64,000 nt of DNA from Acidaminococcus timonensis (GTDB lineage Bacteria; Bacillota; Negativicutes; Acidaminococcales; Acidaminococcaceae), in contig NZ_FNWH01000005.1 in NCBI RefSeq assembly GCF_900106585.1, positions 249,962-313,961 of the forward strand. The letters are read 5' to 3'. The notes under the pieces are model-generated. The model ran no database searches. It worked only from the letters and a program-made list of their open reading frames with translations, and was not told the DNA's origin. The translations under genes and the position numbers were made by a program. Below are positions 1 through 64,000 of the stretch, in pieces (the first letter of the stretch is position 1; every line of letters begins with the position of its first letter).

Positions 1-1233
1 CAGGAAGTTCTCCATAATGGTCTGCTTCTCGTCCAGCCGTTCATAGCTCTGGGAGAAGTACCCGATCTTCACCCGGTTTCCGATGCGGGCCTCTCCCTTC
101 AGAGGCGGCAGTTCCTGGAGGATGGTTTTCAACAGAGTGGATTTGCCACAGCCGTTGGGACCGATGATGGCCACCTTCTCCCCCCGGCGCAGGGTCAGAT
201 CCACATCCTGGAGCAGCGTCGTTCCGGGATATCCCACGTCCAGATGCTCCAGCATGATGACCTTTTCCGCACATTCGGCAGCATGGGGCAGCCGCAGTTC
301 GAATTCTTCCTCCTGTACCGGAGCGTCGATCCGTTCCAGCCGGTCCAGCTGGGACTGGCGTCCCCGGGCCATCTTGCTCTTGATTCCCGCCTTGAACCGA
401 CGGATGTAGGCCTCCTGGCGGGCAATGTATTCCTGCTGGGCCTCGTAAGCCCGAGTCTGGGTCAGGACCTGCACTTCCTTCTGTTCCAGATAACGGGAAT
501 AATTTCCCTTGAAACGATGGATGGTTCCCCCTTCCATTTCCAGGATGTCATCCACTACATTATCCAGGAAAGCCCGGTCGTGAGAGATCACCAGCACCCC
601 GCCCCGGAATTCTCGCAGGTATTTTTCCAGCCATTCGCTCATGACAATATCCAGATGGTTGGTGGGTTCGTCCAGGATCAGCAGATCCGGGGAATTCACC
701 AGAGCCGCCGCCAGCTGCAGACGGGTCTTCTGGCCTCCGGACAGCTTGTCCGCCCGGTTTTCCCAGGTTTCCTCAGGATAGCCCAGGCCGATGAGTACCC
801 GTTTGATGTTGCTTTCATAATGATAGCCGTCCAGATGGGCATAGCGGCTCTCGGTACGGGCATACTGGTCCAGGATCCCCTGGAGCTCCTCTCCCCCGGC
901 TTTGCCGCTGGCCTCTTCCAGTTTCTGCATCTTGTCCCGCAGGCTCAGGATGTCCGGGCAGGCATGCTGCATGAACTGCCAGATGGTCTCCTCCCGGAAA
1001 TCATCGAACCCCTGTTCCACATAGCCCAGGCGCAGCTCCCCGGCGAACTTCACCGTGCCTCCGTCCGCAAAATCCGGGTTCAGCAGGCAGCGCAGCAGCG
1101 TAGTCTTGCCGGAGCCGTTGACCCCCACCAGACCCACTTTTTCACCCTGCCGGATGGTAAAACGTACATTTTGAAAAATATCGTGGACGCCGAAACTTTT
1201 TTTCAGGCCGTCCACGGTAACTAAAATATCCAT
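1..1233 (-). CDS. ABC-F family ATP-binding protein (3' end beyond window)
   Basis: Open from an ATG at 1233 to the left edge, about 411 codons visible, so the C-terminus is missing. Two ATP-binding cassettes are seen: the first with Walker A GVNGSGKTT, signature LSGGQ and Walker B LLILDEPTNHLD, the second beginning with Walker A GPNGCGKST. Between them lies the charged linker typical of ABC-F proteins, and there are no membrane segments. ABC-F proteins are cytoplasmic and act on ribosomes (translation factors or antibiotic protection); which subgroup this is cannot be decided without the C-terminus. galE ends 5 bases upstream of its start, so the two are probably co-transcribed. Confidence 0.9.
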   Translation of the reverse strand, partial: MDILVTVDGLKKSFGVHDIFQNVRFTIRQGEKVGLVGVNGSGKTTLLRCLLNPDFADGGTVKFAGELRLGYVEQGFDDFREETIWQFMQHACPDILSLRDKMQKLEEASGKAGGEELQGILDQYARTESRYAHLDGYHYESNIKRVLIGLGYPEETWENRADKLSGGQKTRLQLAAALVNSPDLLILDEPTNHLDIVMSEWLEKYLREFRGGVLVISHDRAFLDNVVDDILEMEGGTIHRFKGNYSRYLEQKEVQVLTQTRAYEAQQEYIARQEAYIRRFKAGIKSKMARGRQSQLDRLERIDAPVQEEEFELRLPHAAECAEKVIMLEHLDVGYPGTTLLQDVDLTLRRGEKVAIIGPNGCGKSTLLKTILQELPPLKGEARIGNRVKIGYFSQSYERLDEKQTIMENFL

Positions 1234-1238
1234 ACTGC

Positions 1239-2228
1239 TTATTTTTCGTATCCTTTGGGATGACCCTCATGCCACCGCCAGGCCGTAGCCACGATCTCTT
1301 CGATGTTGCTGTGGCGGGGTTCCCAATGGAGCTCCTTCTTGATTTTTTCCGAAGAAGCGATCAGTTTGGCCGGATCCCCGGCTCTTCTGGCTTCTTCTTT
1401 CACCGCAAAACTGCGGCCGGTGACCTTTTTCACCGTTTCGATGATTTCCCGTACGGAAAAACCGTTTTCCGTACCCAGGTTGTACACCCGGCTGCCGCCC
1501 CCCTCTTTCAGGTGGTTCATGGCCAGTACATGGGCGCTGGCCAGGTCCTTCACATGGATGTAGTCCCGCAGGCAGGTTCCATCCGGGGTGGGATAGTCCG
1601 TCCCGAAGATGGACACACTGTCCCGCTGTCCCAGCGCCGCCTGGATGATCAGAGGGATCAGATGGGTCTCCGGCCGGTGGTCTTCTCCGATGTTCCCCAA
1701 AAGAGACGCACCGGCAGCGTTGAAGTACCGCAGGGCCACATAGCGAAGGCCATAGGCCTTGCTGTAGTCTTCCATCATCTTTTCGATCATCAGCTTGGTC
1801 CGGCCGTATACGTTGGTGGGATGCAGGGGCATATCTTCCGTGATGGGCACCTGTTCCGGTTCCCCGTATACCGCAGCCGTGGAAGAGAACACCAGCTGTT
1901 CCACGCCGGCTTCCCGCATGGCATCCAGCAGGCCCAGGGTCCCTGCCACGTTGTTGTAGTAGTATTTTCCCGGGTTCACCATGGATTCGCCCATCTGGCT
2001 GCTGGCCGCAAAGTGGAGCACCCCGTCGATCTCATATTCCCCCAGCACATGCTTCAGGAAGTTGAAGTCGTGGATGTCCCCTTCGATCAGCTGCACTTTT
2101 TCCGACACCGCATCCACATGGCCGGTGCTGAAGTTATCGTACACAATGGGGGTATACCCGTTGGCCACCAGTTCTTCCACCACATGGGAGCCGATGTAGC
2201 CGGCTCCCCCTGTTACCAGTACGTTCAT
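1239..2228 (-). CDS. galE: UDP-glucose 4-epimerase
   Basis: 329 aa, full family length. The N-terminal NAD-binding motif GGAGYIGSHV opens the protein. The extended-SDR catalytic residues are visible as SSTAAVYGE (Ser) and YGRTK (Tyr-x3-Lys). It interconverts UDP-glucose and UDP-galactose in the cytoplasm, supplying sugars for surface polysaccharide or LPS. It follows a phosphohexomutase gene by 15 bases and precedes the ABC-F gene, suggesting one transcript. A GGAGG lies about 10 bases before the ATG. Confidence 0.95.
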   Translation of the reverse strand: MNVLVTGGAGYIGSHVVEELVANGYTPIVYDNFSTGHVDAVSEKVQLIEGDIHDFNFLKHVLGEYEIDGVLHFAASSQMGESMVNPGKYYYNNVAGTLGLLDAMREAGVEQLVFSSTAAVYGEPEQVPITEDMPLHPTNVYGRTKLMIEKMMEDYSKAYGLRYVALRYFNAAGASLLGNIGEDHRPETHLIPLIIQAALGQRDSVSIFGTDYPTPDGTCLRDYIHVKDLASAHVLAMNHLKEGGGSRVYNLGTENGFSVREIIETVKKVTGRSFAVKEEARRAGDPAKLIASSEKIKKELHWEPRHSNIEEIVATAWRWHEGHPKGYEK

Positions 2229-2243
2229 TCCCAGAAATTCCTC

Positions 2244-3608
2244 CTATGCTCTTTCTCCGCCGATCAGTTCCAGCATCTCCCGGGTCTTCTGCTTCAGCAG
2301 GTCCTTGTCGCCCCGGGTTTCGATGTTCAGCCGGACCACCGGTTCCGTATTGGATTTCCGCAGGTTGAAGCGCCACTCATTGTAAACCACGCTGAGCCCG
2401 TCCATCCGGTCCTGGATTCCGGACTTAAAGTGCCTGGACAGCCGCTCCAGCACTTCGTCCGCATCCTTGACCTTCAGGTTGATCTCTCCGCTGCAGGGAT
2501 ATTCAGCGATCCGGGCATCCACCATCTGGCTCAGGGTCATACCGGAGGTGGAAATCAGAGAGATCATCAGCAGCCAGGGGATCATCCCGCTGTCGCAGTA
2601 GGAGAAATCCCGGAAATAATGGTGGGCACTCATCTCGCCCCCGTAGATCACATTGTTCTTCCGCATGCATTCCTTGATGAAGGCATGACCGCTCTTGCAG
2701 CGCACCGGTTCCCCGTCGAAGCGGGCAATGATGTCTTCCGTATTCCAGGTCAGCCGAGGATCATACAGGATCCTGCTGCCCGGATGCTTCTTCAGGAAGT
2801 ATTGGGCGAACAGCCCCACCAGGTAATACCCTTCGATGAACCGGCCATTCTCGTCAAAGAAGAAGCAGCGGTCGAAATCCCCGTCCCAGGCAATACCCAG
2901 ATCAGCGCCCACCTTCTTCACAGCTTCGGACGTGGCCGCCCGGTTGTCCGGAAGCAGCGGATTGGGCACCCCGTTGGGGAAGTTGCCGTCCGGCGTCTCG
3001 TTGAGCATGAAGAACTGGCAGGGCAGATGTTTGGCCAGTTCCCGCACAATGGGACCAGCGCCGCCATTGCCCGGATTGGCCACGATCTTCAGCGGCAGCA
3101 GGCTCTTCACATTGATATAGGAAAGCAGATGTTCCACATAGCTGGGTACGATGTTGATTTCTTCATAGCCGCCCCGTTTTTCTGCCTTGGGCACCCGGGT
3201 CTCGAAATCGTCAGCCGCCACCAGCGCAGCCAGATCCTTCAACCCCGTATCCGCCGAAATGGGCCGGGCTTCAGAGCGGACCAGCTTCATGCCATTATAG
3301 TCCTTGGGATTGTGGCTGGCGGTGATCATCATGCCCCCGTCGGTCTTCAGATGGGCAGTGGCGAAATAGATCATTTCCGTACCACACTGGCCCAGATCCA
3401 GTACCTGGGCCCCGGCGTCCCGCATCCCATCCACAGCCGCCTGGCTCAATGCCGGTCCGCTGAGACGGATATCGTGACCCACCACCAGCTTCTTGGCTTT
3501 CAGGTACCAGGCCAGGGCACGCCCCAAACGGTACGCCAGGTCTTCGTTCACTTCCTCCGGTACAATGCCCCGGATGTCATAGGCCTTGAATGCTTTTGTG
3601 CTGATCAC
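2244..3608 (-). CDS. phosphoglucomutase/phosphomannomutase
   Basis: 454 aa alpha-D-phosphohexomutase. The phosphoserine loop TASHNP is present near residue 100, with the metal loop DGDFDR and the sugar-binding loop GEMSAHHYF further on; the C-terminal phosphate loop contains RKSNTEP. It interconverts hexose 1- and 6-phosphates, and with the adjacent galE feeds UDP-sugar or GDP-mannose synthesis. The start is a GTG (3608) with AGGAGAG 7 bases upstream. The sequence alone does not decide between glucose and mannose preference. Confidence 0.92.
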   Translation of the reverse strand: MISTKAFKAYDIRGIVPEEVNEDLAYRLGRALAWYLKAKKLVVGHDIRLSGPALSQAAVDGMRDAGAQVLDLGQCGTEMIYFATAHLKTDGGMMITASHNPKDYNGMKLVRSEARPISADTGLKDLAALVAADDFETRVPKAEKRGGYEEINIVPSYVEHLLSYINVKSLLPLKIVANPGNGGAGPIVRELAKHLPCQFFMLNETPDGNFPNGVPNPLLPDNRAATSEAVKKVGADLGIAWDGDFDRCFFFDENGRFIEGYYLVGLFAQYFLKKHPGSRILYDPRLTWNTEDIIARFDGEPVRCKSGHAFIKECMRKNNVIYGGEMSAHHYFRDFSYCDSGMIPWLLMISLISTSGMTLSQMVDARIAEYPCSGEINLKVKDADEVLERLSRHFKSGIQDRMDGLSVVYNEWRFNLRKSNTEPVVRLNIETRGDKDLLKQKTREMLELIGGERA

Positions 3609-3628
3609 GATACTCTCTCCTCTACATT

Positions 3629-4621
3629 TTATTTTTCATCCAGCAATGCCAGATTTTCAGACGGCAGCAGGTCCTGGGCCTTGCTCAGAGGGACCCGCAG
3701 GCCACTCCGGTTCAGGATGGCCATGCTGCCATTCTTCAATACGATATCTGTCCGGGCCAGTTCCCGCAGGACGAACCCGATGGCCACCAGGAAGTTCAGC
3801 CGGTCCTTTTCCTCCAGGGTGAACAGGTTGTAGTCGTTTTTGACCGTGAGCAGGTGCTGCAGGTACAGGATCTGCTCCCGCTGCTCATTTTTCAGCAGGT
3901 CCATGGTCTTGCGCACATGGACCACCACTTCCAGCAATCGCTGTCCCCGGGCTTCCGCGTCAGCCAGCAGCAGGGAATGGGTGTCCGTATCCGTCTTGAA
4001 ATGGACCGCCTGCTCCTTGGTCATCTTCGATCCGTCCTTGTCGGAAAAATACCCGGGCCGCAGCACCTTGGGGAAACACATGATGGATTCCAGGACACTC
4101 ATTTCGTCCAGGGCCGTCACTTCCGACGTATACAGGGGCTGGTCCATGATTTTTTCCATGACCAGTTTGGCCTCGTCCCGTTCCAGTTCCGACTGGCTGT
4201 AGGAACTGGCCGCCCCGCCCTGGAGGGCCAGTACCGTCAGCATGCCGGTGCCTTCTGTATCCAGTTTCTTGTCCTGGATCCGTTCCACCACTCGGCGGAT
4301 CCGTTTCAATTTCCGCACATCCTGGGGCAGCATATGGAGATTTTTATGACTCTTGTACGTATAATGTCCAGGCAGGTTCTCGACTTTCTCCAAAATGGCG
4401 AAGACCTTGTCATAACAGCCCCATACATGGAGTTTCAGATGGCCCAGATTTTCCACTTCCGGGGTCAGCTGTTCCAGGACCTTATAAAACTTGAACCGTT
4501 CTTCATTGTACCGTTCGATGGCATTTTTCACCATGTTTTCTGCGCTGGTAGCGCTTTTGTATAATTTCAGGCCAGCCGCACCGATTCCAGCAGCCGCCCA
4601 TACAACAAGCGGTATTGGCAT
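3629..4621 (-). CDS. conserved hypothetical protein, N-terminal membrane anchor
   Basis: 330 aa. I do not recognise the family. The N-terminus (MPIPLVVWAAAGIGAAGL) is a short hydrophobic segment that may anchor it; the rest is soluble, helical and charged, with regions resembling coiled coil. The start is set at 4621 because AGGAGG lies 8 bases upstream; a longer reading frame to 4654 has no ribosome-binding site. It ends 20 bases before the phosphohexomutase GTG, so it is probably the first gene of the 4.6-1.2 kb transcript. Confidence 0.75.
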   Translation of the reverse strand: MPIPLVVWAAAGIGAAGLKLYKSATSAENMVKNAIERYNEERFKFYKVLEQLTPEVENLGHLKLHVWGCYDKVFAILEKVENLPGHYTYKSHKNLHMLPQDVRKLKRIRRVVERIQDKKLDTEGTGMLTVLALQGGAASSYSQSELERDEAKLVMEKIMDQPLYTSEVTALDEMSVLESIMCFPKVLRPGYFSDKDGSKMTKEQAVHFKTDTDTHSLLLADAEARGQRLLEVVVHVRKTMDLLKNEQREQILYLQHLLTVKNDYNLFTLEEKDRLNFLVAIGFVLRELARTDIVLKNGSMAILNRSGLRVPLSKAQDLLPSENLALLDEK

Positions 4622-4715
4622 GACAAAAGCCTCCTTCCTGCACCGTATCTGCAAAAGATATGCTAGCTCCTCAAATTATAGCCCGATTCCAGACGATAGT
4701 CAAAACGAAAACCCG

Positions 4716-4744
4716 TTGAAACACTTCCTGTTCCGTTGTAAAAT
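4716..4744 (+). promoter_or_regulatory. promoter of the exported-protein gene at 4777
   Basis: TTGAAA (4716-4721) and TAAAAT (4739-4744) are separated by 17 bases, a sigma-A type arrangement, 33 bases before the start codon. Confidence 0.6.
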
Positions 4745-4776
4745 GGAAAGATAGAATGCATAGAGGAGGAACATCC

Positions 4777-5337
4777 ATGAAAAAATTCCTGGCATTGGCC
4801 ACCCTGCTGGTGACGCTGTTGGCTCTGCCCCTGACGGCAGGTGCTGAACGCAGCGGCTGGAAGAGCAATACCTTTCCCTTTAAACGCTTGAAAGTCGTCT
4901 ATCTGAAAGACCTGAGCCGTCAGGATGGAGGCTTCCAAAAAGCCCATCCCGCCTTCATCCGGGATGACGATGCCGTCCGCAAGACCTTCCTGACCCTGCA
5001 GCGGGATCTGAAAAAAGAGGGTGTCACCCTCTACAACAATCCGGTAATGCTGCCGGACAAACAGCTGCGCAACACCATCACCCTGCAGGTACAGGTGAAC
5101 CACGTGGGCACAGAGCCCGCCACGGCAGGTGCTGAAGTCACCACCGACAAGAAAGGGAAGAAGCTGACCAGTGCCGGTACATCCTATGCCAGCCTGAGCT
5201 TTCTGGCCACCAAAAACGGTACGCCCATCTACCAGGTCACCGATGAGCGGACCAGTAGCGAATACACATCCGACACATTGCTGGCAGGAATCATCCGGGA
5301 CGCCGCTGATGAGCTGACCAAGAACGCTAAGAAATAA
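4777..5337 (+). CDS. exported hypothetical protein
   Basis: 186 aa with a clear Sec signal peptide (MKKFLALATLLVTLLALPL, probable cut after TAGA). No lipobox cysteine, so it is likely periplasmic. The mature part is small and basic with no motif I recognise. The ATG at 4777 is chosen over an in-frame ATG at 4756 because GAGGAGG lies 7 bases before it and the shorter form begins directly with the signal peptide. Single gene with its own promoter; it converges on the hydrolase gene at 5492. Confidence 0.8.
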   Translation: MKKFLALATLLVTLLALPLTAGAERSGWKSNTFPFKRLKVVYLKDLSRQDGGFQKAHPAFIRDDDAVRKTFLTLQRDLKKEGVTLYNNPVMLPDKQLRNTITLQVQVNHVGTEPATAGAEVTTDKKGKKLTSAGTSYASLSFLATKNGTPIYQVTDERTSSEYTSDTLLAGIIRDAADELTKNAKK

Positions 5338-5347
5338 AGAAACAGGG

Positions 5348-5429
5348 AGCTGTGAAAATGAGCTGACCCCCAATTGTTAGATTTTTGGTCTAGCAATTGG
5401 GGGTCAGCTCATATCCATTTTTCACAGCT
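5348..5429. repeat. terminator hairpin carrying a 53-bp palindrome related to the IS3 element end
   Basis: The outer arms AGCTGTGAAAA (5348-5358) and TTTTTCACAGCT (to 5429) form an ordinary terminator between convergent genes. Inside sits a 53-bp near-perfect palindrome (5359-5411), TGAGCTGACCCCCAATTG at one end and its reverse complement at the other. It matches the reverse complement of the left end of the IS3-family element at 61870 with about one mismatch over some 49 bases. It looks like a solo IS end or a minimal non-autonomous derivative. Confidence 0.75.
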
Positions 5430-5491
5430 TCGTTTTGTCGCATGCAAAGGTCCCGCCCAGAAAATCAGGCTCCTTTTTTCTGCTCAAAGAT

Positions 5492-6736
5492 CTACTCCTT
5501 GACCGGGGTGATATCATAGGCATGCTGCCAGGTGCTCCGATGGCTGCCTCCCTGGTACAGCAGATAATACGCATGGACTCCAGGCCGGATCATTTGTTCC
5601 GTCAGCTGATCCACCTGGGTTTCCGGAGCATCCTGGGCGATGGTTCCTCGGATGACCCGATCCCCGGCCGCATCCAGCTGGGCCATGATGGTATCCATGG
5701 AGGGCTTGGCTCCCGGATCCCCTGCAGCCGCCACGGCCCAGATGTTCTGCCGGGCCAGGGGTGCCGTCACCTGGGGATTCCATTTGCCGGCCACCAGATA
5801 GGAAGCTCCAAAGAAATCCGGGTACTTCACATCCATGGCAATGGAGGTCATGCATCCCATGGATTGCCCTGTATTGTAGATCCGTTGGGTATCAATGGGA
5901 TACTGGCTGGACAGACTTTCCACCAGATGGATGGTCCGATCCAGTTCCGGTCCGTACTGGTACTGGTCATCCACGATCACCGTATCATACTGGGGGGCCA
6001 GCACAAAGCAGGGATGTTCCTTCTGCCATTCCGGTTCCACCCAGGTCACAGCGCCCCGGCCCTGGCTCAGGGTGGCCTTCACTTCCGGAGACACCGTCCC
6101 CGCATCATGCATGAAAAGGACCAGCGGGTACACCTTGCCCTTTTCCAGTTTTTCCGGCACATACAAATTGTACTGCAGTTTTTTCCCATCCCGATCGGTA
6201 AAGGTGTGCTGGGTAAATTTCTCGATCAGCAGCTGGCGGGTATGGGAACTGCTCATTTCCGGTTCCCCTCCGTACAGCCGTCCCTCCGCCGTCTTGACCA
6301 GACCCTTCTGGCTGATTTTGGCCGTAACAGGAACCAGAGGCTGGGGATTTCCATGGCTCCCCAGCTGGGGGCCTCCCACCCCCACAGGCGCCTTGTGCTT
6401 GTCTTCCGGATGGGGATCCACCATCTGGTCGGACAGGGGAAGGGGTTCCAGTTCCACCTGGACATAGCGCCCTTTTTCCGCTGCCTTTCCATACGGTTCC
6501 GCCGAAACGAAGGCTTTTGTCACGGTCCGTCCCGGCACGGCATAATCTTCCGCGGTCACGGAAGAGCCCAACAGATCCGCATCATACCGGAGCTGGACTT
6601 CTGCCAGCTTTTCTCCATCTCCATAGACCTGAGAGATGGCTTCCACATCTTCCACATGCCCGGCAGCAAAAGCCCCTGCAGAGAAACAGCAGAGGGATAA
6701 AAGGCCAGTCCCCAGGCACAGTTTCCATTTCACCAT
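5492..6736 (-). CDS. exported alpha/beta hydrolase, predicted peptidase/esterase type
   Basis: 414 aa. A signal peptide (about residues 1-25, ending GAFAAG) is followed by an N-terminal beta-rich region to about 165, then an alpha/beta-hydrolase fold. The nucleophile elbow is GQSMG with Ser292, and a candidate catalytic His lies in GGSHRSTW near the C-terminus. It resembles the secreted feruloyl-esterase/PHB-depolymerase-like group annotated as predicted peptidases; the substrate is unknown. AAGGAGG lies 7 bases before the ATG. Monocistronic, convergent with the exported protein gene. Confidence 0.85.
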   Translation of the reverse strand: MVKWKLCLGTGLLSLCCFSAGAFAAGHVEDVEAISQVYGDGEKLAEVQLRYDADLLGSSVTAEDYAVPGRTVTKAFVSAEPYGKAAEKGRYVQVELEPLPLSDQMVDPHPEDKHKAPVGVGGPQLGSHGNPQPLVPVTAKISQKGLVKTAEGRLYGGEPEMSSSHTRQLLIEKFTQHTFTDRDGKKLQYNLYVPEKLEKGKVYPLVLFMHDAGTVSPEVKATLSQGRGAVTWVEPEWQKEHPCFVLAPQYDTVIVDDQYQYGPELDRTIHLVESLSSQYPIDTQRIYNTGQSMGCMTSIAMDVKYPDFFGASYLVAGKWNPQVTAPLARQNIWAVAAAGDPGAKPSMDTIMAQLDAAGDRVIRGTIAQDAPETQVDQLTEQMIRPGVHAYYLLYQGGSHRSTWQHAYDITPVKE

Positions 6737-6832
6737 GATCCGCCTCCTTGTTCAATCGTATAGACCATTGTACCTGGGACAAATGAAAAGCAAATGAATA
6801 GCTGTGCTGGATTCCCGTCCTGGAAAATCAAA

Positions 6833-6866
6833 AAAATGCCTGAGAGATCGCTCTCCCAGGCATTTT
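6833..6866 (-). terminator. rho-independent terminator after clpB
   Basis: AAAATGCCTG-GAGA ... TCTC-CAGGCATTTT hairpin with A/T-rich flanks, just past the clpB stop codon; it may also stop transcription arriving from the other side. Confidence 0.8.
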
Positions 6867-6869
6867 CTC

Positions 6870-9413
6870 TTATTTCTTCACCACGTCGATATTCCCGTTC
6901 TGGAGCACCACTTCGATGTGATCGCCACTCTGGATCTCGCCTTTGACGATCTTGTTGCTCACCACGGTTTCCACCGTGTGAACGATCAGTCTCTTCAAAG
7001 GACGGGCACCGAAAGCAGGATCGAACCCTGCCTTGGCCAGATAGGCCACCGCTTCGTCCGTAGCCGTCAGGGTCAGTTCCTGCTGGCTGTGCAGACGGTC
7101 GCCCAGGCGTTTCAGGATCAGACGTACAATGTCCTTCAGCTGTTCTTCCTGCAGCGGTTTGAACACCACGATATCGTCCACCCGGTTCAGGAATTCAGGA
7201 CGGAAGAACTTCATCAGCATGCTGCGGACTTCCTCCTTGCTGATGTTGCCCTTCTTTTCCATGATCTCATGGGAACCCAGGTTGCTGGTCATGATGATCA
7301 GGGTGTTCTTGAAGTCCACCATCCGGCCCTGGCCATCGGTGAGACGGCCGTCGTCCAGTACCTGCAGCAGCACGTTGAACACATCCGGGTGGGCCTTTTC
7401 GATTTCATCGAACAGGATCACGGAATACGGATGACGCCGTACAGCCTCCGTCAGCTGGCCGCCTTCTTCATACCCTACATAGCCGGGAGGCGCACCGATC
7501 AGACGGGAAACCGTATGTTTCTCCATGTATTCACTCATATCGATCCGGATGATGCTCTTTTCATCATTGAACAGCACTTCGGCCAGGGCTTTGGCCAGTT
7601 CGGTCTTGCCCACGCCCGTAGGCCCCAGGAAAATGAAGGAGCCGATGGGTTTGTTGGGATCCTTGATGCCGGCACGGGCCCGGATCACAGCCTCGCTGAC
7701 CGCTTCCACGGCTTCATCCTGACCGATGACTCTCTTATGGAGGATCTCCGGCAGGTGGGCCAGTTTCTTCTTTTCGCCTTCCATCAGGCGGTTCACAGGG
7801 ATGCCCGTCCAGGTGCTGACCACCTTGGCAATATCATCCTCGTCCACCTCTTCCTTCAGCAGGCGCTTGTCAGACTGCTCGGCCTTCTCCAGTGCAGCCA
7901 GCTGTTTCTGCAGTTCCGGCAGCTTGCCGTACTTCAGTTCTGCCAGCTTGTTCAGGTCGTAGGTCCGTTCGGCCTCTTCCATCTCTTTCTTCACATTGTC
8001 GATTTCCTTCTTCACCTGACGGACTTTGGCAATGCCACCCTTTTCTTCCTTCCACTGGGCCATGAGCTTATCGTTCTCGGCCTTCAGGGTGGTCAGTTCT
8101 TCCTTGATCTTTTCCAGACGGGCCTTGGAAGCCTCATCGTCTTCCTTGCTCAGGGCCTGTTCCTCGATCTGCAGCTGCAGCATCCGACGGCGGCTTTCAT
8201 CCAGTTCCGTAGGCATGGAGTCGATTTCCACCCGCAGCCGTGCAGCAGCTTCATCCACCAGGTCGATGGCCTTATCCGGCAGGAACCGGTCATTGATATA
8301 CCGGTTGGACAGCGTTGCCGCAGCCACCAGGGCGGAGTCCTTGATCCGCACGCCATGATGAACTTCGTACCGTTCCTTCAGGCCTCTCAGGATGGAGATG
8401 GTATCCTCCACACTGGGTTCCTTCACCAGTACGGGCTGGAAACGACGCTCCAGGGCAGAATCCTTTTCAATGTATTTCCGGTATTCCTTCAGGGTGGTGG
8501 CACCAATGCAACGCAGTTCCCCTCTGGCCAGCATGGGTTTCAGGATATTCCCGGCATCCATGGAGCCTTCCGAGGCACCGGCGCCCACCACCGTGTGCAG
8601 TTCATCGATGAACATGATGATCTGACCGGCGGAATCGGACACGATCTTCAGGACTTTCTTCAACCGTTCTTCAAATTCCCCTCTGTACTTGGCACCGGCC
8701 ACCAGAGAAGCCAGGTCCAGGGCATACAGGGTCTTGTTCTTCAGGGATTCCGGTACATCACCGGCCACGATCCGGCGGGCCAGGCCTTCCACGATGGCCG
8801 TCTTGCCCACACCGGGTTCACCGATCAGTACCGGGTTGTTCTTTTTCCGACGGGACAGGATCTCGATGGTCCGACGGATTTCATCATCACGGCCGATCAC
8901 CGGATCCAGTTTGCCCTCTCTGGCTTTCCGGGTCAGGTCCTGGCCGAATTTTTCCAGGGTCTTGCGGTTCTCGTCCGCATCCCCGTTGTTTTCGTATTTA
9001 TCGATGAGGCCGCGGATGGCACTGCGGGTGATTCCATACTTCCTGCACAGGTTCACCACTTCCGTATCCCCGTCCTCACACAGGGCAGCCAGCAGATGGG
9101 AGGCCGTCACCTGGTTCTGCCCGGCGGCCTTTTCCGCCAGAGCGAACACCCGGGCCATGCCTGTGCTCATGCTCAGCTGGTCCGTACCCTTCACCGAGGG
9201 CATCTGTTTGATCAGATGATCCACTTCCCGGCTGAACTGGTTCTCATCCACGTTCAGGCTCTTCAGTACAAACTTGAAGAACCCGTCCGGCTGGCCGCAC
9301 ATAGCGGACAGCAGATGGACCGTGGTCAGTTCGGGGTTATAATTCATGACGGCTTGCTGCTGGGCAGCTTCCAACAAACTTCTCACTTCATCACTCAAGC
9401 GTTCTGCCTGCAT
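6870..9413 (-). CDS. clpB: ATP-dependent chaperone ClpB
   Basis: 847 aa, usual ClpB length. Order: N-terminal Clp repeat domain (about 1-145), first AAA+ module with Walker A GEPGVGKT, the long coiled-coil M domain (about 400-520), and a second AAA+ module with GPTGVGKT. No ClpP-binding tripeptide is evident, as expected for a disaggregase. It rescues aggregated proteins together with DnaK in the cytoplasm. The start is placed at 9413 (GGAGGT 7 bases upstream) rather than at an in-frame ATG at 9434. Its promoter and a leader hairpin lie upstream. Confidence 0.97.
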
Positions 9414-9486
9414 AACAAACACCTCCAAATCCATTTCCCTATCAAATGGATACCATTGCTTCTTTTCAGGGCCTATGACAACAAGG

Positions 9487-9546
9487 CCCGGGAAGCCTTT
9501 TCCACTTCCCGGGTCTTATTCTACACGTTAAAAGTCAAAAAGTCAA
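9487..9546 (-). promoter_or_regulatory. clpB promoter and 5'-leader hairpin
   Basis: Read on the minus strand: TTGACT (9541-9546), 17 bases, TAGAAT (9518-9523). Directly after the expected start site is the stem CCCGGGAAG / CTTCCCGGG (9487-9513, 9-base loop) without a following T run. The -35 overlaps two GTCAAA repeats 8 bases apart. The hairpin is close to the transcript 5' end and about 70 bases before the start codon. Confidence 0.65.
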
Positions 9547-9586
9547 ATAGTATTTTCGATTTTTTGACTTTTTCTTTGGATTTTTT

Positions 9587-11089
9587 TCAGAGACAGGACC
9601 ATTCCTTGTGTCTGGCCACTTCCTTAAAAAAGTCTTTCCCCGCTTCCCAGGCCCGTGACCGGTGTTTTTCTGTACGCAGTCCCTCCTGGCCGCACAGGGC
9701 TGCCAGGGATAGGCTCAATTCCCGGTCCTCCACCTGTTCCGCTCCTTCTTCCAGGGCTCCGGTCCGGGCATAGCTGAGGCAGTGCTTCCACCACTGATTC
9801 TCATAGGCCCGGCCCCGTTTTTGCAGCCGTTTCTCCCCCAGGCCCCGGGTCAGGGCCAGCAGTCCTTCCAGTTTCTCCATCTGGTCTTTCCTCTCCCAGG
9901 GATCCGGATTTCCTGCATCCGCCAGCAGCTGCTCCTCCTGCTGCCAGGCACTCCACTGCCGCTGCAGCAAAACACCCAGGGCAGGCACTTCTGTCTTTTT
10001 ATGAGCCAGGGTACACAGATACAGCAGCTGCCACAGGGAGGCCCGCACTTCTTTTCCACAGGCCTCCGCCGCCTTCTGGGCGGCGGCCACCCACTGGTCC
10101 TCCAGCCACTTCCGGCCCGGCTCCAGGGGTAACAGTTCCTCCGGAAATGGCTTGGCTTTCGCATCGGAAAGTCCGGTCAGGCAGGCCATGGGTTCCAGCT
10201 GTTCCTGAAGTCCGGCCAGCAAGTCCTTCCCTTTTTTCCAGGTATTCCGGGAAAGGAAGTCCTGCCCCACCAGCCACAGGCCTCCCAGCTGCCGCAGGGT
10301 GGCCAGCATCCCCTGGGCATCGAATGCCTCATCCATCCGGGGGACCAGCAGATCCAGAGCCGTCCCGGTAGCCTTCCGGGCCAGACTGCGCCACAGGACC
10401 AATGGATCCGTATCCTCTGTCCAGGAAGGCGCTGGTATTTTTTCCTTTGCTTTGGGTGTTTCTCCGTCCAGCAGAGCCAGCCCCCGGCTGAATTTGCTCC
10501 GTTCCTCCGGCAGCAGGGGGATTGCCTGGGCCAGTTCTGCCGTAAAGCGCAGCAGTTCCCGTTCCTGGCCCCTTTTCAATTCCAGTTCGATTTCCCCGAT
10601 CAGAGCTTCTTTGCCCCCTGCCCTGATGGTCCCCGTATCCACAGCGGCTTCCACCACTGTCACTGCGGATATCTGCAGCAGGGCCACCTTCCGGGTGAAT
10701 TCCACGGTACACAGCGGCAGCAGCTCATCCTCCTGGAGCAGGGTCTGGAGTTTCTGATCCACCTGGGGCGCAAAGCCCTGGAGCACCGGCTTTGCCTGTT
10801 CCAGAGGCACCGTATACTCCGCCCGCCGGGAGAACCCGTTCACCGTCTCGCCCCGGCTCTTGATGGTGGCCTCGAAGGCCTTTCCGTTGGTCCGGCGGAT
10901 CCGGTAGGCCATCCCCGTCCGGGACAGTTTCCGATCCCGGGTATCCAGATACTGGTTCCACAGCTTCAGGGTATGCTGGCTGCCCGCCAGGATTTTCTCC
11001 TTCACCAGGGGTAGATGGAAGAATTTTTTCCGGGCTGCCTTCGTGGAAGTCAATTTGATTTCTTTTTCCTGTCCATTGGCCATTGCCAT
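9587..11089 (-). CDS. CYTH-CHAD domain protein
   Basis: About 500 aa. The N-terminus carries the CYTH (adenylate cyclase/thiamine triphosphatase) signature EKEIKLT with later ExR/K-rich strands (to about 200); the C-terminal half is a helical, His/Arg-rich CHAD domain. CYTH-CHAD proteins bind or hydrolyse inorganic polyphosphates, including triphosphate. The ATG at 11089 follows GGGGAG; a GTG just upstream lies too close to that site. It is divergent from the Fur-type regulator gene. An A/T-rich inverted repeat (about 9537-9575) lies just after its stop. Confidence 0.85.
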   Translation of the reverse strand: MAMANGQEKEIKLTSTKAARKKFFHLPLVKEKILAGSQHTLKLWNQYLDTRDRKLSRTGMAYRIRRTNGKAFEATIKSRGETVNGFSRRAEYTVPLEQAKPVLQGFAPQVDQKLQTLLQEDELLPLCTVEFTRKVALLQISAVTVVEAAVDTGTIRAGGKEALIGEIELELKRGQERELLRFTAELAQAIPLLPEERSKFSRGLALLDGETPKAKEKIPAPSWTEDTDPLVLWRSLARKATGTALDLLVPRMDEAFDAQGMLATLRQLGGLWLVGQDFLSRNTWKKGKDLLAGLQEQLEPMACLTGLSDAKAKPFPEELLPLEPGRKWLEDQWVAAAQKAAEACGKEVRASLWQLLYLCTLAHKKTEVPALGVLLQRQWSAWQQEEQLLADAGNPDPWERKDQMEKLEGLLALTRGLGEKRLQKRGRAYENQWWKHCLSYARTGALEEGAEQVEDRELSLSLAALCGQEGLRTEKHRSRAWEAGKDFFKEVARHKEWSCL

Positions 11090-11193
11090 CACACTCCCCT
11101 ACGATATTTTATTATTGTAACACAAGCAAAAAGCGAACAGGAGTCCCCATTTGGCTATAGCTGCCGGAATTGATGGAAAACCACGGAAGTTCA

Positions 11194-11222
11194 TTGACAT
11201 TTTATATTTTAAAAGTTATTAT
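11194..11222 (+). promoter_or_regulatory. promoter of the Fur/PerR gene
   Basis: TTGACA (11194-11199), 17 bases, TATTAT (11217-11222): a near-consensus promoter. An inverted repeat AATAT-CTTCA-ATATT lies just downstream, the sort of A/T-rich site used by Fur-family proteins, so autoregulation is likely. Confidence 0.7.
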
Positions 11223-11278
11223 TAAAATATCTTCAATATTATAAACCACAATTTTCAGTACTGATAAGGAGGCCCGCC

Positions 11279-11710
11279 ATGCTGACTCCACAAGAATTGA
11301 CCCGGCTCCTGAAAGAACGGGGTATGAAAATCACCCCCCAGCGGCTGGAAGTCTACGGGGCATTTTCCAATGCGGAAGAACATCCTACGGCCACAGAAAT
11401 CTACGAAAAGGTCAAGGCCCGGATGCCCACCCTGAGTTTCGCCACCATATACCAGGCTTTGAACTTTTTCTGCAGGCAGGGCCTGCTCCAGACGGTGGAT
11501 GTGGGGGACGGTGCCATGCGATATGATGTGGATACCCGCCCCCATGCCCATTTCCGCTGTGAATGCTGCGGAAAGGTGATGAACCTGGACTACGCCTATC
11601 ACCATCACCTGGACCGGGACGTGGCCCAAAAGACCGGTTTCCTCATCCACCATCACCAGACACTGTTTTTGGGAATTTGCAGAGAGTGTCAAAAAAATAA
11701 GGGGGTGTGA
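11279..11710 (+). CDS. Fur-family metalloregulator (PerR/Fur type)
   Basis: 143 aa. Winged helix (about 1-80) followed by a dimerisation domain with the structural zinc pairs C94/C97 and C134/C137. Aligned by eye to B. subtilis PerR, the regulatory metal ligands are H35, D83, H89 and H91, but the position equal to PerR Asp104 (Glu in Fur) is Asn102. It controls iron or peroxide responses by binding A/T-rich operators. AAGGAGG lies 7 bases before the ATG. Single gene ending in a double terminator module. Confidence 0.88.
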   Translation: MLTPQELTRLLKERGMKITPQRLEVYGAFSNAEEHPTATEIYEKVKARMPTLSFATIYQALNFFCRQGLLQTVDVGDGAMRYDVDTRPHAHFRCECCGKVMNLDYAYHHHLDRDVAQKTGFLIHHHQTLFLGICRECQKNKGV

Positions 11711-11823
11711 AAAAATGCTTTTTCACACCCCGTCACTAGTCTCTAGTCTCTAGTCACTAGCCGATGGAAGCCAGCTGACGCTAGCGAAACAAAGGCGCTG
11801 TGGATAATTTTTCACAGCGCCTT
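11702..11823. repeat. double-terminator repeat module, copy 1
   Basis: Terminator A (11702-11731, GGGGTGTGAAAA stem), a 60-base spacer with repeated CTAGT-type words, then terminator B (11792-11823, GGCGCTGTG / CACAGCGCC). It lies between convergent genes. A near-identical copy in opposite orientation is at 13277-13396 and a third, diverged copy at 51637-51758. Confidence 0.85.
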
Positions 11824-11834
11824 ATTTTTTTCTG

Positions 11835-12818
11835 TCAATCACCCACAGCGACAGCAGCTTCTTTGGCCGCTTTCTGTCTGGCTTCGTATCTGTCCATGTT
11901 CCGGGCGAACAGACCTGCCAGGAAGGACCCGGTGATCTGATGGATGGCAGCCCCTACCGCAGCGGGGATGGCCACAGCCGGAGCAAAGTACACCGCGCAG
12001 ATGGACAGGGCCAGGGCATCGTTCTGCATTCCCACTTCCAGCGTTACGGAATGCTGCTGGGCTTTGCCCATACCCAGTTTACCGGTCACAAAGTACCCCA
12101 GGGCGAACCCGGCCAGGTTGTGCAGCAGCACCAGCACCACCATGAAGGCACCCAGAGCCACGATCTTGGCTCCGTTCACGGCAACCACACCGCCCAGGAT
12201 GGACAGGACAGCAAAAGCGGACAGCAGTACCAGTACTTTCTGGACCTGGGCCAGGAATTTCTCGCCCACCACTTTGTGGACCATCAGTCCCAGCACCAGG
12301 GGAACCAGGATGACCTTCATGACGGTCAGCGCCATGGAAACAAAGGAAACGTTCACATATTCACCGGCCAGGGCCCAGACCAGGAACGGCATCATCACAG
12401 GAGCCAGCAGAGTGGAAACGGTGGTGACGGAAACGGCCAGAGGCACATCTCCCTTGGCCAGGAAGCTCATGACATTGGAAGCCGTACCACTGGGGCAGGA
12501 GCCCAGGAGGACCATGCCCACTGCCAGATCCGGGCTCAGGTGGAAGACCTTGGTCAGGGCAAAGGCCACCAGCGGCATGATGGTATAATGGCAGACGGTA
12601 CCGGCCAGCACTTCCTTCGGTCGCTGCAGCACCAGTTTGAAGTCAGAAACGTGCAGGGTCATGCCCATGCCGAACATCACCACGCCCAGCAGCCACACGG
12701 TATAATGGACGGACCAGGAGAAGGCTCCCGGAACGAAATAGCCGCCCACGATGGTGGCCAGTACCAGCCAGGTCAGATTCTTCCCCACGAAACCACTTAC
12801 TTTTGTCAACAAATTCAT
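11835..12818 (-). CDS. BASS-family (bile acid:Na+ symporter-like) transporter
   Basis: 327 aa, about nine to ten membrane segments. The GSCPSGTASNV motif in the middle is typical of the family, as is the C-terminal GAAIHQITGS region. Members carry bile acids, pantoate or 2-oxo acids with Na+. The start at 12818 has GGAGGG 8 bases upstream; a reading frame to 12944 runs into the T-box terminator and is rejected. The gene lies alone behind a T-box leader whose specifier reads AUC (Ile), which points to a role in branched-chain amino-acid metabolism, for example 2-oxo acid or precursor uptake. This is inference; the substrate is unknown. Confidence 0.88.
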   Translation of the reverse strand: MNLLTKVSGFVGKNLTWLVLATIVGGYFVPGAFSWSVHYTVWLLGVVMFGMGMTLHVSDFKLVLQRPKEVLAGTVCHYTIMPLVAFALTKVFHLSPDLAVGMVLLGSCPSGTASNVMSFLAKGDVPLAVSVTTVSTLLAPVMMPFLVWALAGEYVNVSFVSMALTVMKVILVPLVLGLMVHKVVGEKFLAQVQKVLVLLSAFAVLSILGGVVAVNGAKIVALGAFMVVLVLLHNLAGFALGYFVTGKLGMGKAQQHSVTLEVGMQNDALALSICAVYFAPAVAIPAAVGAAIHQITGSFLAGLFARNMDRYEARQKAAKEAAVAVGD

Positions 12819-12895
12819 TTTCCATTCCCTCCATGCAATTGATTTGGATTTTGCAAAAATCAAACGGCTGATGGCTTCCCTGGGAGAAAATAAAA

Positions 12896-13180
12896 AGCGC
12901 TTTGTCTCCTGTAAGAGACAAAGCGCTATGCTCTGCGGTACCACTCTTTTTGTCGCAACTGCGACCTCTTGACAAGCATCTCCGGATTTCCCCTTCCAAT
13001 GCCGGACAGGATAACGACTGTCAACCGGCTCCGCTTACTCGTAATCCTTTCAGCGAGCAGCTCCTGGGTGATTTTCCTTTTCCGCTGTGCATCCTGCCTC
13101 GCACCCGGTGGCAGGTTCTCTGGAATGTCAGCCTGGACAAGTACTTTTCCCAATCAACACTGTCTGATGTTTTGTTATGG
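12896..13180 (-). ncRNA. T-box riboswitch, isoleucine specifier (AUC)
   Basis: On the minus strand: Stem I with AGTA (13142-13145), the apical stem CCTGCC/GGCAGG, and the specifier loop GAAA-ATC-A with codon ATC at 13070-13072 followed by a purine, matching the layout of B. subtilis glyQS. The T-box core AGAGTGGTACCGC is at 12935-12947. A 13-bp terminator stem AGCGCTTTGTCTC / GAGACAAAGCGCT (12896-12927) with a T-rich tail follows. Uncharged tRNA-Ile should favour readthrough into the BASS transporter gene, whose start is 78 bases downstream of the terminator. Confidence 0.88.
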
Positions 13181-13185
13181 GTTTT

Positions 13186-13213
13186 ATTATACACTTTCAG
13201 GAAAATTTGTCAA
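13186..13213 (-). promoter_or_regulatory. promoter of the T-box leader
   Basis: TTGACA (13208-13213), 16 bases, TATAAT (13186-13191) on the minus strand; consensus hexamers immediately before the leader. Confidence 0.8.
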
Positions 13214-13276
13214 CAAGTTTTTTCGATGTTTTTAATTTATGGACAAACGTACGACATACAATAACACACAAAAAAA

Positions 13277-13396
13277 GCGCTGTGAAAAAATCATCCACAG
13301 CGCCTTTATTTCGCTAGCGTCAGCTGGCTTCCATCAGCTAGTGACTAGAGACTAGTGACTAGTGACGGGGTGTGAAAAAGCATTTTTTCACACCCC
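13277..13396. repeat. double-terminator repeat module, copy 2 (inverted relative to copy 1)
   Basis: Terminator B (13277-13303), spacer with the same CTAGT-type words and GCTAGCGTCAGCTGGCTTCC, then terminator A (13367-13396). Read in reverse it is almost the same sequence as 11702-11823. Terminator A serves the permease gene ending at 13405. Confidence 0.85.
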
Positions 13397-13404
13397 CTTT
13401 TGAC

Positions 13405-14844
13405 TCAGAACGGTCCGATCTTGGTAACGGTAGCATACCACATGACCACAAAGGCGAAGATCCATTCCAGGCCCAGCAGCGGGAAGGCGAATTTCCACCA
13501 GCGCCGCAGCGGAATACCGGCCACAGTCAGCACTGTCATGGTGGTACCGCTGGCAGGCGTCACCATGTTGGTGAAGGCATCCCCCATCTGGAAGGCCAGT
13601 ACGGCAGCCTGCCGGGTCATCCCCACCAGGTCGGCCAGAGGCGCCATGATGGGCATGGTGATGGCCGCCTGACCGGAACCGGAGGGAACCACCAGGTTGA
13701 ACACATCCTGTACGATGAACATGCCAAAGCCCAGCAGAGACTGGGGGAACATGCTCAGGCCGCCAGCCAGGAAGTGGATGATGGTATCCAGGATCTTGCT
13801 GTCGCCCATGAGCAGGGTGACCCCTTTGCACAGGGAAACCATCATACAGGGCATGGCCATATTCTTCACCCCGCCGATGAAGGCGTTGGCGAAGTCGTTG
13901 ATGCTCAGTTTTCCCACGATGCCGGCGAATACGCCCATCATCAGGAACAGCGCAGCCAGTTCATCCATATAGAAACCGTATTTCACCACACCCACCAGGA
14001 TGACGGCAATGGTGACCACGAACCCGCCCATGATCACTTTCTGGCGGCCGGTCATATACTTATCTTCCCCTTCGTAGGCGGTCAGATCCATACTTTCCTT
14101 GATCAGCTGGTCATAATCGTAGGTATAGCTCTGTTCCGGATTTTTCTTGATCTTCCGGGCATACCACAGGGTGTAGGTCACATTGATCACAATCAGCGCT
14201 GCCAGCATCACCAGCCGCAGCTCGATGCCGGAGAACATGGGCAGCCCGGCAATGCTCTGGGCCACGCCCACCGTAAAGGCATTGGTCACCCCGGCGCCGT
14301 ACCCGCCGCTGACAGCGGCCAGGGGCATGGCCACGGCCACGATGGAATCGAAGCCCAGGGCATAGCTGACAGCCATAATCAGGGGTACGAAGGCAATGTA
14401 CTCTTCACTGCACCCGGCAAAGGCGCTGAGGCAGGTCATGATGGTGAGCAGTACGGGGATCATGAGCATTTCCCGTCCCTTCACCTTGGTCACCACATGG
14501 CCCAGAGCCCCTTCAATGGCACCGGTGACGGCCATCACGTTCAAAGACCCGCCGATGATCATCAGAAAGCCTACGATGCTGCTGGCGCTCTTCACGCCCC
14601 GGGGTACTGCCTTGAACACGTCAAAGAAGCTGGCCGGATGTTTGGCAATGAAGTGGAACGTGTTGGGATCCACCACCATACGGCCGCTGGAAGCATCCTT
14701 CACCCGGTCGAACACCCCGGCGGGAACGATGTAGGTGGCAATGGCCGTCAAGATCAGGATGAAGAAAATGATGATGATCGGGCTGGGTACCGATACTTTT
14801 TTGTTCACCGGCTTCTGCACGGTGTCCTGCTTTGTATCCGTCAT
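13405..14844 (-). CDS. YfcC-family permease
   Basis: 479 aa, about twelve membrane segments, with a short charged N-terminus and a conserved C-terminal hairpin around PSGSGQAAITMPIMAP. The YfcC/DcuC-like family imports short peptides, amino acids or dicarboxylates. It starts 18 bases after an M20 peptidase gene, so the pair probably forms a system in which a peptide or acylated amino acid is taken up and hydrolysed. The actual substrate is not readable from sequence. Confidence 0.85.
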   Translation of the reverse strand: MTDTKQDTVQKPVNKKVSVPSPIIIIFFILILTAIATYIVPAGVFDRVKDASSGRMVVDPNTFHFIAKHPASFFDVFKAVPRGVKSASSIVGFLMIIGGSLNVMAVTGAIEGALGHVVTKVKGREMLMIPVLLTIMTCLSAFAGCSEEYIAFVPLIMAVSYALGFDSIVAVAMPLAAVSGGYGAGVTNAFTVGVAQSIAGLPMFSGIELRLVMLAALIVINVTYTLWYARKIKKNPEQSYTYDYDQLIKESMDLTAYEGEDKYMTGRQKVIMGGFVVTIAVILVGVVKYGFYMDELAALFLMMGVFAGIVGKLSINDFANAFIGGVKNMAMPCMMVSLCKGVTLLMGDSKILDTIIHFLAGGLSMFPQSLLGFGMFIVQDVFNLVVPSGSGQAAITMPIMAPLADLVGMTRQAAVLAFQMGDAFTNMVTPASGTTMTVLTVAGIPLRRWWKFAFPLLGLEWIFAFVVMWYATVTKIGPF

Positions 14845-14862
14845 AACAACTCCCCCTTGCCT

Positions 14863-16017
14863 TTACAGGCGGCAGATGGCCACTGCCAGGAGCAGTGTCC
14901 GTTCGAACATGGTTTCCACGATGGCATATTCCTGGAGGGTATGGGCACCGTCCCCCTGGACCCCCACGGAATCCAGGATGGGAATCCCCGCCTGGGCCAT
15001 GAAGGAGGCATCGGAACAGCCGCCGGGATGGGCCGCTCCAAAGGCCGGAATCCCGAAATCCGCCGCCACCTGGTTCACCAGGGCCAGCAGACGGTCGTTG
15101 CCCTCGGTCCGCTCGAACACGGGCATGGAAGCCGGGAATTCCACTTCCGTGGAAGTGCCCGGGACATGGGTCTCGGCACAAAGGGCCCGGATGGCTTCCT
15201 GCAGTCTGTCCTTGTCTTCATTGTAATCATAGCGGCAGTCCACTTCGATGCGGCAGGTATCGGCCACCGCATTGGAGACCGTTCCCCCGGAGATGATGTC
15301 CGTGCTTACGATCCGTCCCTTTTCCAGGTCCGTCAGGGCCCGCAGGGCGATGATCTTGTGGGCCATTTCCTCAATGGCATTGGCAGAAGTGGCGTAGGCG
15401 TTCCCCACATGGCCCGCCTTGCCATGGACGGTGATCCACACATCCATGCATCCCTTCCGGCCCACGGTCAGGCAATTGTCCATGCGCCCCGTTTCGAAAT
15501 TGAAGGCACACAGGCAGCCTTTGGACTGTTCCACCAGCATATCGGCCACCCGGGACCCCTGGTGGGTGATTTCCTCATCCGGCACGAACACCAGCTTCAG
15601 AGGATGCTGGTCATAGCCGGCTTCCGTCAGGATCTTGGCCACGTACACAGCCATGACGATGCCGCCCTTCATGTCGCAGACCCCGGGGCCATACGCCTTC
15701 CCGTCCTTCAGGGTAAAGGCCTCCTCCGGATAGCTGCCGTTGGGGAACACGGTGTCCAGATGCCCGCTGAGCAGAATGGGTTTGCCGGGGCGATTTTTAC
15801 CCACCCAGGCCTGGAGCAGAGGTACAGCCCCCGTATCCAGCAATTCCGTTTCCATACCCTCTGTTTCCAGCCGGGCGGCCACTTTTTCCATCAGGGTCTG
15901 CATCCGTTCTTTTTCCCTGCTGCCGGCCTGGAAGTCGATCAGTTCCTTCCAGAAATCCAGCATATCCTGGCGGTATTTTTCCACCAGGGCTTTCAGTTGT
16001 ATTTCCTTTTGATCCAT
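14863..16017 (-). CDS. M20-family metallopeptidase
   Basis: 384 aa. Zinc-ligand and catalytic motifs are seen in order: LSGHLDTVF, GPGVCDMKGG, the PDEEITHQGS pair of glutamates, and HPGGCSDASF near the C-terminus; the inserted lid domain lies between. It resembles glutamate carboxypeptidase/CPG2-type exopeptidases that release amino acids from peptides or conjugates. No signal peptide. The ATG at 16017 is preceded by AAGGAGA; a frame to 16044 lacks this. First gene of an operon with the YfcC permease. Confidence 0.9.
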   Translation of the reverse strand: MDQKEIQLKALVEKYRQDMLDFWKELIDFQAGSREKERMQTLMEKVAARLETEGMETELLDTGAVPLLQAWVGKNRPGKPILLSGHLDTVFPNGSYPEEAFTLKDGKAYGPGVCDMKGGIVMAVYVAKILTEAGYDQHPLKLVFVPDEEITHQGSRVADMLVEQSKGCLCAFNFETGRMDNCLTVGRKGCMDVWITVHGKAGHVGNAYATSANAIEEMAHKIIALRALTDLEKGRIVSTDIISGGTVSNAVADTCRIEVDCRYDYNEDKDRLQEAIRALCAETHVPGTSTEVEFPASMPVFERTEGNDRLLALVNQVAADFGIPAFGAAHPGGCSDASFMAQAGIPILDSVGVQGDGAHTLQEYAIVETMFERTLLLAVAICRL

Positions 16018-16116
16018 ACTGTTTCTCCTTATGTTCCCAGTCATACCGCGAATTATGCATCAAGATTGCATAATTATGTTTATTTTATCGAAAATCCTAC
16101 CAGATAGCAATAAAAA

Positions 16117-16149
16117 ACAGGAAGGAAAATCAAATTTTCCCTTCCTGTC
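16117..16149 (-). terminator. terminator after lrgAB
   Basis: ACAGGAAGG ... CCTTCCTGT stem with an inner AAAAT/ATTTT extension and T-rich end, just past the lrgB stop. Confidence 0.75.
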
Positions 16150-16155
16150 TTTTAT

Positions 16156-16839
16156 TTACATAAAAATCAGAGCCAATCCGGTAGTGATGATTCCGCAGAC
16201 GCACAACGAAATGGAACTCATGGCCCCCTGGATCTTTCCGATCTCCAGGGCCTTGCTGGTTCCTACCGCATGGCTGCAGGCACCGATGGCCACCCCTTCA
16301 GCCACCGGATCCTTGAGGTGGAACAGTTTGGCCAGGTAGGGAGCGATCACGGCTCCCTCGATGCCCGTGATCACCACGGCCCCGGCGGTAATGCCCGGAA
16401 TGCCGCCCCCGTTTTCCGAGATTCCCAGGGCAATGGCCGTGGTCACGCTCTTGGGCAGCATGGAGGCCGAGAACACCGAATTGGTCCCGAACAGATGGCA
16501 CAGGGTCAGCGCCGCCACAATGCTCACCAGGCTGCCCATGACGCAGCCCGCCAGTACCGGCAGGAAGTTCTCCTGCAGGACCTTCCGCTGCTGATAGATA
16601 TTCAGGGCCAGCACTGCCGTAGCCGGGCCCAGCAGCATGGTAATCACAGAACCTCCTGCATTGAAGTGTTTCAGGGGTACCCCCAATACGGTCAGGATCA
16701 CCACGATCATCAGGGATGAAGTGAGCACCGGATTGCACAACAGCCATCCGGTCTTTTTCTGGAGCTTGACCCCCAGCACCCAGCAGACAAAGATCAGGGT
16801 CAGGCCAAAGAAGGGTGTACGGGTAAAAGCGTCAGGCAT
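16156..16839 (-). CDS. lrgB: LrgB/CidB-family membrane protein
   Basis: 227 aa, about six membrane segments, with the conserved LGPATAVLA, PKSVTTAIALGISE and ACSHAVGTSKA motifs of the LrgB family. LrgB acts with LrgA in the membrane in holin-like control of murein hydrolases or in pyruvate/overflow transport. Its ATG overlaps the lrgA stop by 8 bases, so translation is coupled. Confidence 0.92.
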   Translation of the reverse strand: MPDAFTRTPFFGLTLIFVCWVLGVKLQKKTGWLLCNPVLTSSLMIVVILTVLGVPLKHFNAGGSVITMLLGPATAVLALNIYQQRKVLQENFLPVLAGCVMGSLVSIVAALTLCHLFGTNSVFSASMLPKSVTTAIALGISENGGGIPGITAGAVVITGIEGAVIAPYLAKLFHLKDPVAEGVAIGACSHAVGTSKALEIGKIQGAMSSISLCVCGIITTGLALIFM

Positions 16840-17197
16840 GATGCTCTCCTTTCCTCCGGAAGTACAGGCAAAGCTGGACCGTCCAGCCGGCCACGAAATA
16901 GACCAGCGGCGTGGTTACCAGGGTAATCACCAGGAACGGTACCAGATAGTTCTTCAGGGTTTCCACATATTCCATGGTCCCCACCACCGCCGGTACAAAG
17001 AAGATCCCCATATTCCGGATGAAAAATCCGCCCGCATCCTTCACCTGCTCCGGCCGCAGCCATTTCCGATAGAACAGGAACGTCAGCACCAGCAGGCTGA
17101 TCACACTGTAAGGTACCATGAAGGGCAGCAGGGCCGCAATCCCGATACCGATCAGACAGACGCCAAAAATCAGCGCCAATTCCATGACAATGTTCAT
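16832..17197 (-). CDS. lrgA: LrgA/CidA-family holin-like protein
   Basis: 121 aa with four hydrophobic segments and a basic C-terminal tail; the central FFVPAVVG motif is typical of LrgA/CidA. First gene of the lrgAB pair. The ATG at 17197 sits very close to GGGGGAG; another ATG at 17185 is possible but less well spaced. No lytTR-type regulator gene is next to it. Confidence 0.88.
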   Translation of the reverse strand: MNIVMELALIFGVCLIGIGIAALLPFMVPYSVISLLVLTFLFYRKWLRPEQVKDAGGFFIRNMGIFFVPAVVGTMEYVETLKNYLVPFLVITLVTTPLVYFVAGWTVQLCLYFRRKGEHHA

Positions 17198-17498
17198 GAC
17201 TCCCCCTAAAATCTTTTGTTACCTTGCATATCCTGCAGAAATACATCATAAACACATAATAATTTAAGTATATCGTATTTTATGAAGGAAAAAAAGCAAA
17301 ACAAGATAAAGTTTGCATATTTTCATGAATTTAAGCAAAATTTAATTTCAAACCCGGTTAGGTAAAGTAAACAAATTCCTTCCATCCCTTTCCGGATTGT
17401 TCGTTATTTATTGAACTTTATATGATTTTATATATTGATTGTTCGTTAAAAAGTGCTATAATACGGGCTATAAAGAAAAATCAAGGAGGATTATGGCA
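17198..17498. promoter_or_regulatory. divergent A/T-rich control region of lrgAB and aspA
   Basis: 301 bases, very A/T-rich compared with its surroundings. On the plus strand TTGATT (17435-17440), 16 bases, TATAAT (17457-17462) form the aspA promoter. TGTTCGTTA occurs twice (about 17398 and 17440). I see no clear promoter for lrgAB and no small gene. Confidence 0.6.
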
Positions 17499-18902
17499 AT
17501 GAGTCAGCAAAAACTCGAACGTTTGGAAAGTGATTCTATCGGTAAGAAATACGTCCCCGCGGACGCTTATTATGGTGTGCAAACCCTGCGTGCCCATGAA
17601 AATTTCCATATTACCGGTCAATCCACCCATCCGACGATGATCAAAAGCCTGGCCCTGATCAAAAAAGCCTGTGCGATGGCCAATCGTCGGGCTGGCACAT
17701 TGCAGCCTGCCAAGGCGGATGCCATCATAGCTGCCTGTGACAAAGTGCTGGCAGGTGAGTATCTGGACCAGTTCATACTAGACCCCATCCAGGGCGGTGC
17801 CGGTACCTCTCTCAATATGAATGCCAACGAAGTGATCGCCAACATCGCCATCGAACTGCTGGGTGGTGAAAAAGGAGAGTACACCCTGGTCCATCCCAAC
17901 GATGACGTGAACCGGGGCCAGTCCACCAACGATGTGATCCCCACCGCCGGCAAGCTGACGGCCCTTTTCCTGCTCCAGGACCTGTACAGGAGCCTGCAGG
18001 CCCTGAAAGAGGCCTTTGCCCGGAAAGGCGTGGAATTTGATTCCGTGCTGAAGATGGGCCGCACCCAGCTGCAGGATGCTGTTCCCATCCGGCTGGGTCA
18101 GGAGTTCAAAGCCTATGCCACCGCGCTGGAGCGTGGTCTGAGACGGATCCGGTCCGCCGCTGCAGAAATGACTTCCATCAATATGGGGGGTACCGCCATC
18201 GGTACGGGAGTCAACGCCTCCCCGTCCTATTCCCGGCATATTGCAGAAGATCTTTCCCGGCTGACCGGATTTTCCTTTACCCAGGCTGCCGATTTGATTG
18301 ATGCCACCCAGAACATCGACAGTTTTGCCTCCGTTTCGGGCAGCCTGAAGGACTGTGCCATCGCTCTCTCCAAGATTTCCAACGACCTGCGGCTCATGTC
18401 CTCCGGTCCCCGGACCGGCCTGGAAGAGATCAACCTGCCGGCCAGGCAGAACGGCTCCTCCATCATGCCCGGCAAAGTGAACCCAGTGATTCCGGAAGTG
18501 GTCAGCCAGGTGGCTTTCCGGATCGTAGGCAACGACACCTGCATCGCCATGGCCGTGGAAGCCGGCCAGCTGGAACTGAACGCCTTTGAACCGGTGGTAT
18601 TCTATTCCCTGTTCCAGAGCATCGACACCCTGCGGGAAGCCGCCGATACCCTGCGGATCAACTGTGTGGAAGGCATCACCGCCAACCGGGAGCACTGCCA
18701 GCACCTGCTGAAAATGAGCGCCGGCATCGTAACGGCCCTGAGCCCCTACATCGGCTACGCCAAGGCCGCCAAACTGGCCAAGGAGTCCCTGGCCAGGAAC
18801 ATTCCTGTGGTGGAACTGGCCCGGCAGCGCCATTACCTGTCCGACAAACAGCTGGAAACCGTGCTGGATCCGTACAAAATGACCACGCCGGTAGCGCGGT
18901 AA
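17499..18902 (+). CDS. aspA: aspartate ammonia-lyase
   Basis: 467 aa, full length. The fumarase/aspartase signature GSSIMPGKVNP is present, together with TSMNMNANEVI-type (here GTSLNMNANEV) and the HPNDDVN substrate loop, which favours aspartase over class II fumarase. It deaminates aspartate to fumarate and ammonia, feeding amino-acid fermentation. Two in-frame ATGs follow AAGGAGG; 17499 (9-base spacing) is preferred to 17493 (3-base spacing). Single gene with its own terminator. Confidence 0.92.
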   Translation: MSQQKLERLESDSIGKKYVPADAYYGVQTLRAHENFHITGQSTHPTMIKSLALIKKACAMANRRAGTLQPAKADAIIAACDKVLAGEYLDQFILDPIQGGAGTSLNMNANEVIANIAIELLGGEKGEYTLVHPNDDVNRGQSTNDVIPTAGKLTALFLLQDLYRSLQALKEAFARKGVEFDSVLKMGRTQLQDAVPIRLGQEFKAYATALERGLRRIRSAAAEMTSINMGGTAIGTGVNASPSYSRHIAEDLSRLTGFSFTQAADLIDATQNIDSFASVSGSLKDCAIALSKISNDLRLMSSGPRTGLEEINLPARQNGSSIMPGKVNPVIPEVVSQVAFRIVGNDTCIAMAVEAGQLELNAFEPVVFYSLFQSIDTLREAADTLRINCVEGITANREHCQHLLKMSAGIVTALSPYIGYAKAAKLAKESLARNIPVVELARQRHYLSDKQLETVLDPYKMTTPVAR

Positions 18903-18904
18903 AA

Positions 18905-18936
18905 GAGGGGCTGCGACAAAAGTCGCAACCCCTCTT
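18905..18936 (+). terminator. terminator after aspA
   Basis: AGAGGGG-TGCGAC aaaa GTCGCA-CCCCTCT stem three bases past the stop codon, followed by TTT. Confidence 0.85.
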
Positions 18937-18984
18937 TGGTTCAATGGCCAGCCGCCGAAGGAAGCCCTATGACTCCGGTAAAAC

Positions 18985-19022
18985 AAAAAGGACTGTGGAA
19001 GATTTCCTTCCCAGTCCTTTTT
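18985..19022 (-). terminator. terminator downstream of tRNA-Arg
   Basis: AAAGGACTG ... CAGTCCTTT stem with A and T runs on either side, about 10 bases past the tRNA 3' end; it could act on both strands. Confidence 0.7.
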
Positions 19023-19032
19023 CATTGCCATG

Positions 19033-19109
19033 TGGTGCGATTGGCGCGAGTCGAACGCGCGACCCTCTGCTTAGGAGGCAGATGCTCTATCCAACTGAGC
19101 TACAACCGC
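19033..19109 (-). tRNA. tRNA-Arg (anticodon CCU)
   Basis: 77 nt including an encoded CCA. Acceptor GCGGTTG pairs with CAATCGC, D-arm GCTC/GAGC, anticodon stem TCTGC/GCAGA with loop CTCCTAA giving anticodon CCU (reads AGG), and T-arm GCGCG-TTCGACT-CGCGC. All four stems close. Confidence 0.95.
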
Positions 19110-19193
19110 ATAACACTGTTATTATAACAATTCTGCTGTATGAGGGCAAGAGGGGGGATGCAACGCCCCCGGTTCGTTCTTGAGAAGGCATAA

Positions 19194-19224
19194 AAAAACA
19201 CTGCGGTACTTCCGCAGTGTTTTT
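19194..19224 (-). terminator. terminator after the outer-membrane protein gene
   Basis: AAAACACTGCGG tactt CCGCAGTGTTTT, a 12-bp stem with T tail, just after the stop codon. Confidence 0.85.
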
Positions 19225-19229
19225 GCCAT

Positions 19230-19838
19230 TTAAAACTTATACGAAACCCCCACATTCACTTCGTGGGTCTTGGCATCGATATCACCCTTGAAATCTTTGT
19301 ACTTGCTGTCGTTGTAGGATACGTTGGCTTCCCAGTTATCGGTGAAGGCATAGCCTACGCCCAGTTCATACTGGGTAATGTTATTGCCGGTACCGAACTT
19401 GGCCCAGCCAGTGGTCTTTTCCGTAATGGGCAGCCGACCCATGGCCCCAACCTGATACCCGCTGTTGTTGTCGTGGTAGCCATGCTGTTTGATCCGGTTC
19501 CGGACATAGCCGCCGTAGCCGTACAGATACGGGTTGAACTGGTAGATCAGGCTGACTTCATGGGACTGCACGGAGGCATCCTGATTGCCTTCGTGGGCAG
19601 AATACCGGTAATCCAGGCCCAGGTTGTCGGCGACCCCTACGGTGCCACCCACTCGATACCGGGAGTTGCCGTCATAATTGGTGGTATGCCCATCCTGTTT
19701 CCATTTCAGAGAAGTGCCCACTGTGACGTTGGCATCGATTTTTGCAGCGCCAGGAGCAATATTGGCCAGGGGAGAAGCACAGGCCACGGTCAAAGGCAGC
19801 AGACTCAGCACTGCAGTGGCCATCATCATTTTATTCAT
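19230..19838 (-). CDS. outer-membrane beta-barrel protein
   Basis: 202 aa. Signal peptide (to about CASP) followed by alternating strands rich in Tyr and Gly and a C-terminal ...VGVSYKF, the aromatic end expected for BamA-inserted barrels. It resembles small opacity/OmpW-like barrels with perhaps eight strands; no function can be named. This is good evidence for a diderm cell. ATG 19838 is preceded by AAGGAGGG. Own promoter (19880-19908) and terminator. Confidence 0.85.
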   Translation of the reverse strand: MNKMMMATAVLSLLPLTVACASPLANIAPGAAKIDANVTVGTSLKWKQDGHTTNYDGNSRYRVGGTVGVADNLGLDYRYSAHEGNQDASVQSHEVSLIYQFNPYLYGYGGYVRNRIKQHGYHDNNSGYQVGAMGRLPITEKTTGWAKFGTGNNITQYELGVGYAFTDNWEANVSYNDSKYKDFKGDIDAKTHEVNVGVSYKF

Positions 19839-19879
19839 GGGAAATCCCTCCTTCAATGGATTCAACTACTCACTTATCC

Positions 19880-19908
19880 ATTATACACGCTTTCATCAAT
19901 TTTCGCAA
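19880..19908 (-). promoter_or_regulatory. promoter of the outer-membrane protein gene
   Basis: TTGCGA (19903-19908), 17 bases, TATAAT (19880-19885) on the minus strand, between the brnQ stop and the barrel gene. Confidence 0.7.
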
Positions 19909-19912
19909 AAAT

Positions 19913-21253
19913 TCAGGCTTTCTGCCCCGAAAACTTCACAACTGCCACGGCTGCCACCAGGGCCGCCAGAGCGGGCAGCAGCCAGCTCATGCCCAGGCTG
20001 AACAGGGGCAGCTGATGATAAAGTCCCAGCAGGCTCTGGACGGCGCCCAGGTTCTGTACGCCTTTGGGCAGGGCACTGAGCATATCCCCGAAGGCTGCAA
20101 ACCCGGCCAGCACCATGGGCCACCGGTACAGACGCCGATCCTTCCCGAACAGAGCACAGGCAAAAGCACTGAGGATCAGGGTAATGGCCATGGGATACAG
20201 AAGCATCAGGATGGGGACGGCCAGCTGGATGATCTGGGTCAGCCCCACGTTTCCGATCAGGAAGGAAACCCCGGCTACCAGTACACAGCAGGTCCTGTAC
20301 CCCGGTTTCCCCGGGAACAACTCCATAAAGGTATTGGAACAGGCTGTGATCAGGCCGATGGCCGTTTTCAGGCAGGCAAAGGTGACAATGGCCGCCAGCA
20401 GCACGCCCCCAACAGATCCAAAATAGGCATGGGTGATCTGGGCCAGGGCGATGCCCCCGTTGGCGCTGATGGGCAGCCGGCCCACACTGGAGGTGCCCAG
20501 CCAGGTGATCAGGGTATAGAGCAGGGCCATGAGAAAGACCACGATGGCCCCCACCTTCAGCAGATCTTTGGTGATGTTCCCGGTGTCGGTGATGCCCAGG
20601 TTCTTCAGGGTATCGATCACCACCACAGAAAAGGCCAGCATGGCCAGTACGTCCATGGTGTTATACCCTTCCTTGAAACCGGTCAGGAAAGCATGGGCCA
20701 CGTAGTCCCCCTGGGGCAGGGCGCTGCCCATGCTCCCCATGGGATTCAGCAGAGCGGCGGCCATCAGGATGGCCAGGAACACCAGGAAGATGGGATTCAG
20801 TCCCTTGCCGATGTACACGATCAGTTTGGAGGGTTTCAGAGAAAACAGCAACCCCACCCCCATGAATACAAAGGTAAAGATTGCCAGCAGCAGAGGCTGC
20901 TCGCCGACAAAAGGAGCAATCCCGATCTGGTAGGAGACAGTGGCCGTCCGGGGCAGGGCGAAGGCCGGACCGATGGTCAGATACAGCAATACCGTAAAGA
21001 TTTTGGCAAAGGTCGGATGCACATTCCCGGCCAGCTCTTCCAGGCTGGCGCTGCCTGAGAGCCCGAAGGCAATCAGAGCCAGGAAGGGCAGGAAGACCCC
21101 GGTGGAAATGAAGCCGAAATTGGCCCTCCAGAAATGGGAACCGGCCAGCTGGCCCATGTGTACCGGAAAGATCAGGTTCCCGGCGCCGAACAGCATCCCG
21201 AACAGCATGGAACCTACAAAGACATATTCTGCACCTGTCAGTTTCTTGTTCAT
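19913..21253 (-). CDS. brnQ: branched-chain amino acid transport protein BrnQ (LIVCS family)
   Basis: 446 aa, about twelve membrane segments, beginning MNKKLTGAEYVFVGSMLFGMLFGAGNLIFP-type, the well conserved N-terminus of LIVCS carriers. It imports Leu, Ile and Val with Na+ or H+. Start 21253 follows AAGGAGGG; the frame to 21298 runs into the SDR gene. It begins 10 bases after the upstream SDR gene and is probably co-transcribed with it. Confidence 0.93.
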   Translation of the reverse strand: MNKKLTGAEYVFVGSMLFGMLFGAGNLIFPVHMGQLAGSHFWRANFGFISTGVFLPFLALIAFGLSGSASLEELAGNVHPTFAKIFTVLLYLTIGPAFALPRTATVSYQIGIAPFVGEQPLLLAIFTFVFMGVGLLFSLKPSKLIVYIGKGLNPIFLVFLAILMAAALLNPMGSMGSALPQGDYVAHAFLTGFKEGYNTMDVLAMLAFSVVVIDTLKNLGITDTGNITKDLLKVGAIVVFLMALLYTLITWLGTSSVGRLPISANGGIALAQITHAYFGSVGGVLLAAIVTFACLKTAIGLITACSNTFMELFPGKPGYRTCCVLVAGVSFLIGNVGLTQIIQLAVPILMLLYPMAITLILSAFACALFGKDRRLYRWPMVLAGFAAFGDMLSALPKGVQNLGAVQSLLGLYHQLPLFSLGMSWLLPALAALVAAVAVVKFSGQKA

Positions 21254-21263
21254 GGTTCCCTCC

Positions 21264-22019
21264 TTATTTCGCGGTGAGCCCGCCGTCCACGGGAACAATG
21301 GAACCGGTCATGAAGCCGTTCAGCGGCGACAGGATGGAGCAGATCACATGAGCCACTTCCTCCGGTTTGCCGATGCGTCCCAGGGGATAGACGGAAGCCA
21401 TACTTTCCAGGGAATAGCCGCCTTCTTCCAGCTGTTTCTGCACCAGAGGTGTATCCACATCGCCGGGGCATACACAGTTCACCCGGATCCAGGGAGCCAG
21501 ATCCAGGGCCAGTGCCCGGGTAAAGGCTACCACAGCGCCCTTGGCAGCGGCGTACAGGCTGCAGCCGTAGTTCCCTTCCAGGGCAGCGTCAGAGGCGATA
21601 TTCACGATGGAGGGACCTTCATCGGCAAAATGGGGCAGCAGTTGCTGGGTCAAGAACAGCGTACTTTTCACGTTCCCATCCATGAGGCGGTTGTAGTCAT
21701 CTTCGGTGATGTCCTGCAGGGGTTTCTCCTGATACAGCCCGGCACTGTTCACCAGGAAGTCCAGTTTTTTCCCGTCTTTTCCCACAGTTTCAGCCACTTT
21801 CCGGCAGCCCTCCAGGGTGCTCAGGTCGGCCTGGACATAGAGGGCTTCCCCCTCCCCGCTCTCCAGCTCAGTCAGTGCTTTCTGCCCTTTTTCCGCATCC
21901 CGGCCCACCAGGCAGACGGACGCACCCTCCCGTACCAGATTCCGGGCTACAGCCAGACCGATGCCGGAGGTACCCCCGCTGATGACGCCCCATTTTCCTT
22001 CCATACCATACTTGATCAT
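21264..22019 (-). CDS. SDR-family oxidoreductase
   Basis: 251 aa classical short-chain dehydrogenase: GGTSGIG nucleotide-binding loop, NSAG motif, and active site S...YAAAK. The length and C-terminus (GSIVPVDGGLTA) resemble 3-oxoacyl-ACP reductase-like enzymes, but the many paralogous SDRs make the substrate uncertain. AAAGGAGG precedes the ATG. It starts just after the cold-shock gene terminator and is followed closely by brnQ. Confidence 0.88.
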   Translation of the reverse strand: MIKYGMEGKWGVISGGTSGIGLAVARNLVREGASVCLVGRDAEKGQKALTELESGEGEALYVQADLSTLEGCRKVAETVGKDGKKLDFLVNSAGLYQEKPLQDITEDDYNRLMDGNVKSTLFLTQQLLPHFADEGPSIVNIASDAALEGNYGCSLYAAAKGAVVAFTRALALDLAPWIRVNCVCPGDVDTPLVQKQLEEGGYSLESMASVYPLGRIGKPEEVAHVICSILSPLNGFMTGSIVPVDGGLTAK

Positions 22020-22058
22020 ATTTTTCCTCCTTTGCTGGATATTCCTGTCTCAAATGAA

Positions 22059-22090
22059 AGAGGGGATACCGCCGAAGCGATATCCCCTCT
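22059..22090 (-). terminator. terminator after the cold-shock gene
   Basis: AGAGGGGATA ... TATCCCCTCT 10-bp stem between the csp stop and the SDR gene. Confidence 0.8.
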
Positions 22091-22122
22091 GTGCAGCTGG
22101 TTGCTTGATGCAGATTTATATC

Positions 22123-22320
22123 TTACAGTTTCACAACGTTAGCAGCTTGTTCACCACGGTTGCCTTCGACAACGTCGAATTCTACAGCCTGGCCTTCTTC
22201 CAGAGTCTTGAAGCCTTCACCCTGGATTGCGGAGAAATGAACGAATACATCACCGCCATCTTCCCGTTCAATGAAACCATAACCCTTTTCAGCATTAAAC
22301 CATTTAACTTTGCCAGTCAT
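22123..22320 (-). CDS. cold-shock protein
   Basis: 65 aa, full length of the CspA family. RNP1 (KGYGFIE) and RNP2 (VFVHF) are intact. It binds single-stranded nucleic acid as an RNA chaperone. GGAGG lies about 10 bases upstream of the ATG. The 167-base gap upstream is A/T-rich and probably holds a long 5' leader, common in csp mRNAs, but I see no specific structure. Confidence 0.95.
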
Positions 22321-22487
22321 CTTACATTGGCCTCCTAAAAATTATTGCGAAAAACGATCCAACTATATGTGATACCTGCATGAGTTCAACATTCAGTAAG
22401 TCCGTGTTTTCTGTGTTCCATTCTAGCATACCGGGGGGAGATTTACAAGCAAAAGAATTGTCAGAAGTCCCTTTCACCTTGAACTTT

Positions 22488-22757
22488 TTATGATATTTTC
22501 AGAGGTTTTCGAGAAAACTGGTGAACCAGCTCTTCTTTTTGTTTTTTTGCCAGCTGCTTCAGGGCATACTCCCGCTGCAACGCCGCACTTTTGTCGGGCA
22601 GCTCCTCATAATAGACCATGGCCACCGCCTTGAAAGCCCGGGTATATTTGGCCCCGGACCCGCTGCGGTGCATGGCCAGCCGATGGGCCAGGTCGTTGGT
22701 CCAGCCGGTATAGAGGGCGCCGTTGGCACAGCGCACCATGTACACGTAAGCACTCAT
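22488..22757 (-). CDS. GIY-YIG nuclease-domain protein (YhbQ type)
   Basis: 89 aa single GIY-YIG domain. The motif appears as YVYMV ... LYTGWTND, with the catalytic Arg (HR) and a downstream Glu. UPF0213/YhbQ proteins are small DNA nucleases of uncertain role. Its ATG overlaps the stop of the cyclophilin gene (ATGA), so the two are translationally coupled. Confidence 0.88.
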   Translation of the reverse strand: MSAYVYMVRCANGALYTGWTNDLAHRLAMHRSGSGAKYTRAFKAVAMVYYEELPDKSAALQREYALKQLAKKQKEELVHQFSRKPLKIS

Positions 22758-23221
22758 GCTTCCACGATTTCCACCTTTTCCATGACCACGTCCTGCAAAG
22801 GCCGGTCAGCAAAGTCCGTGGGGGTGGAACCGATCTTGTGGACCACATCCATGCCTTCAGTGATCTTGCCGAAGATGGCGTGATGGCCATCCAGCCAGGG
22901 GGTAGGTACCAGGGTGATGAAAAATTGGCTGCCGCCGGTATTGGGACCTGCGTTGGCCATGGACAGGATGCCTTCGCTGTCGTGAGCCAGGCCGGGCCCG
23001 AATTCATCGTCGATGGCGTAGCCGGGACCGCCCATGCCAGTACCCGTGGGATCGCCCCCCTGGATCATGAAATCATCGATGACCCGGTGGAAGATCACAC
23101 CGTCATAAAAGCCTTTTTTCACCAGCTCCATGAAGTTGGCAGCCGTTTTGGGCGCCTTGTCCTCGAACAGTTCGGCGGTAAAATCGCCCAGGTTGGTATG
23201 GAAATGCACATGTTTGTTCAT
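22754..23221 (-). CDS. cyclophilin-type peptidyl-prolyl cis-trans isomerase
   Basis: 155 aa single-domain cyclophilin. FHRVIDDFMIQGGDPTGTG contains the catalytic Arg and the Gln/Gly-rich core; GSQFFITL and the WLDGHHAIFG region complete the active site. No signal peptide, so cytoplasmic. The ATG at 23221 has GAGG 8 bases upstream. Lies 11 bases after a lipoprotein gene and overlaps the GIY-YIG gene. Confidence 0.93.
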   Translation of the reverse strand: MNKHVHFHTNLGDFTAELFEDKAPKTAANFMELVKKGFYDGVIFHRVIDDFMIQGGDPTGTGMGGPGYAIDDEFGPGLAHDSEGILSMANAGPNTGGSQFFITLVPTPWLDGHHAIFGKITEGMDVVHKIGSTPTDFADRPLQDVVMEKVEIVEA

Positions 23222-23232
23222 TATTTTCACCT

Positions 23233-24249
23233 CTAAAATTCCTTGATGACAAGATCGGACAGGTCCAGCGGTTTACGGCCGCCGGGACCGGGTCCCTGCA
23301 GGTCGACCAGGGCCAGGAGCTGTCCCTGTTCAGTAATATAAAAATTGTCCGGCTGGAGCCGGGTCCCTGTCCCCAGTGTCTCCACCCGTGCCTGGAGAGC
23401 CTCCTGCTGCTTGTTGCCCAGAAAATGGTTCAGGGTCAGCCGTTTGCCCGTGGTCAAATCGAACACCAGGGCATACTGCAGATCGATTTTCTCCGCCCGC
23501 AGCAGGGCGGGATCCGCCCCGCCCTGCAGAGGAGACACATAGGCGTATTTTTTCAGCCGGGCCCAGCTGGCCAGGTTGTTCACCTCACTGACCGGAAACA
23601 TCCGGTACAGGATGGGCGGCGCCGTGAAGACAATGCTCAGCAGGTTGTTCCGGTTGTAAGTCACCTGGCATTGAAGGGCACTGCCCACCGGCCCGGTCAT
23701 ATACCGGAACACCCCGATGTAGTTGCCCAGTTCCTGGTTGATCCGATCCTGGGCCTGGGGGGTGACTTCCCCTGTCACCTGGGGATAGGTGGTCTCATAC
23801 GCATCCTTCGAGATCTTCAGGTTCTCCCGTTTGGTGGTGGCAGAAGCCCCTGGCCGGGCCGGTACCGTGTACCAGCCGGTGATTCCATCCCGGGTGGCCA
23901 CCTTGGCCCATTCCAGGCCGTTGATCTCCCGCTTTCCGAAGATCATGCCCCGGGCCCCGGCCGGAGCCTGCCGCAGGATGGTCTCCGGCTTTTCCTCCGG
24001 CAGATTCCGCAGGTACCCGCCGGTGAACTGGATCCGTTCCATGGAATGCTGCCGGGTGACGAATTCCACCCGGGCCCCCTGGGCGCCCTCCCCGGGAGCA
24101 ATGGCCTTGGTCTCCTGGCCCCGGCTTTCCTGGGTCATTGCCTTTTGGGGCAGTTCTCCGGCCGGTTCCGGCCTGGCCTGTTCCTGACAGCCGCTGAACA
24201 GCAGACACAGGCAAAAAGCCAGGATCCCGGCAGCATTGCGCTTCCTCAT
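23233..24249 (-). CDS. lipoprotein with SH3-like and C-terminal DUF-type domain
   Basis: 338 aa. Lipoprotein signal with lipobox LFSGC near residue 21. A short linker leads to an SH3b-like stretch (about 65-135, ending GITGWYTVP), then a C-terminal domain (YPQVTGEV ... FDLTTGKRLTLNHFLG) resembling the DUF3298/DUF4163 pair of polysaccharide deacetylase-associated proteins. Probably an envelope protein. The start overlaps the upstream flavoprotein stop by ATGA, indicating an operon. Confidence 0.78.
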   Translation of the reverse strand: MRKRNAAGILAFCLCLLFSGCQEQARPEPAGELPQKAMTQESRGQETKAIAPGEGAQGARVEFVTRQHSMERIQFTGGYLRNLPEEKPETILRQAPAGARGMIFGKREINGLEWAKVATRDGITGWYTVPARPGASATTKRENLKISKDAYETTYPQVTGEVTPQAQDRINQELGNYIGVFRYMTGPVGSALQCQVTYNRNNLLSIVFTAPPILYRMFPVSEVNNLASWARLKKYAYVSPLQGGADPALLRAEKIDLQYALVFDLTTGKRLTLNHFLGNKQQEALQARVETLGTGTRLQPDNFYITEQGQLLALVDLQGPGPGGRKPLDLSDLVIKEF

Positions 24250-25103
24250 GCCCGTTTCTCCTGCAGCCACGATGCCGCAGAAAGCAGCGCTTTCTGGCCT
24301 TCCCCGGCAGCCTTGTTGATCTGCCAGGGGTAGCCGGCAGCGTCTCCGGCTGCAAACACCCCGGGTACAGAGGTCCCCAGTTTCTCATCCACGCGGATGA
24401 AGGAACCATTCAGTTCCAGGCCAGGCAGGAGTTTTTCCAGAGGATCCGTCTCCCGCAGGATGAACAGCCCGTCCAGGGGCTCTTTTCCTGCCGTGGTCTG
24501 AAGCCCGGTGACTTTTTCATCTCCCAGGACTTCCTGTGGCTGTCCCTCCATGGGCTGGATGTTCTCCGGATGCGCATCCGGCACCGGACAGGAAGACCAC
24601 ACCTTCACCTTTTGCGCCAGGCCTGCCAGAAATTCCACCTCTTCCCAGGCAGACGGCAGGTTGGTGATCACCCCGATGGTCTTTCCCTTATACAGATACC
24701 CGTCACAGGTGGCGCAGTAACTGACTCCCCTGCCCAGGAAGGCACTTTCCCCCGCCAGGGAATGGCCATGGGCCACCCCGGGGCAAAGTATGATGCTCCG
24801 GGCCTGGTATACATCCCCTGGTGTGGCAAGGTAGAACGCACCCTCCAGGGGCATGATGTTCAGGACCTTGTGGGGTACCACTTCCGGCCTGCCGGCTTTC
24901 ATGTGGGCCACAAAAGCGTCCATCAGCGCTTCCCCCGATTGATCCGGAAGTCCCAGATAATTCTTCACCTGTTTGCTTTTCCGCAGGGCCAGGCCAAAAT
25001 CGCCGGTATCGAACAGCACCGTGGAAAGAGACCGGTTGGCAGCTGTCACCGCTGCACTGCAGCCCGCCGGACCGCCTCCCACAATGGCTACATCATATAC
25101 CAT
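24246..25103 (-). CDS. thioredoxin reductase-like FAD/NAD(P)-dependent oxidoreductase
   Basis: 285 aa. The N-terminal FAD-binding motif GGGPAGCSAA, the redox CATC (in SYCATCDGY), and the C-terminal FAD motif VFAAGDAAG are present. It is shorter than TrxB (about 310 aa), and the usual NADP-binding GGGxSA loop is not clear (GVITNLPSAWEE instead), so the electron donor may differ. Cytoplasmic. It lies between nitroreductase and lipoprotein genes, in a tightly spaced set. Confidence 0.85.
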   Translation of the reverse strand: MVYDVAIVGGGPAGCSAAVTAANRSLSTVLFDTGDFGLALRKSKQVKNYLGLPDQSGEALMDAFVAHMKAGRPEVVPHKVLNIMPLEGAFYLATPGDVYQARSIILCPGVAHGHSLAGESAFLGRGVSYCATCDGYLYKGKTIGVITNLPSAWEEVEFLAGLAQKVKVWSSCPVPDAHPENIQPMEGQPQEVLGDEKVTGLQTTAGKEPLDGLFILRETDPLEKLLPGLELNGSFIRVDEKLGTSVPGVFAAGDAAGYPWQINKAAGEGQKALLSAASWLQEKRA

Positions 25104-25114
25104 GGCACCTCTCC

Positions 25115-25693
25115 TTACTTTTCAGTCAAAACTGTCTCCAGAGGCAGTTTGGGGACGTAGTAATCCCGTTCTTCATCCACATAATAGGCCAGAGGCTTTC
25201 CTTCCTCAGCCGGCACCAGGGTGCTCTTGTGGCTGGGATAGCCCAGGGCCAGTACCACACTCACTTCCAGCCCTTCCGGCAGTTCCAGCAGAGCCGCGAT
25301 CTTCGCCCGGTCCACTGCGGCCAGGATGGCGCTGCCCACCCCCTGCTGCCAGGCGGTGATGGCCATGGCATCCAGGGCAATGCCCAGATCGATGTTGCTG
25401 ATGACGGGATTGGCATCCCCGGGTTTGGTCACTACGATAAAGGCCACCGGCTGTTCCTCTTCCTTCGGGGTCCCGATTTCCTTCGGCAGCGCGGCTGCCC
25501 AGTGGAGCATGGGCTGCATGGCCTTCACGTTTTCCGGCTGGGTCACGGACACATACCGCAGCACCTGGCCATTCCGGCCGCAGCTGCGCTGTCGGGCCAC
25601 ATCCACCAGATTACGGACCAGTTCCCGGGGAACCGGTTTCTGGGTAAAGCGCCGGTACGTCCGGCAGGTCTTATAAGATTCAGCTAGTTCCAT
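25115..25693 (-). CDS. nitroreductase-family protein
   Basis: 192 aa, FMN-binding nitroreductase fold. The N-terminal RTYRRF is the FMN phosphate-binding signature, and the mid-protein IDLGIALDAMAITAWQQGVGS helix is typical. Function (quinone, nitro or flavin reduction) is not resolvable. AGGAGA precedes the ATG. It starts the set of minus-strand genes to 22.5 kb. Confidence 0.88.
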   Translation of the reverse strand: MELAESYKTCRTYRRFTQKPVPRELVRNLVDVARQRSCGRNGQVLRYVSVTQPENVKAMQPMLHWAAALPKEIGTPKEEEQPVAFIVVTKPGDANPVISNIDLGIALDAMAITAWQQGVGSAILAAVDRAKIAALLELPEGLEVSVVLALGYPSHKSTLVPAEEGKPLAYYVDEERDYYVPKLPLETVLTEK

Positions 25694-25717
25694 CTATCCC
25701 ATCTCCTTTTGTTTCGT

Positions 25718-26272
25718 TCATTCCACGCCCACAGCGTAACCGTTTTCCCCGTCCGCCTGGATGGTCAGTACATGGGGTGCCTGTGCCAGGAACAGCACAG
25801 CCTCCTGCTGACGGATCTGCAGGGGACTGTTGAACACATCCACAGGGGCAAAACCGGCCACCGGCAGGATCCGGATCACGCCCAGGGCATCTTCCCCGAT
25901 GATGGCCACATCATTCAAATGGGTCCGGCCCGTGCCCCTGTGGCCATAACTCAATACCAGGATATCCTGTTTCCCCGGACGGAAGTCCAGTTTGTACAGG
26001 GCATACTCCACACCCTTCTGGAACGTGGCCAGGCCCACGCCATCCTCCACCTGCCAGCCCAGTACCAGCACCTTTTCGCCTCCGGCCGATCCGGTCAGGC
26101 TGGCACTGATCTTTTTGGGCTGCCCTTTGGTAAACTCCACCGTCAGGGAAGGCTGCAGCTGTCCGTTGCTGCTCAGGTTGTAGCGGGGCGCAAAATATTG
26201 GGCAGCGTCTGCTGCCTGTACGCCCAGGCCCAGCAGCAGCGCAGCGAGAGCCATGTCTCTCAGGATTTTCAT
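25718..26272 (-). CDS. exported hypothetical protein
   Basis: 184 aa with a Sec signal peptide (MKILRDMALAALLLGLG, cut likely after AADAA). The mature part is strand-rich and has no motif I recognise. The start at 26272 is set by AGGAGGTG 7 bases upstream; a frame to 26299 lacks a site. Probably periplasmic. Confidence 0.75.
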   Translation of the reverse strand: MKILRDMALAALLLGLGVQAADAAQYFAPRYNLSSNGQLQPSLTVEFTKGQPKKISASLTGSAGGEKVLVLGWQVEDGVGLATFQKGVEYALYKLDFRPGKQDILVLSYGHRGTGRTHLNDVAIIGEDALGVIRILPVAGFAPVDVFNSPLQIRQQEAVLFLAQAPHVLTIQADGENGYAVGVE

Positions 26273-26365
26273 AGCGACACCTCCTGCAGTGGATACCATC
26301 CTTGATTTTTCCCATCTTTGTATTATACCGTAGAAAACAGGGAAAACACAATTGCCAGTTCCGGT

Positions 26366-27727
26366 TCAGCCTGCCTCCAGGGCCATTTTCAGAGCCCGGA
26401 CCCCGGCCTGGATCTTTTCTCCGGCGATACCCGCGAAGGAAAGGAGGAATTCGGGCCATTTTCCGGAGGTGGGCCCCTTCACCGGGATGATTTTTACCCC
26501 TCCCATCAGGGCCTTCCGGGCCAGTTCCTCCGCCGTACCCGGCAGGTGCAGTGCGATGTGCAGATGGAGTCCGGAGCCATAGCTCAAAAGCTCCACCTGC
26601 TTGCCGAATCCCTGCAGCAGTGCGGTCTGCAGCTGCTGGCTCTTGCTCCAGTAGGAGTTCCGCAGTTTCCGGATATGCCGGGTAAGATGTCCTTCTGCAA
26701 TATAAGAGGCCAGGGCCAGCTGTTCTACCGTGGAAGAGGTCTGGTTGTACCGGTCCGCAATGGAACGGTAGCCATTCAGAAGCTTTTCCGGCAGCACCAG
26801 ATAGCTGATGCGCAGGGAGGGGAGCAGGGTCCGGGAAAACGACCCCAGGTAAATGATCTGCTCCCGATTGCCAAAGCTGTGGAGAGCTGGAATAGGCTGG
26901 TGCAGATAGCGGAACTCTCCGTTGTAGTCGTCCTCCAGCAGGTACACCCGTTCCAGCTGGGTAGCCACGATCAGATTGTTCCGTTCCCGCTGCGTCAGGG
27001 CCCGTCCCTTGTAGGGATTGGTGGGCGAGATCATGAGCAGCCCGGGCCAGTCGGCCTTGGGATTCCCCGGGTCAAAGCGCCGGGTCTCCCATCCCATCAG
27101 GTGGAAAATCTGCTCTGCCTGGGGAAACCCGGGTGCTTCCAGGCCCACGGCCTTTTCTGTCAGGGGCAGCAGGGGCAGCAATACCAGGAGCAGGGTCTGG
27201 AGCCCGGCTCCCACCAGGATCTGTTCCGGCCGGCACACCACACCCCGGGAGGCATAGCTGTACCGTGCTAGTACCTGGCGCAGTTCCGGCTCACCCTGAG
27301 GATCCCCATACCCGGCGATGGAAGAGGGATTGCGCAGCACCGCGTTCAGGCATCGCCGCCAGATCACTGTGTCAAAAGTAGAGGTATCGATGTAATTGTT
27401 GGAGAAATTATAGAGTACGGCCGGTCGTTTTTCTTCCGGCTGTTCCGGCACCGTTTCCGTATCGCTCTCTTCCCGGGGCACATACTCCGCCACCTGATAC
27501 CCCCGGTTGGGCAGGTTGTGTACCACCCCCTGGTCGATCAGGATCTGATAGGCCGCTTCCACCGTGGTCCGGCTCAGCTTCAGGTTCCGGGTCAGCTGAC
27601 GGATGGAGGGCAGGAACTCTCCGCTCACCAGATGTCCCTGGGCGATTTCCTGCCGAAAGTACCGGGCCAGCTGTTTGTACAAAGGACCCTGTCCGTCCTG
27701 TGCCCGAAAGGTAAAGATAGTCGCCAT
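26366..27727 (-). CDS. MocR/PdxR-type regulator (GntR HTH + aminotransferase fold), PLP lysine replaced by Arg
   Basis: 453 aa. Residues 1-75 are a GntR winged helix (PSIRQLTRNLKLSRTTVEAAY); from about 110 the protein has an aminotransferase class I fold, with the GYGDPQGEPELR, SPTNPYKGRAL and LLEDDYNGEFRY motifs. In MocR proteins the PLP Schiff-base Lys lies in G(S/T)FSK; here the sequence is GSFSRTLLPSLR, with Arg299 (codon at 26831-26833). It may sense a ligand without covalent PLP. No target gene is divergent to it. Start at 27727 follows AAGGAG. Confidence 0.88.
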   Translation of the reverse strand: MATIFTFRAQDGQGPLYKQLARYFRQEIAQGHLVSGEFLPSIRQLTRNLKLSRTTVEAAYQILIDQGVVHNLPNRGYQVAEYVPREESDTETVPEQPEEKRPAVLYNFSNNYIDTSTFDTVIWRRCLNAVLRNPSSIAGYGDPQGEPELRQVLARYSYASRGVVCRPEQILVGAGLQTLLLVLLPLLPLTEKAVGLEAPGFPQAEQIFHLMGWETRRFDPGNPKADWPGLLMISPTNPYKGRALTQRERNNLIVATQLERVYLLEDDYNGEFRYLHQPIPALHSFGNREQIIYLGSFSRTLLPSLRISYLVLPEKLLNGYRSIADRYNQTSSTVEQLALASYIAEGHLTRHIRKLRNSYWSKSQQLQTALLQGFGKQVELLSYGSGLHLHIALHLPGTAEELARKALMGGVKIIPVKGPTSGKWPEFLLSFAGIAGEKIQAGVRALKMALEAG

Positions 27728-27814
27728 CGCCGTACTCCTTTTTTCCATCGTTGTAGAAGAAAAATATCATCACGGCTATTATAGCATAATTGAGAAATGA
27801 GCCAGAGGCGAATT

Positions 27815-27858
27815 CCCTCTATCGGCTGAAGGCTAGTGACTGGAGACAAATGACTTGC
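27815..27858. repeat. degenerate CTAGTGACT-type intergenic repeat
   Basis: ATCGGCT, CTAGTGACT, GGAGAC and ATGAC words related to the spacer of the double-terminator modules, preceded by an AATGAGCC..AGGCGAATT stretch also found near 58100. Confidence 0.5.
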
Positions 27859-27863
27859 AAAAA

Positions 27864-27890
27864 AGAGGGTGCCGCATTGCGGCACCCTCT
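27864..27890 (-). terminator. terminator of the V-ATPase operon
   Basis: AGAGGGTGCCGC att GCGGCACCCTCT, a perfect 12-bp stem with T tail, 10 bases past the ntpD stop. Confidence 0.9.
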
Positions 27891-27900
27891 TTGCTTCCGT

Positions 27901-28536
27901 TTATGCCTGTTTCGCCATGATTTCTTTGGCTTTCATCAGGCGCACCGTACTGGCTCTTTCGTTTTCGCTGAGCTTCATGGTGATGTACTTGATGCTTTCC
28001 TGCATTTCCGGGATCATGACGTATTCCAGGGCATTCACCCGCCGGCGGGTCTTTTCGATTTCATCTGCCAGCATGTTGCAGGTTTTCTCCACCTGGGCCA
28101 GCTCCAGCAGATCCGGCAGGCAGGTGGTCAGTTCTGTCACGGCCGTATCCAGTTCCCCGGTGGTGAACACGAAGGAATAGGGTACCTGGGCGGCGTCATC
28201 CGCCGTAGCCCCCGTGTAGGTCAGCGTGGGCACATCTACGCTCATCACATTCTTGCTCCCCACTTCGAACTCGGCACTCCGGGCCGGGTAGAGCAGCGCT
28301 TCGTCCATGGTCAGGGACCCCATATGGGCCCGGGCCACCACGAAATGATGGGACACATTCTGCAGGGCTTTTTCCATCTTCACCCGCAGTTCGTGGTTCC
28401 GGCGGATATAGATCATGAACTGCCGGACCATTTCGTCCCGTTTGTCTTTCAGCAGTTTATGCCCCCGGACGGCGGTGGCCAGCCGGCGTTTCAGCCGGGT
28501 CAGCTCCATCCGGGTCGGATTTACGTTCGTAGCCAT
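27901..28536 (-). CDS. ntpD: V-type ATPase subunit D
   Basis: 211 aa. Helical throughout; the start NPTRMELTRLKRRLATAVRGHKLLKDKRDE is the conserved N-terminal coiled coil of subunit D, which forms the central rotor shaft inside the A3B3 head. Last gene of the operon, 3 bases after ntpB, followed by a strong terminator. GAGGGGG lies 8 bases before the ATG. Confidence 0.93.
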   Translation of the reverse strand: MATNVNPTRMELTRLKRRLATAVRGHKLLKDKRDEMVRQFMIYIRRNHELRVKMEKALQNVSHHFVVARAHMGSLTMDEALLYPARSAEFEVGSKNVMSVDVPTLTYTGATADDAAQVPYSFVFTTGELDTAVTELTTCLPDLLELAQVEKTCNMLADEIEKTRRRVNALEYVMIPEMQESIKYITMKLSENERASTVRLMKAKEIMAKQA

Positions 28537-28539
28537 GGG

Positions 28540-29931
28540 TTATTCCCCCTCGCTGCCGTCCGCCGGTTTGTAGTATTTATCCAGGTATTCATCCCGGATC
28601 CGTTTCAGTTCACTGCGCGGCAGGATGCCCAGCAGTTTCCAGCCCAGATCCAGGGTTTCCTCGATGGACCGGTTGGTCCGATAGCCCTGGGAAACGTATT
28701 CCCGTTCAAAGGCATCGGCAAATTTGGCATACAGTTTATCCACCTTGCTCAGGGCCGAATCCCCCAGGATGGTGGCCAGTTCCTTGGCCTGTTTCCCACG
28801 GGAGTAGGCAGCAAACAGCTGGTTCATGGTATCGGCATGGTCTTCCCGGGTCTTACCCTTGCCCACGCCTTTATCCTTCAGACGGGACAGGGACGGCAGC
28901 ACGTCAATGGGTGGTGTCAGCCCCTTCCGGTACAGTTCCCGGCTCAGGATAATCTGGCCTTCGGTGATATACCCGGTCAAGTCGGGGATGGGGTGGGTCT
29001 TGTCGTCTTCCGGCATGGACAGGATGGGGATCATGGTGATGGACCCCTTCTTGCCCCGGATCCGGCCAGCCCGTTCGTACATGGTGGCCAGGTCCGTATA
29101 CAGATAGCCCGGATAGCCCCGGCGGCCCGGCACTTCCTTACGGGCAGCAGACACTTCCCGCAGGGCGTCAGCATAGTTCGTAATATCGGTGATGATGACC
29201 AGTACGTGCATATCCAACTCGAAGGCCAGATATTCGGCAGCGGTGATGGCCATACGAGGCGTTGCGATCCGTTCGACAGCCGGGTCATTGGCCAGGTTGA
29301 TGAACATGACGGCACGGCTCAAAGCGCCGGTCCGGTTGAAGTCCTGCATGAAGAAGTTGGCTTCTTCAAAGGTGATCCCTACAGCCGCGAACACCACGGC
29401 GAATTTTTCGTCGGTGCCCCGTACTTTGGCCTGCCGGGCGATCTGGGCAGCCAGCTGGGCATGGGGCAGACCGGAACCGGAGAACACCGGCAGCTTCTGG
29501 CCCCGGACCAGGGTGTTCAGGCCGTCGATGGCGCTGATCCCGGTCTGGATGAATTCAGACGGATATTCCCGGGCGGCCGGGTTCATAGGTTCGCCGTTGA
29601 TATCCTTGTATTCTTCCGGAATGATGGCCGGGCCCCCGTCAATGGGTTTGCCCATGCCGTCGAACACACGGCCCAGCATGGAGGGAGCCACCCCCAGCTG
29701 GATGCCGTGGCCCAGAAAACGGGCTTTGGCGGTAGAGGGCTGCAGGCCCTGGGAATCTTCGAACAGCTGCACCATGGCTTTGTCCCCGTCCACCACCAGG
29801 ACCTTGCCGTTCCGGACTTCCCCGTTGGCCTGATGAATTTCCACCAGTTCATCGTAGGTGACGCCTTTGACCTGGTCCACCAGCATCAGAGGGCCCACCA
29901 CTTCACGGATGGTCTTGTAATCCTTACGCAT
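28540..29931 (-). CDS. ntpB: V-type ATPase subunit B
   Basis: 463 aa, full length. Non-catalytic nucleotide-binding subunit: the P-loop position reads [12 protein letters not shown], as expected for B, and the ITDMTNY-type motif appears as [13 protein letters not shown]. It alternates with A in the soluble head. The ATG at 29931 (GGAGG about 10 bases upstream) overlaps the ntpA stop by 8 bases. Confidence 0.96.
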
Positions 29932-31696
29932 CTTGTTCACCCTCCTCCGTCAGTTCAGTAAAGGCCTGTTCCAGTTCCTGGTTCAGCTGGGCGAACTTTT
30001 CCTTCCGTTCACTTTCCGGAATATACTTGGCACGGCCGATCTGTTCCCGGATGGGCATTTCGATCAGCTTGTCCAGTTTCACATGCTTCGTCATGGCATC
30101 CAGGGCCTTTTCGTACCAGGTGATGATCAGCTTCAGCATGTCATACTGTTTTTCCAGGGACGTATAGGTATCCACTTCGTGGAAGGAGTTCTGGTGCAGG
30201 AAGTCTTCCCGGATGGACCGGGCGCATTCCATGGTGATCCGGTCTTTAAAGCCCAGGGCATCGATCCCTACCAGACGGACGATTTCGTTCAGGCTGGATT
30301 CTTCCTGGAGGATTTCCATGGCGGTCCCCACCAGTTTGGACCAGTCAGGCGCCACTTTTTCATCGTAGTATTTCCGCAGCCGGTCGGAATACAGGGAATA
30401 GCTCTGCAGCCAGTCGATGGCCGGGAAATGACGGGCATAGGCCAGGGCGGAGGACAGACACCAGAACACCTTGACGATCCGCAGGGTTGCCTGGGAGACC
30501 GGTTCGGAAATATCCCCGCCGGGAGGCGATACGGCCCCGATGGCGGAAACAGCGCCGACCCGCTGGTCCTTACCCAGACATTCCACTTCGCCGGCCCGTT
30601 CGTAGTATTCGGCCAGACGGGAAGCCAGGTACGCCGGATACCCTTCTTCACCGGGCATTTCTTCCAGACGGGAGGACATTTCACGCAGGGCTTCGGCCCA
30701 GCGGGACGTGGAGTCAGCCATGATGGCCACTTTGTAGCCCATGTCCCGATAGTATTCGGCGATGGTAATACCCGTATAAATGGACGCTTCACGGGCGGCC
30801 ACCGGCATATCGGAGGTGTTGGCGATCAGCACCGTCCGCTTCATCAGCGGCAGGCCGGTGCGGGGATCCTTCAGGGCCGGGAATTCGTTCAGTACGTCGG
30901 TCATTTCGTTGCCCCGTTCGCCGCAGCCCACGTACACGATGATGTCTGCGTCAGCCCACTTGGCCAGCTGGTGCTGGATGACCGTCTTGCCGCTGCCGAA
31001 AGGTCCGGGCACGGCGGCCACGCCCCCTTTGGCAATGGGGAACAGGGTATCGATGACCCGCTGCCCGGTGACCATGGGTTCTTCCGGAGGCAGCTTCGTC
31101 TTATAGGGCCGTGCCACACGGACCGGCCATTGCTGCAGCATGGGGTATTCCTTCACTTCGCCCTTGCTGTCCTTCAGTTTGTACACCGGGTCCAGGATGG
31201 TGGCTTCCCCTTCATAGACCCATTCCACCGTGCCGCTCTTGCCGGGAGGCACCATGATCTTGTGCAGTACGGCTGGGGTTTCCTGCACTGTACCGATCAC
31301 ATCGCCGCCGCTGACGGCATCGCCCACTTTGGCCACGGGCACGAACTGCCATTTCTTTTCCCGGTCCAGCTTGGGTACTTCCACGCCCCGGCTGATCCGG
31401 TCTCCGGCCAGTTCATAGATTTTTTCCAGAGGACGCTGGATCCCGTCGAAGATACTTTCGATCAGGCCGGGGGCCAGTTCCACACTCATGGGAGCTCCGG
31501 TGGATTCCACCGGTTCCCCCGGGCCCAGGCCGGCCGTTTCTTCGTAGACCTGGATGGAAGCTTTATCGTCACGAAGCTCGATGACTTCACCGATCAGGCG
31601 CTTGTCACTGACGCGGACCATATCATGGAGCTGCACGTCCTGCATCCCTTCGGCGACAATCAGCGGGCCGGATACTTTTACGATCTTTCCACTCAC
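29924..31696 (-). CDS. ntpA: V-type ATPase catalytic subunit A
   Basis: 590 aa. Walker [10 protein letters not shown], the long non-homologous insert before it, and Walker B region [16 protein letters not shown] are present. Catalytic ATP hydrolysis/synthesis subunit. It starts with GTG at 31696, where only a weak purine-rich site is seen; it lies 9 bases after ntpG, so coupling may help. Confidence 0.96.
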
Positions 31697-31705
31697 GATT
31701 GTTCC

Positions 31706-32032
31706 CTACCCTTCCTTGAATAGAATATCGGCGCCCACTGCTTTTTCCACGTTTTCCCGGACACGCTTCAGGCCCAGCCCCAGGGACTTGCTCCCGGCGG
31801 GAATGGGGATGATAGCGGGAAAGGTAGCGGTAGCATATTCGTCGATCACTGCCTGGGCCTTCTGGGCCGCGATTTCCGTGATGTAGATCACGGCGTAGCC
31901 CTTGTCGGCCAGGTGGTGGATCCTGCGCTCTATCTGTTCTTTTTCTTCTTCGTAGAATACATCGAACCCTACGGCTTTGAAGATCATCACGGAGCTGGGA
32001 TCACCGATCACTGCAATTTTTTTCTTTTCCAT
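31706..32032 (-). CDS. ntpG: V-type ATPase subunit F (NtpG)
   Basis: 108 aa. Begins KKKIAVIGDPSSVMIFKAVG, the Rossmann-like fold of subunit F in the central stalk. Start 32032 has GGGAGG 8 bases before it; a longer frame to 32191 overlaps ntpC and is not used. Confidence 0.9.
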   Translation of the reverse strand: MEKKKIAVIGDPSSVMIFKAVGFDVFYEEEKEQIERRIHHLADKGYAVIYITEIAAQKAQAVIDEYATATFPAIIPIPAGSKSLGLGLKRVRENVEKAVGADILFKEG

Positions 32033-32058
32033 ATGGTTGCCTCCCATGCTTCCTGTGA

Positions 32059-33054
32059 TCAGGCGTAGACATCCGGCAGCTGGGGTTCGAACCCGCCCTG
32101 GATGGCCCCGAAGATCATCCGCAGGGCTTCCGCCTCGGTTTCCCGGGCTTCCAGGTAGCCTACGATGGGCCCCAGGGAATGGGTATCCCATTTGGCCCGG
32201 CGCAGGATCAGATTCAAGCCTTCCTTCATCCGTTTGGGGATGACGGCCAACTCGTTCGTCTGTGCAAATTCATTGATGGCCTGGACCAGTTCTGCCCCGT
32301 GGCTTCCCTGGTTCAGCCGTGCCCCCAGCTGTTCCGGCGGCACGTCCAGGCTCTCTTCGAACACCGTTTTGGGGATGTCCCCACAGTCCACCAGGACCAG
32401 CCGCAGCTGGGACAGTTCCCAGTGCAGGTTCTGGGCCCGGATCAGGCTGATGGTGTTCTGGTAATCGGCCCACAGGGAAAAGTAGTTCCGGATGAACCCA
32501 TTTTCCTTTTTCCGGTCCAGTACCTCTTTGGCCTGGCGGAACAGGGCTCCGTCCAACTGAGCGCTGAGCCGGAAAGGATCCGCCTCCCGGGCCAGGTCCG
32601 CTTCGATCTGGTTCAGGGTCTCATTGTAGATCGGCGGCAGATCTTCGTAATATTTGGTCTGGACCATATCCTTCAGCAGGGACAGGTCGAAATTCCCTCC
32701 CTCCCGCAAGATGCCATCAGCGGACGTTCCCAGCAGCCGGCCCTTCAGCAGGGCCTTCAGGTTGTGGGTATCCACCGGCAGCAGGAACAGACCGGTCAGT
32801 TCCGCATCCGGGGTCAGTTCCCGGATCCGTTTCCGGGTCAGCTGGAGCTGATCCCGGATGATGAAGTCGATTTCTCCCAGGGCGATTTCCTGTTCCGTGG
32901 CCACGTTCTCTCCGTAGCCGGTCTCCAGCAGCAGCTTCATGGCTTCCTTCGTGGTGGAAGCCTCCGCAATGCGCCGGAGCTGGGCTGCGGTGAGCAGATG
33001 GGTGGACAGGACACTGATCCGGCCCAGGGCATATTCATAACTGGGCTGGGGCAT
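32059..33054 (-). CDS. ntpC: V-type ATPase subunit C
   Basis: 331 aa, helical. The start PSYEYALGRISVLSTHLL and the LKALLKGRLLG repeat are typical of subunit C, the adapter between the central stalk and the proteolipid ring. GGAGGTG precedes the ATG; 1 base separates it from the ntpE stop. Confidence 0.92.
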   Translation of the reverse strand: MPQPSYEYALGRISVLSTHLLTAAQLRRIAEASTTKEAMKLLLETGYGENVATEQEIALGEIDFIIRDQLQLTRKRIRELTPDAELTGLFLLPVDTHNLKALLKGRLLGTSADGILREGGNFDLSLLKDMVQTKYYEDLPPIYNETLNQIEADLAREADPFRLSAQLDGALFRQAKEVLDRKKENGFIRNYFSLWADYQNTISLIRAQNLHWELSQLRLVLVDCGDIPKTVFEESLDVPPEQLGARLNQGSHGAELVQAINEFAQTNELAVIPKRMKEGLNLILRRAKWDTHSLGPIVGYLEARETEAEALRMIFGAIQGGFEPQLPDVYA

Positions 33055-33055
33055 A

Positions 33056-33664
33056 TTACTTCACCTCCGCGCCAAACAGAAGCTCTGCTACGCGATATTC
33101 CTCCCCGGTCCGTACCTCTTCCAGCAGGGTGGCAAAAGAGCCATCGTAATCACAGGTTTCTCCCTGGATCAGCAATCCATCGGAAAAATCCGCCGGAGTG
33201 TCAGACAGGGTCAGTTTGCCTTTTTTGCCCGCCTGTTTCAGGGCGGCGTTGATCCGGTCCAGGAAGCCGTCTTCATACCGTTTCCGATCCTTGGCCGGTA
33301 CCACCAGGGTTTCGTGGCCGGTCAGATCCGCACTGAGGATGATCCGGCCGATCAGGTCCTTCCACTGGTCTTCCGGCAGGTCCGCCAATTGTTTGGCAGC
33401 CCGGTCGAAAGCCTCCTGGAGGACCTGCCGTTTGCTGGCCAGGTTCTCTTTCCGGCTCTGCAGTTCCGCAATCAGCTGCAGCCGTCCCGCAGCCTCCCTG
33501 GCATCCACCTGGGATTTGGCCTGGATTTCCCGGACTTCCTCCTGGGCCTTGGCCAGGATCCGGTCTTTTTCCTTCTGGGCTTTATCCCGGGCTGCTGCCC
33601 CGATGGCGGCCGCGTCCTGCTTGGCTTCTTCTTCAATTTTTTGAATGATTTTATCGCCAGACAC
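33056..33664 (-). CDS. ntpE: V-type ATPase subunit E
   Basis: 202 aa. A long charged N-terminal helix (about 1-110) and a small C-terminal head, typical for the peripheral stalk subunit E. A GTG start at 33664 is preferred (AAAGGG 8 bases upstream); another GTG at 33673 lies inside the ribosome-binding site. Confidence 0.88.
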   Translation of the reverse strand: MSGDKIIQKIEEEAKQDAAAIGAAARDKAQKEKDRILAKAQEEVREIQAKSQVDAREAAGRLQLIAELQSRKENLASKRQVLQEAFDRAAKQLADLPEDQWKDLIGRIILSADLTGHETLVVPAKDRKRYEDGFLDRINAALKQAGKKGKLTLSDTPADFSDGLLIQGETCDYDGSFATLLEEVRTGEEYRVAELLFGAEVK

Positions 33665-33679
33665 GACAGTCACCCTTTC

Positions 33680-34162
<483 letters not shown>

Positions 34163-34172
34163 TTATCCTCCC

Positions 34173-36029
34173 TTATTTCGTAATATCCGTAAACTTGGTC
34201 CGGAGTGCCAAGGGCAGGAACGCCCGGCCGCCGGCTTCATAGAACTTGCCGAAGAACTCGATGTACTGCAGACGGCTGCTGTGCACGAACGCACCCAGCA
34301 CGTTGATGATGATATTGAAATAGTGGCCGGCCAGAAGGACGAGGATGGCTGCCACGATGCCCACAGGGCCCGCGCTCCACAACATCTGGGCCACGGTATT
34401 GATGACCATGGCGATGACGCCGGTGGCCAGCCCCAGGGCGAAGATCCGGGAATAACTCAGCAGATCGCTCAGGTAGCCGCTGATGTTGTACAGGGTCAGC
34501 AGGCCGCCCAGCAGACGGCTGACGATGCCCTTCTTTTCCCGTCCGCCGAACAGGATGATGATGCCCGCACCCAGCCAGGCCAGGTACTTGCCGATGGGCC
34601 CCGGTACCAGGGCCATTAGGAAGAAGCCCAGGAACATGATGAGCCAGCTGATCTGGTCACAGACCGCACCCATCACATCCCCATCCCGCAGCAGCATGTA
34701 GACTTTCACCAGCATACCGGCCACCAGATGGATGGCGCCCAGGCCGAAGCACAGGGCCAGCATCTTCAGGGGCTCCTTCATGGGCACGAACAGTAACGGT
34801 TTCCATTCCAGGCCGAACCAGCCGCCGAACATGGCCCCCCACAGCACTGTAGAAATGCTGCCGAAGAAGATGACCAGGGCCAGCTGCCGGGCAAAACCCG
34901 TGGGTTTGAATTTCTTCAGGGCGAAATACAGCATCACCGTCAGGACCAGTCCATAGCCCGCATCCGACAGCATCATTCCGAAGAAGATGAAGTGGAAAGG
35001 CGCCATGATCAAATCCGGGTCGATGGAACCGGCCTTGGGCAGGGAATACAGTTCCACTACGCTTTCGTAGGGTTCCACCAGTTTGCCGTTTTCCAGCACC
35101 GTGGGCGGAATCTCGCCCTCTGCCGGGTCGGCAAAGGTGAGCTGGTAGGCATCCGTCACGCTCTGGATGACTTTCTCCACCCGACGGGTCCGGTCCTTCC
35201 GTACCCAGCCCTGGACCTTGAAAGCACTCACCGTTTCCACGCCCCCGTTCTGGAGCCGTTCGTGGGTGGTGCTCAGCTGATCGTAATACAGTTCCACCTG
35301 CTGCTTCCGGGGCAGGATGTCCTTGGTTTCCTGCTGCAGGCGGGCGATCTTATCCTCCCGTTCTTTGGCTTCCTGGAGCAGTTCCTGCTGGACCTGGGCC
35401 GCCGTGCCGCTGCGTTTGGGCAGCACCGCCTCACTGAAGTCATGTTCCTTCAGCAGGTGTTTCACCGCTTCCTCGTCCCGGTTATAGGCCAGTACCACCA
35501 GGGCCCGTCCATCCTGGCCGTCCCCGTAGGTCTTCCAGTCAGCCAGCAGCTTGGCCATACCTTCCTGGAACGCCGACAGCTCTTTTTCCGGAAGGAAGCC
35601 CACATGGCAATGGGTGGTTTCCGTAAAGCTCAGCTGTTCCAGGGGGATATCCAGCTGCAGCCAGGGCTGCAGGCTTTCGGCCTGGGTCCTGAGGGCCGCC
35701 GCTTCGCTCTCCAGAGAAGCGATTTTGCTGGCCGTGGTATCCAGCTGTTCTGTCAGACGTTTTCCTTCTCCGGTTTCCTTCAGGAAATCCGGATAGGAGA
35801 CCTGTTCCTTCTGGGGGAACAGGGGATTTTTGGCCCCGTTCTGCACCAGGAACTGGAGCACTGCCCCGGTCTTATCCAGTTGGGCGCTGACAGTTTCGGC
35901 TCCGGGCAGGGCCTTGCTTCCTGCTTCCGGTTCCAGCATGACGCTGCCGTCCTTCTGCAGGGCCAGCAGCAGGGCATCGCGATCGGCCTTCAAGGCGTAG
36001 AGCGTTAGTTTTTGCATTGGGACTAACAT
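34173..36029 (-). CDS. ntpI: V-type ATPase membrane subunit I
   Basis: 618 aa. N-terminal cytoplasmic domain with coiled coils (about 1-320), then eight or so membrane segments, including the GMMLSDAGYG and GHYFNIIINVLGAFVHSSRLQYIEFF regions with the conserved Arg needed for ion passage. Stator of the ion channel. The ATG at 36029 overlaps the ntpF stop (ATGTTAG), so translation is coupled; MQKLTLYAL at 36017 is an alternative start. Confidence 0.93.
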   Translation of the reverse strand: MLVPMQKLTLYALKADRDALLLALQKDGSVMLEPEAGSKALPGAETVSAQLDKTGAVLQFLVQNGAKNPLFPQKEQVSYPDFLKETGEGKRLTEQLDTTASKIASLESEAAALRTQAESLQPWLQLDIPLEQLSFTETTHCHVGFLPEKELSAFQEGMAKLLADWKTYGDGQDGRALVVLAYNRDEEAVKHLLKEHDFSEAVLPKRSGTAAQVQQELLQEAKEREDKIARLQQETKDILPRKQQVELYYDQLSTTHERLQNGGVETVSAFKVQGWVRKDRTRRVEKVIQSVTDAYQLTFADPAEGEIPPTVLENGKLVEPYESVVELYSLPKAGSIDPDLIMAPFHFIFFGMMLSDAGYGLVLTVMLYFALKKFKPTGFARQLALVIFFGSISTVLWGAMFGGWFGLEWKPLLFVPMKEPLKMLALCFGLGAIHLVAGMLVKVYMLLRDGDVMGAVCDQISWLIMFLGFFLMALVPGPIGKYLAWLGAGIIILFGGREKKGIVSRLLGGLLTLYNISGYLSDLLSYSRIFALGLATGVIAMVINTVAQMLWSAGPVGIVAAILVLLAGHYFNIIINVLGAFVHSSRLQYIEFFGKFYEAGGRAFLPLALRTKFTDITK

Positions 36030-36334
36030 TCGATCACGACCTTCTTCATAATGTACTGCACGGCCTGGTCCAGGTTCTTCCGGGCTTCCGCCGCCTGGGC
36101 TGCATCTCTGGCCCGGTTCTCTTCCACCAGGGCATCGGCTTCCTTCTTCGCCTGGGCTTCCGCCTGGGCAATGGCTTCAGCAGCCTGTTTCCGGGCTTCC
36201 GCAATCAGGGCTTCTGCCTCTTTATGGGCTTCCGCCTGGGCATCCCGCACCGTGTTCCGGGCATCCAGGGTGGCCTGTTTCTTCAGTGCATCCGCCTTCT
36301 GCTCGGCATTTTTGATGTCTTCCAGCATGGACAT
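36023..36334 (-). CDS. ntpF: V-type ATPase stalk subunit (NtpF/subunit G-H type)
   Basis: 103 aa, almost entirely one Ala/Glu/Lys-rich coiled coil (MSMLEDIKNAEQKADALKKQ onwards). Partner of subunit E in the peripheral stalk. First gene of the operon. Start 36334 follows AAGGTGGTGAG. The 281-base gap to the divergent lysR gene is A/T-rich; I find no convincing minus-strand promoter in it. Confidence 0.85.
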   Translation of the reverse strand: MSMLEDIKNAEQKADALKKQATLDARNTVRDAQAEAHKEAEALIAEARKQAAEAIAQAEAQAKKEADALVEENRARDAAQAAEARKNLDQAVQYIMKKVVIEC

Positions 36335-36615
36335 GGTCTCACCACCTTTTTCTTCCCACTCAGGGACTTTCATAGAGAAATTCCCTGTACAACTTCCAGG
36401 GTCAATGAAATCACTGGTACAATATAAGTATTCAACAAGAGAACAAAAAATCCTGCTGATGTGCCTATATGATTTCATTATACTATACTGTACCCGTTTT
36501 TGTAACATTAATTTTAGTCTTTTTTACAGTATTTTTACAATTTGTACCATTATGCAACTATTTTTCATTTTATGATAAAATAGATTAATAAGGATCAATG
36601 GAGGGAGGGTCGCTG

Positions 36616-37545
36616 GTGGATTTTCGCGAATTGCAATATGTGGTCACGGTGGCCGATTGCCGGAACGTGACCCAGGCTGCCAGACAATTATATATTTCCC
36701 AGCCTTCCCTGAGCTATGCCCTGGGCCAGATTGAAAAAGAAATGGGTGTAAAGCTGTTCGACCGTTCCCGGCAGCCCCTGGCTCTTACGGACGCCGGCCG
36801 CATCTACGTGAAAATTGCCCGGGAGATTCTCCAGAAACGGACGGAACTGAAGGACCGGCTGGCCGATCTGAAAGACGGCCGGGGCGCCCGGATCAGCCTG
36901 GGGATCCCGGCAGAACGGGCCGGTTTCATGCTGCCTCCCATCATCAACCAGTTCCGGTCCCGGTTCCCCGATTCGGAATTTGCCATCCAGGAAGCCGGTA
37001 CCCGAAAACTGCTGGAAATGCTCCAGAACAACAAAGTCACCTTCCTGATCTGTCCCCTGGACGCCCGGGAAGTACCGGTATCCATGACCTGGGAACTGAT
37101 TTACCGGGAAACCATCCAGCTGATCGCTGCCCCGGATGCCTTCACCGAGGATATGTTCCTGGACAGGGACCACCGGCTGGTGGATTTGCACAAGCTGGCT
37201 TCCATGCCTTTCATCGGCATCAAGAAAGCCCACTCCATCAACTGGAAGGTCCAGGAGATCTTCCGGGAGTACGGAATCGCTCCCCATACCCTGATGGAAG
37301 TGGACAGCAGCTCCACCGCTGCCCAGCTGGGTGCCTGCGGCCTGGGCTTCACCCTGGTGCCCCGCCGTGCCCGGAAGATCCTGGGGCCGGACGCAGACCG
37401 CTGCTGCTACGAATATTCCCCCACCCCCGTCCAGTGGGAAATCAACGCCATCTACAAAAAAGGCGCCTACCTGAACAAGGCCGAACGGTATTTTCTGGAT
37501 CTGCTGAAAGAGTATTTCCAGAAGGAAACCACCGTCCAATTATAA
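36616..37545 (+). CDS. LysR-family transcriptional regulator 1
   Basis: 309 aa. N-terminal winged helix (DFRELQYVVTVADCRNVTQAARQ) followed by the periplasmic-binding-protein-like effector domain. A GTG start at 36616 is chosen because GAGGGAGGG lies 7 bases before it. It is divergent from the V-ATPase operon and convergent with acn1. It may regulate acn1 and the dehydrogenase gene, which share an 80-bp promoter element; that link is inference from position. Confidence 0.88.
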   Translation: MDFRELQYVVTVADCRNVTQAARQLYISQPSLSYALGQIEKEMGVKLFDRSRQPLALTDAGRIYVKIAREILQKRTELKDRLADLKDGRGARISLGIPAERAGFMLPPIINQFRSRFPDSEFAIQEAGTRKLLEMLQNNKVTFLICPLDAREVPVSMTWELIYRETIQLIAAPDAFTEDMFLDRDHRLVDLHKLASMPFIGIKKAHSINWKVQEIFREYGIAPHTLMEVDSSSTAAQLGACGLGFTLVPRRARKILGPDADRCCYEYSPTPVQWEINAIYKKGAYLNKAERYFLDLLKEYFQKETTVQL

Positions 37546-37606
37546 ACCAACACGGAAAAAGCCTTTGCACCGAACTTCGATGCAAAGGCTTTTTCCGTGT
37601 TGGTTT
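37544..37606. terminator. bidirectional terminator between lysR1 and acn1
   Basis: A perfect 26-bp stem (AAACCAACACGGAAAAAGCC... on the left arm) with an 11-base loop; A and T runs inside the arms. It overlaps the lysR1 stop codon and serves the convergent acn1. Confidence 0.85.
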
Positions 37607-37672
37607 CAATCTATGGTTTGGGAAAATCGGGGTCGGGCCGAGAGGGCGGCCCTTCCCCCGACGGTACGCGGT

Positions 37673-39973
37673 TTACAGCCCCTTCCTGGCCCGGTTGAAG
37701 TTGATCAGGCAACCGGCCTTGATGATGGCTTTTTCTTCCTCATTCAGGGGTTTGATGTACAGGCTGATGGGGACGGCGGAACCCTTCTTCACCACATAAG
37801 CCTTGATGTCCTGCATATCCCCAGCCAGGGCTTTCCGGACTTCCGGTACGTAGATGTAGTCACCCACTTCGAAATCCTTGGGTTCCCCTTTCAGATGGAA
37901 GGGCAGCATGCCCCAGTTGATCACATTGCTGCGATACCGTTTCGTGGCATAGTCCTGGGTGATGTTGGCCAGGGCCCCGATGACCCGCTGGCAGCTGGCA
38001 GCCTGTTCCCGGGCGGAACCGTCGCCGGGTTTGTTGGCATAGATAGTGGAGCCAATTTCCGTGTTGGCCAGGGTGGCATTGCCGGGCAGATCCTTCAGTC
38101 CGTCGAACACGGCCTTCAGGTCAGCATCGTCAGCCGTTACATCCTTGCCGGCTTCCCGTGCCACTTCCACTTCCTTCACTGCCTTGGTGCGACCCACATA
38201 GCCCGGATCCCGGCGGCTCAGGGTGAATTCGGCCAGGCCCAGAGGGTTGGACCGGTAGGAGGACGTTTCCCCGGAGGGGATCAGTTCGTCGGTGGTGGTC
38301 ACCGGATCCAGGATCTTGGAGCACACCTTCAGCAGGATGTTCTCACCCAGTTTGGGCAGCGTCGGCCAGTCTTTGATATTCGGCCCGTAGACCAGTTCCT
38401 TCTTCGTGTCCGCTTTGCCAAAGCCGTAGTACACACGAGCCTTGTACGGGCTTTCGTCGAAGTGGTATTCCGGCACATCGCCGAAGGCCTCGGCATATTC
38501 CTCGGCAGAGGTCAGCCGGCCGTTGTTGGCGGCGGTGGCAGCGATGCTGCGGGCATCCATCAGGGCGACGGCAGCCATCTGGCCCTGGCCCGGTTTGGAG
38601 CCTTCCCGGTTCGGGAAGTTCCGGGTGGTGTGACGGATGGACAGGCCGTTGTTGTTGGGGGTATCGCCGGCGCCGAAGCACGGTCCGCAGAAGGCGGTCT
38701 TCACAACGGCCCCGGAGGCCATGAGTTCCGTCAGATAGCCTTTGCGCATCAGGTCCATGTACACGGGCATGGAGGAAGGATAGACGTTCAGGGCGAATTC
38801 TCCGGCCCCGATGAACTTGCCTTTCAGCAGATTGGCGGCTTCCACCACGTTGGTGTAGTTCCCGCCGGCGCACCCGCCGATGACGCCCTGCTGCACCTGC
38901 AGCTTGCCGTCTTTGGTGATCTTGTCACGCAGGGTAAAGGTGGCACGGCCCTGGGCCACTTTGGCAGCGGCTTTTTCCGTTTCGGCCAGGATGTCGTCCA
39001 GGTTGGCATTCAGTTCGTCGATTTCGTAAGCGTTGGACGGATGGAACGGCAGTGCGATCATGGGTTTGATGGTGGACAGGTCGATGGAGACTACGCCATC
39101 GTAGTAGGCTACGTCAGCCGGGGTCAGTTCCTTGTAATCGGCTTCCCGGTTGTGTTCCTTCAGGAACTTGTGGGTATCCTCGTCGGTCCGCCAGATGGAG
39201 GACAGGCAGGTGGTTTCCGTGGTCATCACGTCCACCCCGTTCCGGTAGTCGGTGGTCATGCTGGCTACGCCGGGTCCAACGAATTCCATGACTTTGTTCT
39301 TCACATAGCCGTTCTTGTACACCGCACCGCAGATGGCGATGGCGATATCGTGAGGGCCGACCCAGGGTTTGGGAGTGCCGGTCAGGTACACGGCCACCAC
39401 GCCGGGATACGGGTTATCCCAGGTGTCGCCCAGGATTTGTTTGTCCAGTTCGCCGCCGCCTTCGCCCACGGCCATGGTGCCCAGGGCGCCATACCGGGTA
39501 TGGGAGTCGGAGCCCAGGATCATCTTGCCGCAGCCGGCGTACATTTCACGCATGTACTGGTGGATGACGGCCACATGGGGCGGTACGTAGATGCCGCCGT
39601 ATTTCTGGGCAGCGCTCAGGCCGAACAGGTGGTCATCCTCGTTGATGGTGCCGCCCACAGCGCACAGGGAATTGTGGCAGCAGGTCAGGATGTAGGGCAT
39701 GGGGAATTTATCCATGCCGGAAGCCTTGGCCGTTTGGATGATGCCCACGTAAGTGATATCGTGGCTGGTCAAATCGTCGAAGCGGATTTTCAGATCATCC
39801 ATGTTGTCGTTCAGGTTGTGGTTTTTCAGGATGCTATAGGCGATGGTGCCTTTTTTGGCTTCTTCTTTAGAGACCTTGCGGCCCAGCTTTTGTTCGACGG
39901 CAGCGACTTCCTCTTCCGGAATCATTTCGGTGCCGTGGAGCAGGTAGCCCCCGTTCTTGTACAGTTCGATCAT
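37673..39973 (-). CDS. aconitase-superfamily hydratase (YbhJ-like), acn1
   Basis: 766 aa. Aconitase fold: SDSHTRYG, the iron-sulfur cysteines in [10 protein letters not shown] and [10 protein letters not shown] (where classical aconitases have GSCTN), and GSARE near the C-terminal swivelling domain (classical GSSRE). Closest by motif to E. coli YbhJ and to acn2 at 43.3 kb, its paralogue, not to acn3. Expected reaction: reversible hydration of a tricarboxylate double bond. Start 39973 (AGAGG upstream) replaces a frame to 39994. It shares an 80-bp promoter element with the dehydrogenase gene. Confidence 0.88.
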
Positions 39974-40055
39974 GATGTTCCCTCTCTCTTTCACAAGTGA
40001 TTTTCCCGTAACAGCTCCGGAACGTCACCGGAGCCTTTCTGTTGTTTTCCCTTTC

Positions 40056-40135
40056 GATGGCTCCATTATATGAGATTTATCAGGCAATTCCCAATACTTG
40101 TACTCCTATAGAAGGTATTGGAGAGATTCTATGGG
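40056..40135 (-). promoter_or_regulatory. acn1 promoter with shared 80-bp control element
   Basis: Minus strand: CCCATAG...CTATAGG inverted repeat, CCAATA...TATTGG inverted repeat, -35 TTGGGA, 18 bases, -10 TATAAT. 64 of 80 positions match the element at 41643-41722 without gaps, and both begin and end at the same points. Confidence 0.75.
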
Positions 40136-40155
40136 GCAGGAGACGGAACGCCTCC

Positions 40156-40310
40156 TGCTGAGAAGTCAGAACGCCCCTGACGGGGCTTTCAGATGTCAGA
40201 CATCAGCTTGTATAGCGATAAAACGCACTCTCTTTGTGCTTGTCGTAACAAGCTGACATCTCGAGGCCCGGCAGGGCCGAGTCTGACTTCTGACATCTCT
40301 GATTCTTATT
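40156..40310. repeat. intergenic inverted and tandem short repeats (GACATCTGA type)
   Basis: Between the dehydrogenase stop and the acn1 control region: GCCCCTGACGGGGC hairpin, GATGTCAG...CTGACATC and CAGCTTGT...ACAAGCTG inverted repeats, then TCTGACTTCTGACATCTCTGA. The same words recur at 45664-45703. No gene is seen here. Confidence 0.6.
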
Positions 40311-40325
40311 CTGCCGTTTTTGCAC

Positions 40326-40358
40326 AAAAAAGCCCCATCCCAAACAGGATGAGGCTTT
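40326..40358 (-). terminator. terminator after the dehydrogenase gene
   Basis: On the minus strand AGCCTCATCC tgttt GGGATGGGGCT followed by a T run, 16 bases past the stop. Confidence 0.75.
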
Positions 40359-40373
40359 CAATTTCTGGACTTT

Positions 40374-41576
40374 TTAGTCAAGGTTTTTCAGCGTATCCAG
40401 CAGGTAATCGGTGAATTCTTCTGCGGTAGCGCCGTCTTTGTCCGTGGTGATGACCACTTTCTTTTCCGTACGGGTGCAGATATCCAGAGCCTTCACCAGC
40501 TTTTCCTTCTTGTCGGCGTAGCCGATGTGGCTGATCATTTCGCCCATGGCCCGGATCAGGCTGCAGGGATCGGCGTACTGGGCCCGGTGGTGCTGTACCA
40601 GGAAGTTTCCCACCCCGTGGATGGCTTCGAACAGGGCGTACTGGTCGCCGATGTTGGAGGAGCTGGCCGTGCCCAGGCCGCCCTGGTATTCGGCAGCCAC
40701 GTCAGTGACGATGTCCCCGTACAGGTTCGGCAGCAGGAATACCTGCATCCCTTTGGTGAATTCCTGGTCCGTGATCTTGGCGGCCATGGCATCCACCAGT
40801 TCTTCCCGGACGGTGATGCCCGGATATTCTTTTTCCACCTGGTGGGCCATCTTCAGGAAGTTGCCGTCCACCAGTTTCACAATGTTGGCCTTGGTGACCA
40901 CGGTCACATTGGTCTTGCCGTTGTTCTTGGCGAATTCAAAGGCAGCCCGGCAGATCCGTTCGGCGCCGGGGCGGGTCAGGACCTTGAAGTCCACGGCCAG
41001 GTCATCGTTTACCTGGATGCCCTTGTTGCCCCAGATGTATTCCCCTTCGATGTTCTCCCGGAAGAACGTCCAGTCGATGCCCTTTTCGGGGATCCGCACC
41101 GGCCGTACAGCGGCATACAGCTGCAGGGCCCGGCGCAGCAGGCTGTTGGCGCTGACCATGTTCGGCCAGGGATCACCGGCCCGGGGCGTCACGAACGGTC
41201 CCTTCACCAGCACGTCGCAGGCCTTGCAGGCTTCCAGCACTTCCGGCGGCAGGCTTTCGTTCTTTTTGGCCCGTTCTTCGATGGTCATGCCCGGGATGGT
41301 CCGGAATTCCACCTTGCCTTCGGCCACTTCTTCGGCCAGCAGGTATTTGGCCACCCGCAGAGCCTGTTCCATGATGTAGGGCCCGATGCCGTCGCCGGGC
41401 AGGATGCCCACGGTGATGTGGCTCAGTTTCTTGAAGTCCTTCCGGGCCGGAGCGTTCTTGATGGTTTCGATCCGTTTGAAGTCCTCCCGAATCAGAGCGC
41501 CGAAACGTTCCATGGCCTTGCGGATGACTTCTTCCTGTGCCTGTTCGTCATATTCCTTCTGATTCATGATTTCCAT
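40374..41576 (-). CDS. isocitrate/isopropylmalate-family dehydrogenase
   Basis: 400 aa. A roughly 45-residue N-terminal extension precedes GILPGDGIGP; ANSLLRRALQLYAAVRP and FRENIEGEY are the substrate-loop motifs, and the Asp metal ligands lie in NLYGDIVTDVAAEYQGG. Family members oxidatively decarboxylate a 2-hydroxy acid; beside three aconitase-type genes isocitrate (giving 2-oxoglutarate) is the natural guess, with homologous substrates possible. Start 41576 has GGGAGA 7 bases before it. It carries the same 80-bp promoter element as acn1. Confidence 0.85.
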   Translation of the reverse strand: MEIMNQKEYDEQAQEEVIRKAMERFGALIREDFKRIETIKNAPARKDFKKLSHITVGILPGDGIGPYIMEQALRVAKYLLAEEVAEGKVEFRTIPGMTIEERAKKNESLPPEVLEACKACDVLVKGPFVTPRAGDPWPNMVSANSLLRRALQLYAAVRPVRIPEKGIDWTFFRENIEGEYIWGNKGIQVNDDLAVDFKVLTRPGAERICRAAFEFAKNNGKTNVTVVTKANIVKLVDGNFLKMAHQVEKEYPGITVREELVDAMAAKITDQEFTKGMQVFLLPNLYGDIVTDVAAEYQGGLGTASSSNIGDQYALFEAIHGVGNFLVQHHRAQYADPCSLIRAMGEMISHIGYADKKEKLVKALDICTRTEKKVVITTDKDGATAEEFTDYLLDTLKNLD

Positions 41577-41642
41577 GGTATACTCTCCCTTTCTCTCAAG
41601 CCACCGTCCGCTTCCACAGCACCGGGGGCAGCTGTTCCTTTT

Positions 41643-41722
41643 GATGGTTCCAGTTTATCCGATTGTTCAGAGCATTTCCAATACTTGTACTCCCATAGGG
41701 GATATTGGAGGGATTCTATGGG
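41643..41722 (-). promoter_or_regulatory. dehydrogenase promoter with shared 80-bp control element
   Basis: Minus strand: CCCATAG-N17-CTATGGG, CCAATA-N19-TATTGG, -35 TTGGAA, 18 bases, -10 TAAACT. Gapless match (64/80) to the acn1 element at 40056-40135. Confidence 0.75.
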
Positions 41723-41738
41723 AGTTGATATATTTTGT

Positions 41739-41845
41739 CCTCCCCTGAAAGGGGAGGAGGACCAGCCAAATGGCTGGTGGAAGGGTCCCACACCCGATGT
41801 GAGACCCCCTACCCGCAAGCGGGTCCTTTCCCCCTTTCAGGGGGA
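41739..41845. repeat. array of five hairpins (REP-like)
   Basis: Five consecutive palindromes in 107 bases: 41739-41757 (CCTCCCC/GGGGAGG), 41761-41778 (ACCAGCC/GGCTGGT), 41783-41807 (GGGTC-CACA/TGTG-GACCC), 41811-41824 (ACCCGC/GCGGGT), 41829-41845 (TCCCCC/GGGGGA). Non-coding, between the prpD-type gene and the dehydrogenase promoter; it could be an RNA-stability or termination region. Confidence 0.75.
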
Positions 41846-41872
41846 CACTGGGCTCACAGCCTGCAACACACC

Positions 41873-43294
41873 TTACACCTCCGGCAGCTTTTCCGCTTCC
41901 GGCAGGCTCAATAACTTCCTCGCCACCTGGGCGGCCTGGTGGGGATACACATTGGCCAGTAACCCCTCCGCCTTCTGCAGGGCCGCCTCCTCGCTGAGGG
42001 GCTTCCGGTACGACCCGGTGGGGTCCTGGATGAACTGCCCCAGCACCCGGCCGTCCTTCAGCTGTACCTTCACCCGGCAGCTCCAGTGGTCCGGGTAGGC
42101 CGCCGTCAGGTCCGCCGCCTCCCGCACCCGGATCCGCCCCAGCATCGTCTGGATGGCCGGGTCCGCCACTTTTTCCGGGGTGAACAGGCTCTGGTCCACC
42201 TGCCCCAACAGCATAGCCCCGGCCAGGGTAAAGGGCAGGGAGAACTTGGCGTCCAGGGGGTTCTGAGGATGCAGGCACCCGTCACTGACGGCGCACTGCT
42301 GGTACCCGATCTTATACGTTTCTGCCTCCAGGCTCACCACGCTGTCCAGGATCCGCTGCTCCGCATCTGCCAGAAGCAGCATCCCCTCTCCCAGGATGGC
42401 CTTCCGCAGGGACAGGGCGCCGTCGATGCCCGCATGGGCACTGCGACAGCAGGGATACGGCTTCATATCCATGTTCAGGATTTCCCAGGTAGTCCCCAGG
42501 CCTTCCGTCAGTTTCTCCAGGTGGCCGCCGTCACTCATGGCATTCAGCAGTCCCCCGTCTTCCGCCTCCAGCACGTGGACCGGACCCTGCATGCCATAGC
42601 GGGCCAGATAGGTGCAGCGCAGACCGGTCATGGCCGCCTGCCCCGGGTTCAGCACCTTGGAGTTCGTGCCGTCCCCCAGGAACGCCCATACCCCCGTGGT
42701 CTGGGACCCGGCCAGTCCCAGGGCCGAAGCCGTTCCTTCCGCATCGAGGCCAAGCAGATGGGCACAGGCCGCTGCCACCCCGAACGTGCCGCAGGTGGCC
42801 GTGGCATGCCAGCCCCGTTTCCGGTGGGCCGCCACTCCGAAGGCCATGCCCACTCGGTGGGCCACTTCGTAGCCGGCCACCAGGGCGGTCAAAAAATTCT
42901 TCCCCGTGCTGCCCAAGGCGTGGCCCAGGCACCAGGCCGCCGGGATCATACTGGAGGAGATGTGGGTCTTGGACCCGGGATGCACATCGTCCAGTTCCAG
43001 GGTATGGGCCAGCATGGCATCCAGCATGGCCGCCTCCGTCACGGACCATCTTTCCTCCAGGGGCTGTCCCAACAGGGCCACCCCCGTGCGCCGGTTTTCC
43101 GGATCCAGGGCCCGCAGGGCCTGTTTCATTCTTTCCACCAGCGGGTCACCCACGGCCCCCAGGGCCACGCTGATCAGATCCAGGGCCCGGTAGACTGCCG
43201 CCTGCTGTACTGTTTCAGGGAGCCCATCCCAAGAAAGGCTGGCCGCAAATGCAGCCAGCTTTCCCAGAGGTGCCTCCCGCACCGTTTGTTCCAT
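41873..43294 (-). CDS. MmgE/PrpD-family protein
   Basis: 473 aa. Family motifs: LDDVHPGSKTHISSSMIPAA, GWHATATCGTFG, and the C-terminal small domain with KVQLKDGR. The family includes 2-methylcitrate dehydratase, cis-aconitate decarboxylase and iminodisuccinate epimerase, all acting on small tri- or dicarboxylates, so the exact reaction is open. It starts 10 bases after acn2 and is the last gene of a prpF-acn2-prpD type operon. Confidence 0.85.
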   Translation of the reverse strand: MEQTVREAPLGKLAAFAASLSWDGLPETVQQAAVYRALDLISVALGAVGDPLVERMKQALRALDPENRRTGVALLGQPLEERWSVTEAAMLDAMLAHTLELDDVHPGSKTHISSSMIPAAWCLGHALGSTGKNFLTALVAGYEVAHRVGMAFGVAAHRKRGWHATATCGTFGVAAACAHLLGLDAEGTASALGLAGSQTTGVWAFLGDGTNSKVLNPGQAAMTGLRCTYLARYGMQGPVHVLEAEDGGLLNAMSDGGHLEKLTEGLGTTWEILNMDMKPYPCCRSAHAGIDGALSLRKAILGEGMLLLADAEQRILDSVVSLEAETYKIGYQQCAVSDGCLHPQNPLDAKFSLPFTLAGAMLLGQVDQSLFTPEKVADPAIQTMLGRIRVREAADLTAAYPDHWSCRVKVQLKDGRVLGQFIQDPTGSYRKPLSEEAALQKAEGLLANVYPHQAAQVARKLLSLPEAEKLPEV

Positions 43295-43304
43295 TAGGAT
43301 GGCC

Positions 43305-45587
43305 TCAGCTTTCTTTGAACAGGTTGATCATGGACCCGGCCAGCAGGGTCTTCCGTTCCGTGTCGTTCAGGATCTTCAGGTCCAGGTGCAGGGTCCGGGT
43401 GCTGCCATCGGTGCCAATGACCGTGGCGTCGATGCCACCTTTGTTTTCGGCTACGATCTCACGGATGTTCGGCAGCCATACCCATTCGCCCACCTTCAGG
43501 TCGATGTGGTCGTCCGGGTTCGTGAAGGGCAGCATGCCCCAGTTCACGCAGTTGCTGCGATACCGTTTCGTGGCGTATTCGATGCAGATGTTGGCCAGGC
43601 CGCCCAGCACCTTCTGGCAGGACGCCGCATATTCACGGGCGGAACCATCCCCCGGCCGTTTGGCGTACAGCACGGAGCCGATACCGGTGGTCGCCAGCAG
43701 GGTATCCAGGTTCTTGTTCACGTCGATGCCCACATTCTTCAGCGGAGCATAGAATTCTGCAGCGGTCTTCCGGTCGCCGGCCAAACGGGCTTTTTCATAG
43801 GCCTGGGCAGCTTTGGCCCGGCCCACATACTTCGGATCCTTCCGCAGCAGGGTAAATTCGGAGATCTTATAGGGGTTGGACCGGTAGGAAGCCGTTTCCC
43901 CGGATGGGATCAGTTCGTCGGTGGTGGTCACTTCGTCCCGGATGACGGAAGCCACCTGGAGCAGCAGGTTGTCGGTCAGGTGTTCCATGGCCGGCCAGTC
44001 CTTGATGAACGGTCCATAGACGATTTCCGTTTCCGGCTGGGCCTTGCCGAAGCCGTTGTAGACCACGTTGTCATAGATTTTCTTGTTGAACGTGAACGCC
44101 GGGATGTCCTCTGGTTTGAACACGTCCTTGATTTCCTCGGCGGAGGTCAGATAGCCACCGTTGAAGGCCGTGGCCGCAATGCTCTTGGAATCCATCAGAG
44201 CAGCGGAAGCCACCTGGCCCATATTGGGTTTGGAGCCTTCCCGGTTCGGATAGTTCCGGGTGGAATGGCGCAGCACGAAGGCATTGTTTTCCGGGCAGTC
44301 ACTGGCACCGAAGCAGGGTCCGCAAAACGCGGTCTTCACCCGCACGCCTTCCGTCATCAGGTCATTGACGATACCGTCCTTGTTCAGCTCGGTGAGCACC
44401 GGCTGGGAAGCGGGGTAGATGTTCAGGGGGAACATGCCCAGGCCCCGGTTTTCGGCTCTGGCCACCTGGTCCACATAGGAGATGTTTTCGAAGGAACCGG
44501 CCGCGCAGCCGGCGATGGCAGCCTGGTCCACCCGAATGCGGCCGTTCTTCTGGATCTTGCTCAACATATCCGGATGGATGTCCGGGTTGTTCTCGAAGAC
44601 AGTTTTGGCGTTATCTTCCACGTACTTCATGTATTTTTCCGGACGGGCGATCACGTCCTTCAGCGGGAAGGCATTGGACGGATGGTACGGCAGGGCGATC
44701 ATGGGTTCCACCGTACTCAGGTCGATGTGAATCAGGCGGTCATAGTAGGCCTTGTCGCCGGGCACCAGGTGCTTGTAATCGGCTTCCCGGTCGTGGATCC
44801 TGTAATCTTCCCGTACCTTGTCATCGGTTTCCCAGATGGAGGTCAGGCAGGCGGATTCCGTGGTCATGGTGTCGATGCCGTTCCGGGTATCCATGGATAA
44901 GGAGGCGATGCCGGGGCCGAAGAATTCCAGGATCCGGTTCTTCACGAAGCCGTTCTTGAACGTGGCACCGATCAGGGTCAGAGCTACATCCATGGGTCCC
45001 ACCCAGGGTTTGATGAAGCCGGTCAGGTAGATGCCCACCACTTCCGGGTATTTCAGTTCATAGGTCTTGTCCAGCATGGCTTTGGCTACTTCCGGGCCCC
45101 CTTCGCCGATGGCCAGGCAACCCTGGCTGCCGTACCGGGTGTGGGAATCGGACACGATGGCCATGCTGCCGCCCTTGACGATCATTTCCCGCATGTAGGA
45201 ATGGATGACGGCTTCATGGGGCGGTACGAAGATGCCGCCGTACTTCTTGCAGATGGTCTCGGCGTATTTGTGCACATCGGAGTTGATGGTGCCGCCTACG
45301 GCGCACAGACAGTTGTGGCAGTTGGTGAACACCGTAGGCACCGGGAATTTCTTCAGGCCGGAAGCACAGGCGGTCTGCATGATGCCCACATAGGTATTGT
45401 CGTACACGCCGATGGAGTCGAACTTCAGCTGCAGGTTGGCCGGGTCGCCGCTGGTGTTGTGGTCTTCGATGATCTGGTAGGCAATGGTGTGCTTTTTGCC
45501 TTCAGCCGCATCCAGTTCCGGATGATCCTTGGCCGGTACCGGTTTGCCGTCAACCAGGTAATGTCCTTCTGCAAAACATTCAATCAT
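43305..45587 (-). CDS. aconitase-superfamily hydratase (YbhJ-like), acn2
   Basis: 760 aa, clear paralogue of acn1 over its full length. The same motifs are seen: [22 protein letters not shown] at the first cysteine, [10 protein letters not shown] for the other two, and DGSARE at the C-terminal domain. Reaction presumed to be hydration/dehydration of a tricarboxylate other than, or in addition to, citrate. GAGGAG lies 9 bases before the ATG. Middle gene of the prpF-acn2-prpD set. Confidence 0.88.
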   Translation of the reverse strand: MIECFAEGHYLVDGKPVPAKDHPELDAAEGKKHTIAYQIIEDHNTSGDPANLQLKFDSIGVYDNTYVGIMQTACASGLKKFPVPTVFTNCHNCLCAVGGTINSDVHKYAETICKKYGGIFVPPHEAVIHSYMREMIVKGGSMAIVSDSHTRYGSQGCLAIGEGGPEVAKAMLDKTYELKYPEVVGIYLTGFIKPWVGPMDVALTLIGATFKNGFVKNRILEFFGPGIASLSMDTRNGIDTMTTESACLTSIWETDDKVREDYRIHDREADYKHLVPGDKAYYDRLIHIDLSTVEPMIALPYHPSNAFPLKDVIARPEKYMKYVEDNAKTVFENNPDIHPDMLSKIQKNGRIRVDQAAIAGCAAGSFENISYVDQVARAENRGLGMFPLNIYPASQPVLTELNKDGIVNDLMTEGVRVKTAFCGPCFGASDCPENNAFVLRHSTRNYPNREGSKPNMGQVASAALMDSKSIAATAFNGGYLTSAEEIKDVFKPEDIPAFTFNKKIYDNVVYNGFGKAQPETEIVYGPFIKDWPAMEHLTDNLLLQVASVIRDEVTTTDELIPSGETASYRSNPYKISEFTLLRKDPKYVGRAKAAQAYEKARLAGDRKTAAEFYAPLKNVGIDVNKNLDTLLATTGIGSVLYAKRPGDGSAREYAASCQKVLGGLANICIEYATKRYRSNCVNWGMLPFTNPDDHIDLKVGEWVWLPNIREIVAENKGGIDATVIGTDGSTRTLHLDLKILNDTERKTLLAGSMINLFKES

Positions 45588-45663
45588 GATTCAGTCTCCT
45601 CTGTTTTTCTAACGGATCCAACTCTCTTCCATCAGATCCTCTATCTTCTCTTTTCAAACCCAA

Positions 45664-45703
45664 TCAAGCTGACATCTGACATCTGGTGTCTGACATCTCC
45701 TTA
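45664..45703. repeat. short degenerate tandem repeat (CTGACATCT words)
   Basis: AGCTGACATCTGACATCTGG followed by TGTCTGACATCTCC: three to four imperfect copies of an 8-9 base word between acn2 and prpF. Confidence 0.6.
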
Positions 45704-46825
45704 CCGGATATATACGTACCCGTCCATGATACGCCGGGCCGTCCGGACCACGCCGCCCTGGAGGACTTTTTCGCCGTCCATCTTCATCAGCACATCGGTG
45801 ACGCCGCTGGAATGGCCCAGCCGGACACAGTCGCTGTCGTGCTGCCCCAGGATGTCGCTGACGATGGTGCCGGGGATCTTGGCAGCGGCGCCGGTGGCCA
45901 CGGCCACGGTCATGGGATAGGCCTTGTGCAGGGCCCCTACGGAAATGGCCCGGACGCACAGATCCATATTTTCCTTCTTCACGATGTTGCCGTCCATGTT
46001 CTTGTAATCCTGGGCCGGGCTGATGATGGCCACTTTCGGAGCGGAGGTGGATTCCGTCCGGGCTTTCATGAAATCATCCACGAAGCCGAATTTCTGGGCG
46101 GTGATGCCCCGGATCCGTTCGATGTGTTCCATCACATCCTTGTTCTGGTTCAGCTCGGTCAGTTCTGTCCCCGTAATGCCCAGGTCGGAGGCCTTGATGA
46201 ACACCACCGGGTTGGAGCAGTCGATCATAGTGACTTCGGCTTTACCGTACCCGGGTACGTCGATGGTCTCTTTCTTCAGGCCGGTGGGGAACAATTTGCC
46301 GGTCTTAGCCCCGGCCGGGTCTTCGAAGTACATGTCAATCCGGGAACCGGTGCCCGGTACGCCCTGGATGCTGGCGTCCCCGTTGACGCAGGCCATGCCG
46401 TCCTGCACCCGCACATGTTCTTCGATGACCTTGTTGGTGTTCACGTTGTACACCCGTACCTTCGTGATGCCTTCCACCGGTTCCACCAGGCCTTCGTCGA
46501 TGGCGTAGGGACCCACCGCAGAAGAGATGTTGCCGCAGTTGGCGGAATCATCCACCCGGGGAATCACGATATCCACCTGGAAGAAGTGGTAATCCACGTC
46601 GATGCCGGGCCGGTCGGATTTGCTGATCACGGCCACCTTGGAGGTGGAGCTTACGGTGCCGCCCATGCCGTCGATCTGTTTCACATCCGGGGTCCCCATG
46701 ACCTTCAGGAAGATGTCCTTCCATTCGCTTTCGTCCGCCGGCAGATCTTCTTTGTGGAAGAACACCGCTTTGCTGGTGCCGCCGCGCATATATACACAGG
46801 GGAATTTCCGTTGTTTCTGGTTCAT
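45701..46825 (-). CDS. PrpF-family isomerase (aconitate/oxalomesaconate isomerase type)
   Basis: 374 aa. Diaminopimelate-epimerase-like fold. Motifs: YMRGGTSKAVFF at the N-terminus, catalytic Lys63 (STSKVAV) and Cys97 (SANCGNISSAVG), and LGHSSG near the C-terminus. PrpF relatives shift double bonds in methylaconitate, aconitate or 4-oxalomesaconate; E. coli YbhH is a member. Beside aconitase-type genes, trans/cis-aconitate isomerisation is a good candidate. The start at 46825 has AAGGAGG 8 bases upstream. First gene of its operon, divergent from lysR2. Confidence 0.9.
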   Translation of the reverse strand: MNQKQRKFPCVYMRGGTSKAVFFHKEDLPADESEWKDIFLKVMGTPDVKQIDGMGGTVSSTSKVAVISKSDRPGIDVDYHFFQVDIVIPRVDDSANCGNISSAVGPYAIDEGLVEPVEGITKVRVYNVNTNKVIEEHVRVQDGMACVNGDASIQGVPGTGSRIDMYFEDPAGAKTGKLFPTGLKKETIDVPGYGKAEVTMIDCSNPVVFIKASDLGITGTELTELNQNKDVMEHIERIRGITAQKFGFVDDFMKARTESTSAPKVAIISPAQDYKNMDGNIVKKENMDLCVRAISVGALHKAYPMTVAVATGAAAKIPGTIVSDILGQHDSDCVRLGHSSGVTDVLMKMDGEKVLQGGVVRTARRIMDGYVYIR

Positions 46826-46874
46826 GCTGATTGCCTCCTTCAAGCTTGCCATCCGTTTCTCTCTTGATGGCTTC

Positions 46875-46941
46875 AGTATACCGCTTTCAAAGCATTATGA
46901 AAAATGATAGAATATAGTCATAAGCAATTCCGAATTGGAAT
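46875..46941 (-). promoter_or_regulatory. prpF-operon promoter and LysR2 operator
   Basis: Operator ATTCC-N5-GGAAT (46927-46941), 22 bases, -35 TTTTCA (46898-46903), 17 bases, -10 TATACT (46875-46880). The identical operator, 22-base gap, -35 and 17-base spacer are found before matC1. Confidence 0.8.
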
Positions 46942-46959
46942 AGATTGGATGTGAGTACC

Positions 46960-47817
46960 ATGGATGAACGGGATATCCAGATTTTCCAGACCCTGATGGA
47001 AACGAAGAATGTGACCAAAACCGCCCAAACCCTGTACACGACCCAGAGCGCCATCACGAAGCGGCTGCACAAGTTGGAGGAAGAGCTGGGGGCACCTCTG
47101 TTCCTTCGCTCGGTGAAGGGACTGATCCCGGCGCCGTCCGCCGATGCCATCGCCGGAGAGATGGAACAGCTCCAGGCCTCCCTGCAGCGGGTGAAGAACC
47201 TGTCCCAGTATGCCCAGGGCCGCATCGCCGGCCACCTGAAGCTGGGGGTGTCGGTGAACTACGCCCGCTACACCCTGCCGGACCTGCTGAAACAGTACAT
47301 GACCGATTATCCGGAAGTGCAGATTTCCGTCACCACCGGCCAGAGCCTGGACCTGTTCACCCGGCTCCAGGAGGGGAAGCTGTCTTTGGCCGTGCTCCGG
47401 GGCCATTTCCCCTGGTCCGGCCAGAGTCGGCTCCTTTCCAAAGAAAAGGTGTATGCGGTCACCAGTAAAGAGAATGAAAAAATCCCCTTTTCCCAGCTGC
47501 CCTATATCCACCGGCAGTCGGACAAGCCGTTCATGGCCCGGATCCAGCGCTGGAAGCTGGAGCAGCACATCACGGATTCCCCTTCCTCCATCCAGATGAA
47601 CGACATCGCTACCTGTCTGGCCATGATCACCAGCGGCATCGGTTGGTCCGTGCTGCCGGAGATCTGCCTGAAGGGCCGGGACGACCTGGTGAAGAAAGCC
47701 CTGACCTTCCGGGACGGCACCCCGTTCACCCGTTCCACTTTTGTGTTCTACCAGGAGGAGTACGCCCAGCTGCCCCAGGTAAAGATTTTTCTGGAGAGAC
47801 TGGAAAGGGAGCCTTGA
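46960..47817 (+). CDS. LysR-family transcriptional regulator 2
   Basis: 285 aa. HTH MDERDIQIFQTLMETKNVTK followed by a substrate-binding-like domain. Divergent from the prpF operon, whose operator lies only 19 bases before this ATG, so it probably also represses itself. A TTG at 46945 is in frame, but the ATG is preferred. The same operator before matC1 suggests it also controls the matC1-lactonase1 pair. Confidence 0.88.
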   Translation: MDERDIQIFQTLMETKNVTKTAQTLYTTQSAITKRLHKLEEELGAPLFLRSVKGLIPAPSADAIAGEMEQLQASLQRVKNLSQYAQGRIAGHLKLGVSVNYARYTLPDLLKQYMTDYPEVQISVTTGQSLDLFTRLQEGKLSLAVLRGHFPWSGQSRLLSKEKVYAVTSKENEKIPFSQLPYIHRQSDKPFMARIQRWKLEQHITDSPSSIQMNDIATCLAMITSGIGWSVLPEICLKGRDDLVKKALTFRDGTPFTRSTFVFYQEEYAQLPQVKIFLERLEREP

Positions 47818-47844
47818 GAAAATGCAAAGCATTTTCTCAAGGCT
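47810..47844 (+). terminator. terminator after lysR2
   Basis: AGCCTTGAGAAAATGC aaa GCATTTTCTCAAGGCT, a perfect 16-bp stem that contains the stop codon. Confidence 0.8.
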
Positions 47845-47878
47845 CCTGTCATACGTCATAGGTCATACGCCAAAGGAT
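47845..47878. repeat. short degenerate tandem repeat (GTCATACG/GTCATAGG words)
   Basis: GTCATACGTCATAGGTCATACG: three imperfect copies of an 8-base word between two terminators of convergent genes. Confidence 0.55.
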
Positions 47879-47901
47879 AAAATTTGCCTTTGGCAAATTT
47901 T
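47879..47901 (-). terminator. terminator after lactonase1
   Basis: AAAATTTGCC ttt GGCAAATTTT palindrome overlapping the stop codon of the lactonase gene. Confidence 0.65.
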
Positions 47902-48940
47902 ATAACTTCCACACCACGCACACCGGCGACCCTTCCCGGAGCTGTTCGGGCTCCCGGACCAGGCTGCCGTCCTCCTGGATGGCGAACCGGGTCAGGGTAT
48001 GGCTCAGTTCATTGGCCGCCACCAGGGTCTCGCCGCCCGATTCCACGTCGATGAATCGGGGCTGTTTCCCTTCCGTGGTGATGTTCTGCCGGTAGCTCAG
48101 CCGGCCCGTCACCGGGTCGATGGCGAATACGGTCACCGAATCCTGGGTCCGATTGGAGGCATAGACGCATTTCCCCTCCGGCCCCATGACCATGCCACTG
48201 GCCCAGCCCGGACCGAAGTAATCGTCCGGCAGGGTACTCATAATCTGCTGGGGTTCCAGATGGCCTGTCTCTTCATCGAAATGGAAGAAGATGGCCGTGC
48301 TGTCCTTTTCATTCACCAGGTACACCCACTTCCCGTTGGGATGGATGGCCACATGGCGGGGTTCCGCCCCTTTCCGGGCCGTCCACACGAAGGCTTCTTC
48401 CAGAGCGTTGTCCACCGGATCGATGGCATACACCTCCACCTTGCCGATACCGTGGTCCCGGCCCTGGCAGGGCACCAGCAGCCACTTGCCATCCGGATGG
48501 AGACAGACCTGATGGGGATGAGAAATGTACCCGTGGGCTTCCTGCCCGGGTACGAACACCACCTGCTGCACCGATCCCAGGCTGCCGTCTTTTTCCAGGG
48601 CCATCCGGGTGATGCAGCCCGTTTCCAGGTTTCCCACGTACAGGTTCTTCCCGTTGGGGCTCACCACCAGATGCACCGGATTGGTTCCATAGGTGGGCGC
48701 ACTGTTCATTTCTTCCAGGGTACCGTCCTCGGCCACCGCAAAGGCCGTCACCGTGCTGAAATCCCCATGGACCGCATACAACCGGTCCTTGGCCTCATTG
48801 AAGCACAGATAGGAGGGATTCTCCCCGCAAGGAACCACCTGGATTTCTTTCCAAGCTCCCCCCTGCAGCCGATACGCCGTGATGCCCCGGCCGATGGCTT
48901 TTCGTTCTTTCGTGGTTCTGGAACCAATATAGGCAAACAT
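47900..48940 (-). CDS. lactonase-family beta-propeller protein (YbhE/Pgl type), cytoplasmic
   Basis: 346 aa, seven-bladed propeller with repeated NPVHLVVSPNGKNLYVGN-like blades and the active-site region SHPHQVCLHPDGKWLLVP. The family contains 6-phosphogluconolactonase and carboxymuconate-lactonizing enzymes. No signal peptide. It starts 15 bases after matC1 and shares its LysR2-type promoter, so it probably opens a lactone of the imported acid rather than serving the pentose phosphate pathway. GGGAGGG precedes the ATG. Confidence 0.85.
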   Translation of the reverse strand: MFAYIGSRTTKERKAIGRGITAYRLQGGAWKEIQVVPCGENPSYLCFNEAKDRLYAVHGDFSTVTAFAVAEDGTLEEMNSAPTYGTNPVHLVVSPNGKNLYVGNLETGCITRMALEKDGSLGSVQQVVFVPGQEAHGYISHPHQVCLHPDGKWLLVPCQGRDHGIGKVEVYAIDPVDNALEEAFVWTARKGAEPRHVAIHPNGKWVYLVNEKDSTAIFFHFDEETGHLEPQQIMSTLPDDYFGPGWASGMVMGPEGKCVYASNRTQDSVTVFAIDPVTGRLSYRQNITTEGKQPRFIDVESGGETLVAANELSHTLTRFAIQEDGSLVREPEQLREGSPVCVVWKL

Positions 48941-48955
48941 AGTATCCCTCCCGGA

Positions 48956-50212
48956 TCAATGCAGGAAACTGAGCCCACCCACCAGGGTGAACACGAAGAT
49001 GATGGTCACACACAGGGCCGAGACCCCGAACAGTTTGGCGAACAGGGCGGAGTCGCTTTCCTTCCCCTTGCCGCTCTTTTCCTGGGAGCAGCTGGCCATG
49101 ACCAGGGACCCGCCGGTGGACATGGGACTGATGCCCGCCACTGTGGCCGAGCACACAATGGCGGCCACCATCTGGAGCAGGGAAGCTCCGCCCACGTTGG
49201 CCGCCACCTGGGGCACCGTGGGAATCAGGGTGGGGAATACCACCCCGTTGGCGCTGGAGAACCAGCTCATGATGCCGCCGGTGAGACCCATGAGGGCCGG
49301 TGCTGTCATTGGGCTCATGAAGGAAGCCAGGCCCCGGGCCAGCAGGTCGATGCCGCCCAGCAGCTTCACCGCATTCATCAATACGCTGATGCCGCAGATC
49401 AAAATCAGGGTATTCCAGGGCAGGCTCTTCACGGCCTTCTTTTCATCCACCCTGCCGGTGAGCAGCAGGATGAAGGCCAGGGTGAAGCACACGAAGCCCA
49501 CGTCCTGGGAGAAGCCCACCACGGAAACGAACAGGGCCACGATGAGCAGCAGGCTCAGTTTCTGGATGGCATCGAACCGGATGGGTTCTGCCTCTGCCTG
49601 GACCGGCTGGCCCCGCAGCTTCCAGCCTTTGAATACGATATAGACCACCAGGGCGCACAGGGCATTGGCCACCGTCACCCCGGCGAAGATGGCCATGCCG
49701 GGCATGGTGAGCTGCATCTGTCCCAGAAGGTCGCTCACGATGATGCCCGTCAGGGCAATGGGCGAGGCCGTACCGCCCACAGCCCCCAGGATGGCCATGG
49801 CCCCCATGAGGATGGGGCTGGCGTCCAGGTGGAAAGCCAGGGGCACAGCGAACAGCACCATGACCGTCTGCACACTGATGGCCCCGGGCCCGATGGCACT
49901 CAGGACGAAGCTCACCACGTAGACCACGATGGGCACCAGGAACACCCTGGTCCCGCAGAGCCGGGTCAGCTTTTTGGACGCCTTATCCAGGGTCCCGTTC
50001 TCCTGGAGCAGGGCAAAGAAGAACATAGTCCCCAGTAGCGTCAGGAACAGTTTCCCCGGGAACCCCACATACATTTTTTTCAGCGGCAGGTTCCCCAGTT
50101 TCCCTAAAATCAGGACCGCCCCCAGACTGATGAGCCCCACATTGGACTTCTTCACGAAGCCCAGGGCGATGGCGCCGAACAAGAACAGCAGTGCAACAAA
50201 CGACATGGACAT
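48956..50212 (-). CDS. MatC-type dicarboxylate/tricarboxylate carrier, matC1
   Basis: 418 aa, about eleven membrane segments. The N-terminal MatC domain is recognised by KKSNVGLISLGAVLILG and the SAIGPGAISVQTVM hairpin; the second half has the matching SSANGVVFPTLIP and STGGSLVMAS hairpin. Ion Transporter superfamily uptake of anions. First gene of a two-gene operon with lactonase1. AGGGAGG lies before the ATG. Confidence 0.85.
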   Translation of the reverse strand: MSMSFVALLFLFGAIALGFVKKSNVGLISLGAVLILGKLGNLPLKKMYVGFPGKLFLTLLGTMFFFALLQENGTLDKASKKLTRLCGTRVFLVPIVVYVVSFVLSAIGPGAISVQTVMVLFAVPLAFHLDASPILMGAMAILGAVGGTASPIALTGIIVSDLLGQMQLTMPGMAIFAGVTVANALCALVVYIVFKGWKLRGQPVQAEAEPIRFDAIQKLSLLLIVALFVSVVGFSQDVGFVCFTLAFILLLTGRVDEKKAVKSLPWNTLILICGISVLMNAVKLLGGIDLLARGLASFMSPMTAPALMGLTGGIMSWFSSANGVVFPTLIPTVPQVAANVGGASLLQMVAAIVCSATVAGISPMSTGGSLVMASCSQEKSGKGKESDSALFAKLFGVSALCVTIIFVFTLVGGLSFLH

Positions 50213-50256
50213 GATGTGCCTCCCTTTCAGAGTATTCCGAACTTCTTTCTGATTCC

Positions 50257-50323
50257 ATTATAGGAGGCCAAAGCTATTCTGAAAAATGAAAAATAAGAGG
50301 ATAAATTCATTCCCTATGGGAAT
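50257..50323 (-). promoter_or_regulatory. matC1 promoter and LysR2-type operator
   Basis: Operator ATTCC-N5-GGAAT (50309-50323), 22 bases, -35 TTTTCA (50280-50285), 17 bases, -10 TATAAT (50257-50262). Same geometry as the prpF promoter. The operator lies between matC1 and the divergent aminopeptidase gene, whose own -10 TATAAT is at 50354-50359. Confidence 0.8.
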
Positions 50324-50390
50324 TGTTCATTTCCCAGACAGCACAAATTCCTGTATAATGGAACCAAATGCACGCAAAGGAGAGATTTCC

Positions 50391-51632
50391 ATGACCATAC
50401 AAGAAACCCTGGCTCGCCAGCTGCCCCTGTACGCCCGGGTCCTGTTACAAAAAGGCATCAACCTGCAGAAGGACCAGATCCTGGTGATCAACGCCCCGGT
50501 GGAAGCCCACTCGTTCGCCTCCCTGCTGGCAGAGGAGGCCTACAAGGCCGGTGCCGCCCAGGTGGTGTTCAACTGGTACTGCAACGCCGCCACCCGGCTG
50601 CGCTACCAGTACGAGACCCAGGACAAATTCGAGACCGTTCCCCCCTGGCGTAGCGAATTCAACCTGTACTATTATCGGAAGGGCGCGGCCTTCCTGAGCC
50701 TGATTTCCGCTGACCCCTACAGCATGCAGGGCATCGACCGGAAGAAGATTTTTGCCTGGCAGAAAGCGTTCCATCAGGCCGTGAAGGAGTATTCCGACGG
50801 CATGATGGCTTCCCGGACCAACTGGCTGGTGGCCGCCGTACCCAGCACCGTATGGGCGAATCTGCTGTATCCGCAGTTGCCGGAAAAAGAAGGGCTGGAC
50901 AAGCTGTGGCTCCAGATCCTGGACGTATCCCGCTGCCTGGGTGATGACCCTCTGACCGACTGGGACAAACACCTGGAAACCCTGAAGCAGCGGCGGGAAT
51001 GGCTCACCGCCCAGCAGTTCACGGCCCTGGAATATGCCAGTGGGAAAGGCACGAAGCTCACCGTGGGCCTGCCGAAGCATCACATCTGGCAGGGCGGGGC
51101 GGAAAGCACCACCCGGGGCTTCCTGTTCAACGCCAACATCCCTACGGAAGAAGTGTATTCCGCTCCCCAGGCAGACCGGGTGGACGGTGTGGTCTGGAGC
51201 ACGAAGCCCCTGGTCTACAACGGGAACCTGATCGAGGATTTCCAGTTCACTTTCAAAGACGGGAAAGTGGTGGACGTACAGGCCGCAAAGGGACAGGAAA
51301 TCCTGGAAGACCTGATCAAGATGGACGAAGGTGCCTGCCGCCTGGGCGAAGTGGCCCTGGTACCCTACCATTCCCCCATTTCCCTGACGAACCAGATCTT
51401 CTACGAGACCCTGTTCGACGAAAACGCTGCCTGTCACCTGGCTCTGGGAGACTCCTATCCCACCTGCCTGGAAAAGGGCCCGGAGCTCAGAGACGAAGAA
51501 CTGAAAAAAGCTGGGCTCAACGATTCCATGATCCACGTGGATTTCATGGTGGGCAGCCCGGATCTGACCATTACCGGGATCCGGAAAGATGGGACCAGGG
51601 TGCCCGTGTTCGTGAATGGGGATTGGGCGTAA
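50391..51632 (+). CDS. M29-family aminopeptidase (AmpS/AmpT type)
   Basis: 413 aa, full length. The N-terminal domain (NLQKDQILVINAPVEAHSFASLLAEEAYKAGA) and the C-terminal metal-binding part (GEVALVPYHSPIS ... NQIFYETLFDENAACHLALG) match thermophilic-type M29 aminopeptidases. Cytoplasmic, releases N-terminal residues with two metal ions. The start 50391 has AAAGGAG 8 bases upstream; a frame to 50286 is longer but has no site. It interrupts the tricarboxylate island on the other strand, possibly by chance. Confidence 0.9.
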   Translation: MTIQETLARQLPLYARVLLQKGINLQKDQILVINAPVEAHSFASLLAEEAYKAGAAQVVFNWYCNAATRLRYQYETQDKFETVPPWRSEFNLYYYRKGAAFLSLISADPYSMQGIDRKKIFAWQKAFHQAVKEYSDGMMASRTNWLVAAVPSTVWANLLYPQLPEKEGLDKLWLQILDVSRCLGDDPLTDWDKHLETLKQRREWLTAQQFTALEYASGKGTKLTVGLPKHHIWQGGAESTTRGFLFNANIPTEEVYSAPQADRVDGVVWSTKPLVYNGNLIEDFQFTFKDGKVVDVQAAKGQEILEDLIKMDEGACRLGEVALVPYHSPISLTNQIFYETLFDENAACHLALGDSYPTCLEKGPELRDEELKKAGLNDSMIHVDFMVGSPDLTITGIRKDGTRVPVFVNGDWA

Positions 51633-51636
51633 AAAA

Positions 51637-51758
51637 GGGGATGTAAAAAAATGATTTTCACATCCCCGTCACTAGTCTCTAGTCACTAGTCTCTAGCCGA
51701 TGGAAGCCAGCTTACGCTGGCAAATTTAAGGCGCTGTGAATGATTTTTTCACAGCGCC
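51637..51758. repeat. double-terminator repeat module, copy 3
   Basis: Terminator A (51637-51667, GGGGATGT/ACATCCCC), spacer with CTAGTCTCTAGTCACTAG and GATGGAAGCCAGC, terminator B (51730-51758). Same order as copy 1 with compensating changes in the terminator A stem. Lies between convergent genes. Confidence 0.85.
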
Positions 51759-51784
51759 GTTTTTTAGTGAGTCGTGGTCAGTGG

Positions 51785-53047
51785 TTAAAAGATCAGGTTG
51801 TAGAACCCGACCCCTGCCAGCAGAGTCAGCACCACCAGGATGCCCAGAGCCCAGCCGGTCAGTTCCATGAACAGCTTCATTTCTTCATCTTTTTTCGCCG
51901 TCCCGCTTTCGTCCGCCATCAAAGTGGCCATGATCAGGCCGCCGGTGGTGGAAATGGGGCTGAGGCCGGTGATGGTCCCGCCGATGACCACCATGGACCC
52001 CAGTTCAACCGGGTTCACACCCACGGATTGTCCCAGGGAAGCCACGGTGGGAAGCAGCGTGGGGAACACCACGCCCAGGCCGGAGGAGAACAGGCTCATG
52101 ACCCCTGCCGTGCAGGCCATGACCGCCGGAGCGGTATAACTGTTCATGAAGGTGGACAGGGCCGCCGTCAGTAGCTTGATACCCCCGGTCTTGATCACCA
52201 GGTTCATGAGGGTACTGACGCCGGACACCATGAGCAGCACACCCCAGGGGATGGCCTTCAAGCTGTCCTTTTCCGAGGCTGCATGGCACATGAGCAGTAT
52301 GGCGCTGACGGAGAAGCTGGTGAGCCCCACATTCTGTTTGAACGCAATGACCAGCACAGCCATGACCAGGAGTCCCAGCAGGGACAGCAACTGCTGCCCG
52401 GTGAATCCGGACAGTTTCTCTTCCGTCCCCTTTTCCGGCATCTGGATCCGGTAGCCCTTGTAGTAGACAAAGGCTGCCAGGGCGATGAGGATGCCGCTGA
52501 TCATCTGGGCCGTATAGATGGGCCGTACCGCAGCCACCGCATCCAGCCCGCTCTGCCGCAACAGATCATAGGATAGCAGTCCTTCCGGGGTAATGGGACT
52601 CATGCGCCCTCCGAAACAGCCACTGCACCCGATGATGGCCAGCATCAGAGGGTTGTAGCCCCGGGCCCTGGCCAAAGGGATGGCAATGGCCGGCATGATG
52701 GCCAGCAGGGGAATGGACCCCGGCCCGATTCCGGTAAGCAGGGCTCCCATGAGGAAGACCGCGATGGGAATCAGGTATTTGTTGCTGCCGGCCAGGCTCA
52801 CGATTTTCCGGGCCAGCAGTTCAATGGTACCATTCTTGTTCAGGATGCTGAACAACAGGGTGACGCCCATCAGGTTGATGAACAGGTTGGGCTTGAAGCC
52901 CTTCAGGATTTCCGCCGTGGGAATGCCGGCCACCTTGCCCAGCACAAAGGCAAAGAGCAGGCAGACCAGGCCCACATTGGTCTTGCGGAAAAAGCCGATG
53001 GCGATGGCCACCGCCAAGAGCAGCAGAGAAATGATACCCAGCTCCAT
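51785..53047 (-). CDS. MatC-type carrier, matC2
   Basis: 420 aa, about eleven membrane segments, paralogue of matC1 (FFRKTNVGLVCLLFAFVLGK at the N-terminus; TGIGPGSIPLLAIMP and SSGLGVVFPTLLPTVASLGQ hairpins). Likely carries a related organic anion. Third gene of the acn3-lactonase2-matC2 operon, 12 bases after lactonase2. AAGGAGGAAGG precedes the ATG. Confidence 0.85.
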   Translation of the reverse strand: MELGIISLLLLAVAIAIGFFRKTNVGLVCLLFAFVLGKVAGIPTAEILKGFKPNLFINLMGVTLLFSILNKNGTIELLARKIVSLAGSNKYLIPIAVFLMGALLTGIGPGSIPLLAIMPAIAIPLARARGYNPLMLAIIGCSGCFGGRMSPITPEGLLSYDLLRQSGLDAVAAVRPIYTAQMISGILIALAAFVYYKGYRIQMPEKGTEEKLSGFTGQQLLSLLGLLVMAVLVIAFKQNVGLTSFSVSAILLMCHAASEKDSLKAIPWGVLLMVSGVSTLMNLVIKTGGIKLLTAALSTFMNSYTAPAVMACTAGVMSLFSSGLGVVFPTLLPTVASLGQSVGVNPVELGSMVVIGGTITGLSPISTTGGLIMATLMADESGTAKKDEEMKLFMELTGWALGILVVLTLLAGVGFYNLIF

Positions 53048-53059
53048 AATCCTTCCTCC

Positions 53060-54259
53060 TTACCGAAATACCACAGTGCAGGGGCTTTCCGTCTTCACGG
53101 TCTTCCCGGTGAAGTGGAGCTGCCCGTTTTTGCCTTCCGGCGCAAAGAACTGCAGGGTGTCACTGTCCATATTGGCCACCAGCAGCTGTCCTTCCGGCGT
53201 CAGGGTCATGAACCGGGGCGTGTACCCTTCACAATTCGTCCACTGGGGATTCCCCAGCAGCCCCGTCTTCGGGTCGATTGTGTAGCTGACCACCGTTTCC
53301 TGGCCCCGGAAGGTCCCGGCATACCCTTCCCCTTCCGGCGGGATGCCCTCTTTGATCCGGTTGGACACATAGACCTGTTTCCCGTCCCGGCTCAGGACGA
53401 TGGCACTGGCCATATTAGGTCCCACATACGTATCCTGCAGAGTGGGGACCACCTGTCTGGCGGTCAGCTGTCCTTTCTGATCGTCGAAATCGAACACCCG
53501 CAGGGTGCTGGCTTTTTCGTTCACCAGATACACGTGCCGATTATCCTTGCTGAACACCAGGTGGCGGGGTTCGTCGTATTTCCGGGCTTCCGCATAGGAC
53601 GTGCGGGTCAGTTTGCCCGTGTTTTCGTCCAGGGCCAATACCCATACCCGGTCATAGCCGATGCCCCTTGCCTGGGTGGGGACCAGTAGCCATTTGCCCG
53701 TCCGGTCCAGCACGCAGGCATGGGCGTGGGAGATGCCGCCAGCCTTGGGGCCTTCGAAATGCTCCACGCTGACCGCTTCGCCCAGGCTCCCGTCGGCCCG
53801 GATGGGCAGGCTGGCCACCGCTCCGCCTTGGAGGCTGGCCACCAGCAGGAATTGATTATTAGGGGTCACCACACCATACACCGGGTTTTTTCCCTGGGCA
53901 TCCACCGTATCCAGGAATTCCAGGTCCCCATCTTCTTTGATGCGGAAGACACTGACTTCGTGACCATCCCCATGGACGGTATAAAGATATTTTTTTGTCT
54001 GGTCCAGTACCAGCCAGGCCGGGTTGTCCAGAGTCTTCGTGATGCCTTCCAGCTTCCAGTTGCCTTTCTCGTCGATGGTGTAGCGGGAAATGCCCTTCCC
54101 GTGGGCATAGCGCTTCGCTGTAGTCCGGCAGCCTACATATGCAGTAGTCATTTTCTTCGTTCCTTTCTCGATTTTCTGATTCGCCATCCCTACGCCCGTC
54201 CCTGCCATGCACAGCAGCATGGTGGACAGGACCAGGCGGAGCCAGCTGCTTTTTTTCAT
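53060..54259 (-). CDS. exported lactonase-family beta-propeller protein
   Basis: 399 aa. A signal peptide (MKKSSWLRLVLSTMLLCMAG, cut near GMA) precedes a seven-bladed propeller like lactonase1, with SHAHACVLDRTGKWLLVPTQ at the active-site blade. Predicted periplasmic, unlike its paralogue. An internal ATG (MTTAYVGCRTT) would give a cytoplasmic form, but the upstream ATG has AGGAG 9 bases before it and overlaps the acn3 stop (ATGA). It may open lactones before uptake by matC2. Confidence 0.85.
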   Translation of the reverse strand: MKKSSWLRLVLSTMLLCMAGTGVGMANQKIEKGTKKMTTAYVGCRTTAKRYAHGKGISRYTIDEKGNWKLEGITKTLDNPAWLVLDQTKKYLYTVHGDGHEVSVFRIKEDGDLEFLDTVDAQGKNPVYGVVTPNNQFLLVASLQGGAVASLPIRADGSLGEAVSVEHFEGPKAGGISHAHACVLDRTGKWLLVPTQARGIGYDRVWVLALDENTGKLTRTSYAEARKYDEPRHLVFSKDNRHVYLVNEKASTLRVFDFDDQKGQLTARQVVPTLQDTYVGPNMASAIVLSRDGKQVYVSNRIKEGIPPEGEGYAGTFRGQETVVSYTIDPKTGLLGNPQWTNCEGYTPRFMTLTPEGQLLVANMDSDTLQFFAPEGKNGQLHFTGKTVKTESPCTVVFR

Positions 54260-56211
54260 TTTTTATTCTCCTCTGCCAGTTTGGCCTTGTAGAACCGCAG
54301 CTTGCCGCCAGCCAGCAGGATTTCCACTTCCTGGTCCGTCAGTTCCAGTTTCACTGTGAAACGGGTCCCTTTGCTCAGGTTCTGGATTTCAATGGTTTTG
54401 TTCTTCATCTGGTCCCGCAGGTTGTCGATATGGAAAGTATCATCCAGGTCGATGCCATCGTAGGCCGCCTTGTCCACGAACACGGCCGGGATCACCCCGT
54501 GGTTGATCAGGTTTCCCTTATGGATGCGGGCGAAACTCTTTGCAATGACCATTTTCACGCCCAGATACATGGGGGTGATGGCCGCATGTTCCCGGCTGGA
54601 ACCCTGGCCGTAGTTCTCGCCGCCCACGATGAAGCTCTTGCCGTCCTTCTGGGCCCGTTTGGCAAAGTCCGGATCATACCGGCAGAAGGCATACTGGGCC
54701 ATGGCCGGCATATTGCTCCGCATGGAGGAGAACTGGGCGCTGGCCGGCGTGATATCGTCGGTGGAGACGTTGTCCCGGGCCTTCAGGCTGACCTTGGCTT
54801 CCAGAATCTCTTCCGGAGGATCGGCCACCGGCAGGGGTTTGATGTTGGGTCCCCGGACGATCTGGATATCCCGGCCGTCTTCCGGCGGCAGCAGGAACAG
54901 GTTGTCGTTGATGGGATAGATTTCCGGTTCCTTCACTGTACCCAGCACGCTTACATCGTCCATCACTTCCTGGGGCAGGGCCAGCCGCCCCTTGATGGCC
55001 GTGGCCGCCGCCACTTCCGGGCTCACCAGATACAGACTGGCATCCGCCGTAGAGCTGCGTCCCTTGAAGTTCCGGTTGCTGGTCCGTACGGAAATCCCCT
55101 TGCTGGAAGGGGCGATGCCGATGCCGCAGCAGGGGCCGCAGGCAAATTCCGTGATCCGGGCTCCGGCGTTCAGCAGGTCGGCCACCACCCCATCCTGGAG
55201 CAGCTGCAGGTAGATCTGCCGGGAGCTGATACCCAGCACCAGGCTCACATCCGGATTGATCTTATGGCCTTTCAGCACCAGGGCCACCTTCTTGAAATCG
55301 CTGTAGGAGCCGTTGGTACAACTGCCGATGAACACCTGCTGGACCGGCACCTTGGGCACATCGGCCACCTTCATCACATTGTCCGGCATATGGGGGCAGG
55401 CCACCAGGGGTTCCAGCGCATCCAGATCCAGGTTGATCTCTTCGTCATAGGAACAGCCGGCATCGGGCAGCCATTCGGTATAGTCCTGCTCCCGGTCCTG
55501 GGCCTTCAGGAAGTTCCGCACCTGTTCATCCGCCGGGAACACGGAGGTGGTGGCTCCCATTTCTGCTCCCATGTTGGCAATGGTCAGCCGTTCGGGGATG
55601 GACAGCGTCTCCACGCCCTCGCCCACATATTCGTAGACCTTCCCCACGCCGCCCTTCACCGTATTCCGGCGCAGCATTTCCAGGATGATGTCTTTGGCAG
55701 CCGTGCCCGGACGCAGATGGCCTTTCAGGTTCACCTTCACCACCTTGGGCATCTTCAGTACATAGGGGAACCCGGCCAGGGCCACGGCGATATCCATGCC
55801 GCCCACCCCGATGGCCAGCATGCCCAGGGCTCCGCAGCTGGGGGTATGGCTGTCGCCGCCCAAAAGCAAGGCACCCGGTTTGCCGAAGCGGCTGCACTGG
55901 AGGGCATGGCAGATGCCGTTGCCGGCTTTGGACAGGATCAGTCCGTATTTCTGGGCAATGGATTGCAGGTAGATGTGGTCATCCGGAGTCTTGTTGTCAA
56001 TCTGCAGCAGATTGTGATCGATGTAGCTCACGGACAGTTTCGTCCGTACCCGGTTCAGATCCAGAGCTTCAAAAGCCAGGTAGGCCATCACCGCATTGAT
56101 ATCGTGGGTCAGGGTCTGATCCACCGTCACCTTGATTTCCTGTCCGGGGACCAGCTCCGCAGGTTCTGCCAGATGGGCCGCAAACAGTTTTTGTGTCAGA
56201 TTCATTGCCAT
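54256..56211 (-). CDS. aconitate hydratase (classical motifs), acn3
   Basis: 651 aa. Classical cluster cysteines: GSCTNGSYSDF, ACGPCCGIG; also GGDSHTPSCGALG and the C-terminal GGENYGQGSSREHAA. Length and motifs match the single-chain aconitases of anaerobic Firmicutes. Interconverts citrate, cis-aconitate and isocitrate using a [4Fe-4S] cluster. The ATG at 56211 is preferred (9 bases from GAGGAG); 56217 and 56205 are possible. First gene of an operon with lactonase2 and matC2, divergent from lysR3. Confidence 0.93.
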   Translation of the reverse strand: MAMNLTQKLFAAHLAEPAELVPGQEIKVTVDQTLTHDINAVMAYLAFEALDLNRVRTKLSVSYIDHNLLQIDNKTPDDHIYLQSIAQKYGLILSKAGNGICHALQCSRFGKPGALLLGGDSHTPSCGALGMLAIGVGGMDIAVALAGFPYVLKMPKVVKVNLKGHLRPGTAAKDIILEMLRRNTVKGGVGKVYEYVGEGVETLSIPERLTIANMGAEMGATTSVFPADEQVRNFLKAQDREQDYTEWLPDAGCSYDEEINLDLDALEPLVACPHMPDNVMKVADVPKVPVQQVFIGSCTNGSYSDFKKVALVLKGHKINPDVSLVLGISSRQIYLQLLQDGVVADLLNAGARITEFACGPCCGIGIAPSSKGISVRTSNRNFKGRSSTADASLYLVSPEVAAATAIKGRLALPQEVMDDVSVLGTVKEPEIYPINDNLFLLPPEDGRDIQIVRGPNIKPLPVADPPEEILEAKVSLKARDNVSTDDITPASAQFSSMRSNMPAMAQYAFCRYDPDFAKRAQKDGKSFIVGGENYGQGSSREHAAITPMYLGVKMVIAKSFARIHKGNLINHGVIPAVFVDKAAYDGIDLDDTFHIDNLRDQMKNKTIEIQNLSKGTRFTVKLELTDQEVEILLAGGKLRFYKAKLAEENKK

Positions 56212-56318
56212 GGTCATTCTCTCCTCTTCCCTCTTGGAATCATTTTCATAATTGCCGTGATATTTCGCGCAATTCAATCTTCTTTATGCTCATAGGGTAC
56301 CACAGCCCTTGCCGTTTG

Positions 56319-56359
56319 TATAATATTAGATTATAATTGACTTATAATATAAAATTATA
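56319..56359. promoter_or_regulatory. two LysR3 operator palindromes and lysR3 promoter
   Basis: TATAAT-N5-ATTATA occurs twice, at 56319-56335 and 56343-56359, 24 bases apart, in the gap between lysR3 and acn3. The -10 of lysR3 (TATAAT, preceded 17 bases earlier by TTGCCG) overlaps the first copy, which fits autorepression. Confidence 0.7.
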
Positions 56360-56372
56360 AGGAGGATACACC

Positions 56373-57275
56373 ATGGATTCCCGGGATCTGGAATATGTGC
56401 TGACCATTGCCCGCACCAGCAGCTTTTCTCAGGCCGCCCGGCAGCTGTTCATCAGCCAGCCGGCCCTGAGCCAGTATGTCAAACGGCTGGAGCAGAATCT
56501 GAACGTGACCCTGTTCTACCGCAGCCGCAGTCGGGTAGAACTTTCCCCGGCGGGGATGTTTTACGTAAAACAGGGGGAGGCCATCCTGAAGGCCATGCAG
56601 GAACTGGAACAGACCATGCGCCACTGGCAGCAGAAAGAGACGAAGCAGCTGAGCATCGGAGTGTCCCAGTTCTACGGCAAATGGTTCCTCACCCCCTACC
56701 TGCAGGACATCCGGCAGCAACTGCCCAGCTGGCAGATCCGGATCGTGGATGGGGAATCTCACAATCTGGAAGTCCTGATGCTCCAGGGAAAGCTGGATTT
56801 TGCCATTTTTCCGGCCCCCACCACCCATAAGGAAATCACCTTCTTATCCCTGGGGGATGAAGAGATCCTGTTTGCCTTCAGCGAAGAAAACCGGGAAGCC
56901 ATGGACCTGCTGCCCCGGGCCCTGACCCCCAAAGGCATCGATTTGGCACTGTACCGGCACTTTCCCTTCGTCCTGCCCCGGGAAGGGCTGAAGATGCACA
57001 AAGCGGCTCTGAAGATCTGCCGCCAGTTCGGCTTCCAGCCCCAGTCCGTCTATTCCTCCGAAAATCTGGATACGGTGTATTCCCTGGTAAACCACAATTA
57101 CGGGGTGGGGTTCCTGCCCGATGTGATTGCCAAAAACTACGACCCCCGCACGAACCATGTGCGCTTCTTCCATCTGAAGAGCCGGTACAACCATCGGGCC
57201 GTGGGCCTGGCCTACCGGGAAGGGGCCCCGCTCCAGGATCTGGCCTCCAAACTGTATCAGGCCATAAAAAAATAG
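56373..57275 (+). CDS. LysR-family transcriptional regulator 3
   Basis: 300 aa. HTH MDSRDLEYVLTIARTSSFSQ followed by the effector domain. AAGGAGG lies 8 bases before the ATG. Divergent from acn3-lactonase2-matC2 with paired operators in between, so it is the probable regulator of that operon. The effector is presumably a tricarboxylate, unproven. Confidence 0.9.
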   Translation: MDSRDLEYVLTIARTSSFSQAARQLFISQPALSQYVKRLEQNLNVTLFYRSRSRVELSPAGMFYVKQGEAILKAMQELEQTMRHWQQKETKQLSIGVSQFYGKWFLTPYLQDIRQQLPSWQIRIVDGESHNLEVLMLQGKLDFAIFPAPTTHKEITFLSLGDEEILFAFSEENREAMDLLPRALTPKGIDLALYRHFPFVLPREGLKMHKAALKICRQFGFQPQSVYSSENLDTVYSLVNHNYGVGFLPDVIAKNYDPRTNHVRFFHLKSRYNHRAVGLAYREGAPLQDLASKLYQAIKK

Positions 57276-57276
57276 A

Positions 57277-57304
57277 GGGTGTGAAAAAGCATTTTTTCAC
57301 ACCC
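57277..57304. terminator. terminator after lysR3
   Basis: GGGTGTGAAAA agcatt TTTTCACACCC with a following T run; close kin of terminator A in the repeat modules, here without the CTAGT spacer. Serves the convergent gene at 57315 as well. Confidence 0.8.
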
Positions 57305-57314
57305 CCTTTTTATC

Positions 57315-57947
57315 TTATGCCCGTACCACGGAGATCCGCTGCTGTACGTGCTTGCCGCTTTCGATTTCGTCCACCAGGGCGATGGCATAGTCCGCATAGG
57401 AGATGATGGATTCTCCCCGGCTGTTCAGCTGGAATTCTTCCCCGCCCAACAGGTATTTGCCGGTCCGTTCCCCTTCCGCCTGGAAATCGGCTGCCGGGCT
57501 GAGGTAGGTCCATTTCACGTTTTCCGTGGCCCTCAGTTCGGCAAGGGCCAGCCCATGGGCAGCGCTGACACCCTTGAAGGCGAACGGGAAGTCAGGCCCC
57601 AGTTCCACGGTGGAAGTGTGTTCCTTGTTGGTGAACAGGCTGCCGGCACCACCGACCACCACCAGACGGGTGTCCGTCCCTTTCACCAGGTCGGCCAGAT
57701 CGATGGCAGCCTTGGGGATCACATACAGGGTTTCCAGGCTCCAGGCCCCGGCAGCGTCCACCACCACATCGAACCCTTTCAGGTCCTCAGCGGTCAGTTC
57801 GAACAGGTCTTTCTTGTGATATTCCTTTGCCTGGGTGTCATTTTCAGCATGACGGCCGAAGGCCACCACTTCATGGCCCCGACGCACTGCCTCTGCGATG
57901 ACTTCTTTGGCTACCCGGCCGTTGGCTGCTACTACTGCGATTTTCAT
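57315..57947 (-). CDS. NAD(P)H-binding atypical SDR protein
   Basis: 210 aa. Begins MKIAVVAANGRVAKEVIAEA, a Rossmann motif GxxGxxxxx-like with Asn-Gly, followed by the conserved DVVVDAAG and SAAHGLAL regions of NmrA/YtfG-like SDRs (LytTr/YwnB type). Acts as a redox sensor or reductase of unknown substrate. The start at 57947 has GAGAGG about 10 bases upstream. Confidence 0.78.
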   Translation of the reverse strand: MKIAVVAANGRVAKEVIAEAVRRGHEVVAFGRHAENDTQAKEYHKKDLFELTAEDLKGFDVVVDAAGAWSLETLYVIPKAAIDLADLVKGTDTRLVVVGGAGSLFTNKEHTSTVELGPDFPFAFKGVSAAHGLALAELRATENVKWTYLSPAADFQAEGERTGKYLLGGEEFQLNSRGESIISYADYAIALVDEIESGKHVQQRISVVRA

Positions 57948-58157
57948 AATGATTTTTCCTCTCTGAAGGGGATTGCCCTTCCACACGGTTTTTGTAATAA
58001 AGTTAATTACATCTTACGAGATATACTATAGCCGGTCTTTGCTTAGTTATCAATATATTTATTACATCTTAAAAAAAAACACCTCTTTTAAAAGAAATGA
58101 GCCGAAGGCGAATTTCTTCCTTCGACTCATGGCTCACAGCTCAAGGCTCATGGCTGG

Positions 58158-58548
58158 TTATCCCCACACAAACCCGGTCATGGCCATGGACCCCAGATTG
58201 CAGACTTTGTTGAACAGGGTGGCCTTGTCACCCTGGGCGGCCCCCAGGCACACCAGGAGCGGCAGATAATGATCCGGCGTGGGCACTGCATAGGCCGCAT
58301 CCGGATGGCTGCTGAAACCGATGACCCTGTCCGTATCATTTTTCAGCACGCCATCGATGATGTAGTCGTTGAACCGCAGGGTGGCCGGCGAACCGCCCTT
58401 GTTGTCCCATTCTACGGCCCGCAGGTTGTGGACCACGTTGCCGCTACCCACAATCAGGTACCCCTGTTCCCGCAGGGCTGCCAGCTTCTCACCAATGGCA
58501 TACTCCTCTGCATAGGAAATATCCCCGTCCACGGACAACTGTACCACC
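58158..58548 (-). pseudogene. ygiD-type extradiol dioxygenase, 3' fragment (split by IS21)
   Basis: C-terminal half of a DODA/YgiD-type class III extradiol dioxygenase (QLSVDGD ... GNVVHNLRAVEW ... TPDHYLPLLVCLGAAQGD). Joined to the fragment at 60951-61345 after removing the IS and one target copy, it restores a 780-base frame (259 aa), the family length. The insertion is therefore the only visible lesion. Confidence 0.92.
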
Positions 58549-58671
58549 TGTGAATGCTAATATAAAAGTGAGCCATTTAAGATCTAAATGCTCATGAAAA
58601 AGTGAGCCACTCTGAAACAAGTTCCCCTATACTAGAGTCAGTAATTTGATTCTAAGGGGATTGATGTTAGG

Positions 58672-60114
58672 ATGGTCATCACTATGAAAGATTATGGTCA
58701 AATTCGCCAGATGTACATTCGCGATGGAAAATCTATCCGCCAGATTGCCAGAGAAATGCATATCTCCCGTAATACTGTGGCCAAGTATTGCAAAGGAAAT
58801 GCACTCCCGGGCATCCGCTGCGAATATCATCGGACATCTGCAGTGATTACAGAGGAGGTGACTCGATTCATCCAGAGCTGTCTGGATGAAGATGCGAAAG
58901 AACCCAATAAGAAGCAGCACCACACAGCCAAGCGGATTTATGACCGCCTGGTAGAAGAAACTGGATTTACAGGAGGTGCAAGCACAGTCCGGCGCTGCGT
59001 TCATCTGTTACGTGGCAATCTTCAGGAAGCCTTCGTCCCTTTGGCTCACCTTCCAGGTGATGCGATGCAGATTGATTGGGGTGAAGCTGTGGTTTACCTC
59101 AAAGGAGTGCGTACTAAAGTCAATTTCTTTTGTGCCCGCCTTTGCTACAGCTGTGCTCCTTTCGTGGTCTGTTTCCGCAGGAAGAATACGGAAGCTTTAC
59201 TTGAAGCATTGAGAAAAGCTCTGGAATTCTTTGGGGGCGTCCCTGCTAAGGTCATTTTTGACAATGACCGGGTAGCCGTTAAGGAAAAAGGTGGCAAAGA
59301 AGCCATTGCCCAGGAAAAGTATGAAGCATTTGCAGCCCATTATTGCTTCCATACCGTTTTCTGCAATGTCCGGAGTGGAAATGAAAAAGGACTGGTGGAG
59401 AATCTCGTAGGCTGGGTCCGCCGGAATGTCTTTGTCCCTGTACCCAGAGTAGATGCGCTGGACGAATTGAACAGACTCCTGCTGGATAAATGCAAGGTGT
59501 ATGCGAATACGCATAAAATCCCTGGACGGGAGAACCCTGTAAAGGATCTGCTCCTGGAAGACCAGAAACGTCTCTGCCCACTGCCGGGCAGCCCTTTTGA
59601 TGCAAGCAGAGCAGCAGTCTGCCGAGTAACACCCTTTTCTGTTGTCCGATTCGTCGCTAACGATTATTCTGTGCCCGTGAAATATGTGGGACAGGAGGTC
59701 ACGGTGCGAGCCTATGCTGAACAGATTCGGATCTTTGCCAAGGGGGAACTGATTGCTGAACACGCCAGAAACTATGGGCAAAACCAGCAGATTCTGAAAC
59801 TTGCGCATTATCTGCCGTTGCTGGAATACAAGCCGCGCAGCATCCTGGAAGCAAAACCGGTACGGCAGAACCTCAGTGCTGCCCTGCTACAGTTCCTGGA
59901 GACCAATGCATTCAGCAGCGAACAGCTGGTTGAGATTCTGCGGCTATGTGCTGCCGACGGAGAGAACGCTTTTTGGGAGCACAAAGAGCAATTTATGGTT
60001 TCCGACAGGAAAGCGCATATCCTTACCGACCCGGTAAAAGTGCAGCAGACAGATCTTTCAATGTATGACCAGCTTTTACAGGAAGGAGGCACTATGTGCA
60101 GGACGCAGGTGTAA
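58672..60114 (+). CDS. istA: IS21-family transposase IstA
   Basis: 480 aa. N-terminal HTH (KSIRQIAREMHISRNTVAKYCK), DDE integrase core with QIDWGEA and FDNDRVAV, and a C-terminal DNA-binding part. Intact. Starts at 58672, or at the ATG at 58684, which has a better placed GGATGG. Overlaps istB by 19 bases. Confidence 0.93.
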   Translation: MVITMKDYGQIRQMYIRDGKSIRQIAREMHISRNTVAKYCKGNALPGIRCEYHRTSAVITEEVTRFIQSCLDEDAKEPNKKQHHTAKRIYDRLVEETGFTGGASTVRRCVHLLRGNLQEAFVPLAHLPGDAMQIDWGEAVVYLKGVRTKVNFFCARLCYSCAPFVVCFRRKNTEALLEALRKALEFFGGVPAKVIFDNDRVAVKEKGGKEAIAQEKYEAFAAHYCFHTVFCNVRSGNEKGLVENLVGWVRRNVFVPVPRVDALDELNRLLLDKCKVYANTHKIPGRENPVKDLLLEDQKRLCPLPGSPFDASRAAVCRVTPFSVVRFVANDYSVPVKYVGQEVTVRAYAEQIRIFAKGELIAEHARNYGQNQQILKLAHYLPLLEYKPRSILEAKPVRQNLSAALLQFLETNAFSSEQLVEILRLCAADGENAFWEHKEQFMVSDRKAHILTDPVKVQQTDLSMYDQLLQEGGTMCRTQV

Positions 60115-60851
60115 AGGAAGCACTCCGTTTCTATGCGAAACAGCTTAAACTTCCCACTTTCAAAGACGTCGGTGAACCAGCGGAAAAATTCCGCCCCGGA
60201 CAAAGCCTGGAAGAATTCGTGCTCGGGTTGATGAAGCGGGAATATGCATCCCGTCAGGAAAAACAGCAGCAACGCAGGCTGAAGAGAGCGCACTTTCCCA
60301 TGCTCAAGACCCTGGAAGAGTTTGATCTCACAAGGCTGGAACATGTTCGGCCTGAATATGTGAAGCAGCTGGCAAGCTGCGATTTCATAAAGAGGCATGA
60401 GAACCTGGTGATGATCGGTAATCCGGGGACGGGGAAAACACATCTGATGACAGCCCTTGGAGTGAAAGCCTGTCTGCTGGGCTGGAAGGTCATTTTCTGC
60501 AATGCCACAACGCTGGCAACTGAGCTATGTGAAGCCCATGATGATTACCAGTTGCGCAAGATGGAAAAAACTTTGAGCGGAGCAGACCTGCTGCTCATAG
60601 ATGAATTAAGTTATGCAAGATTCAACCAGGAAGAATCTGAAATGTTGTTCAAAGTGATTGCCGAAAGGAGTGAAAGAGCCAGTACAGTGATTACGACAAA
60701 CCTGGAGTTTTCCAAATGGACGGAGATGTTTGCCAGCGAGACGCTGGTTGCCGCATTGGTCGACCGGCTCACCTACCACTCCAGTGTTTTAAATATGAAT
60801 GGACAGTCTTACCGTTTGCACAGCAGCAAACAGAAGATGACGAATGCTTAA
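60096..60851 (+). CDS. istB: IS21-family helper ATPase IstB
   Basis: 251 aa, DnaC-like AAA+ ATPase: Walker A GNPGTGKTHL, Walker B DLLLIDELSY, sensor TTNLEFSKW. GTG start at 60096 with AAGGAGG 6 bases before it, inside the istA end, so translation is coupled. Confidence 0.94.
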   Translation: MQDAGVKEALRFYAKQLKLPTFKDVGEPAEKFRPGQSLEEFVLGLMKREYASRQEKQQQRRLKRAHFPMLKTLEEFDLTRLEHVRPEYVKQLASCDFIKRHENLVMIGNPGTGKTHLMTALGVKACLLGWKVIFCNATTLATELCEAHDDYQLRKMEKTLSGADLLLIDELSYARFNQEESEMLFKVIAERSERASTVITTNLEFSKWTEMFASETLVAALVDRLTYHSSVLNMNGQSYRLHSSKQKMTNA

Positions 60852-60950
60852 GTGGCTCAAAAATTCGTGAGCAGGTGGCTCACTTTTTCATGAGCATGAG
60901 TGGCTCAAAAATTCGTGAGCAAGTGGCTCACTTTTTGGTTGACATTCACA

Positions 60951-61345
60951 ACCACCGGGATGTCGGCTTTGGGGAACATGTGGACCAGTACCGTCCAGGC
61001 CCCGTGGTCGATGCCCCATTCGTCATTCACCTGCACCTTGTGGCCCAGGGCTTTCTGTACGGCCGCAGTCAGGGCGGCATCCCCCTTCGCCGGATACTTC
61101 ACTTCGTACAGCTCTTTGGGGAACCCGTACATGTCATAGACCTGCCGGGGTTCCGGAGCACTCTGGACAAAGGTTCCGTGGGTGTACCAGTGGGCGGACA
61201 CCATCAAAATGGCTTTGGGCCGTCCGTACTTTTCCAATACGGTCTGCCCCACTTTGGCCATGCCTTCCGTGATGTCATTCTGTTCCAGGGCAATCATAGG
61301 GCTGCCGTGGCCCGAAAAGATCACCGGATATTTTTTCGTCTCCAT
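60951..61345 (-). pseudogene. ygiD-type extradiol dioxygenase, 5' fragment (split by IS21)
   Basis: Starts METKKYPVIFSGHGSP and has HWYTHGTFVQ and GIDHGAWTVL, with the His metal-ligand regions, then runs into the IS21 end after ADIPVV. The ATG at 61345 follows GAGGAG. In intact form it would be a non-haem iron or zinc dioxygenase acting on catechols. Divergent from an HxlR regulator. Confidence 0.92.
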
Positions 61346-61494
61346 CTCCAACGCTCCTCTCAATGCTTTAAAAAATAAACTTGCTTTTCTTTTTTATCCT
61401 TTATACAATAAATTATACAAAGAATACCCCAGAACACAAGTAGGACTTTATTCCCTACCTGGTATCTTTTTCTTGTCCATTGGGAGGCTTTCTT

Positions 61495-61842
61495 ATGAAA
61501 AAGGAAAAATGCGAAAAGAATCACCTTTTCGGAATCTGCCCCTATGTCACTGCCCAGCAGCTGCTCCAGGGCAAATGGACCATCCTGATCCTGTACCAGC
61601 TGTCCACCGGCACCAAGCGCTTCAAGGAACTACAGCGGGCCATTGAGGTGACCCAGGCCACCCTTTCCACCCATTTGAAGCAGTTGGAACGGGAAGGGCT
61701 GATCCAGCGGACGGTCTATCCGGAAGTCCCCCCCCGGGTGGAATATTCCCTGACTACCATCGGCTGGGAATTCCAGCCCGTCCTGGAAAGCATCCATAAC
61801 TGGGGCAAACAATATATCCATTACCTGGAAGAGAATCGATAA
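61495..61842 (+). CDS. HxlR-family transcriptional regulator
   Basis: 115 aa winged helix with Cys residues near the N-terminus (KCEKNHLFGICP) and the family core LLQGKWTILILYQLSTGTKRF. HxlR/YodB-type proteins sense electrophiles or quinones through such cysteines and control a neighbouring detoxification gene; here the neighbour is the disrupted dioxygenase. GGGAGG lies 7 bases before the ATG at 61495. Confidence 0.88.
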   Translation: MKKEKCEKNHLFGICPYVTAQQLLQGKWTILILYQLSTGTKRFKELQRAIEVTQATLSTHLKQLEREGLIQRTVYPEVPPRVEYSLTTIGWEFQPVLESIHNWGKQYIHYLEENR

Positions 61843-61924
61843 AAAAAGGGCTGTGAAAAAAATCATTCATGAGCTGACCCCCAATTGTTAGACCAAAAAT
61901 CTAACAATTGGGGGTCAGTTTTTT

Positions 61925-62503
61925 ATGGCAAAACACAACTATGAATTTAAGAAAAAAATAGTACTGGAATACTTGAACAGTGACGAAGGGTGTATTTCTA
62001 TTTCACGTAAATATGGGATGGCAAGTAGCAGCCAGCTGCTAAAGTGGGTTGCTGCTTACAAGGCATTTGGTGATAATGGACTGAAGAGATCCCGCTCTCA
62101 AAAAATATACTCTTTCAAAGAAAAACTTTCTGTGGTAGAGTCTTACTTAACAAACGAAATCTCGTATCAGGAATTGGCAATTCAAGTAGGAATCAATAAT
62201 CCATCCATGATTTCCAGATGGGTCAATGAATTTAAAATTGCGGGGCCGGAAGCGTTACGGCCACATAAAAAAGGCAGGAAGAGAACTTTGAACAAATCTC
62301 AAACCAAAAAAACAGATCCCCAGGTTCAGCAGCCGATGGTCGACATCAGTGTGGAACATGTCCAGGAGTTAGAGGATGAACTCCTTAAACTCCGTATAGA
62401 GAATGCTTTTTTAAAAGAACTGAGGAGACTGCGTTTAGAGGACGAAGCAAAAATGAGAGAGTTGCGAAAATCATCTCCAGTCTCCGAAGATCATTCAAAT
62501 TGA
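61925..62503 (+). CDS. IS3-family transposase OrfA
   Basis: 192 aa with two HTH units (KHNYEFKKKIVLEYL and the second near 50-90) and a C-terminal leucine-zipper-like coiled coil. Ends 4 bases into OrfB's frame; the -1 frame is open upstream through an A5 run at 62449-62453, so a -1 frameshift fusion OrfAB is expected. Confidence 0.92.
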   Translation: MAKHNYEFKKKIVLEYLNSDEGCISISRKYGMASSSQLLKWVAAYKAFGDNGLKRSRSQKIYSFKEKLSVVESYLTNEISYQELAIQVGINNPSMISRWVNEFKIAGPEALRPHKKGRKRTLNKSQTKKTDPQVQQPMVDISVEHVQELEDELLKLRIENAFLKELRRLRLEDEAKMRELRKSSPVSEDHSN

Positions 62504-63345
62504 AAGACCTTCTCTCCTATACTCAAATGCCTAAAGCGACCTATATGTACTGGCAGAAACGGTTTGACCGCGTGAATCCAGACCAGGAAGTAGAGGACAA
62601 AATACAGGAAATCCGCAGCCAGCATAAAGATTATGGATATCGGCGCATGACCGGTGAGCTGAAGAATCAAGGGCTTTGCGTGAACAAGAAGAAAGTTCAA
62701 CGTATCATGCAGGAACTGAGCCTTCAGGTAACATCCTTTACCCGGAAAAGCCGTAAATACAGCTCCTATAAGGGTAAGGTAGGAACCATTGCTCCCAATA
62801 GAATACATCGTCGTTTTGAGACGAATATCCCACATCAGAAGATTACAACCGACACTTCAGAATTCAAATACTATGAAGTAGATCCACAGGGACATCTGAC
62901 CCTGCACAAGCTTTATCTGGATCCTTTCCTGGACATGTTCAATGATGAAATCATCAGCTATGGAATAGCAAAACGTCCTTCGGCTGAAAGCATACTGGAA
63001 GCTCAAGCTGAAGCAATCGAAATTACTGCTGATTGTCCGTATCGAAGAACGTTTCACTCCGATCAGGGTTGGGCATACCAAATGAAGGCCTATGCCAGGA
63101 ATCTAAAAAAAGGACGAATTTTTCAAAGCATGTCTCGAAAGGGCAACTGTCATGATAACGCTGTAATGGAGAATTTCTTCGGCTTAATGAAGCAGGAAAT
63201 GTATTATGGAGTAATCTACTACAGCTACGAAGAACTAAAAAACGCTATCGAACGATACATTAAATACTATAACGAGCAAAGGATCAAGGAAAAACTATGC
63301 TGGAAAAGTCCTGTTCAATATAGGCTTTCCTTGCAGGCAGCATAA
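62500..63345 (+). CDS. IS3-family transposase OrfB (DDE integrase)
   Basis: 281 aa. rve core with D in TTDTSEF, D in FHSDQGWAY and E in DNAVMENFFG, preceded by the HTH_21 region (DYGYRRMTGELKNQG). A TTG at 62500 could start it, but it is probably made mainly as the frameshifted OrfAB. Intact. Confidence 0.92.
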   Translation: MKDLLSYTQMPKATYMYWQKRFDRVNPDQEVEDKIQEIRSQHKDYGYRRMTGELKNQGLCVNKKKVQRIMQELSLQVTSFTRKSRKYSSYKGKVGTIAPNRIHRRFETNIPHQKITTDTSEFKYYEVDPQGHLTLHKLYLDPFLDMFNDEIISYGIAKRPSAESILEAQAEAIEITADCPYRRTFHSDQGWAYQMKAYARNLKKGRIFQSMSRKGNCHDNAVMENFFGLMKQEMYYGVIYYSYEELKNAIERYIKYYNEQRIKEKLCWKSPVQYRLSLQAA

Positions 63346-63422
63346 AAAAGTAACGAGACAGTAAAAACCATCTCGTTACTAAGGTCTAACTTTTTGGGGT
63401 CACATCATCACAGCCCCTTTTT

Positions 63423-64000
63423 TCAAATTTCATCGAAATAACTGCTGTCCTTATGGCAGATGGGACACTCAGCCGGTGGTTCCACCCCTTCACATTCATA
63501 ACCGCAGATTCGGCACCGCCATCTCTTGATTTCATCGAAATAGCTGCTGTCCTTGTGGCAGAGCGGACACTCAGCCGGCGGTTCATTGCCTTCCCAGATA
63601 TAGCCGCAGACCCGGCATTTCCATTTCCGGACCCGGTCTCCCGGCTTGGTCACTTCCACATATTCTTCTTTGGATTCCTGTTTCCGCGGGCTCTGATACT
63701 TCGTTACCGGCTCTCCCAGCATCCCGCTCCGATCCTCATACGTCGTATGGAGGATCTGTTCTGCCAGCGGGCTCAGCGGTTTCCCGTAAAATTCCCGGTA
63801 GAGTTCCAGCAGTTCCTGGTTTTCATGGCTGTTCCGGTTGGCCAGAGCAGCATCTCTCTGGTACAGGCCCTGGATCCGTTTGGCCAGCAGATCCTGCCCC
63901 TTCTGCTGCGTCCCTTTGGGCTGACCGCCACCTCCGATGCAGCCGCCGGGGCAGGTCATGACTTCGATGAATGTGTAATCCGCCAGTTTCTCCTTCTTTT
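63423..64000 (-). CDS. [FeFe]-hydrogenase, C-terminal part, with two tandem rubredoxin-like domains (5' end beyond window)
   Basis: Open to the right edge. The visible part has the H-cluster motif TCPGGCIGGGGQPKG, the small-subunit-like helices (YQRDAALANRNSHENQELLELY), and then two copies of a roughly 34-residue rubredoxin-like domain (CRVCGYIWEGNEPPAECPLC and CRICGYECEGVEPPAECPIC), each ending DSSYFDEI. The DNA of the two domains is a direct repeat of 102 bases, so the second arose by duplication. Cytoplasmic hydrogen metabolism; the extra domains may accept electrons from a partner. Confidence 0.9.
   Translation of the reverse strand, partial: KKEKLADYTFIEVMTCPGGCIGGGGQPKGTQQKGQDLLAKRIQGLYQRDAALANRNSHENQELLELYREFYGKPLSPLAEQILHTTYEDRSGMLGEPVTKYQSPRKQESKEEYVEVTKPGDRVRKWKCRVCGYIWEGNEPPAECPLCHKDSSYFDEIKRWRCRICGYECEGVEPPAECPICHKDSSYFDEI

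Follow-up and report, generated by a model that had tools for sequence, protein, structure and literature searches.

A T-box leader specific for isoleucine precedes the gene for a BASS (sodium/bile-acid symporter family) carrier in Acidaminococcus timonensis, and the arrangement recurs among orthologues with isoleucine, valine or leucine specifiers. We suggest that isoleucine starvation probably switches on a carrier for a branched-chain C5-C6 2-oxo (or 2-hydroxy) acid skeleton. The unit lies on the reverse strand of the window, by which we mean the whole stretch of 64,000 nucleotides that was analyzed (Table 1).

The first-pass annotation, made from the letters of this DNA, had described a complete T-box leader and named a covariance-model search as a check. 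That search gave a full-model match to Rfam RF00230 (cmscan, 110 bits against a curated cut-off of 93, E 2e-23, model 1-219), and every element that had been named was found. An AGTA box lies within 13148-13139 (-) and an AGAGA element at 13121-13117 (-), the specifier loop reads GAAA-ATC-A, the core AGAGTGGTACCGC contains the UGGU, and TTTTATTTT is located directly 3´ of the terminator. The terminator folds with -24.4 kcal/mol (z -4.6 against shuffles) and competes with the antiterminator, which is paired in the Rfam alignment of the leader. Free folding of Stem I by itself did not outperform shuffled sequences (z 0.30); the leader structure rests on the covariance model. All features of an RF00230 T-box that can be tested in sequence are present.

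Table 1. Features of the T-box/BASS unit and its flanks, in window positions.
Feature	Position	Strand	Remarks
Promoter	13186..13213	-	-35 TTGACA 13213-13208, -10 TATAAT 13191-13186; 12/12 consensus matches, spacer 16
T-box leader RNA	12911..13166	-	Rfam RF00230, 110 bits
Specifier codon AUC (Ile)	13070..13072	-	register tested on ten known T-boxes; conserved in orthologues
T-box UGGU	12940..12943	-	complementary to ACCA end of tRNA-Ile
Intrinsic terminator hairpin, 14 pairs, then T run	12896..12927	-	
BASS (sodium/bile-acid symporter family) carrier gene, 327 aa	11835..12818	-	PF01758 5.7e-44; ASBT-NM homologue
Inverted copy of genome-wide interspersed repeat, 3´ of carrier	11699..11812	.	terminator-like hairpins
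Second copy of same genome-wide repeat, 5´ of promoter	13273..13399	.	

The specifier was read with a register rule, codon plus 5 nt plus GGAG (or TGAG/AGAG), which was tried on further T-boxes in this genome. For ten genes, whose names were assigned by reading their translations, the rule gives ATC (ileS), GTC (valS), TTC (pheS), ACC (thrS), ATG (metA), TCC (serA), TGC (cysE), TGG (trpE) and CTG (leuA and leuC); for the carrier leader it gives ATC, or isoleucine. Neighboring registers are ruled out because all four bases occur 5´ of the codon in one orthologue leader or another while ATC itself stays constant, and the candidate specifiers AAU, AAA and UCA were rejected on this variation and on the correctness of the ATC register in the ten known T-boxes. 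The same genome encodes a tRNA-Ile(GAU) with the 3´ end ACCA, which matches the UGGU. The isoleucine specifier proposed in the first pass is borne out by these observations, and as judged from sequence the control of the carrier by isoleucine is firmly supported and its regulation near certain.

The carrier matches PF01758 (SBF) over most of its length (150.5 bits against 24.3) and the ASBT of Neisseria meningitidis (ASBT-NM; 3zux/8oyf) with a phmmer E-value of 6e-75, in agreement with its earlier description as a sodium/bile-acid-type carrier. Translation most likely starts at ATG 12818, after a GGAGG, rather than at the GTG that opens the longest ORF. The protein shares 96% identity with the A. 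fermentans carrier and 93% with its A. massiliensis counterpart. The unit is monocistronic; its 3´ neighbor is a PerR-like regulator on the opposite strand, and the YfcC-type gene 5´ of it ends short of the T-box promoter. Two mutually inverted copies of an intergenic interspersed repeat (~127 bp, hairpins at both ends, ~40 genome copies, 85-100% identity) flank the unit. A mobile cassette was considered and rejected, since with ~40 copies genome-wide the two flanking ones are probably incidental. The genome encodes ilvC, ilvB, leuA, leuC and a single Aminotran_4 (IlvE-type) protein.

Orthologues, defined as carriers found at E<=1e-95 in 380 Negativicutes genomes, all have a T-box 5´ of the gene (27/27), in many cases confirmed by Rfam and in the remainder recognized by core, AG box and specifier. 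Their specifiers are isoleucine at 18 loci, valine at 8 and leucine at 1; at several loci they were read by eye from the leaders, ahead of the column tests described below. One orthologue (L200, 1194-1410) has a T-box with a shortened Stem I, a natural truncation that scores 66.9 bits, under the cut-off. Isoleucine and valine paralogues occur together in three genomes (G335, G338 and G341), and an isoleucine and leucine pair in a fourth (G332). The tandem G341 pair (L202/L194, G341:C13) is ~1 kb apart, with leaders that are near-identical except in the specifier region, and the isoleucine and valine copies of G338 (L204/L195, G338:C28) are ~2.7 kb apart. Both duplications retain 91-92% identity, and each copy has its own T-box, one for isoleucine and one for valine.

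In a midpoint-rooted protein tree, the valine/leucine group lies inside the isoleucine group, and three isoleucine carriers are nested back within the valine group with strong support. A second clade of BASS proteins, 35-39% identical to the window protein, also has T-boxes (isoleucine 10, valine 4), with both specifiers present in G083, G084 and G085. The second BASS protein of A. timonensis, BASS2 (L003, G000:C6:477327-478631), is 34% identical to the window carrier and follows an isoleucine T-box of 125.9 bits that it shares with its closest relatives only, most of its family being without one; L227 is a further BASS lineage with an isoleucine T-box. This distribution suggests that BASS genes gained a T-box about four separate times. 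The tree requires five changes of specifier label, all among isoleucine, valine and leucine. Outside the class, 13 BASS loci taken from other classes in the same phylum showed no T-box 5´ of the gene; a phylum search at 1e-110 gave zero matches, a result that is uninformative.

Comparison with ASBT-NM, whose numbering is used throughout, points to a substrate site that is related to that of the pantoate carriers and altered at particular positions. Residues 112-115 (TASN) and 260-265 (EV-MQN) of the crossover region are conserved, so that the window carrier shares Thr112, Ala113, Ser114, Asn115, Glu260 and Asn265 with PanS/ASBT-NM (pantoate and ketopantoate; 3zux, 8oyf); it differs in having Gln for Asn295, Ala for Gly267, Asp for Ser266 and His for Gln77. 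Among the likely sodium-site residues, positions 114, 115, 132, 260 and 264 are kept, while 128 is changed from Ser to Ala and 77 from Gln to His. In clade-2 proteins (L065, L205-L214, L231-L233), Arg77 and Glu264 stand in place of the two Gln residues of ASBT-NM, which suggests that the second sodium site is altered or that ion coupling differs.

ASBT-NM bound pantoate, not ketopantoate, and its His294 and Asn295 hold the terminal hydroxyl of pantoate (PMC10645422). This pair is kept in 104 of the 110 scored BASS proteins without a T-box, including all eight with a pan motif 5´ of the gene. In the two main T-box clades, every scored member has either His-Gln, which is the pair in the window protein and the rest of its clade, or Gln/Glu plus Phe/Tyr/Asn; these His-Asn counts are not independent, because a single change per clade, in two clades, accounts for them. 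BASS2 and L227 follow isoleucine T-boxes, yet retain the His-Asn pair, and may therefore remain pantoate-type or be of mixed use. Two relatives of BASS2 (L177 and L178) are among the genes with a pan motif, and panC follows the BASS gene in L114 and L178. At another locus (L161, 1468-3979), a BASS2 gene lies 107 bases 3´ of ilvD on the same strand, an arrangement that physically links BASS to branched-chain 2-oxo acid synthesis.

Position 207, which in ASBT-NM lies against the substrate during the inward turn of the protein (PMC10645422), follows the specifier in both clades: all isoleucine carriers have Leu or Met there, and all valine or leucine carriers have Val or Ile. No other column separates isoleucine from valine carriers in both clades. 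The nested isoleucine carriers have reverted to Leu, and BASS2 and L227 fall outside the rule. Neutral simulation on the tree gave 21 such columns in 60,000, or 0.11 expected per 322-column protein, for which reason we regard the correlation as suggestive only; among 21 positions that had been picked in advance from structural papers, ~0.007 would be expected. The differences shared by the 91-92% identical isoleucine/valine duplicates include 75, 207, 292 and 293. A tentative extension, to which we give less than even weight, is that several BASS lineages serve bacteria as an import route dedicated to branched-chain 2-oxo acids, in which specifier (Ile, Val, Leu) and pocket (207; 75 and 292/293 in recent duplicates) change jointly, each paralogue being tuned to the skeleton that its T-box senses.

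In the model we favor, the anticodon of uncharged tRNA-Ile(GAU) would pair with the AUC specifier when isoleucine is short, and its ACCA end with the UGGU. Binding of the tRNA would stabilize the antiterminator, the terminator would not form, and the BASS carrier would be transcribed. The direction of transport, the substrate and the ion coupling are inferred: the carrier would import, probably coupled to sodium, a C6 carboxylate with a branched chain, of which (S)-3-methyl-2-oxopentanoate or the corresponding 2-hydroxy acid is the most likely, and an IlvE-type aminotransferase could convert the imported 2-oxo acid to isoleucine. 2-Oxo acids are among the known BASS substrates, and plants have BASS carriers for them (PMC10645422). 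Where the orthologue specifier is GUC or CUC, the carrier would have the same role for valine or leucine. 2-Oxoisovalerate is a precursor of both of these amino acids. Given sister copies with valine or leucine switches, BASS carriers of this kind therefore probably import the carbon skeletons of branched-chain amino acids.

Import of an isoleucine precursor had been proposed as probable in the first pass, and is strengthened by the Ile/Val/Leu switching, the repeated gain of the T-box, the contrast with pan-motif genes and the changes in the site. The branched 2-oxo acid that had been given as an example is supported in part. Thr112 and Asn265 belong to the pantoate (2-hydroxy acid) site, and plant keto-acid BASS proteins have Gln and Ser there (PMC10645422); retention of Thr112 and Asn265 in the window carrier therefore makes a 2-hydroxy acid possible and fits it equally well. 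2-Oxobutyrate, also listed at that stage as a substrate to test, is unlikely because orthologues carry valine and leucine specifiers, with which it conflicts.

Anaerobes carboxylate 2-methylbutyrate, isobutyrate and isovalerate to 2-oxo acids, and the carrier could instead import a reduced or hydroxylated relative made extracellularly, either such branched short-chain fatty acids or 2,3-dihydroxy acids. This would be consistent with the Ile/Val/Leu set and with two strong POR_N matches (putative 2-oxoacid:ferredoxin oxidoreductases) in the genome, and Asn265/Thr112 favor a hydroxyl adjoining the carboxylate. However, BASS sites bind a 2-oxygen, which the fatty acids do not have, and dihydroxy acids are not known to be common nutrients, so that we find such substrates unlikely. 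Rather unlikely as well is import of isoleucine itself, or of valine or leucine in the orthologues. T-box-controlled transporters of other families do carry the amino acid that is sensed (PMC2494555), and Asp266, beside Asn265 in the window clade, could meet an amino group; but Asp266 is replaced by Ser or Ala in isoleucine carriers of 54-56% identity (L054-L056), the BASS members named in PMC10645422 include no amino-acid carrier, and a BrnQ-type carrier is already encoded in this genome (window 19913-21298).

It is also conceivable that the protein is still a PanS-type pantoate/ketopantoate carrier, with 2-oxoisovalerate, from which ketopantoate is made, as the reason why the T-box tracks branched-chain supply. 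The nearest named family is indeed the PanS equivalog NF047939, BASS genes with a pan motif or panC linkage occur in the same class, and BASS2 retains the pantoate site. Against this, the window carrier fails each of the three PanS features tested: it scores 231.7 bits, under the cut-off of 400; His294-Asn295 is altered, Asn295 being replaced by Gln, with Gly267 also replaced by Ala; and the window holds no pan motif and the gene, being monocistronic, has no pantothenate-gene linkage. Isoleucine and leucine specifiers would moreover make no sense for pantothenate, and we hold this explanation to be very improbable. Import of a branched-chain skeleton is the reading we prefer, with the retained Thr112/Asn265, the altered Ala128 and His77, and the BASS2 and L227 exceptions as the points that speak against it.

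The genes described so far as being under T-box control encode aminoacyl-tRNA synthetases, biosynthesis enzymes and amino-acid transporters. A survey of T-box-controlled transporters reported the families ABC, APC, LIVCS, MFS, NhaC, NSS and DAACS (Wels et al., 2008, PMC2494555); the window carrier, a BASS protein by Pfam and NCBIfam, lies outside all seven. It shares with those transporters (LIVCS/BrnQ, ABC, APC, NSS and others) the transcriptional T-box, with isoleucine, leucine and valine among their specifiers, but they carry amino acids, whereas known BASS members carry organic acids. It differs from carriers of the PanS/ASBT-NM type in having a T-box where those have a pan motif or panC linkage, and from plant BASS 2-oxo acid carriers, members of the same family, in that those are plastid proteins with Ser/Gln at 265/112 and without an RNA switch. 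BASS is thus a new transporter family for T-boxes, T-box regulation itself being known.

The TBDB database catalogs 23,535 T-boxes together with their specifiers and the genes that follow, probably including some of the elements seen here; the paper describing it makes no mention of bile-acid, sodium or symporter genes, nor of Negativicutes (PMC7778990). No prior report of a T-box paired with a BASS gene was found in the literature searched, whose scope left two central papers outside. The earlier statement that no characterized case was known agrees with this, with the reservation that TBDB probably lists single elements. The probable import of branched-chain skeletons by BASS carriers would be a supply route without description in that same literature. 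If correct, the model would mean that gut and rumen Negativicutes salvage branched-chain amino acids by a regulated route, and would suggest substrates for some members of a large family whose usual annotation is bile-acid symporter. Duplicates that are 91-92% identical but differ in specifier provide a ready natural experiment on transporter specificity.

Other T-boxes stand near BASS or other transporter genes. Three adjoin BASS genes without preceding them (L073, 2472-2743; L216, 2176-2468; L214, 959-721, reverse strand), and the first of these, of leucine type (CTC by register), is followed by a sodium:solute-symporter-like gene. In A. timonensis itself, a cysteine-type TGC T-box (L009, G000:C4:71540-71759) precedes an ABC importer resembling MetNI, and a CTG T-box (leucine-type in the same register; L004, G000:C6:930772-931013) precedes a multi-spanning membrane protein that resembles a permease.

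Follow-up and report, generated by a model that had tools for sequence, protein, structure and literature searches.

The window analysed here is a 64,000-nt stretch of Acidaminococcus timonensis DNA, and an island of tricarboxylate-type genes occupies positions 36598-57275. The island contains the following genes:

36598-37545 (+), LysR1 regulator (Pfam LysR_substrate, 101.9 bits; HTH_1, 71.5 bits), tail-to-tail with YbhJ1
37673-39994 (-), YbhJ1, a YbhJ-type hydratase (NF008503, 1344 bits; cut-off, 641), start probably the ATG at 39973
40374-41576 (-), IDH, an isocitrate-type dehydrogenase (Iso_dh, 189.8 bits)
41873-43294 (-), MmgE/PrpD-family protein (PF03972, 206.8 bits; PF19305, 118.6 bits)
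43305-45587 (-), YbhJ2, a divergent YbhJ-type hydratase (NF008503, 1033.6 bits; cut-off, 641)
45701-46852 (-), PrpF-family isomerase, a probable aconitate isomerase (PF04303, 430 bits)
46945-47817 (+), LysR3 regulator (LysR_substrate, 97.7 bits; HTH_1, 58.6 bits), divergent from PrpF
47900-48940 (-), Lac1, a beta-propeller lactonase of a tricarboxylate-associated subfamily (PF10282, 262.8 bits)
48956-50212 (-), MatC1 carboxylate carrier (CitMHS, 88.6 bits; MatC_N, 77.2 bits)
50286-51632 (+), M29 aminopeptidase (Peptidase_M29, 538 bits)
51785-53047 (-), MatC2 carboxylate carrier (MatC_N, 108.7 bits; CitMHS, 80.4 bits)
53060-54259 (-), Lac2, a PF10282 lactonase (251 bits)
54256-56277 (-), Acn, a monomeric aconitase (NF005558, 888.5 bits; cut-off, 612), start probably the ATG at 56217
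56373-57275 (+), LysR2 regulator (LysR_substrate, 103.8 bits; HTH_1, 73.8 bits), divergent from Acn

Every family that an earlier, sequence-only reading had named in the island was confirmed by Pfam; the M29 metallopeptidase at 50286-51632(+) was a family missing from it, and this gene also adjoins MatC1 in genomes G410 and G407. A minus-strand ORF at 46918-47859 that overlaps LysR3 was rejected as a gene, having no Pfam match, with the true LysR3 on the plus strand. The Acn stop and the Lac2 start share 4 bases, and both lactonase units were found again in other Acidaminococcus genomes. A profile search of the 2.30-Mb genome placed both of its PF10282 matches inside the island, together with one of its two PrpF genes, two of the three YbhJ-type genes over the cut-off, and Acn, its sole PRK07229-type aconitase over the cut-off. 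Because these four gene types concentrate in the island, their clustering exceeds chance.

The window IDH has its nearest NCBIfam matches among IDH models and its nearest PDB matches among NAD-IDH entries, and it scores under every NCBIfam IDH equivalog cut-off (best, 208.1 against 509). It carries the S-x-N-x-x-L-R motif, whose Ser and Asn we take to bind the gamma-carboxylate of isocitrate. This Ser/Asn motif was found in 79 of 82 IDH sequences (72 match S.N..LR and 7 have M or I in place of L); among the other three, L127 deviates, and L129 and L138 are not resolved by the motif pattern. We consider it highly probable that the window IDH uses isocitrate. An IDH-seeded scan kept 80 loci, 53 of which score at least 500 bits against the window IDH, a group defined by score and not by a tree. 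LysR was present in 45 of these 53 loci, Acn in 37, YbhJ in 26, PrpF in 24, a 2HCT carrier in 17, citrate lyase CitE/F in 6, and a lactonase of the Lac1/Lac2 subfamily in 6 (one lactonase being cut by the locus end). Across many anaerobes, this type of IDH recurs with Acn, YbhJ, PrpF, and LysR; carboxylate carriers are frequently present too, and citrate lyase in some cases. An aconitase and an HMGL-type synthase were each found beside 13 of the 27 lower-scoring IDH relatives.

Lac1 and Lac2 fit the PF10282 fold, a seven-bladed propeller with a conserved core, and the predicted structure of Lac1 (pLDDT 93) has lactonases as its nearest folds. No signal peptide was seen in Lac1. The N terminus of Lac2 has a hydrophobic extension resembling a signal peptide, which is also found in A. 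fermentans and has no comparable counterpart in the other homologues compared. We defined the lactonase subfamily by a score above 200 bits to Lac1 or Lac2. Its members keep the His/Arg/Glu core common to PF10282 proteins, and Arg8, Arg13, and Arg161 are invariant in all 19 of them and present in none of 26 other PF10282 proteins, a pattern that partly reflects the way the subfamily was chosen. The comparison set (25 proteins from the phylum sample plus E. coli Pgl) has gaps at the Arg13 and Arg161 positions.

Members of this rare subfamily have an aconitase gene, and in most cases a MatC gene, as neighbours in Acidaminococcus, Oribacterium, Lachnoclostridium, Sedimentibacter, and Klebsiella spallanzanii. 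A MatC gene adjoins all 12 of the retrieved Acidaminococcaceae subfamily lactonases as well as both in the window, and the lactonase-bearing IDH loci, in which IDH is present by construction, contain Acn in six of six cases and MatC in five. By phylum density, about 0.02 PF10282 genes would be expected in the 53 IDH loci (assuming a mean genome of 2.69 Mb), and none of the 26 other full-length PF10282 genes in the phylum sample lies near MatC, PrpF, YbhJ, or a PRK07229-type aconitase. The repeated linkage with Acn and MatC across genera bears out the earlier proposal that the lactonase belongs to the tricarboxylate gene set. Since a lactonase is missing from the covered stretch in 47 of the 53 IDH loci, the lactone branch would be an optional add-on; one of nine Acidaminococcus genomes (G408) has no lactonase.

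These patterns suggest that the Lac1/Lac2-type lactonase probably opens some tricarboxylate lactone. Isocitrate lactone is the simplest candidate substrate, one that we hold with a little less than even confidence. That the pathway degrades another tricarboxylate-like lactone, such as hydroxycitrate lactone (hibiscus or garcinia acid) or 2-hydroxyparaconate, seems rather unlikely to us. The private arginines would fit several polyanionic lactones, and Pseudomonas has a dedicated 2-hydroxyparaconate lactonase, as described in passages of PMC9875883, so microbes do meet such lactones. However, the smallest set observed, LysR-lactonase-aconitase-IDH in Sedimentibacter saalensis (with IDH again present by construction), could process isocitrate directly, and clustering of the loci, among which lactonase loci are few, pointed to no extra lactonase-tied enzyme.

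YbhJ1 and YbhJ2 are 66% and 49% identical to E. coli YbhJ and 51% identical to each other. Identification as AcnD was rejected, since the scores, 59.5 and 68.7 bits, stay below the AcnD cut-off (1419.85). In what we take to be bovine aconitase numbering, all 74 YbhJ sequences retain C358, C421, C424, H101, H147, D165, S166, H167, E262, R447, R452, R580, S642, and R644. The Asp100 position, in contrast, is Cys in 74 of 74 YbhJ and Asp in 54 of 54 Acn sequences; in 55 of the 74, Ala replaces Ser643, and the pair of residues that follows the first cluster cysteine (Cys358) is not that of aconitase. Among 398 genomes of the phylum, YbhJ (31 genomes) co-occurs with PRK07229-type Acn (171) or AcnA (29) in only 2, where 15.6 would be expected (Fisher p 7.6e-8, uncorrected for descent). 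These other two aconitase types tested are thus absent from 29 of the 31 YbhJ-bearing genomes, and in 29 of the 31 YbhJ is the sole aconitase-like protein beyond LeuC-like frames, as judged by size and score. In one genus of the window's class, citrate synthase and an NAD-type IDH adjoin YbhJ in all three of the genomes sampled. Because PrpF lies near YbhJ in only 3 of 31 phylum neighbourhoods and a lactonase in 0 of 31, neither tie is general.

Judged from sequence, YbhJ appears to stand in for aconitase, and we think it likely that YbhJ is itself an aconitase. It is unlikely, in our view, that YbhJ is a pseudo-enzyme or regulator, although the catalytic Asp100 is replaced throughout and a passage of PMC4054840, citing Blank et al. 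2002, describes E. coli YbhJ as an aconitase paralogue without catalytic activity. Against this, the remaining catalytic, cluster, and substrate-arginine positions are kept in every sequence (Ser643 and the two residues after Cys358 excepted), most YbhJ-bearing genomes would otherwise have only LeuC-like frames, and several loci group YbhJ with either citrate synthase plus an IDH or citrate lyase. Deletion of ybhJ in E. coli is also reported to lower NADPH, as does deletion of icd.

The island had been likened to the E. coli pgl-ybhDHIJ neighbourhood, and the ybhD-ybhHIJ half of that likeness stands. Beyond the YbhJ identities, the window PrpF is 38% identical to YbhH, and both systems combine a divergent LysR with genes for a PrpF-type protein, a carrier, and a YbhJ-type protein, in an order that is repeated at a second locus of the window genome (YbhJ-carrier-PrpF//LysR). 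The E. coli locus differs in that nothing in the window matches its carrier, YbhI, at the threshold applied, and in that no IDH, Acn, or related lactonase occurs in the surrounding 19.5 kb. The pgl half was given up. E. coli Pgl lies outside the lactonase subfamily, is only 23-25% identical to Lac1 and Lac2, and lacks the private residues. Its expected role in E. coli is in the pentose phosphate route, which cannot run in the window genome because zwf is absent (no PF02781 match in a genome that is 99.91% complete, with matches in 9 of 14 control genomes, E. coli included).

The same evidence bears on whether Lac1 and Lac2 are simply common sugar-acid lactonases, of the 6-phosphogluconolactonase or gluconolactonase kind, next to which tricarboxylate genes happen to lie. 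Their best NCBIfam model is 6-phosphogluconolactonase, and Pgl and PpgL, a periplasmic gluconolactonase, are among their nearest folds, but Lac1 (147.1 bits) and Lac2 (93.2 bits) fall far under the cut-off of that model (NF008258, 370) and below every NCBIfam equivalog cut-off. With zwf absent as well, the 6-phosphogluconolactonase assignment was rejected. The private arginines and the Acn and MatC linkage in unrelated genera, as opposed to none for ordinary PF10282 genes, make a sugar-acid role in general quite unlikely.

The window PrpF matches PF04303 and has the catalytic Cys and Lys with the NCGN and STSK motifs; the NCGN motif with its catalytic Cys occurs in 30 of 30 PrpF sequences and the Lys motif in 29. 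Its nearest PDB entries are methylitaconate isomerase (3g7k, 315 bits), PrpF entries (263-265 bits), and YbhH (213 bits). It scores below every NCBIfam equivalog cut-off, including those for 2-methylaconitate isomerase (TIGR02334, 313.3 against 440.55 bits) and 4-oxalomesaconate tautomerase (NF033377, 325.5 against 440 bits). The PrpF-family proteins TarA/TbrA and Ustilago Adi1 are described as aconitate isomerases in passages of PMC11495376 and PMC4720413, and the window PrpF probably isomerises aconitate too. The MmgE/PrpD-family protein, whose nearest PDB entries are IDS epimerase and then IRG1/cis-aconitate decarboxylase, falls below every NCBIfam equivalog cut-off, those of PrpD (2-methylcitrate dehydratase) included (32.1 against 950 and 22.3 against 575 bits). 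It is present in three other Acidaminococcus genomes and in G298; at the threshold applied, none of the 80 loci from the IDH-seeded scan has it.

The proximity of PrpF to methylitaconate isomerase and of MmgE to IRG1/cis-aconitate decarboxylases would fit a pathway for itaconate-type acids, in which MmgE would make itaconate by decarboxylating cis-aconitate, PrpF would serve as an isomerase of the methylitaconate type, and YbhJ would hydrate the product before IDH oxidises a methylmalate. We regard this as improbable, since nearly all IDH sequences keep the isocitrate-type Ser/Asn motif, the IDH loci in which MmgE is missing commonly contain PrpF and YbhJ, and Adi1, although related to Mii, nonetheless isomerises aconitate in the account of its source. 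That unrelated genes of acid metabolism came together here by chance, as might be suggested by the separate orientation of the three units, the LysR gene that belongs to each, and the M29 peptidase between them, is very improbable indeed and is already contradicted by conserved neighbourhoods, with the modules recurring in other Acidaminococcus genomes and related sets in distant genera.

The tricarboxylate pathway first proposed for the island (import, isomerisation, hydration, and oxidation to 2-oxoglutarate) is therefore supported by gene content and conserved contexts, and we hold with high confidence that the island encodes it; these features and the active-site residues are observed, and from them we infer each reaction. 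Module A consists of Acn-Lac2-MatC2 and LysR2. Here the lactonase would open a tricarboxylate lactone, most simply isocitrate gamma-lactone and possibly outside the cytoplasmic membrane, and MatC2 would import the free acid, with Acn equilibrating isocitrate and citrate. Module B consists of MatC1-Lac1, PrpF-YbhJ2-MmgE and IDH, and LysR3, with YbhJ1 beside it. After import through MatC1, PrpF would convert trans-aconitate to cis-aconitate, YbhJ, a proposed aconitase isoform perhaps tolerant of trans-aconitate, would hydrate cis-aconitate to isocitrate or citrate, and IDH would oxidise isocitrate to 2-oxoglutarate. Such tolerance would set YbhJ apart from ordinary aconitase, of which trans-aconitate is an inhibitor according to a passage of PMC4945632. 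2-Oxoglutarate could feed the 2-hydroxyglutarate pathway in this glutamate fermenter, and citrate could go to citrate lyase, whose alpha subunit gene lies elsewhere in the genome, outside the island. The substrates imported and degraded are most likely plant acids such as trans-aconitate, citrate, and isocitrate. The full explanation, a modular, LysR-controlled locus for uptake and fermentation of plant tricarboxylates with these roles for the lactonases and YbhJ, we judge reasonably probable.

Part of this biology is already known for the genus. A. fermentans VR4 is reported to ferment trans-aconitate and citrate (Haertel and Buckel 1996, via PMC3035267), and passages of its genome paper list genes of the island kind under trans-aconitate fermentation. 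VR4 has IDH-MatC2-Lac2-Acn//LysR2 with YbhJ1-PrpF-2HCT in one stretch, where the IDH, MatC, aconitase, and YbhJ-type genes fit Table 6 of that paper. The published route, however, has citrate, oxaloacetate, and pyruvate as its intermediates, the main text never uses the word lactonase, and neither PrpF nor the identity of YbhJ is given in the passages considered. The tarRAB system of Bacillus velezensis (PMC11495376) likewise combines a PrpF-family aconitate isomerase, an importer, and a regulator, but TarB is discussed there among MFS proteins, whereas the window carriers are, by Pfam, MatC/CitMHS and not MFS-type; the word lactone is absent from the main text of that paper. Pgl, PpgL, and the fungal carboxymuconate lactonising enzyme share the seven-bladed fold and conserved core of Lac1 and Lac2, which differ in their three private arginines, tricarboxylate gene linkage, and lack of pentose-phosphate context. 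AcnD-PrpF of the 2-methylcitrate cycle, as outlined in PMC5690661, also pairs an aconitase-family enzyme with a PrpF isomerase, but the partner in the window is YbhJ and not AcnD.

What the island may add to the known use of trans-aconitate and citrate by Acidaminococcus is a candidate lactone-opening enzyme and, from its sequence, YbhJ as a probable aconitase. We tentatively suggest, as a joint reading that is possible rather than likely, that Lac1 and Lac2 are the founding members of a family of lactonases acting on a tricarboxylate lactone (isocitrate gamma-lactone) and that YbhJ represents a third class of aconitase, trans-aconitate-tolerant and with Cys for the catalytic Asp. If so, the lactonase family would open to gut anaerobes a way into tricarboxylate fermentation that has not been described before, and E. 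coli ybhDHIJ would be explained as a module for the import, isomerisation, and hydration of trans-aconitate.

All of the gene families named in the sequence-only reading were recovered with Pfam in the 21-kb island (36598-57275), and an M29 peptidase was present as an extra gene beyond them. The island comprises the following features:

36598-37545, plus strand: LysR1, LysR regulator
37673-39994, minus strand: YbhJ1, aconitase family, YbhJ type
40374-41576, minus strand: IDH, dehydrogenase of the Iso_dh family
41873-43294, minus strand: MmgE, MmgE/PrpD protein
43305-45587, minus strand: YbhJ2, aconitase family, YbhJ type
45701-46852, minus strand: PrpF, PrpF-family protein
46945-47817, plus strand: LysR3, LysR regulator
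47900-48940, minus strand: Lac1, PF10282 lactonase
48956-50212, minus strand: MatC1, MatC/CitMHS carrier
50286-51632: M29 aminopeptidase
51785-53047, minus strand: MatC2, MatC/CitMHS carrier
53060-54259, minus strand: Lac2, PF10282 lactonase
54256-56277, minus strand: Acn, aconitase of the PRK07229 type
56373-57275, plus strand: LysR2, LysR regulator

By NCBIfam, YbhJ1 (1344 bits) and YbhJ2 (1034 bits) exceed the cut-off of 641 for the YbhJ family, and Acn (888 bits) exceeds that of 612 for PRK07229 aconitases, while the IDH, PrpF, MmgE and lactonase genes all fall below the equivalog cut-offs. A minus-strand ORF at 46918-47859 was rejected as the third LysR gene, having no Pfam match; LysR3 lies on the plus strand. 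Judged by their spacing, the genes appear to form three regulated units. Unit A consists of Acn-Lac2-MatC2 and is divergent from LysR2, with a 4-base overlap between the Acn stop and the Lac2 start and 12 bases separating Lac2 from MatC2. Unit B, PrpF-YbhJ2-MmgE-IDH, is divergent from LysR3, and MatC1-Lac1, encoded on the PrpF strand, lies upstream of LysR3. Because MmgE and IDH are separated by 296 bases, a separate promoter for IDH is possible. YbhJ1 and LysR1 are arranged tail-to-tail; a strong hairpin of 20 pairs at 37552-37598 between them is a probable YbhJ1 terminator. A promoter scan found 9 candidates against a shuffle mean of 7.8, no excess over chance. V/A-type ATP synthase subunit genes (29924-36029) end immediately left of the island, and on its right are an IS21-type transposase with an IstB gene (58672-60851; G+C of about 0.49 vs 0.54-0.64 in the island) followed by another element, of IS3-like type, with genes for an HTH protein and an rve integrase (61925-63345). 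On the minus strand, a T-box leader lies at 12911-13166 (110 bits to Rfam RF00230).

Within the family, lactonase genes were found at 1e-20 in eight of nine Acidaminococcus genomes and in 1 of the 50 other genomes searched, and MatC adjoins each of the 12 lactonase genes retrieved from Acidaminococcaceae outside the window. Unit A recurs in five sampled genomes (G404, G410, G409, G405 and G406). Lac1-MatC1 has PrpF and YbhJ2 close by in G410, G409, G406, G411 and G407, in the one-strand order PrpF-YbhJ2-MatC1-Lac1 in G409, G406 and G411; in G405 and G432 the stretch with Lac1-MatC1 contains neither PrpF nor YbhJ2. The M29 aminopeptidase lies between the two lactonase units and also adjoins MatC1 in G410 and G407, with no evident tie to a tricarboxylate pathway in the neighbourhoods compared. 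Acidaminococcus fermentans VR4 (G404) carries IDH-MatC2-Lac2-Acn, LysR2, YbhJ1, PrpF and a 2HCT carrier in one locus. This gene run fits the trans-aconitate fermentation list of the A. fermentans genome paper, which names Acfer_1968 (IDH), 1969 (MatC) and 1971 and 1973 (aconitases) (PMC3035267). The lactonase would then be Acfer_1970; the word "lactonase" was not found in the main text of that paper.

A broader set of loci was obtained by scanning named genomes with the window's IDH, for which at least 183 loci were confirmed and the best 80 compared. Among the matches listed, which may not include the closest kin of the source genome, the nearest named IDH proteins are from A. provencensis (90% identity) and A. 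intestini (72%). Fifty-three of these 80 loci scored at least 500 bits to the window's IDH and are called group I here, a group by score and not by tree. Some loci lacked full flanks, so that absences in the following counts are soft.

Table. Neighbours of IDH in group I (53 loci)
Regulators and enzymes: LysR 45, Acn 37, YbhJ 26, PrpF 24
Carriers: 2HCT 17, Mem_trans 10, MatC 8
Others: RraA-like aldolase 13, alpha/beta esterase 7, citrate lyase CitE/F 6
Lactonase: 6, one cut by the locus end

The remaining 27 loci have Acn in 13, YbhJ in 3 and an HMGL-type synthase in 13. Two of these synthases were checked and are relatives of homocitrate/isopropylmalate synthases that score below cut-offs; we infer that those beside IDH are Re-citrate synthases. 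Such neighbours, Acn and the HMGL-type synthases among them, are expected if the IDH-type enzymes are isocitrate dehydrogenases, which we consider likely. In another genome of the window's phylum, G298 (locus L051), CitF, CitE, Acn, YbhJ, IDH, two PrpF genes and MmgE are consecutive, and in the vicinity lie an NMT1_3 binding protein of TAXI type and a ligase for citrate lyase. After the EAIHG motif, the Acidaminococcus IDH differs from its relatives, with VGNFLVQHHRAQYADP in the window's protein (40374-41576) vs a TAP- or SAP-containing loop. Five loci (L081, L099, L103, L107 and L113) share, in the vicinity of the 2HCT carrier, a protein about 239 residues long whose representative has no Pfam or NCBIfam match.

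The lactonases were compared with the PF10282 genes of a 398-genome sample of the phylum, in which 28 full-length places were found in 20 genomes at E<1e-30, two of them the window's own. Stretches of 10-20 kb surrounding all 26 others were examined, and none contained MatC, PrpF, YbhJ or a PRK07229-type aconitase nearby (0/26), which rules out a general tie between PF10282 genes of the phylum and tricarboxylate genes. One of these control loci, L156, has weak matches to Acn, IDH and HMGL (152, 92 and 72 bits), an arrangement resembling a leucine operon. All 26 genes score 154 bits or less to Lac1 and Lac2, and no Lac1/Lac2-like member was found in any other genome of the sample; the subfamily is therefore rare. 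Its complete members outside Acidaminococcaceae score 244-290 bits to Lac2. Nineteen subfamily members, with pairwise identity down to 34%, have in common the general core His143, Arg195, His196, Glu211, Arg264 and Arg295 (Lac1 numbering). Fifty columns are invariant and 13 of these are subfamily-specific, including three arginines: Arg8, Arg13 and Arg161 are present in 19 of 19 members and in none of 26 ordinary ones (25 phylum loci and E. coli Pgl), which have Tyr at the position of Arg8 and gaps at the other two. The Lac1 model (pLDDT 93) is closest to Pgl-/PpgL-type structures, with a carboxymuconate lactonising enzyme at rank 10. Lac2 has a hydrophobic N-terminal extension resembling a signal peptide. 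Since a comparable extension was seen only in A. fermentans among the homologues examined, export of Lac2, if real, would be a local feature.

A role for the lactonases in the oxidative pentose phosphate route is ruled out, as the genome (2.30 Mb, 6 contigs) has no zwf. Acn is present in all six group I lactonase loci, where IDH is present by construction because the loci were found through it; together with Acn-Lac-MatC in unit A, this suggests isocitrate/citrate as the common pool. Isocitrate gamma-lactone is consequently the simplest substrate that these neighbours would predict, a proposal that we make tentatively and at somewhat less than even odds. L192 was considered as a way to complete the lactonase truncated in L077, but its gene (102 bits) is distinct and does not enter the count. 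An alpha/beta esterase is present in seven group I loci, in six cases together with a 2HCT carrier, and no locus of the 53 contains both esterase and lactonase. Lactonase-free IDH loci with this alpha/beta-hydrolase esterase, mostly beside the 2HCT carrier, are L079, L080, L085, L098, L101, L112, L122 and L130. Speculatively, the esterase could open esters or lactones in place of the lactonase.

The island had been likened to the E. coli pgl-ybhDHIJ neighbourhood. The window's own genome has a second locus (L041), in which YbhJ-MatC-PrpF is accompanied by a divergent LysR; this is the layout of E. coli ybhJ-ybhI-ybhH//ybhD, with MatC in place of the carrier YbhI. The inclusion of pgl in the analogy did not hold, as E. 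coli Pgl falls outside the lactonase subfamily. Regulation of ybhH/ybhI by YbhD has been shown, and an L-malate-related phenotype reported (PMC9068703). Klebsiella spallanzanii carries LysR-Lac-MatC-Acn-PrpF-YbhJ-IDH followed by AcnB and, further on, MatC and the citrate lyase genes CitC, CitE and CitF. The YbhJ and LysR of this locus are of enterobacterial type, and its gene set matches the anaerobe loci, which suggests that the cluster was assembled by transfer. A 198-genome sample of its family had the lactonase at 1e-50 in this genome only. A search of E. coli genomes and plasmids for near-identical copies of the cluster, to which more divergent ones would be invisible, matched only ybhJ.

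YbhJ was found over its cut-off in 31 of the 398 phylum genomes, only two of which (G298 and the window's own) also have a PRK07229 aconitase over cut-off. The other aconitase-like matches in these 31 genomes are YbhJ itself, frames that are LeuC-like or LeuC-LeuD-like by size and score, and fragments, so that YbhJ is the sole aconitase-like protein beyond LeuC-type frames in 29. Across the sample, 171 genomes have a PRK07229 aconitase at 1e-150 (over cut-off in 169) and 29 have AcnA, but none has both; YbhJ shares a genome with one of these two types, the ones tested, in 2 cases where 15.6 would be expected (Fisher 7.6e-8, descent not corrected for). Both states occur in different genomes of four families (f2, f23, f35 and f102), and in one genus (g12) YbhJ is found in G003 and Acn in G155. 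In another genus (g3), all three genomes sampled have YbhJ next to a citrate synthase gene and an IDH of NAD type (149-157 bits) that does not belong to the IDH group of the window; YbhJ immediately precedes IDH in L147 and L151, and citrate lyase is nearby in five phylum loci (L060, L066, L067, L068 and L071) besides that of G298.

PrpF and YbhJ go together in group I, sharing 22 loci of 24 and 26, respectively (Fisher 6.8e-9, uncorrected for descent), and lactonase goes with Acn, but among the 31 phylum neighbourhoods of YbhJ, PrpF is present in three (L041, L051 and L057) and a lactonase in none, which disfavours a fixed partnership of YbhJ with either.

E. coli YbhJ has been called catalytically inactive, with Blank et al. 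2002 cited, in a study that also reports that ybhJ deletion lowers NADPH, as icd deletion does (PMC4054840). All 74 YbhJ proteins compared retain the substrate arginines and all three cysteines of the cluster and have Cys in place of the catalytic Asp; Ser643 (bovine numbering) is replaced by Ala in 55, and the first cluster Cys is not followed by the usual Thr-Asn. The structure predicted for YbhJ2 was of low quality, with a mean pLDDT of 63.9 and values under 50 in several stretches of the active site. From genome distribution, neighbours, residues and the NADPH phenotype, we propose that YbhJ is probably an aconitase isoform. Ordinary aconitase is reportedly inhibited by trans-aconitate (PMC4945632), so an isoform tolerant of it would account for YbhJ being kept beside PrpF despite Acn in the genome.

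Among the open-access titles and abstract openings listed, none described such a pathway with a lactonase in it, and none treated YbhJ as an aconitase. In the open-access literature, no paper joined an isocitrate-lactone term with "lactonase", and no title indicated enzymatic work on hydroxycitrate lactone. Tricarballylate, the alternative product to trans-aconitate fermentation, is harmful in ruminants, hence the interest of that fermentation. Isocitric lactone has been reported from sugarcane leaf and figures in a table of cattle metabolites (PMC6129145, PMC11860350), making its presence in forage as a substrate plausible. The distribution of YbhJ gives genome-scale grounds for doubting its inactivity, and the uncharacterised E. 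coli ybhDHIJ neighbourhood gains a concrete assignment open to test. For the PF10282 lactonase fold, a new substrate class is predicted, which would bear on how gut bacteria use the acids of fruit and forage and their lactones.
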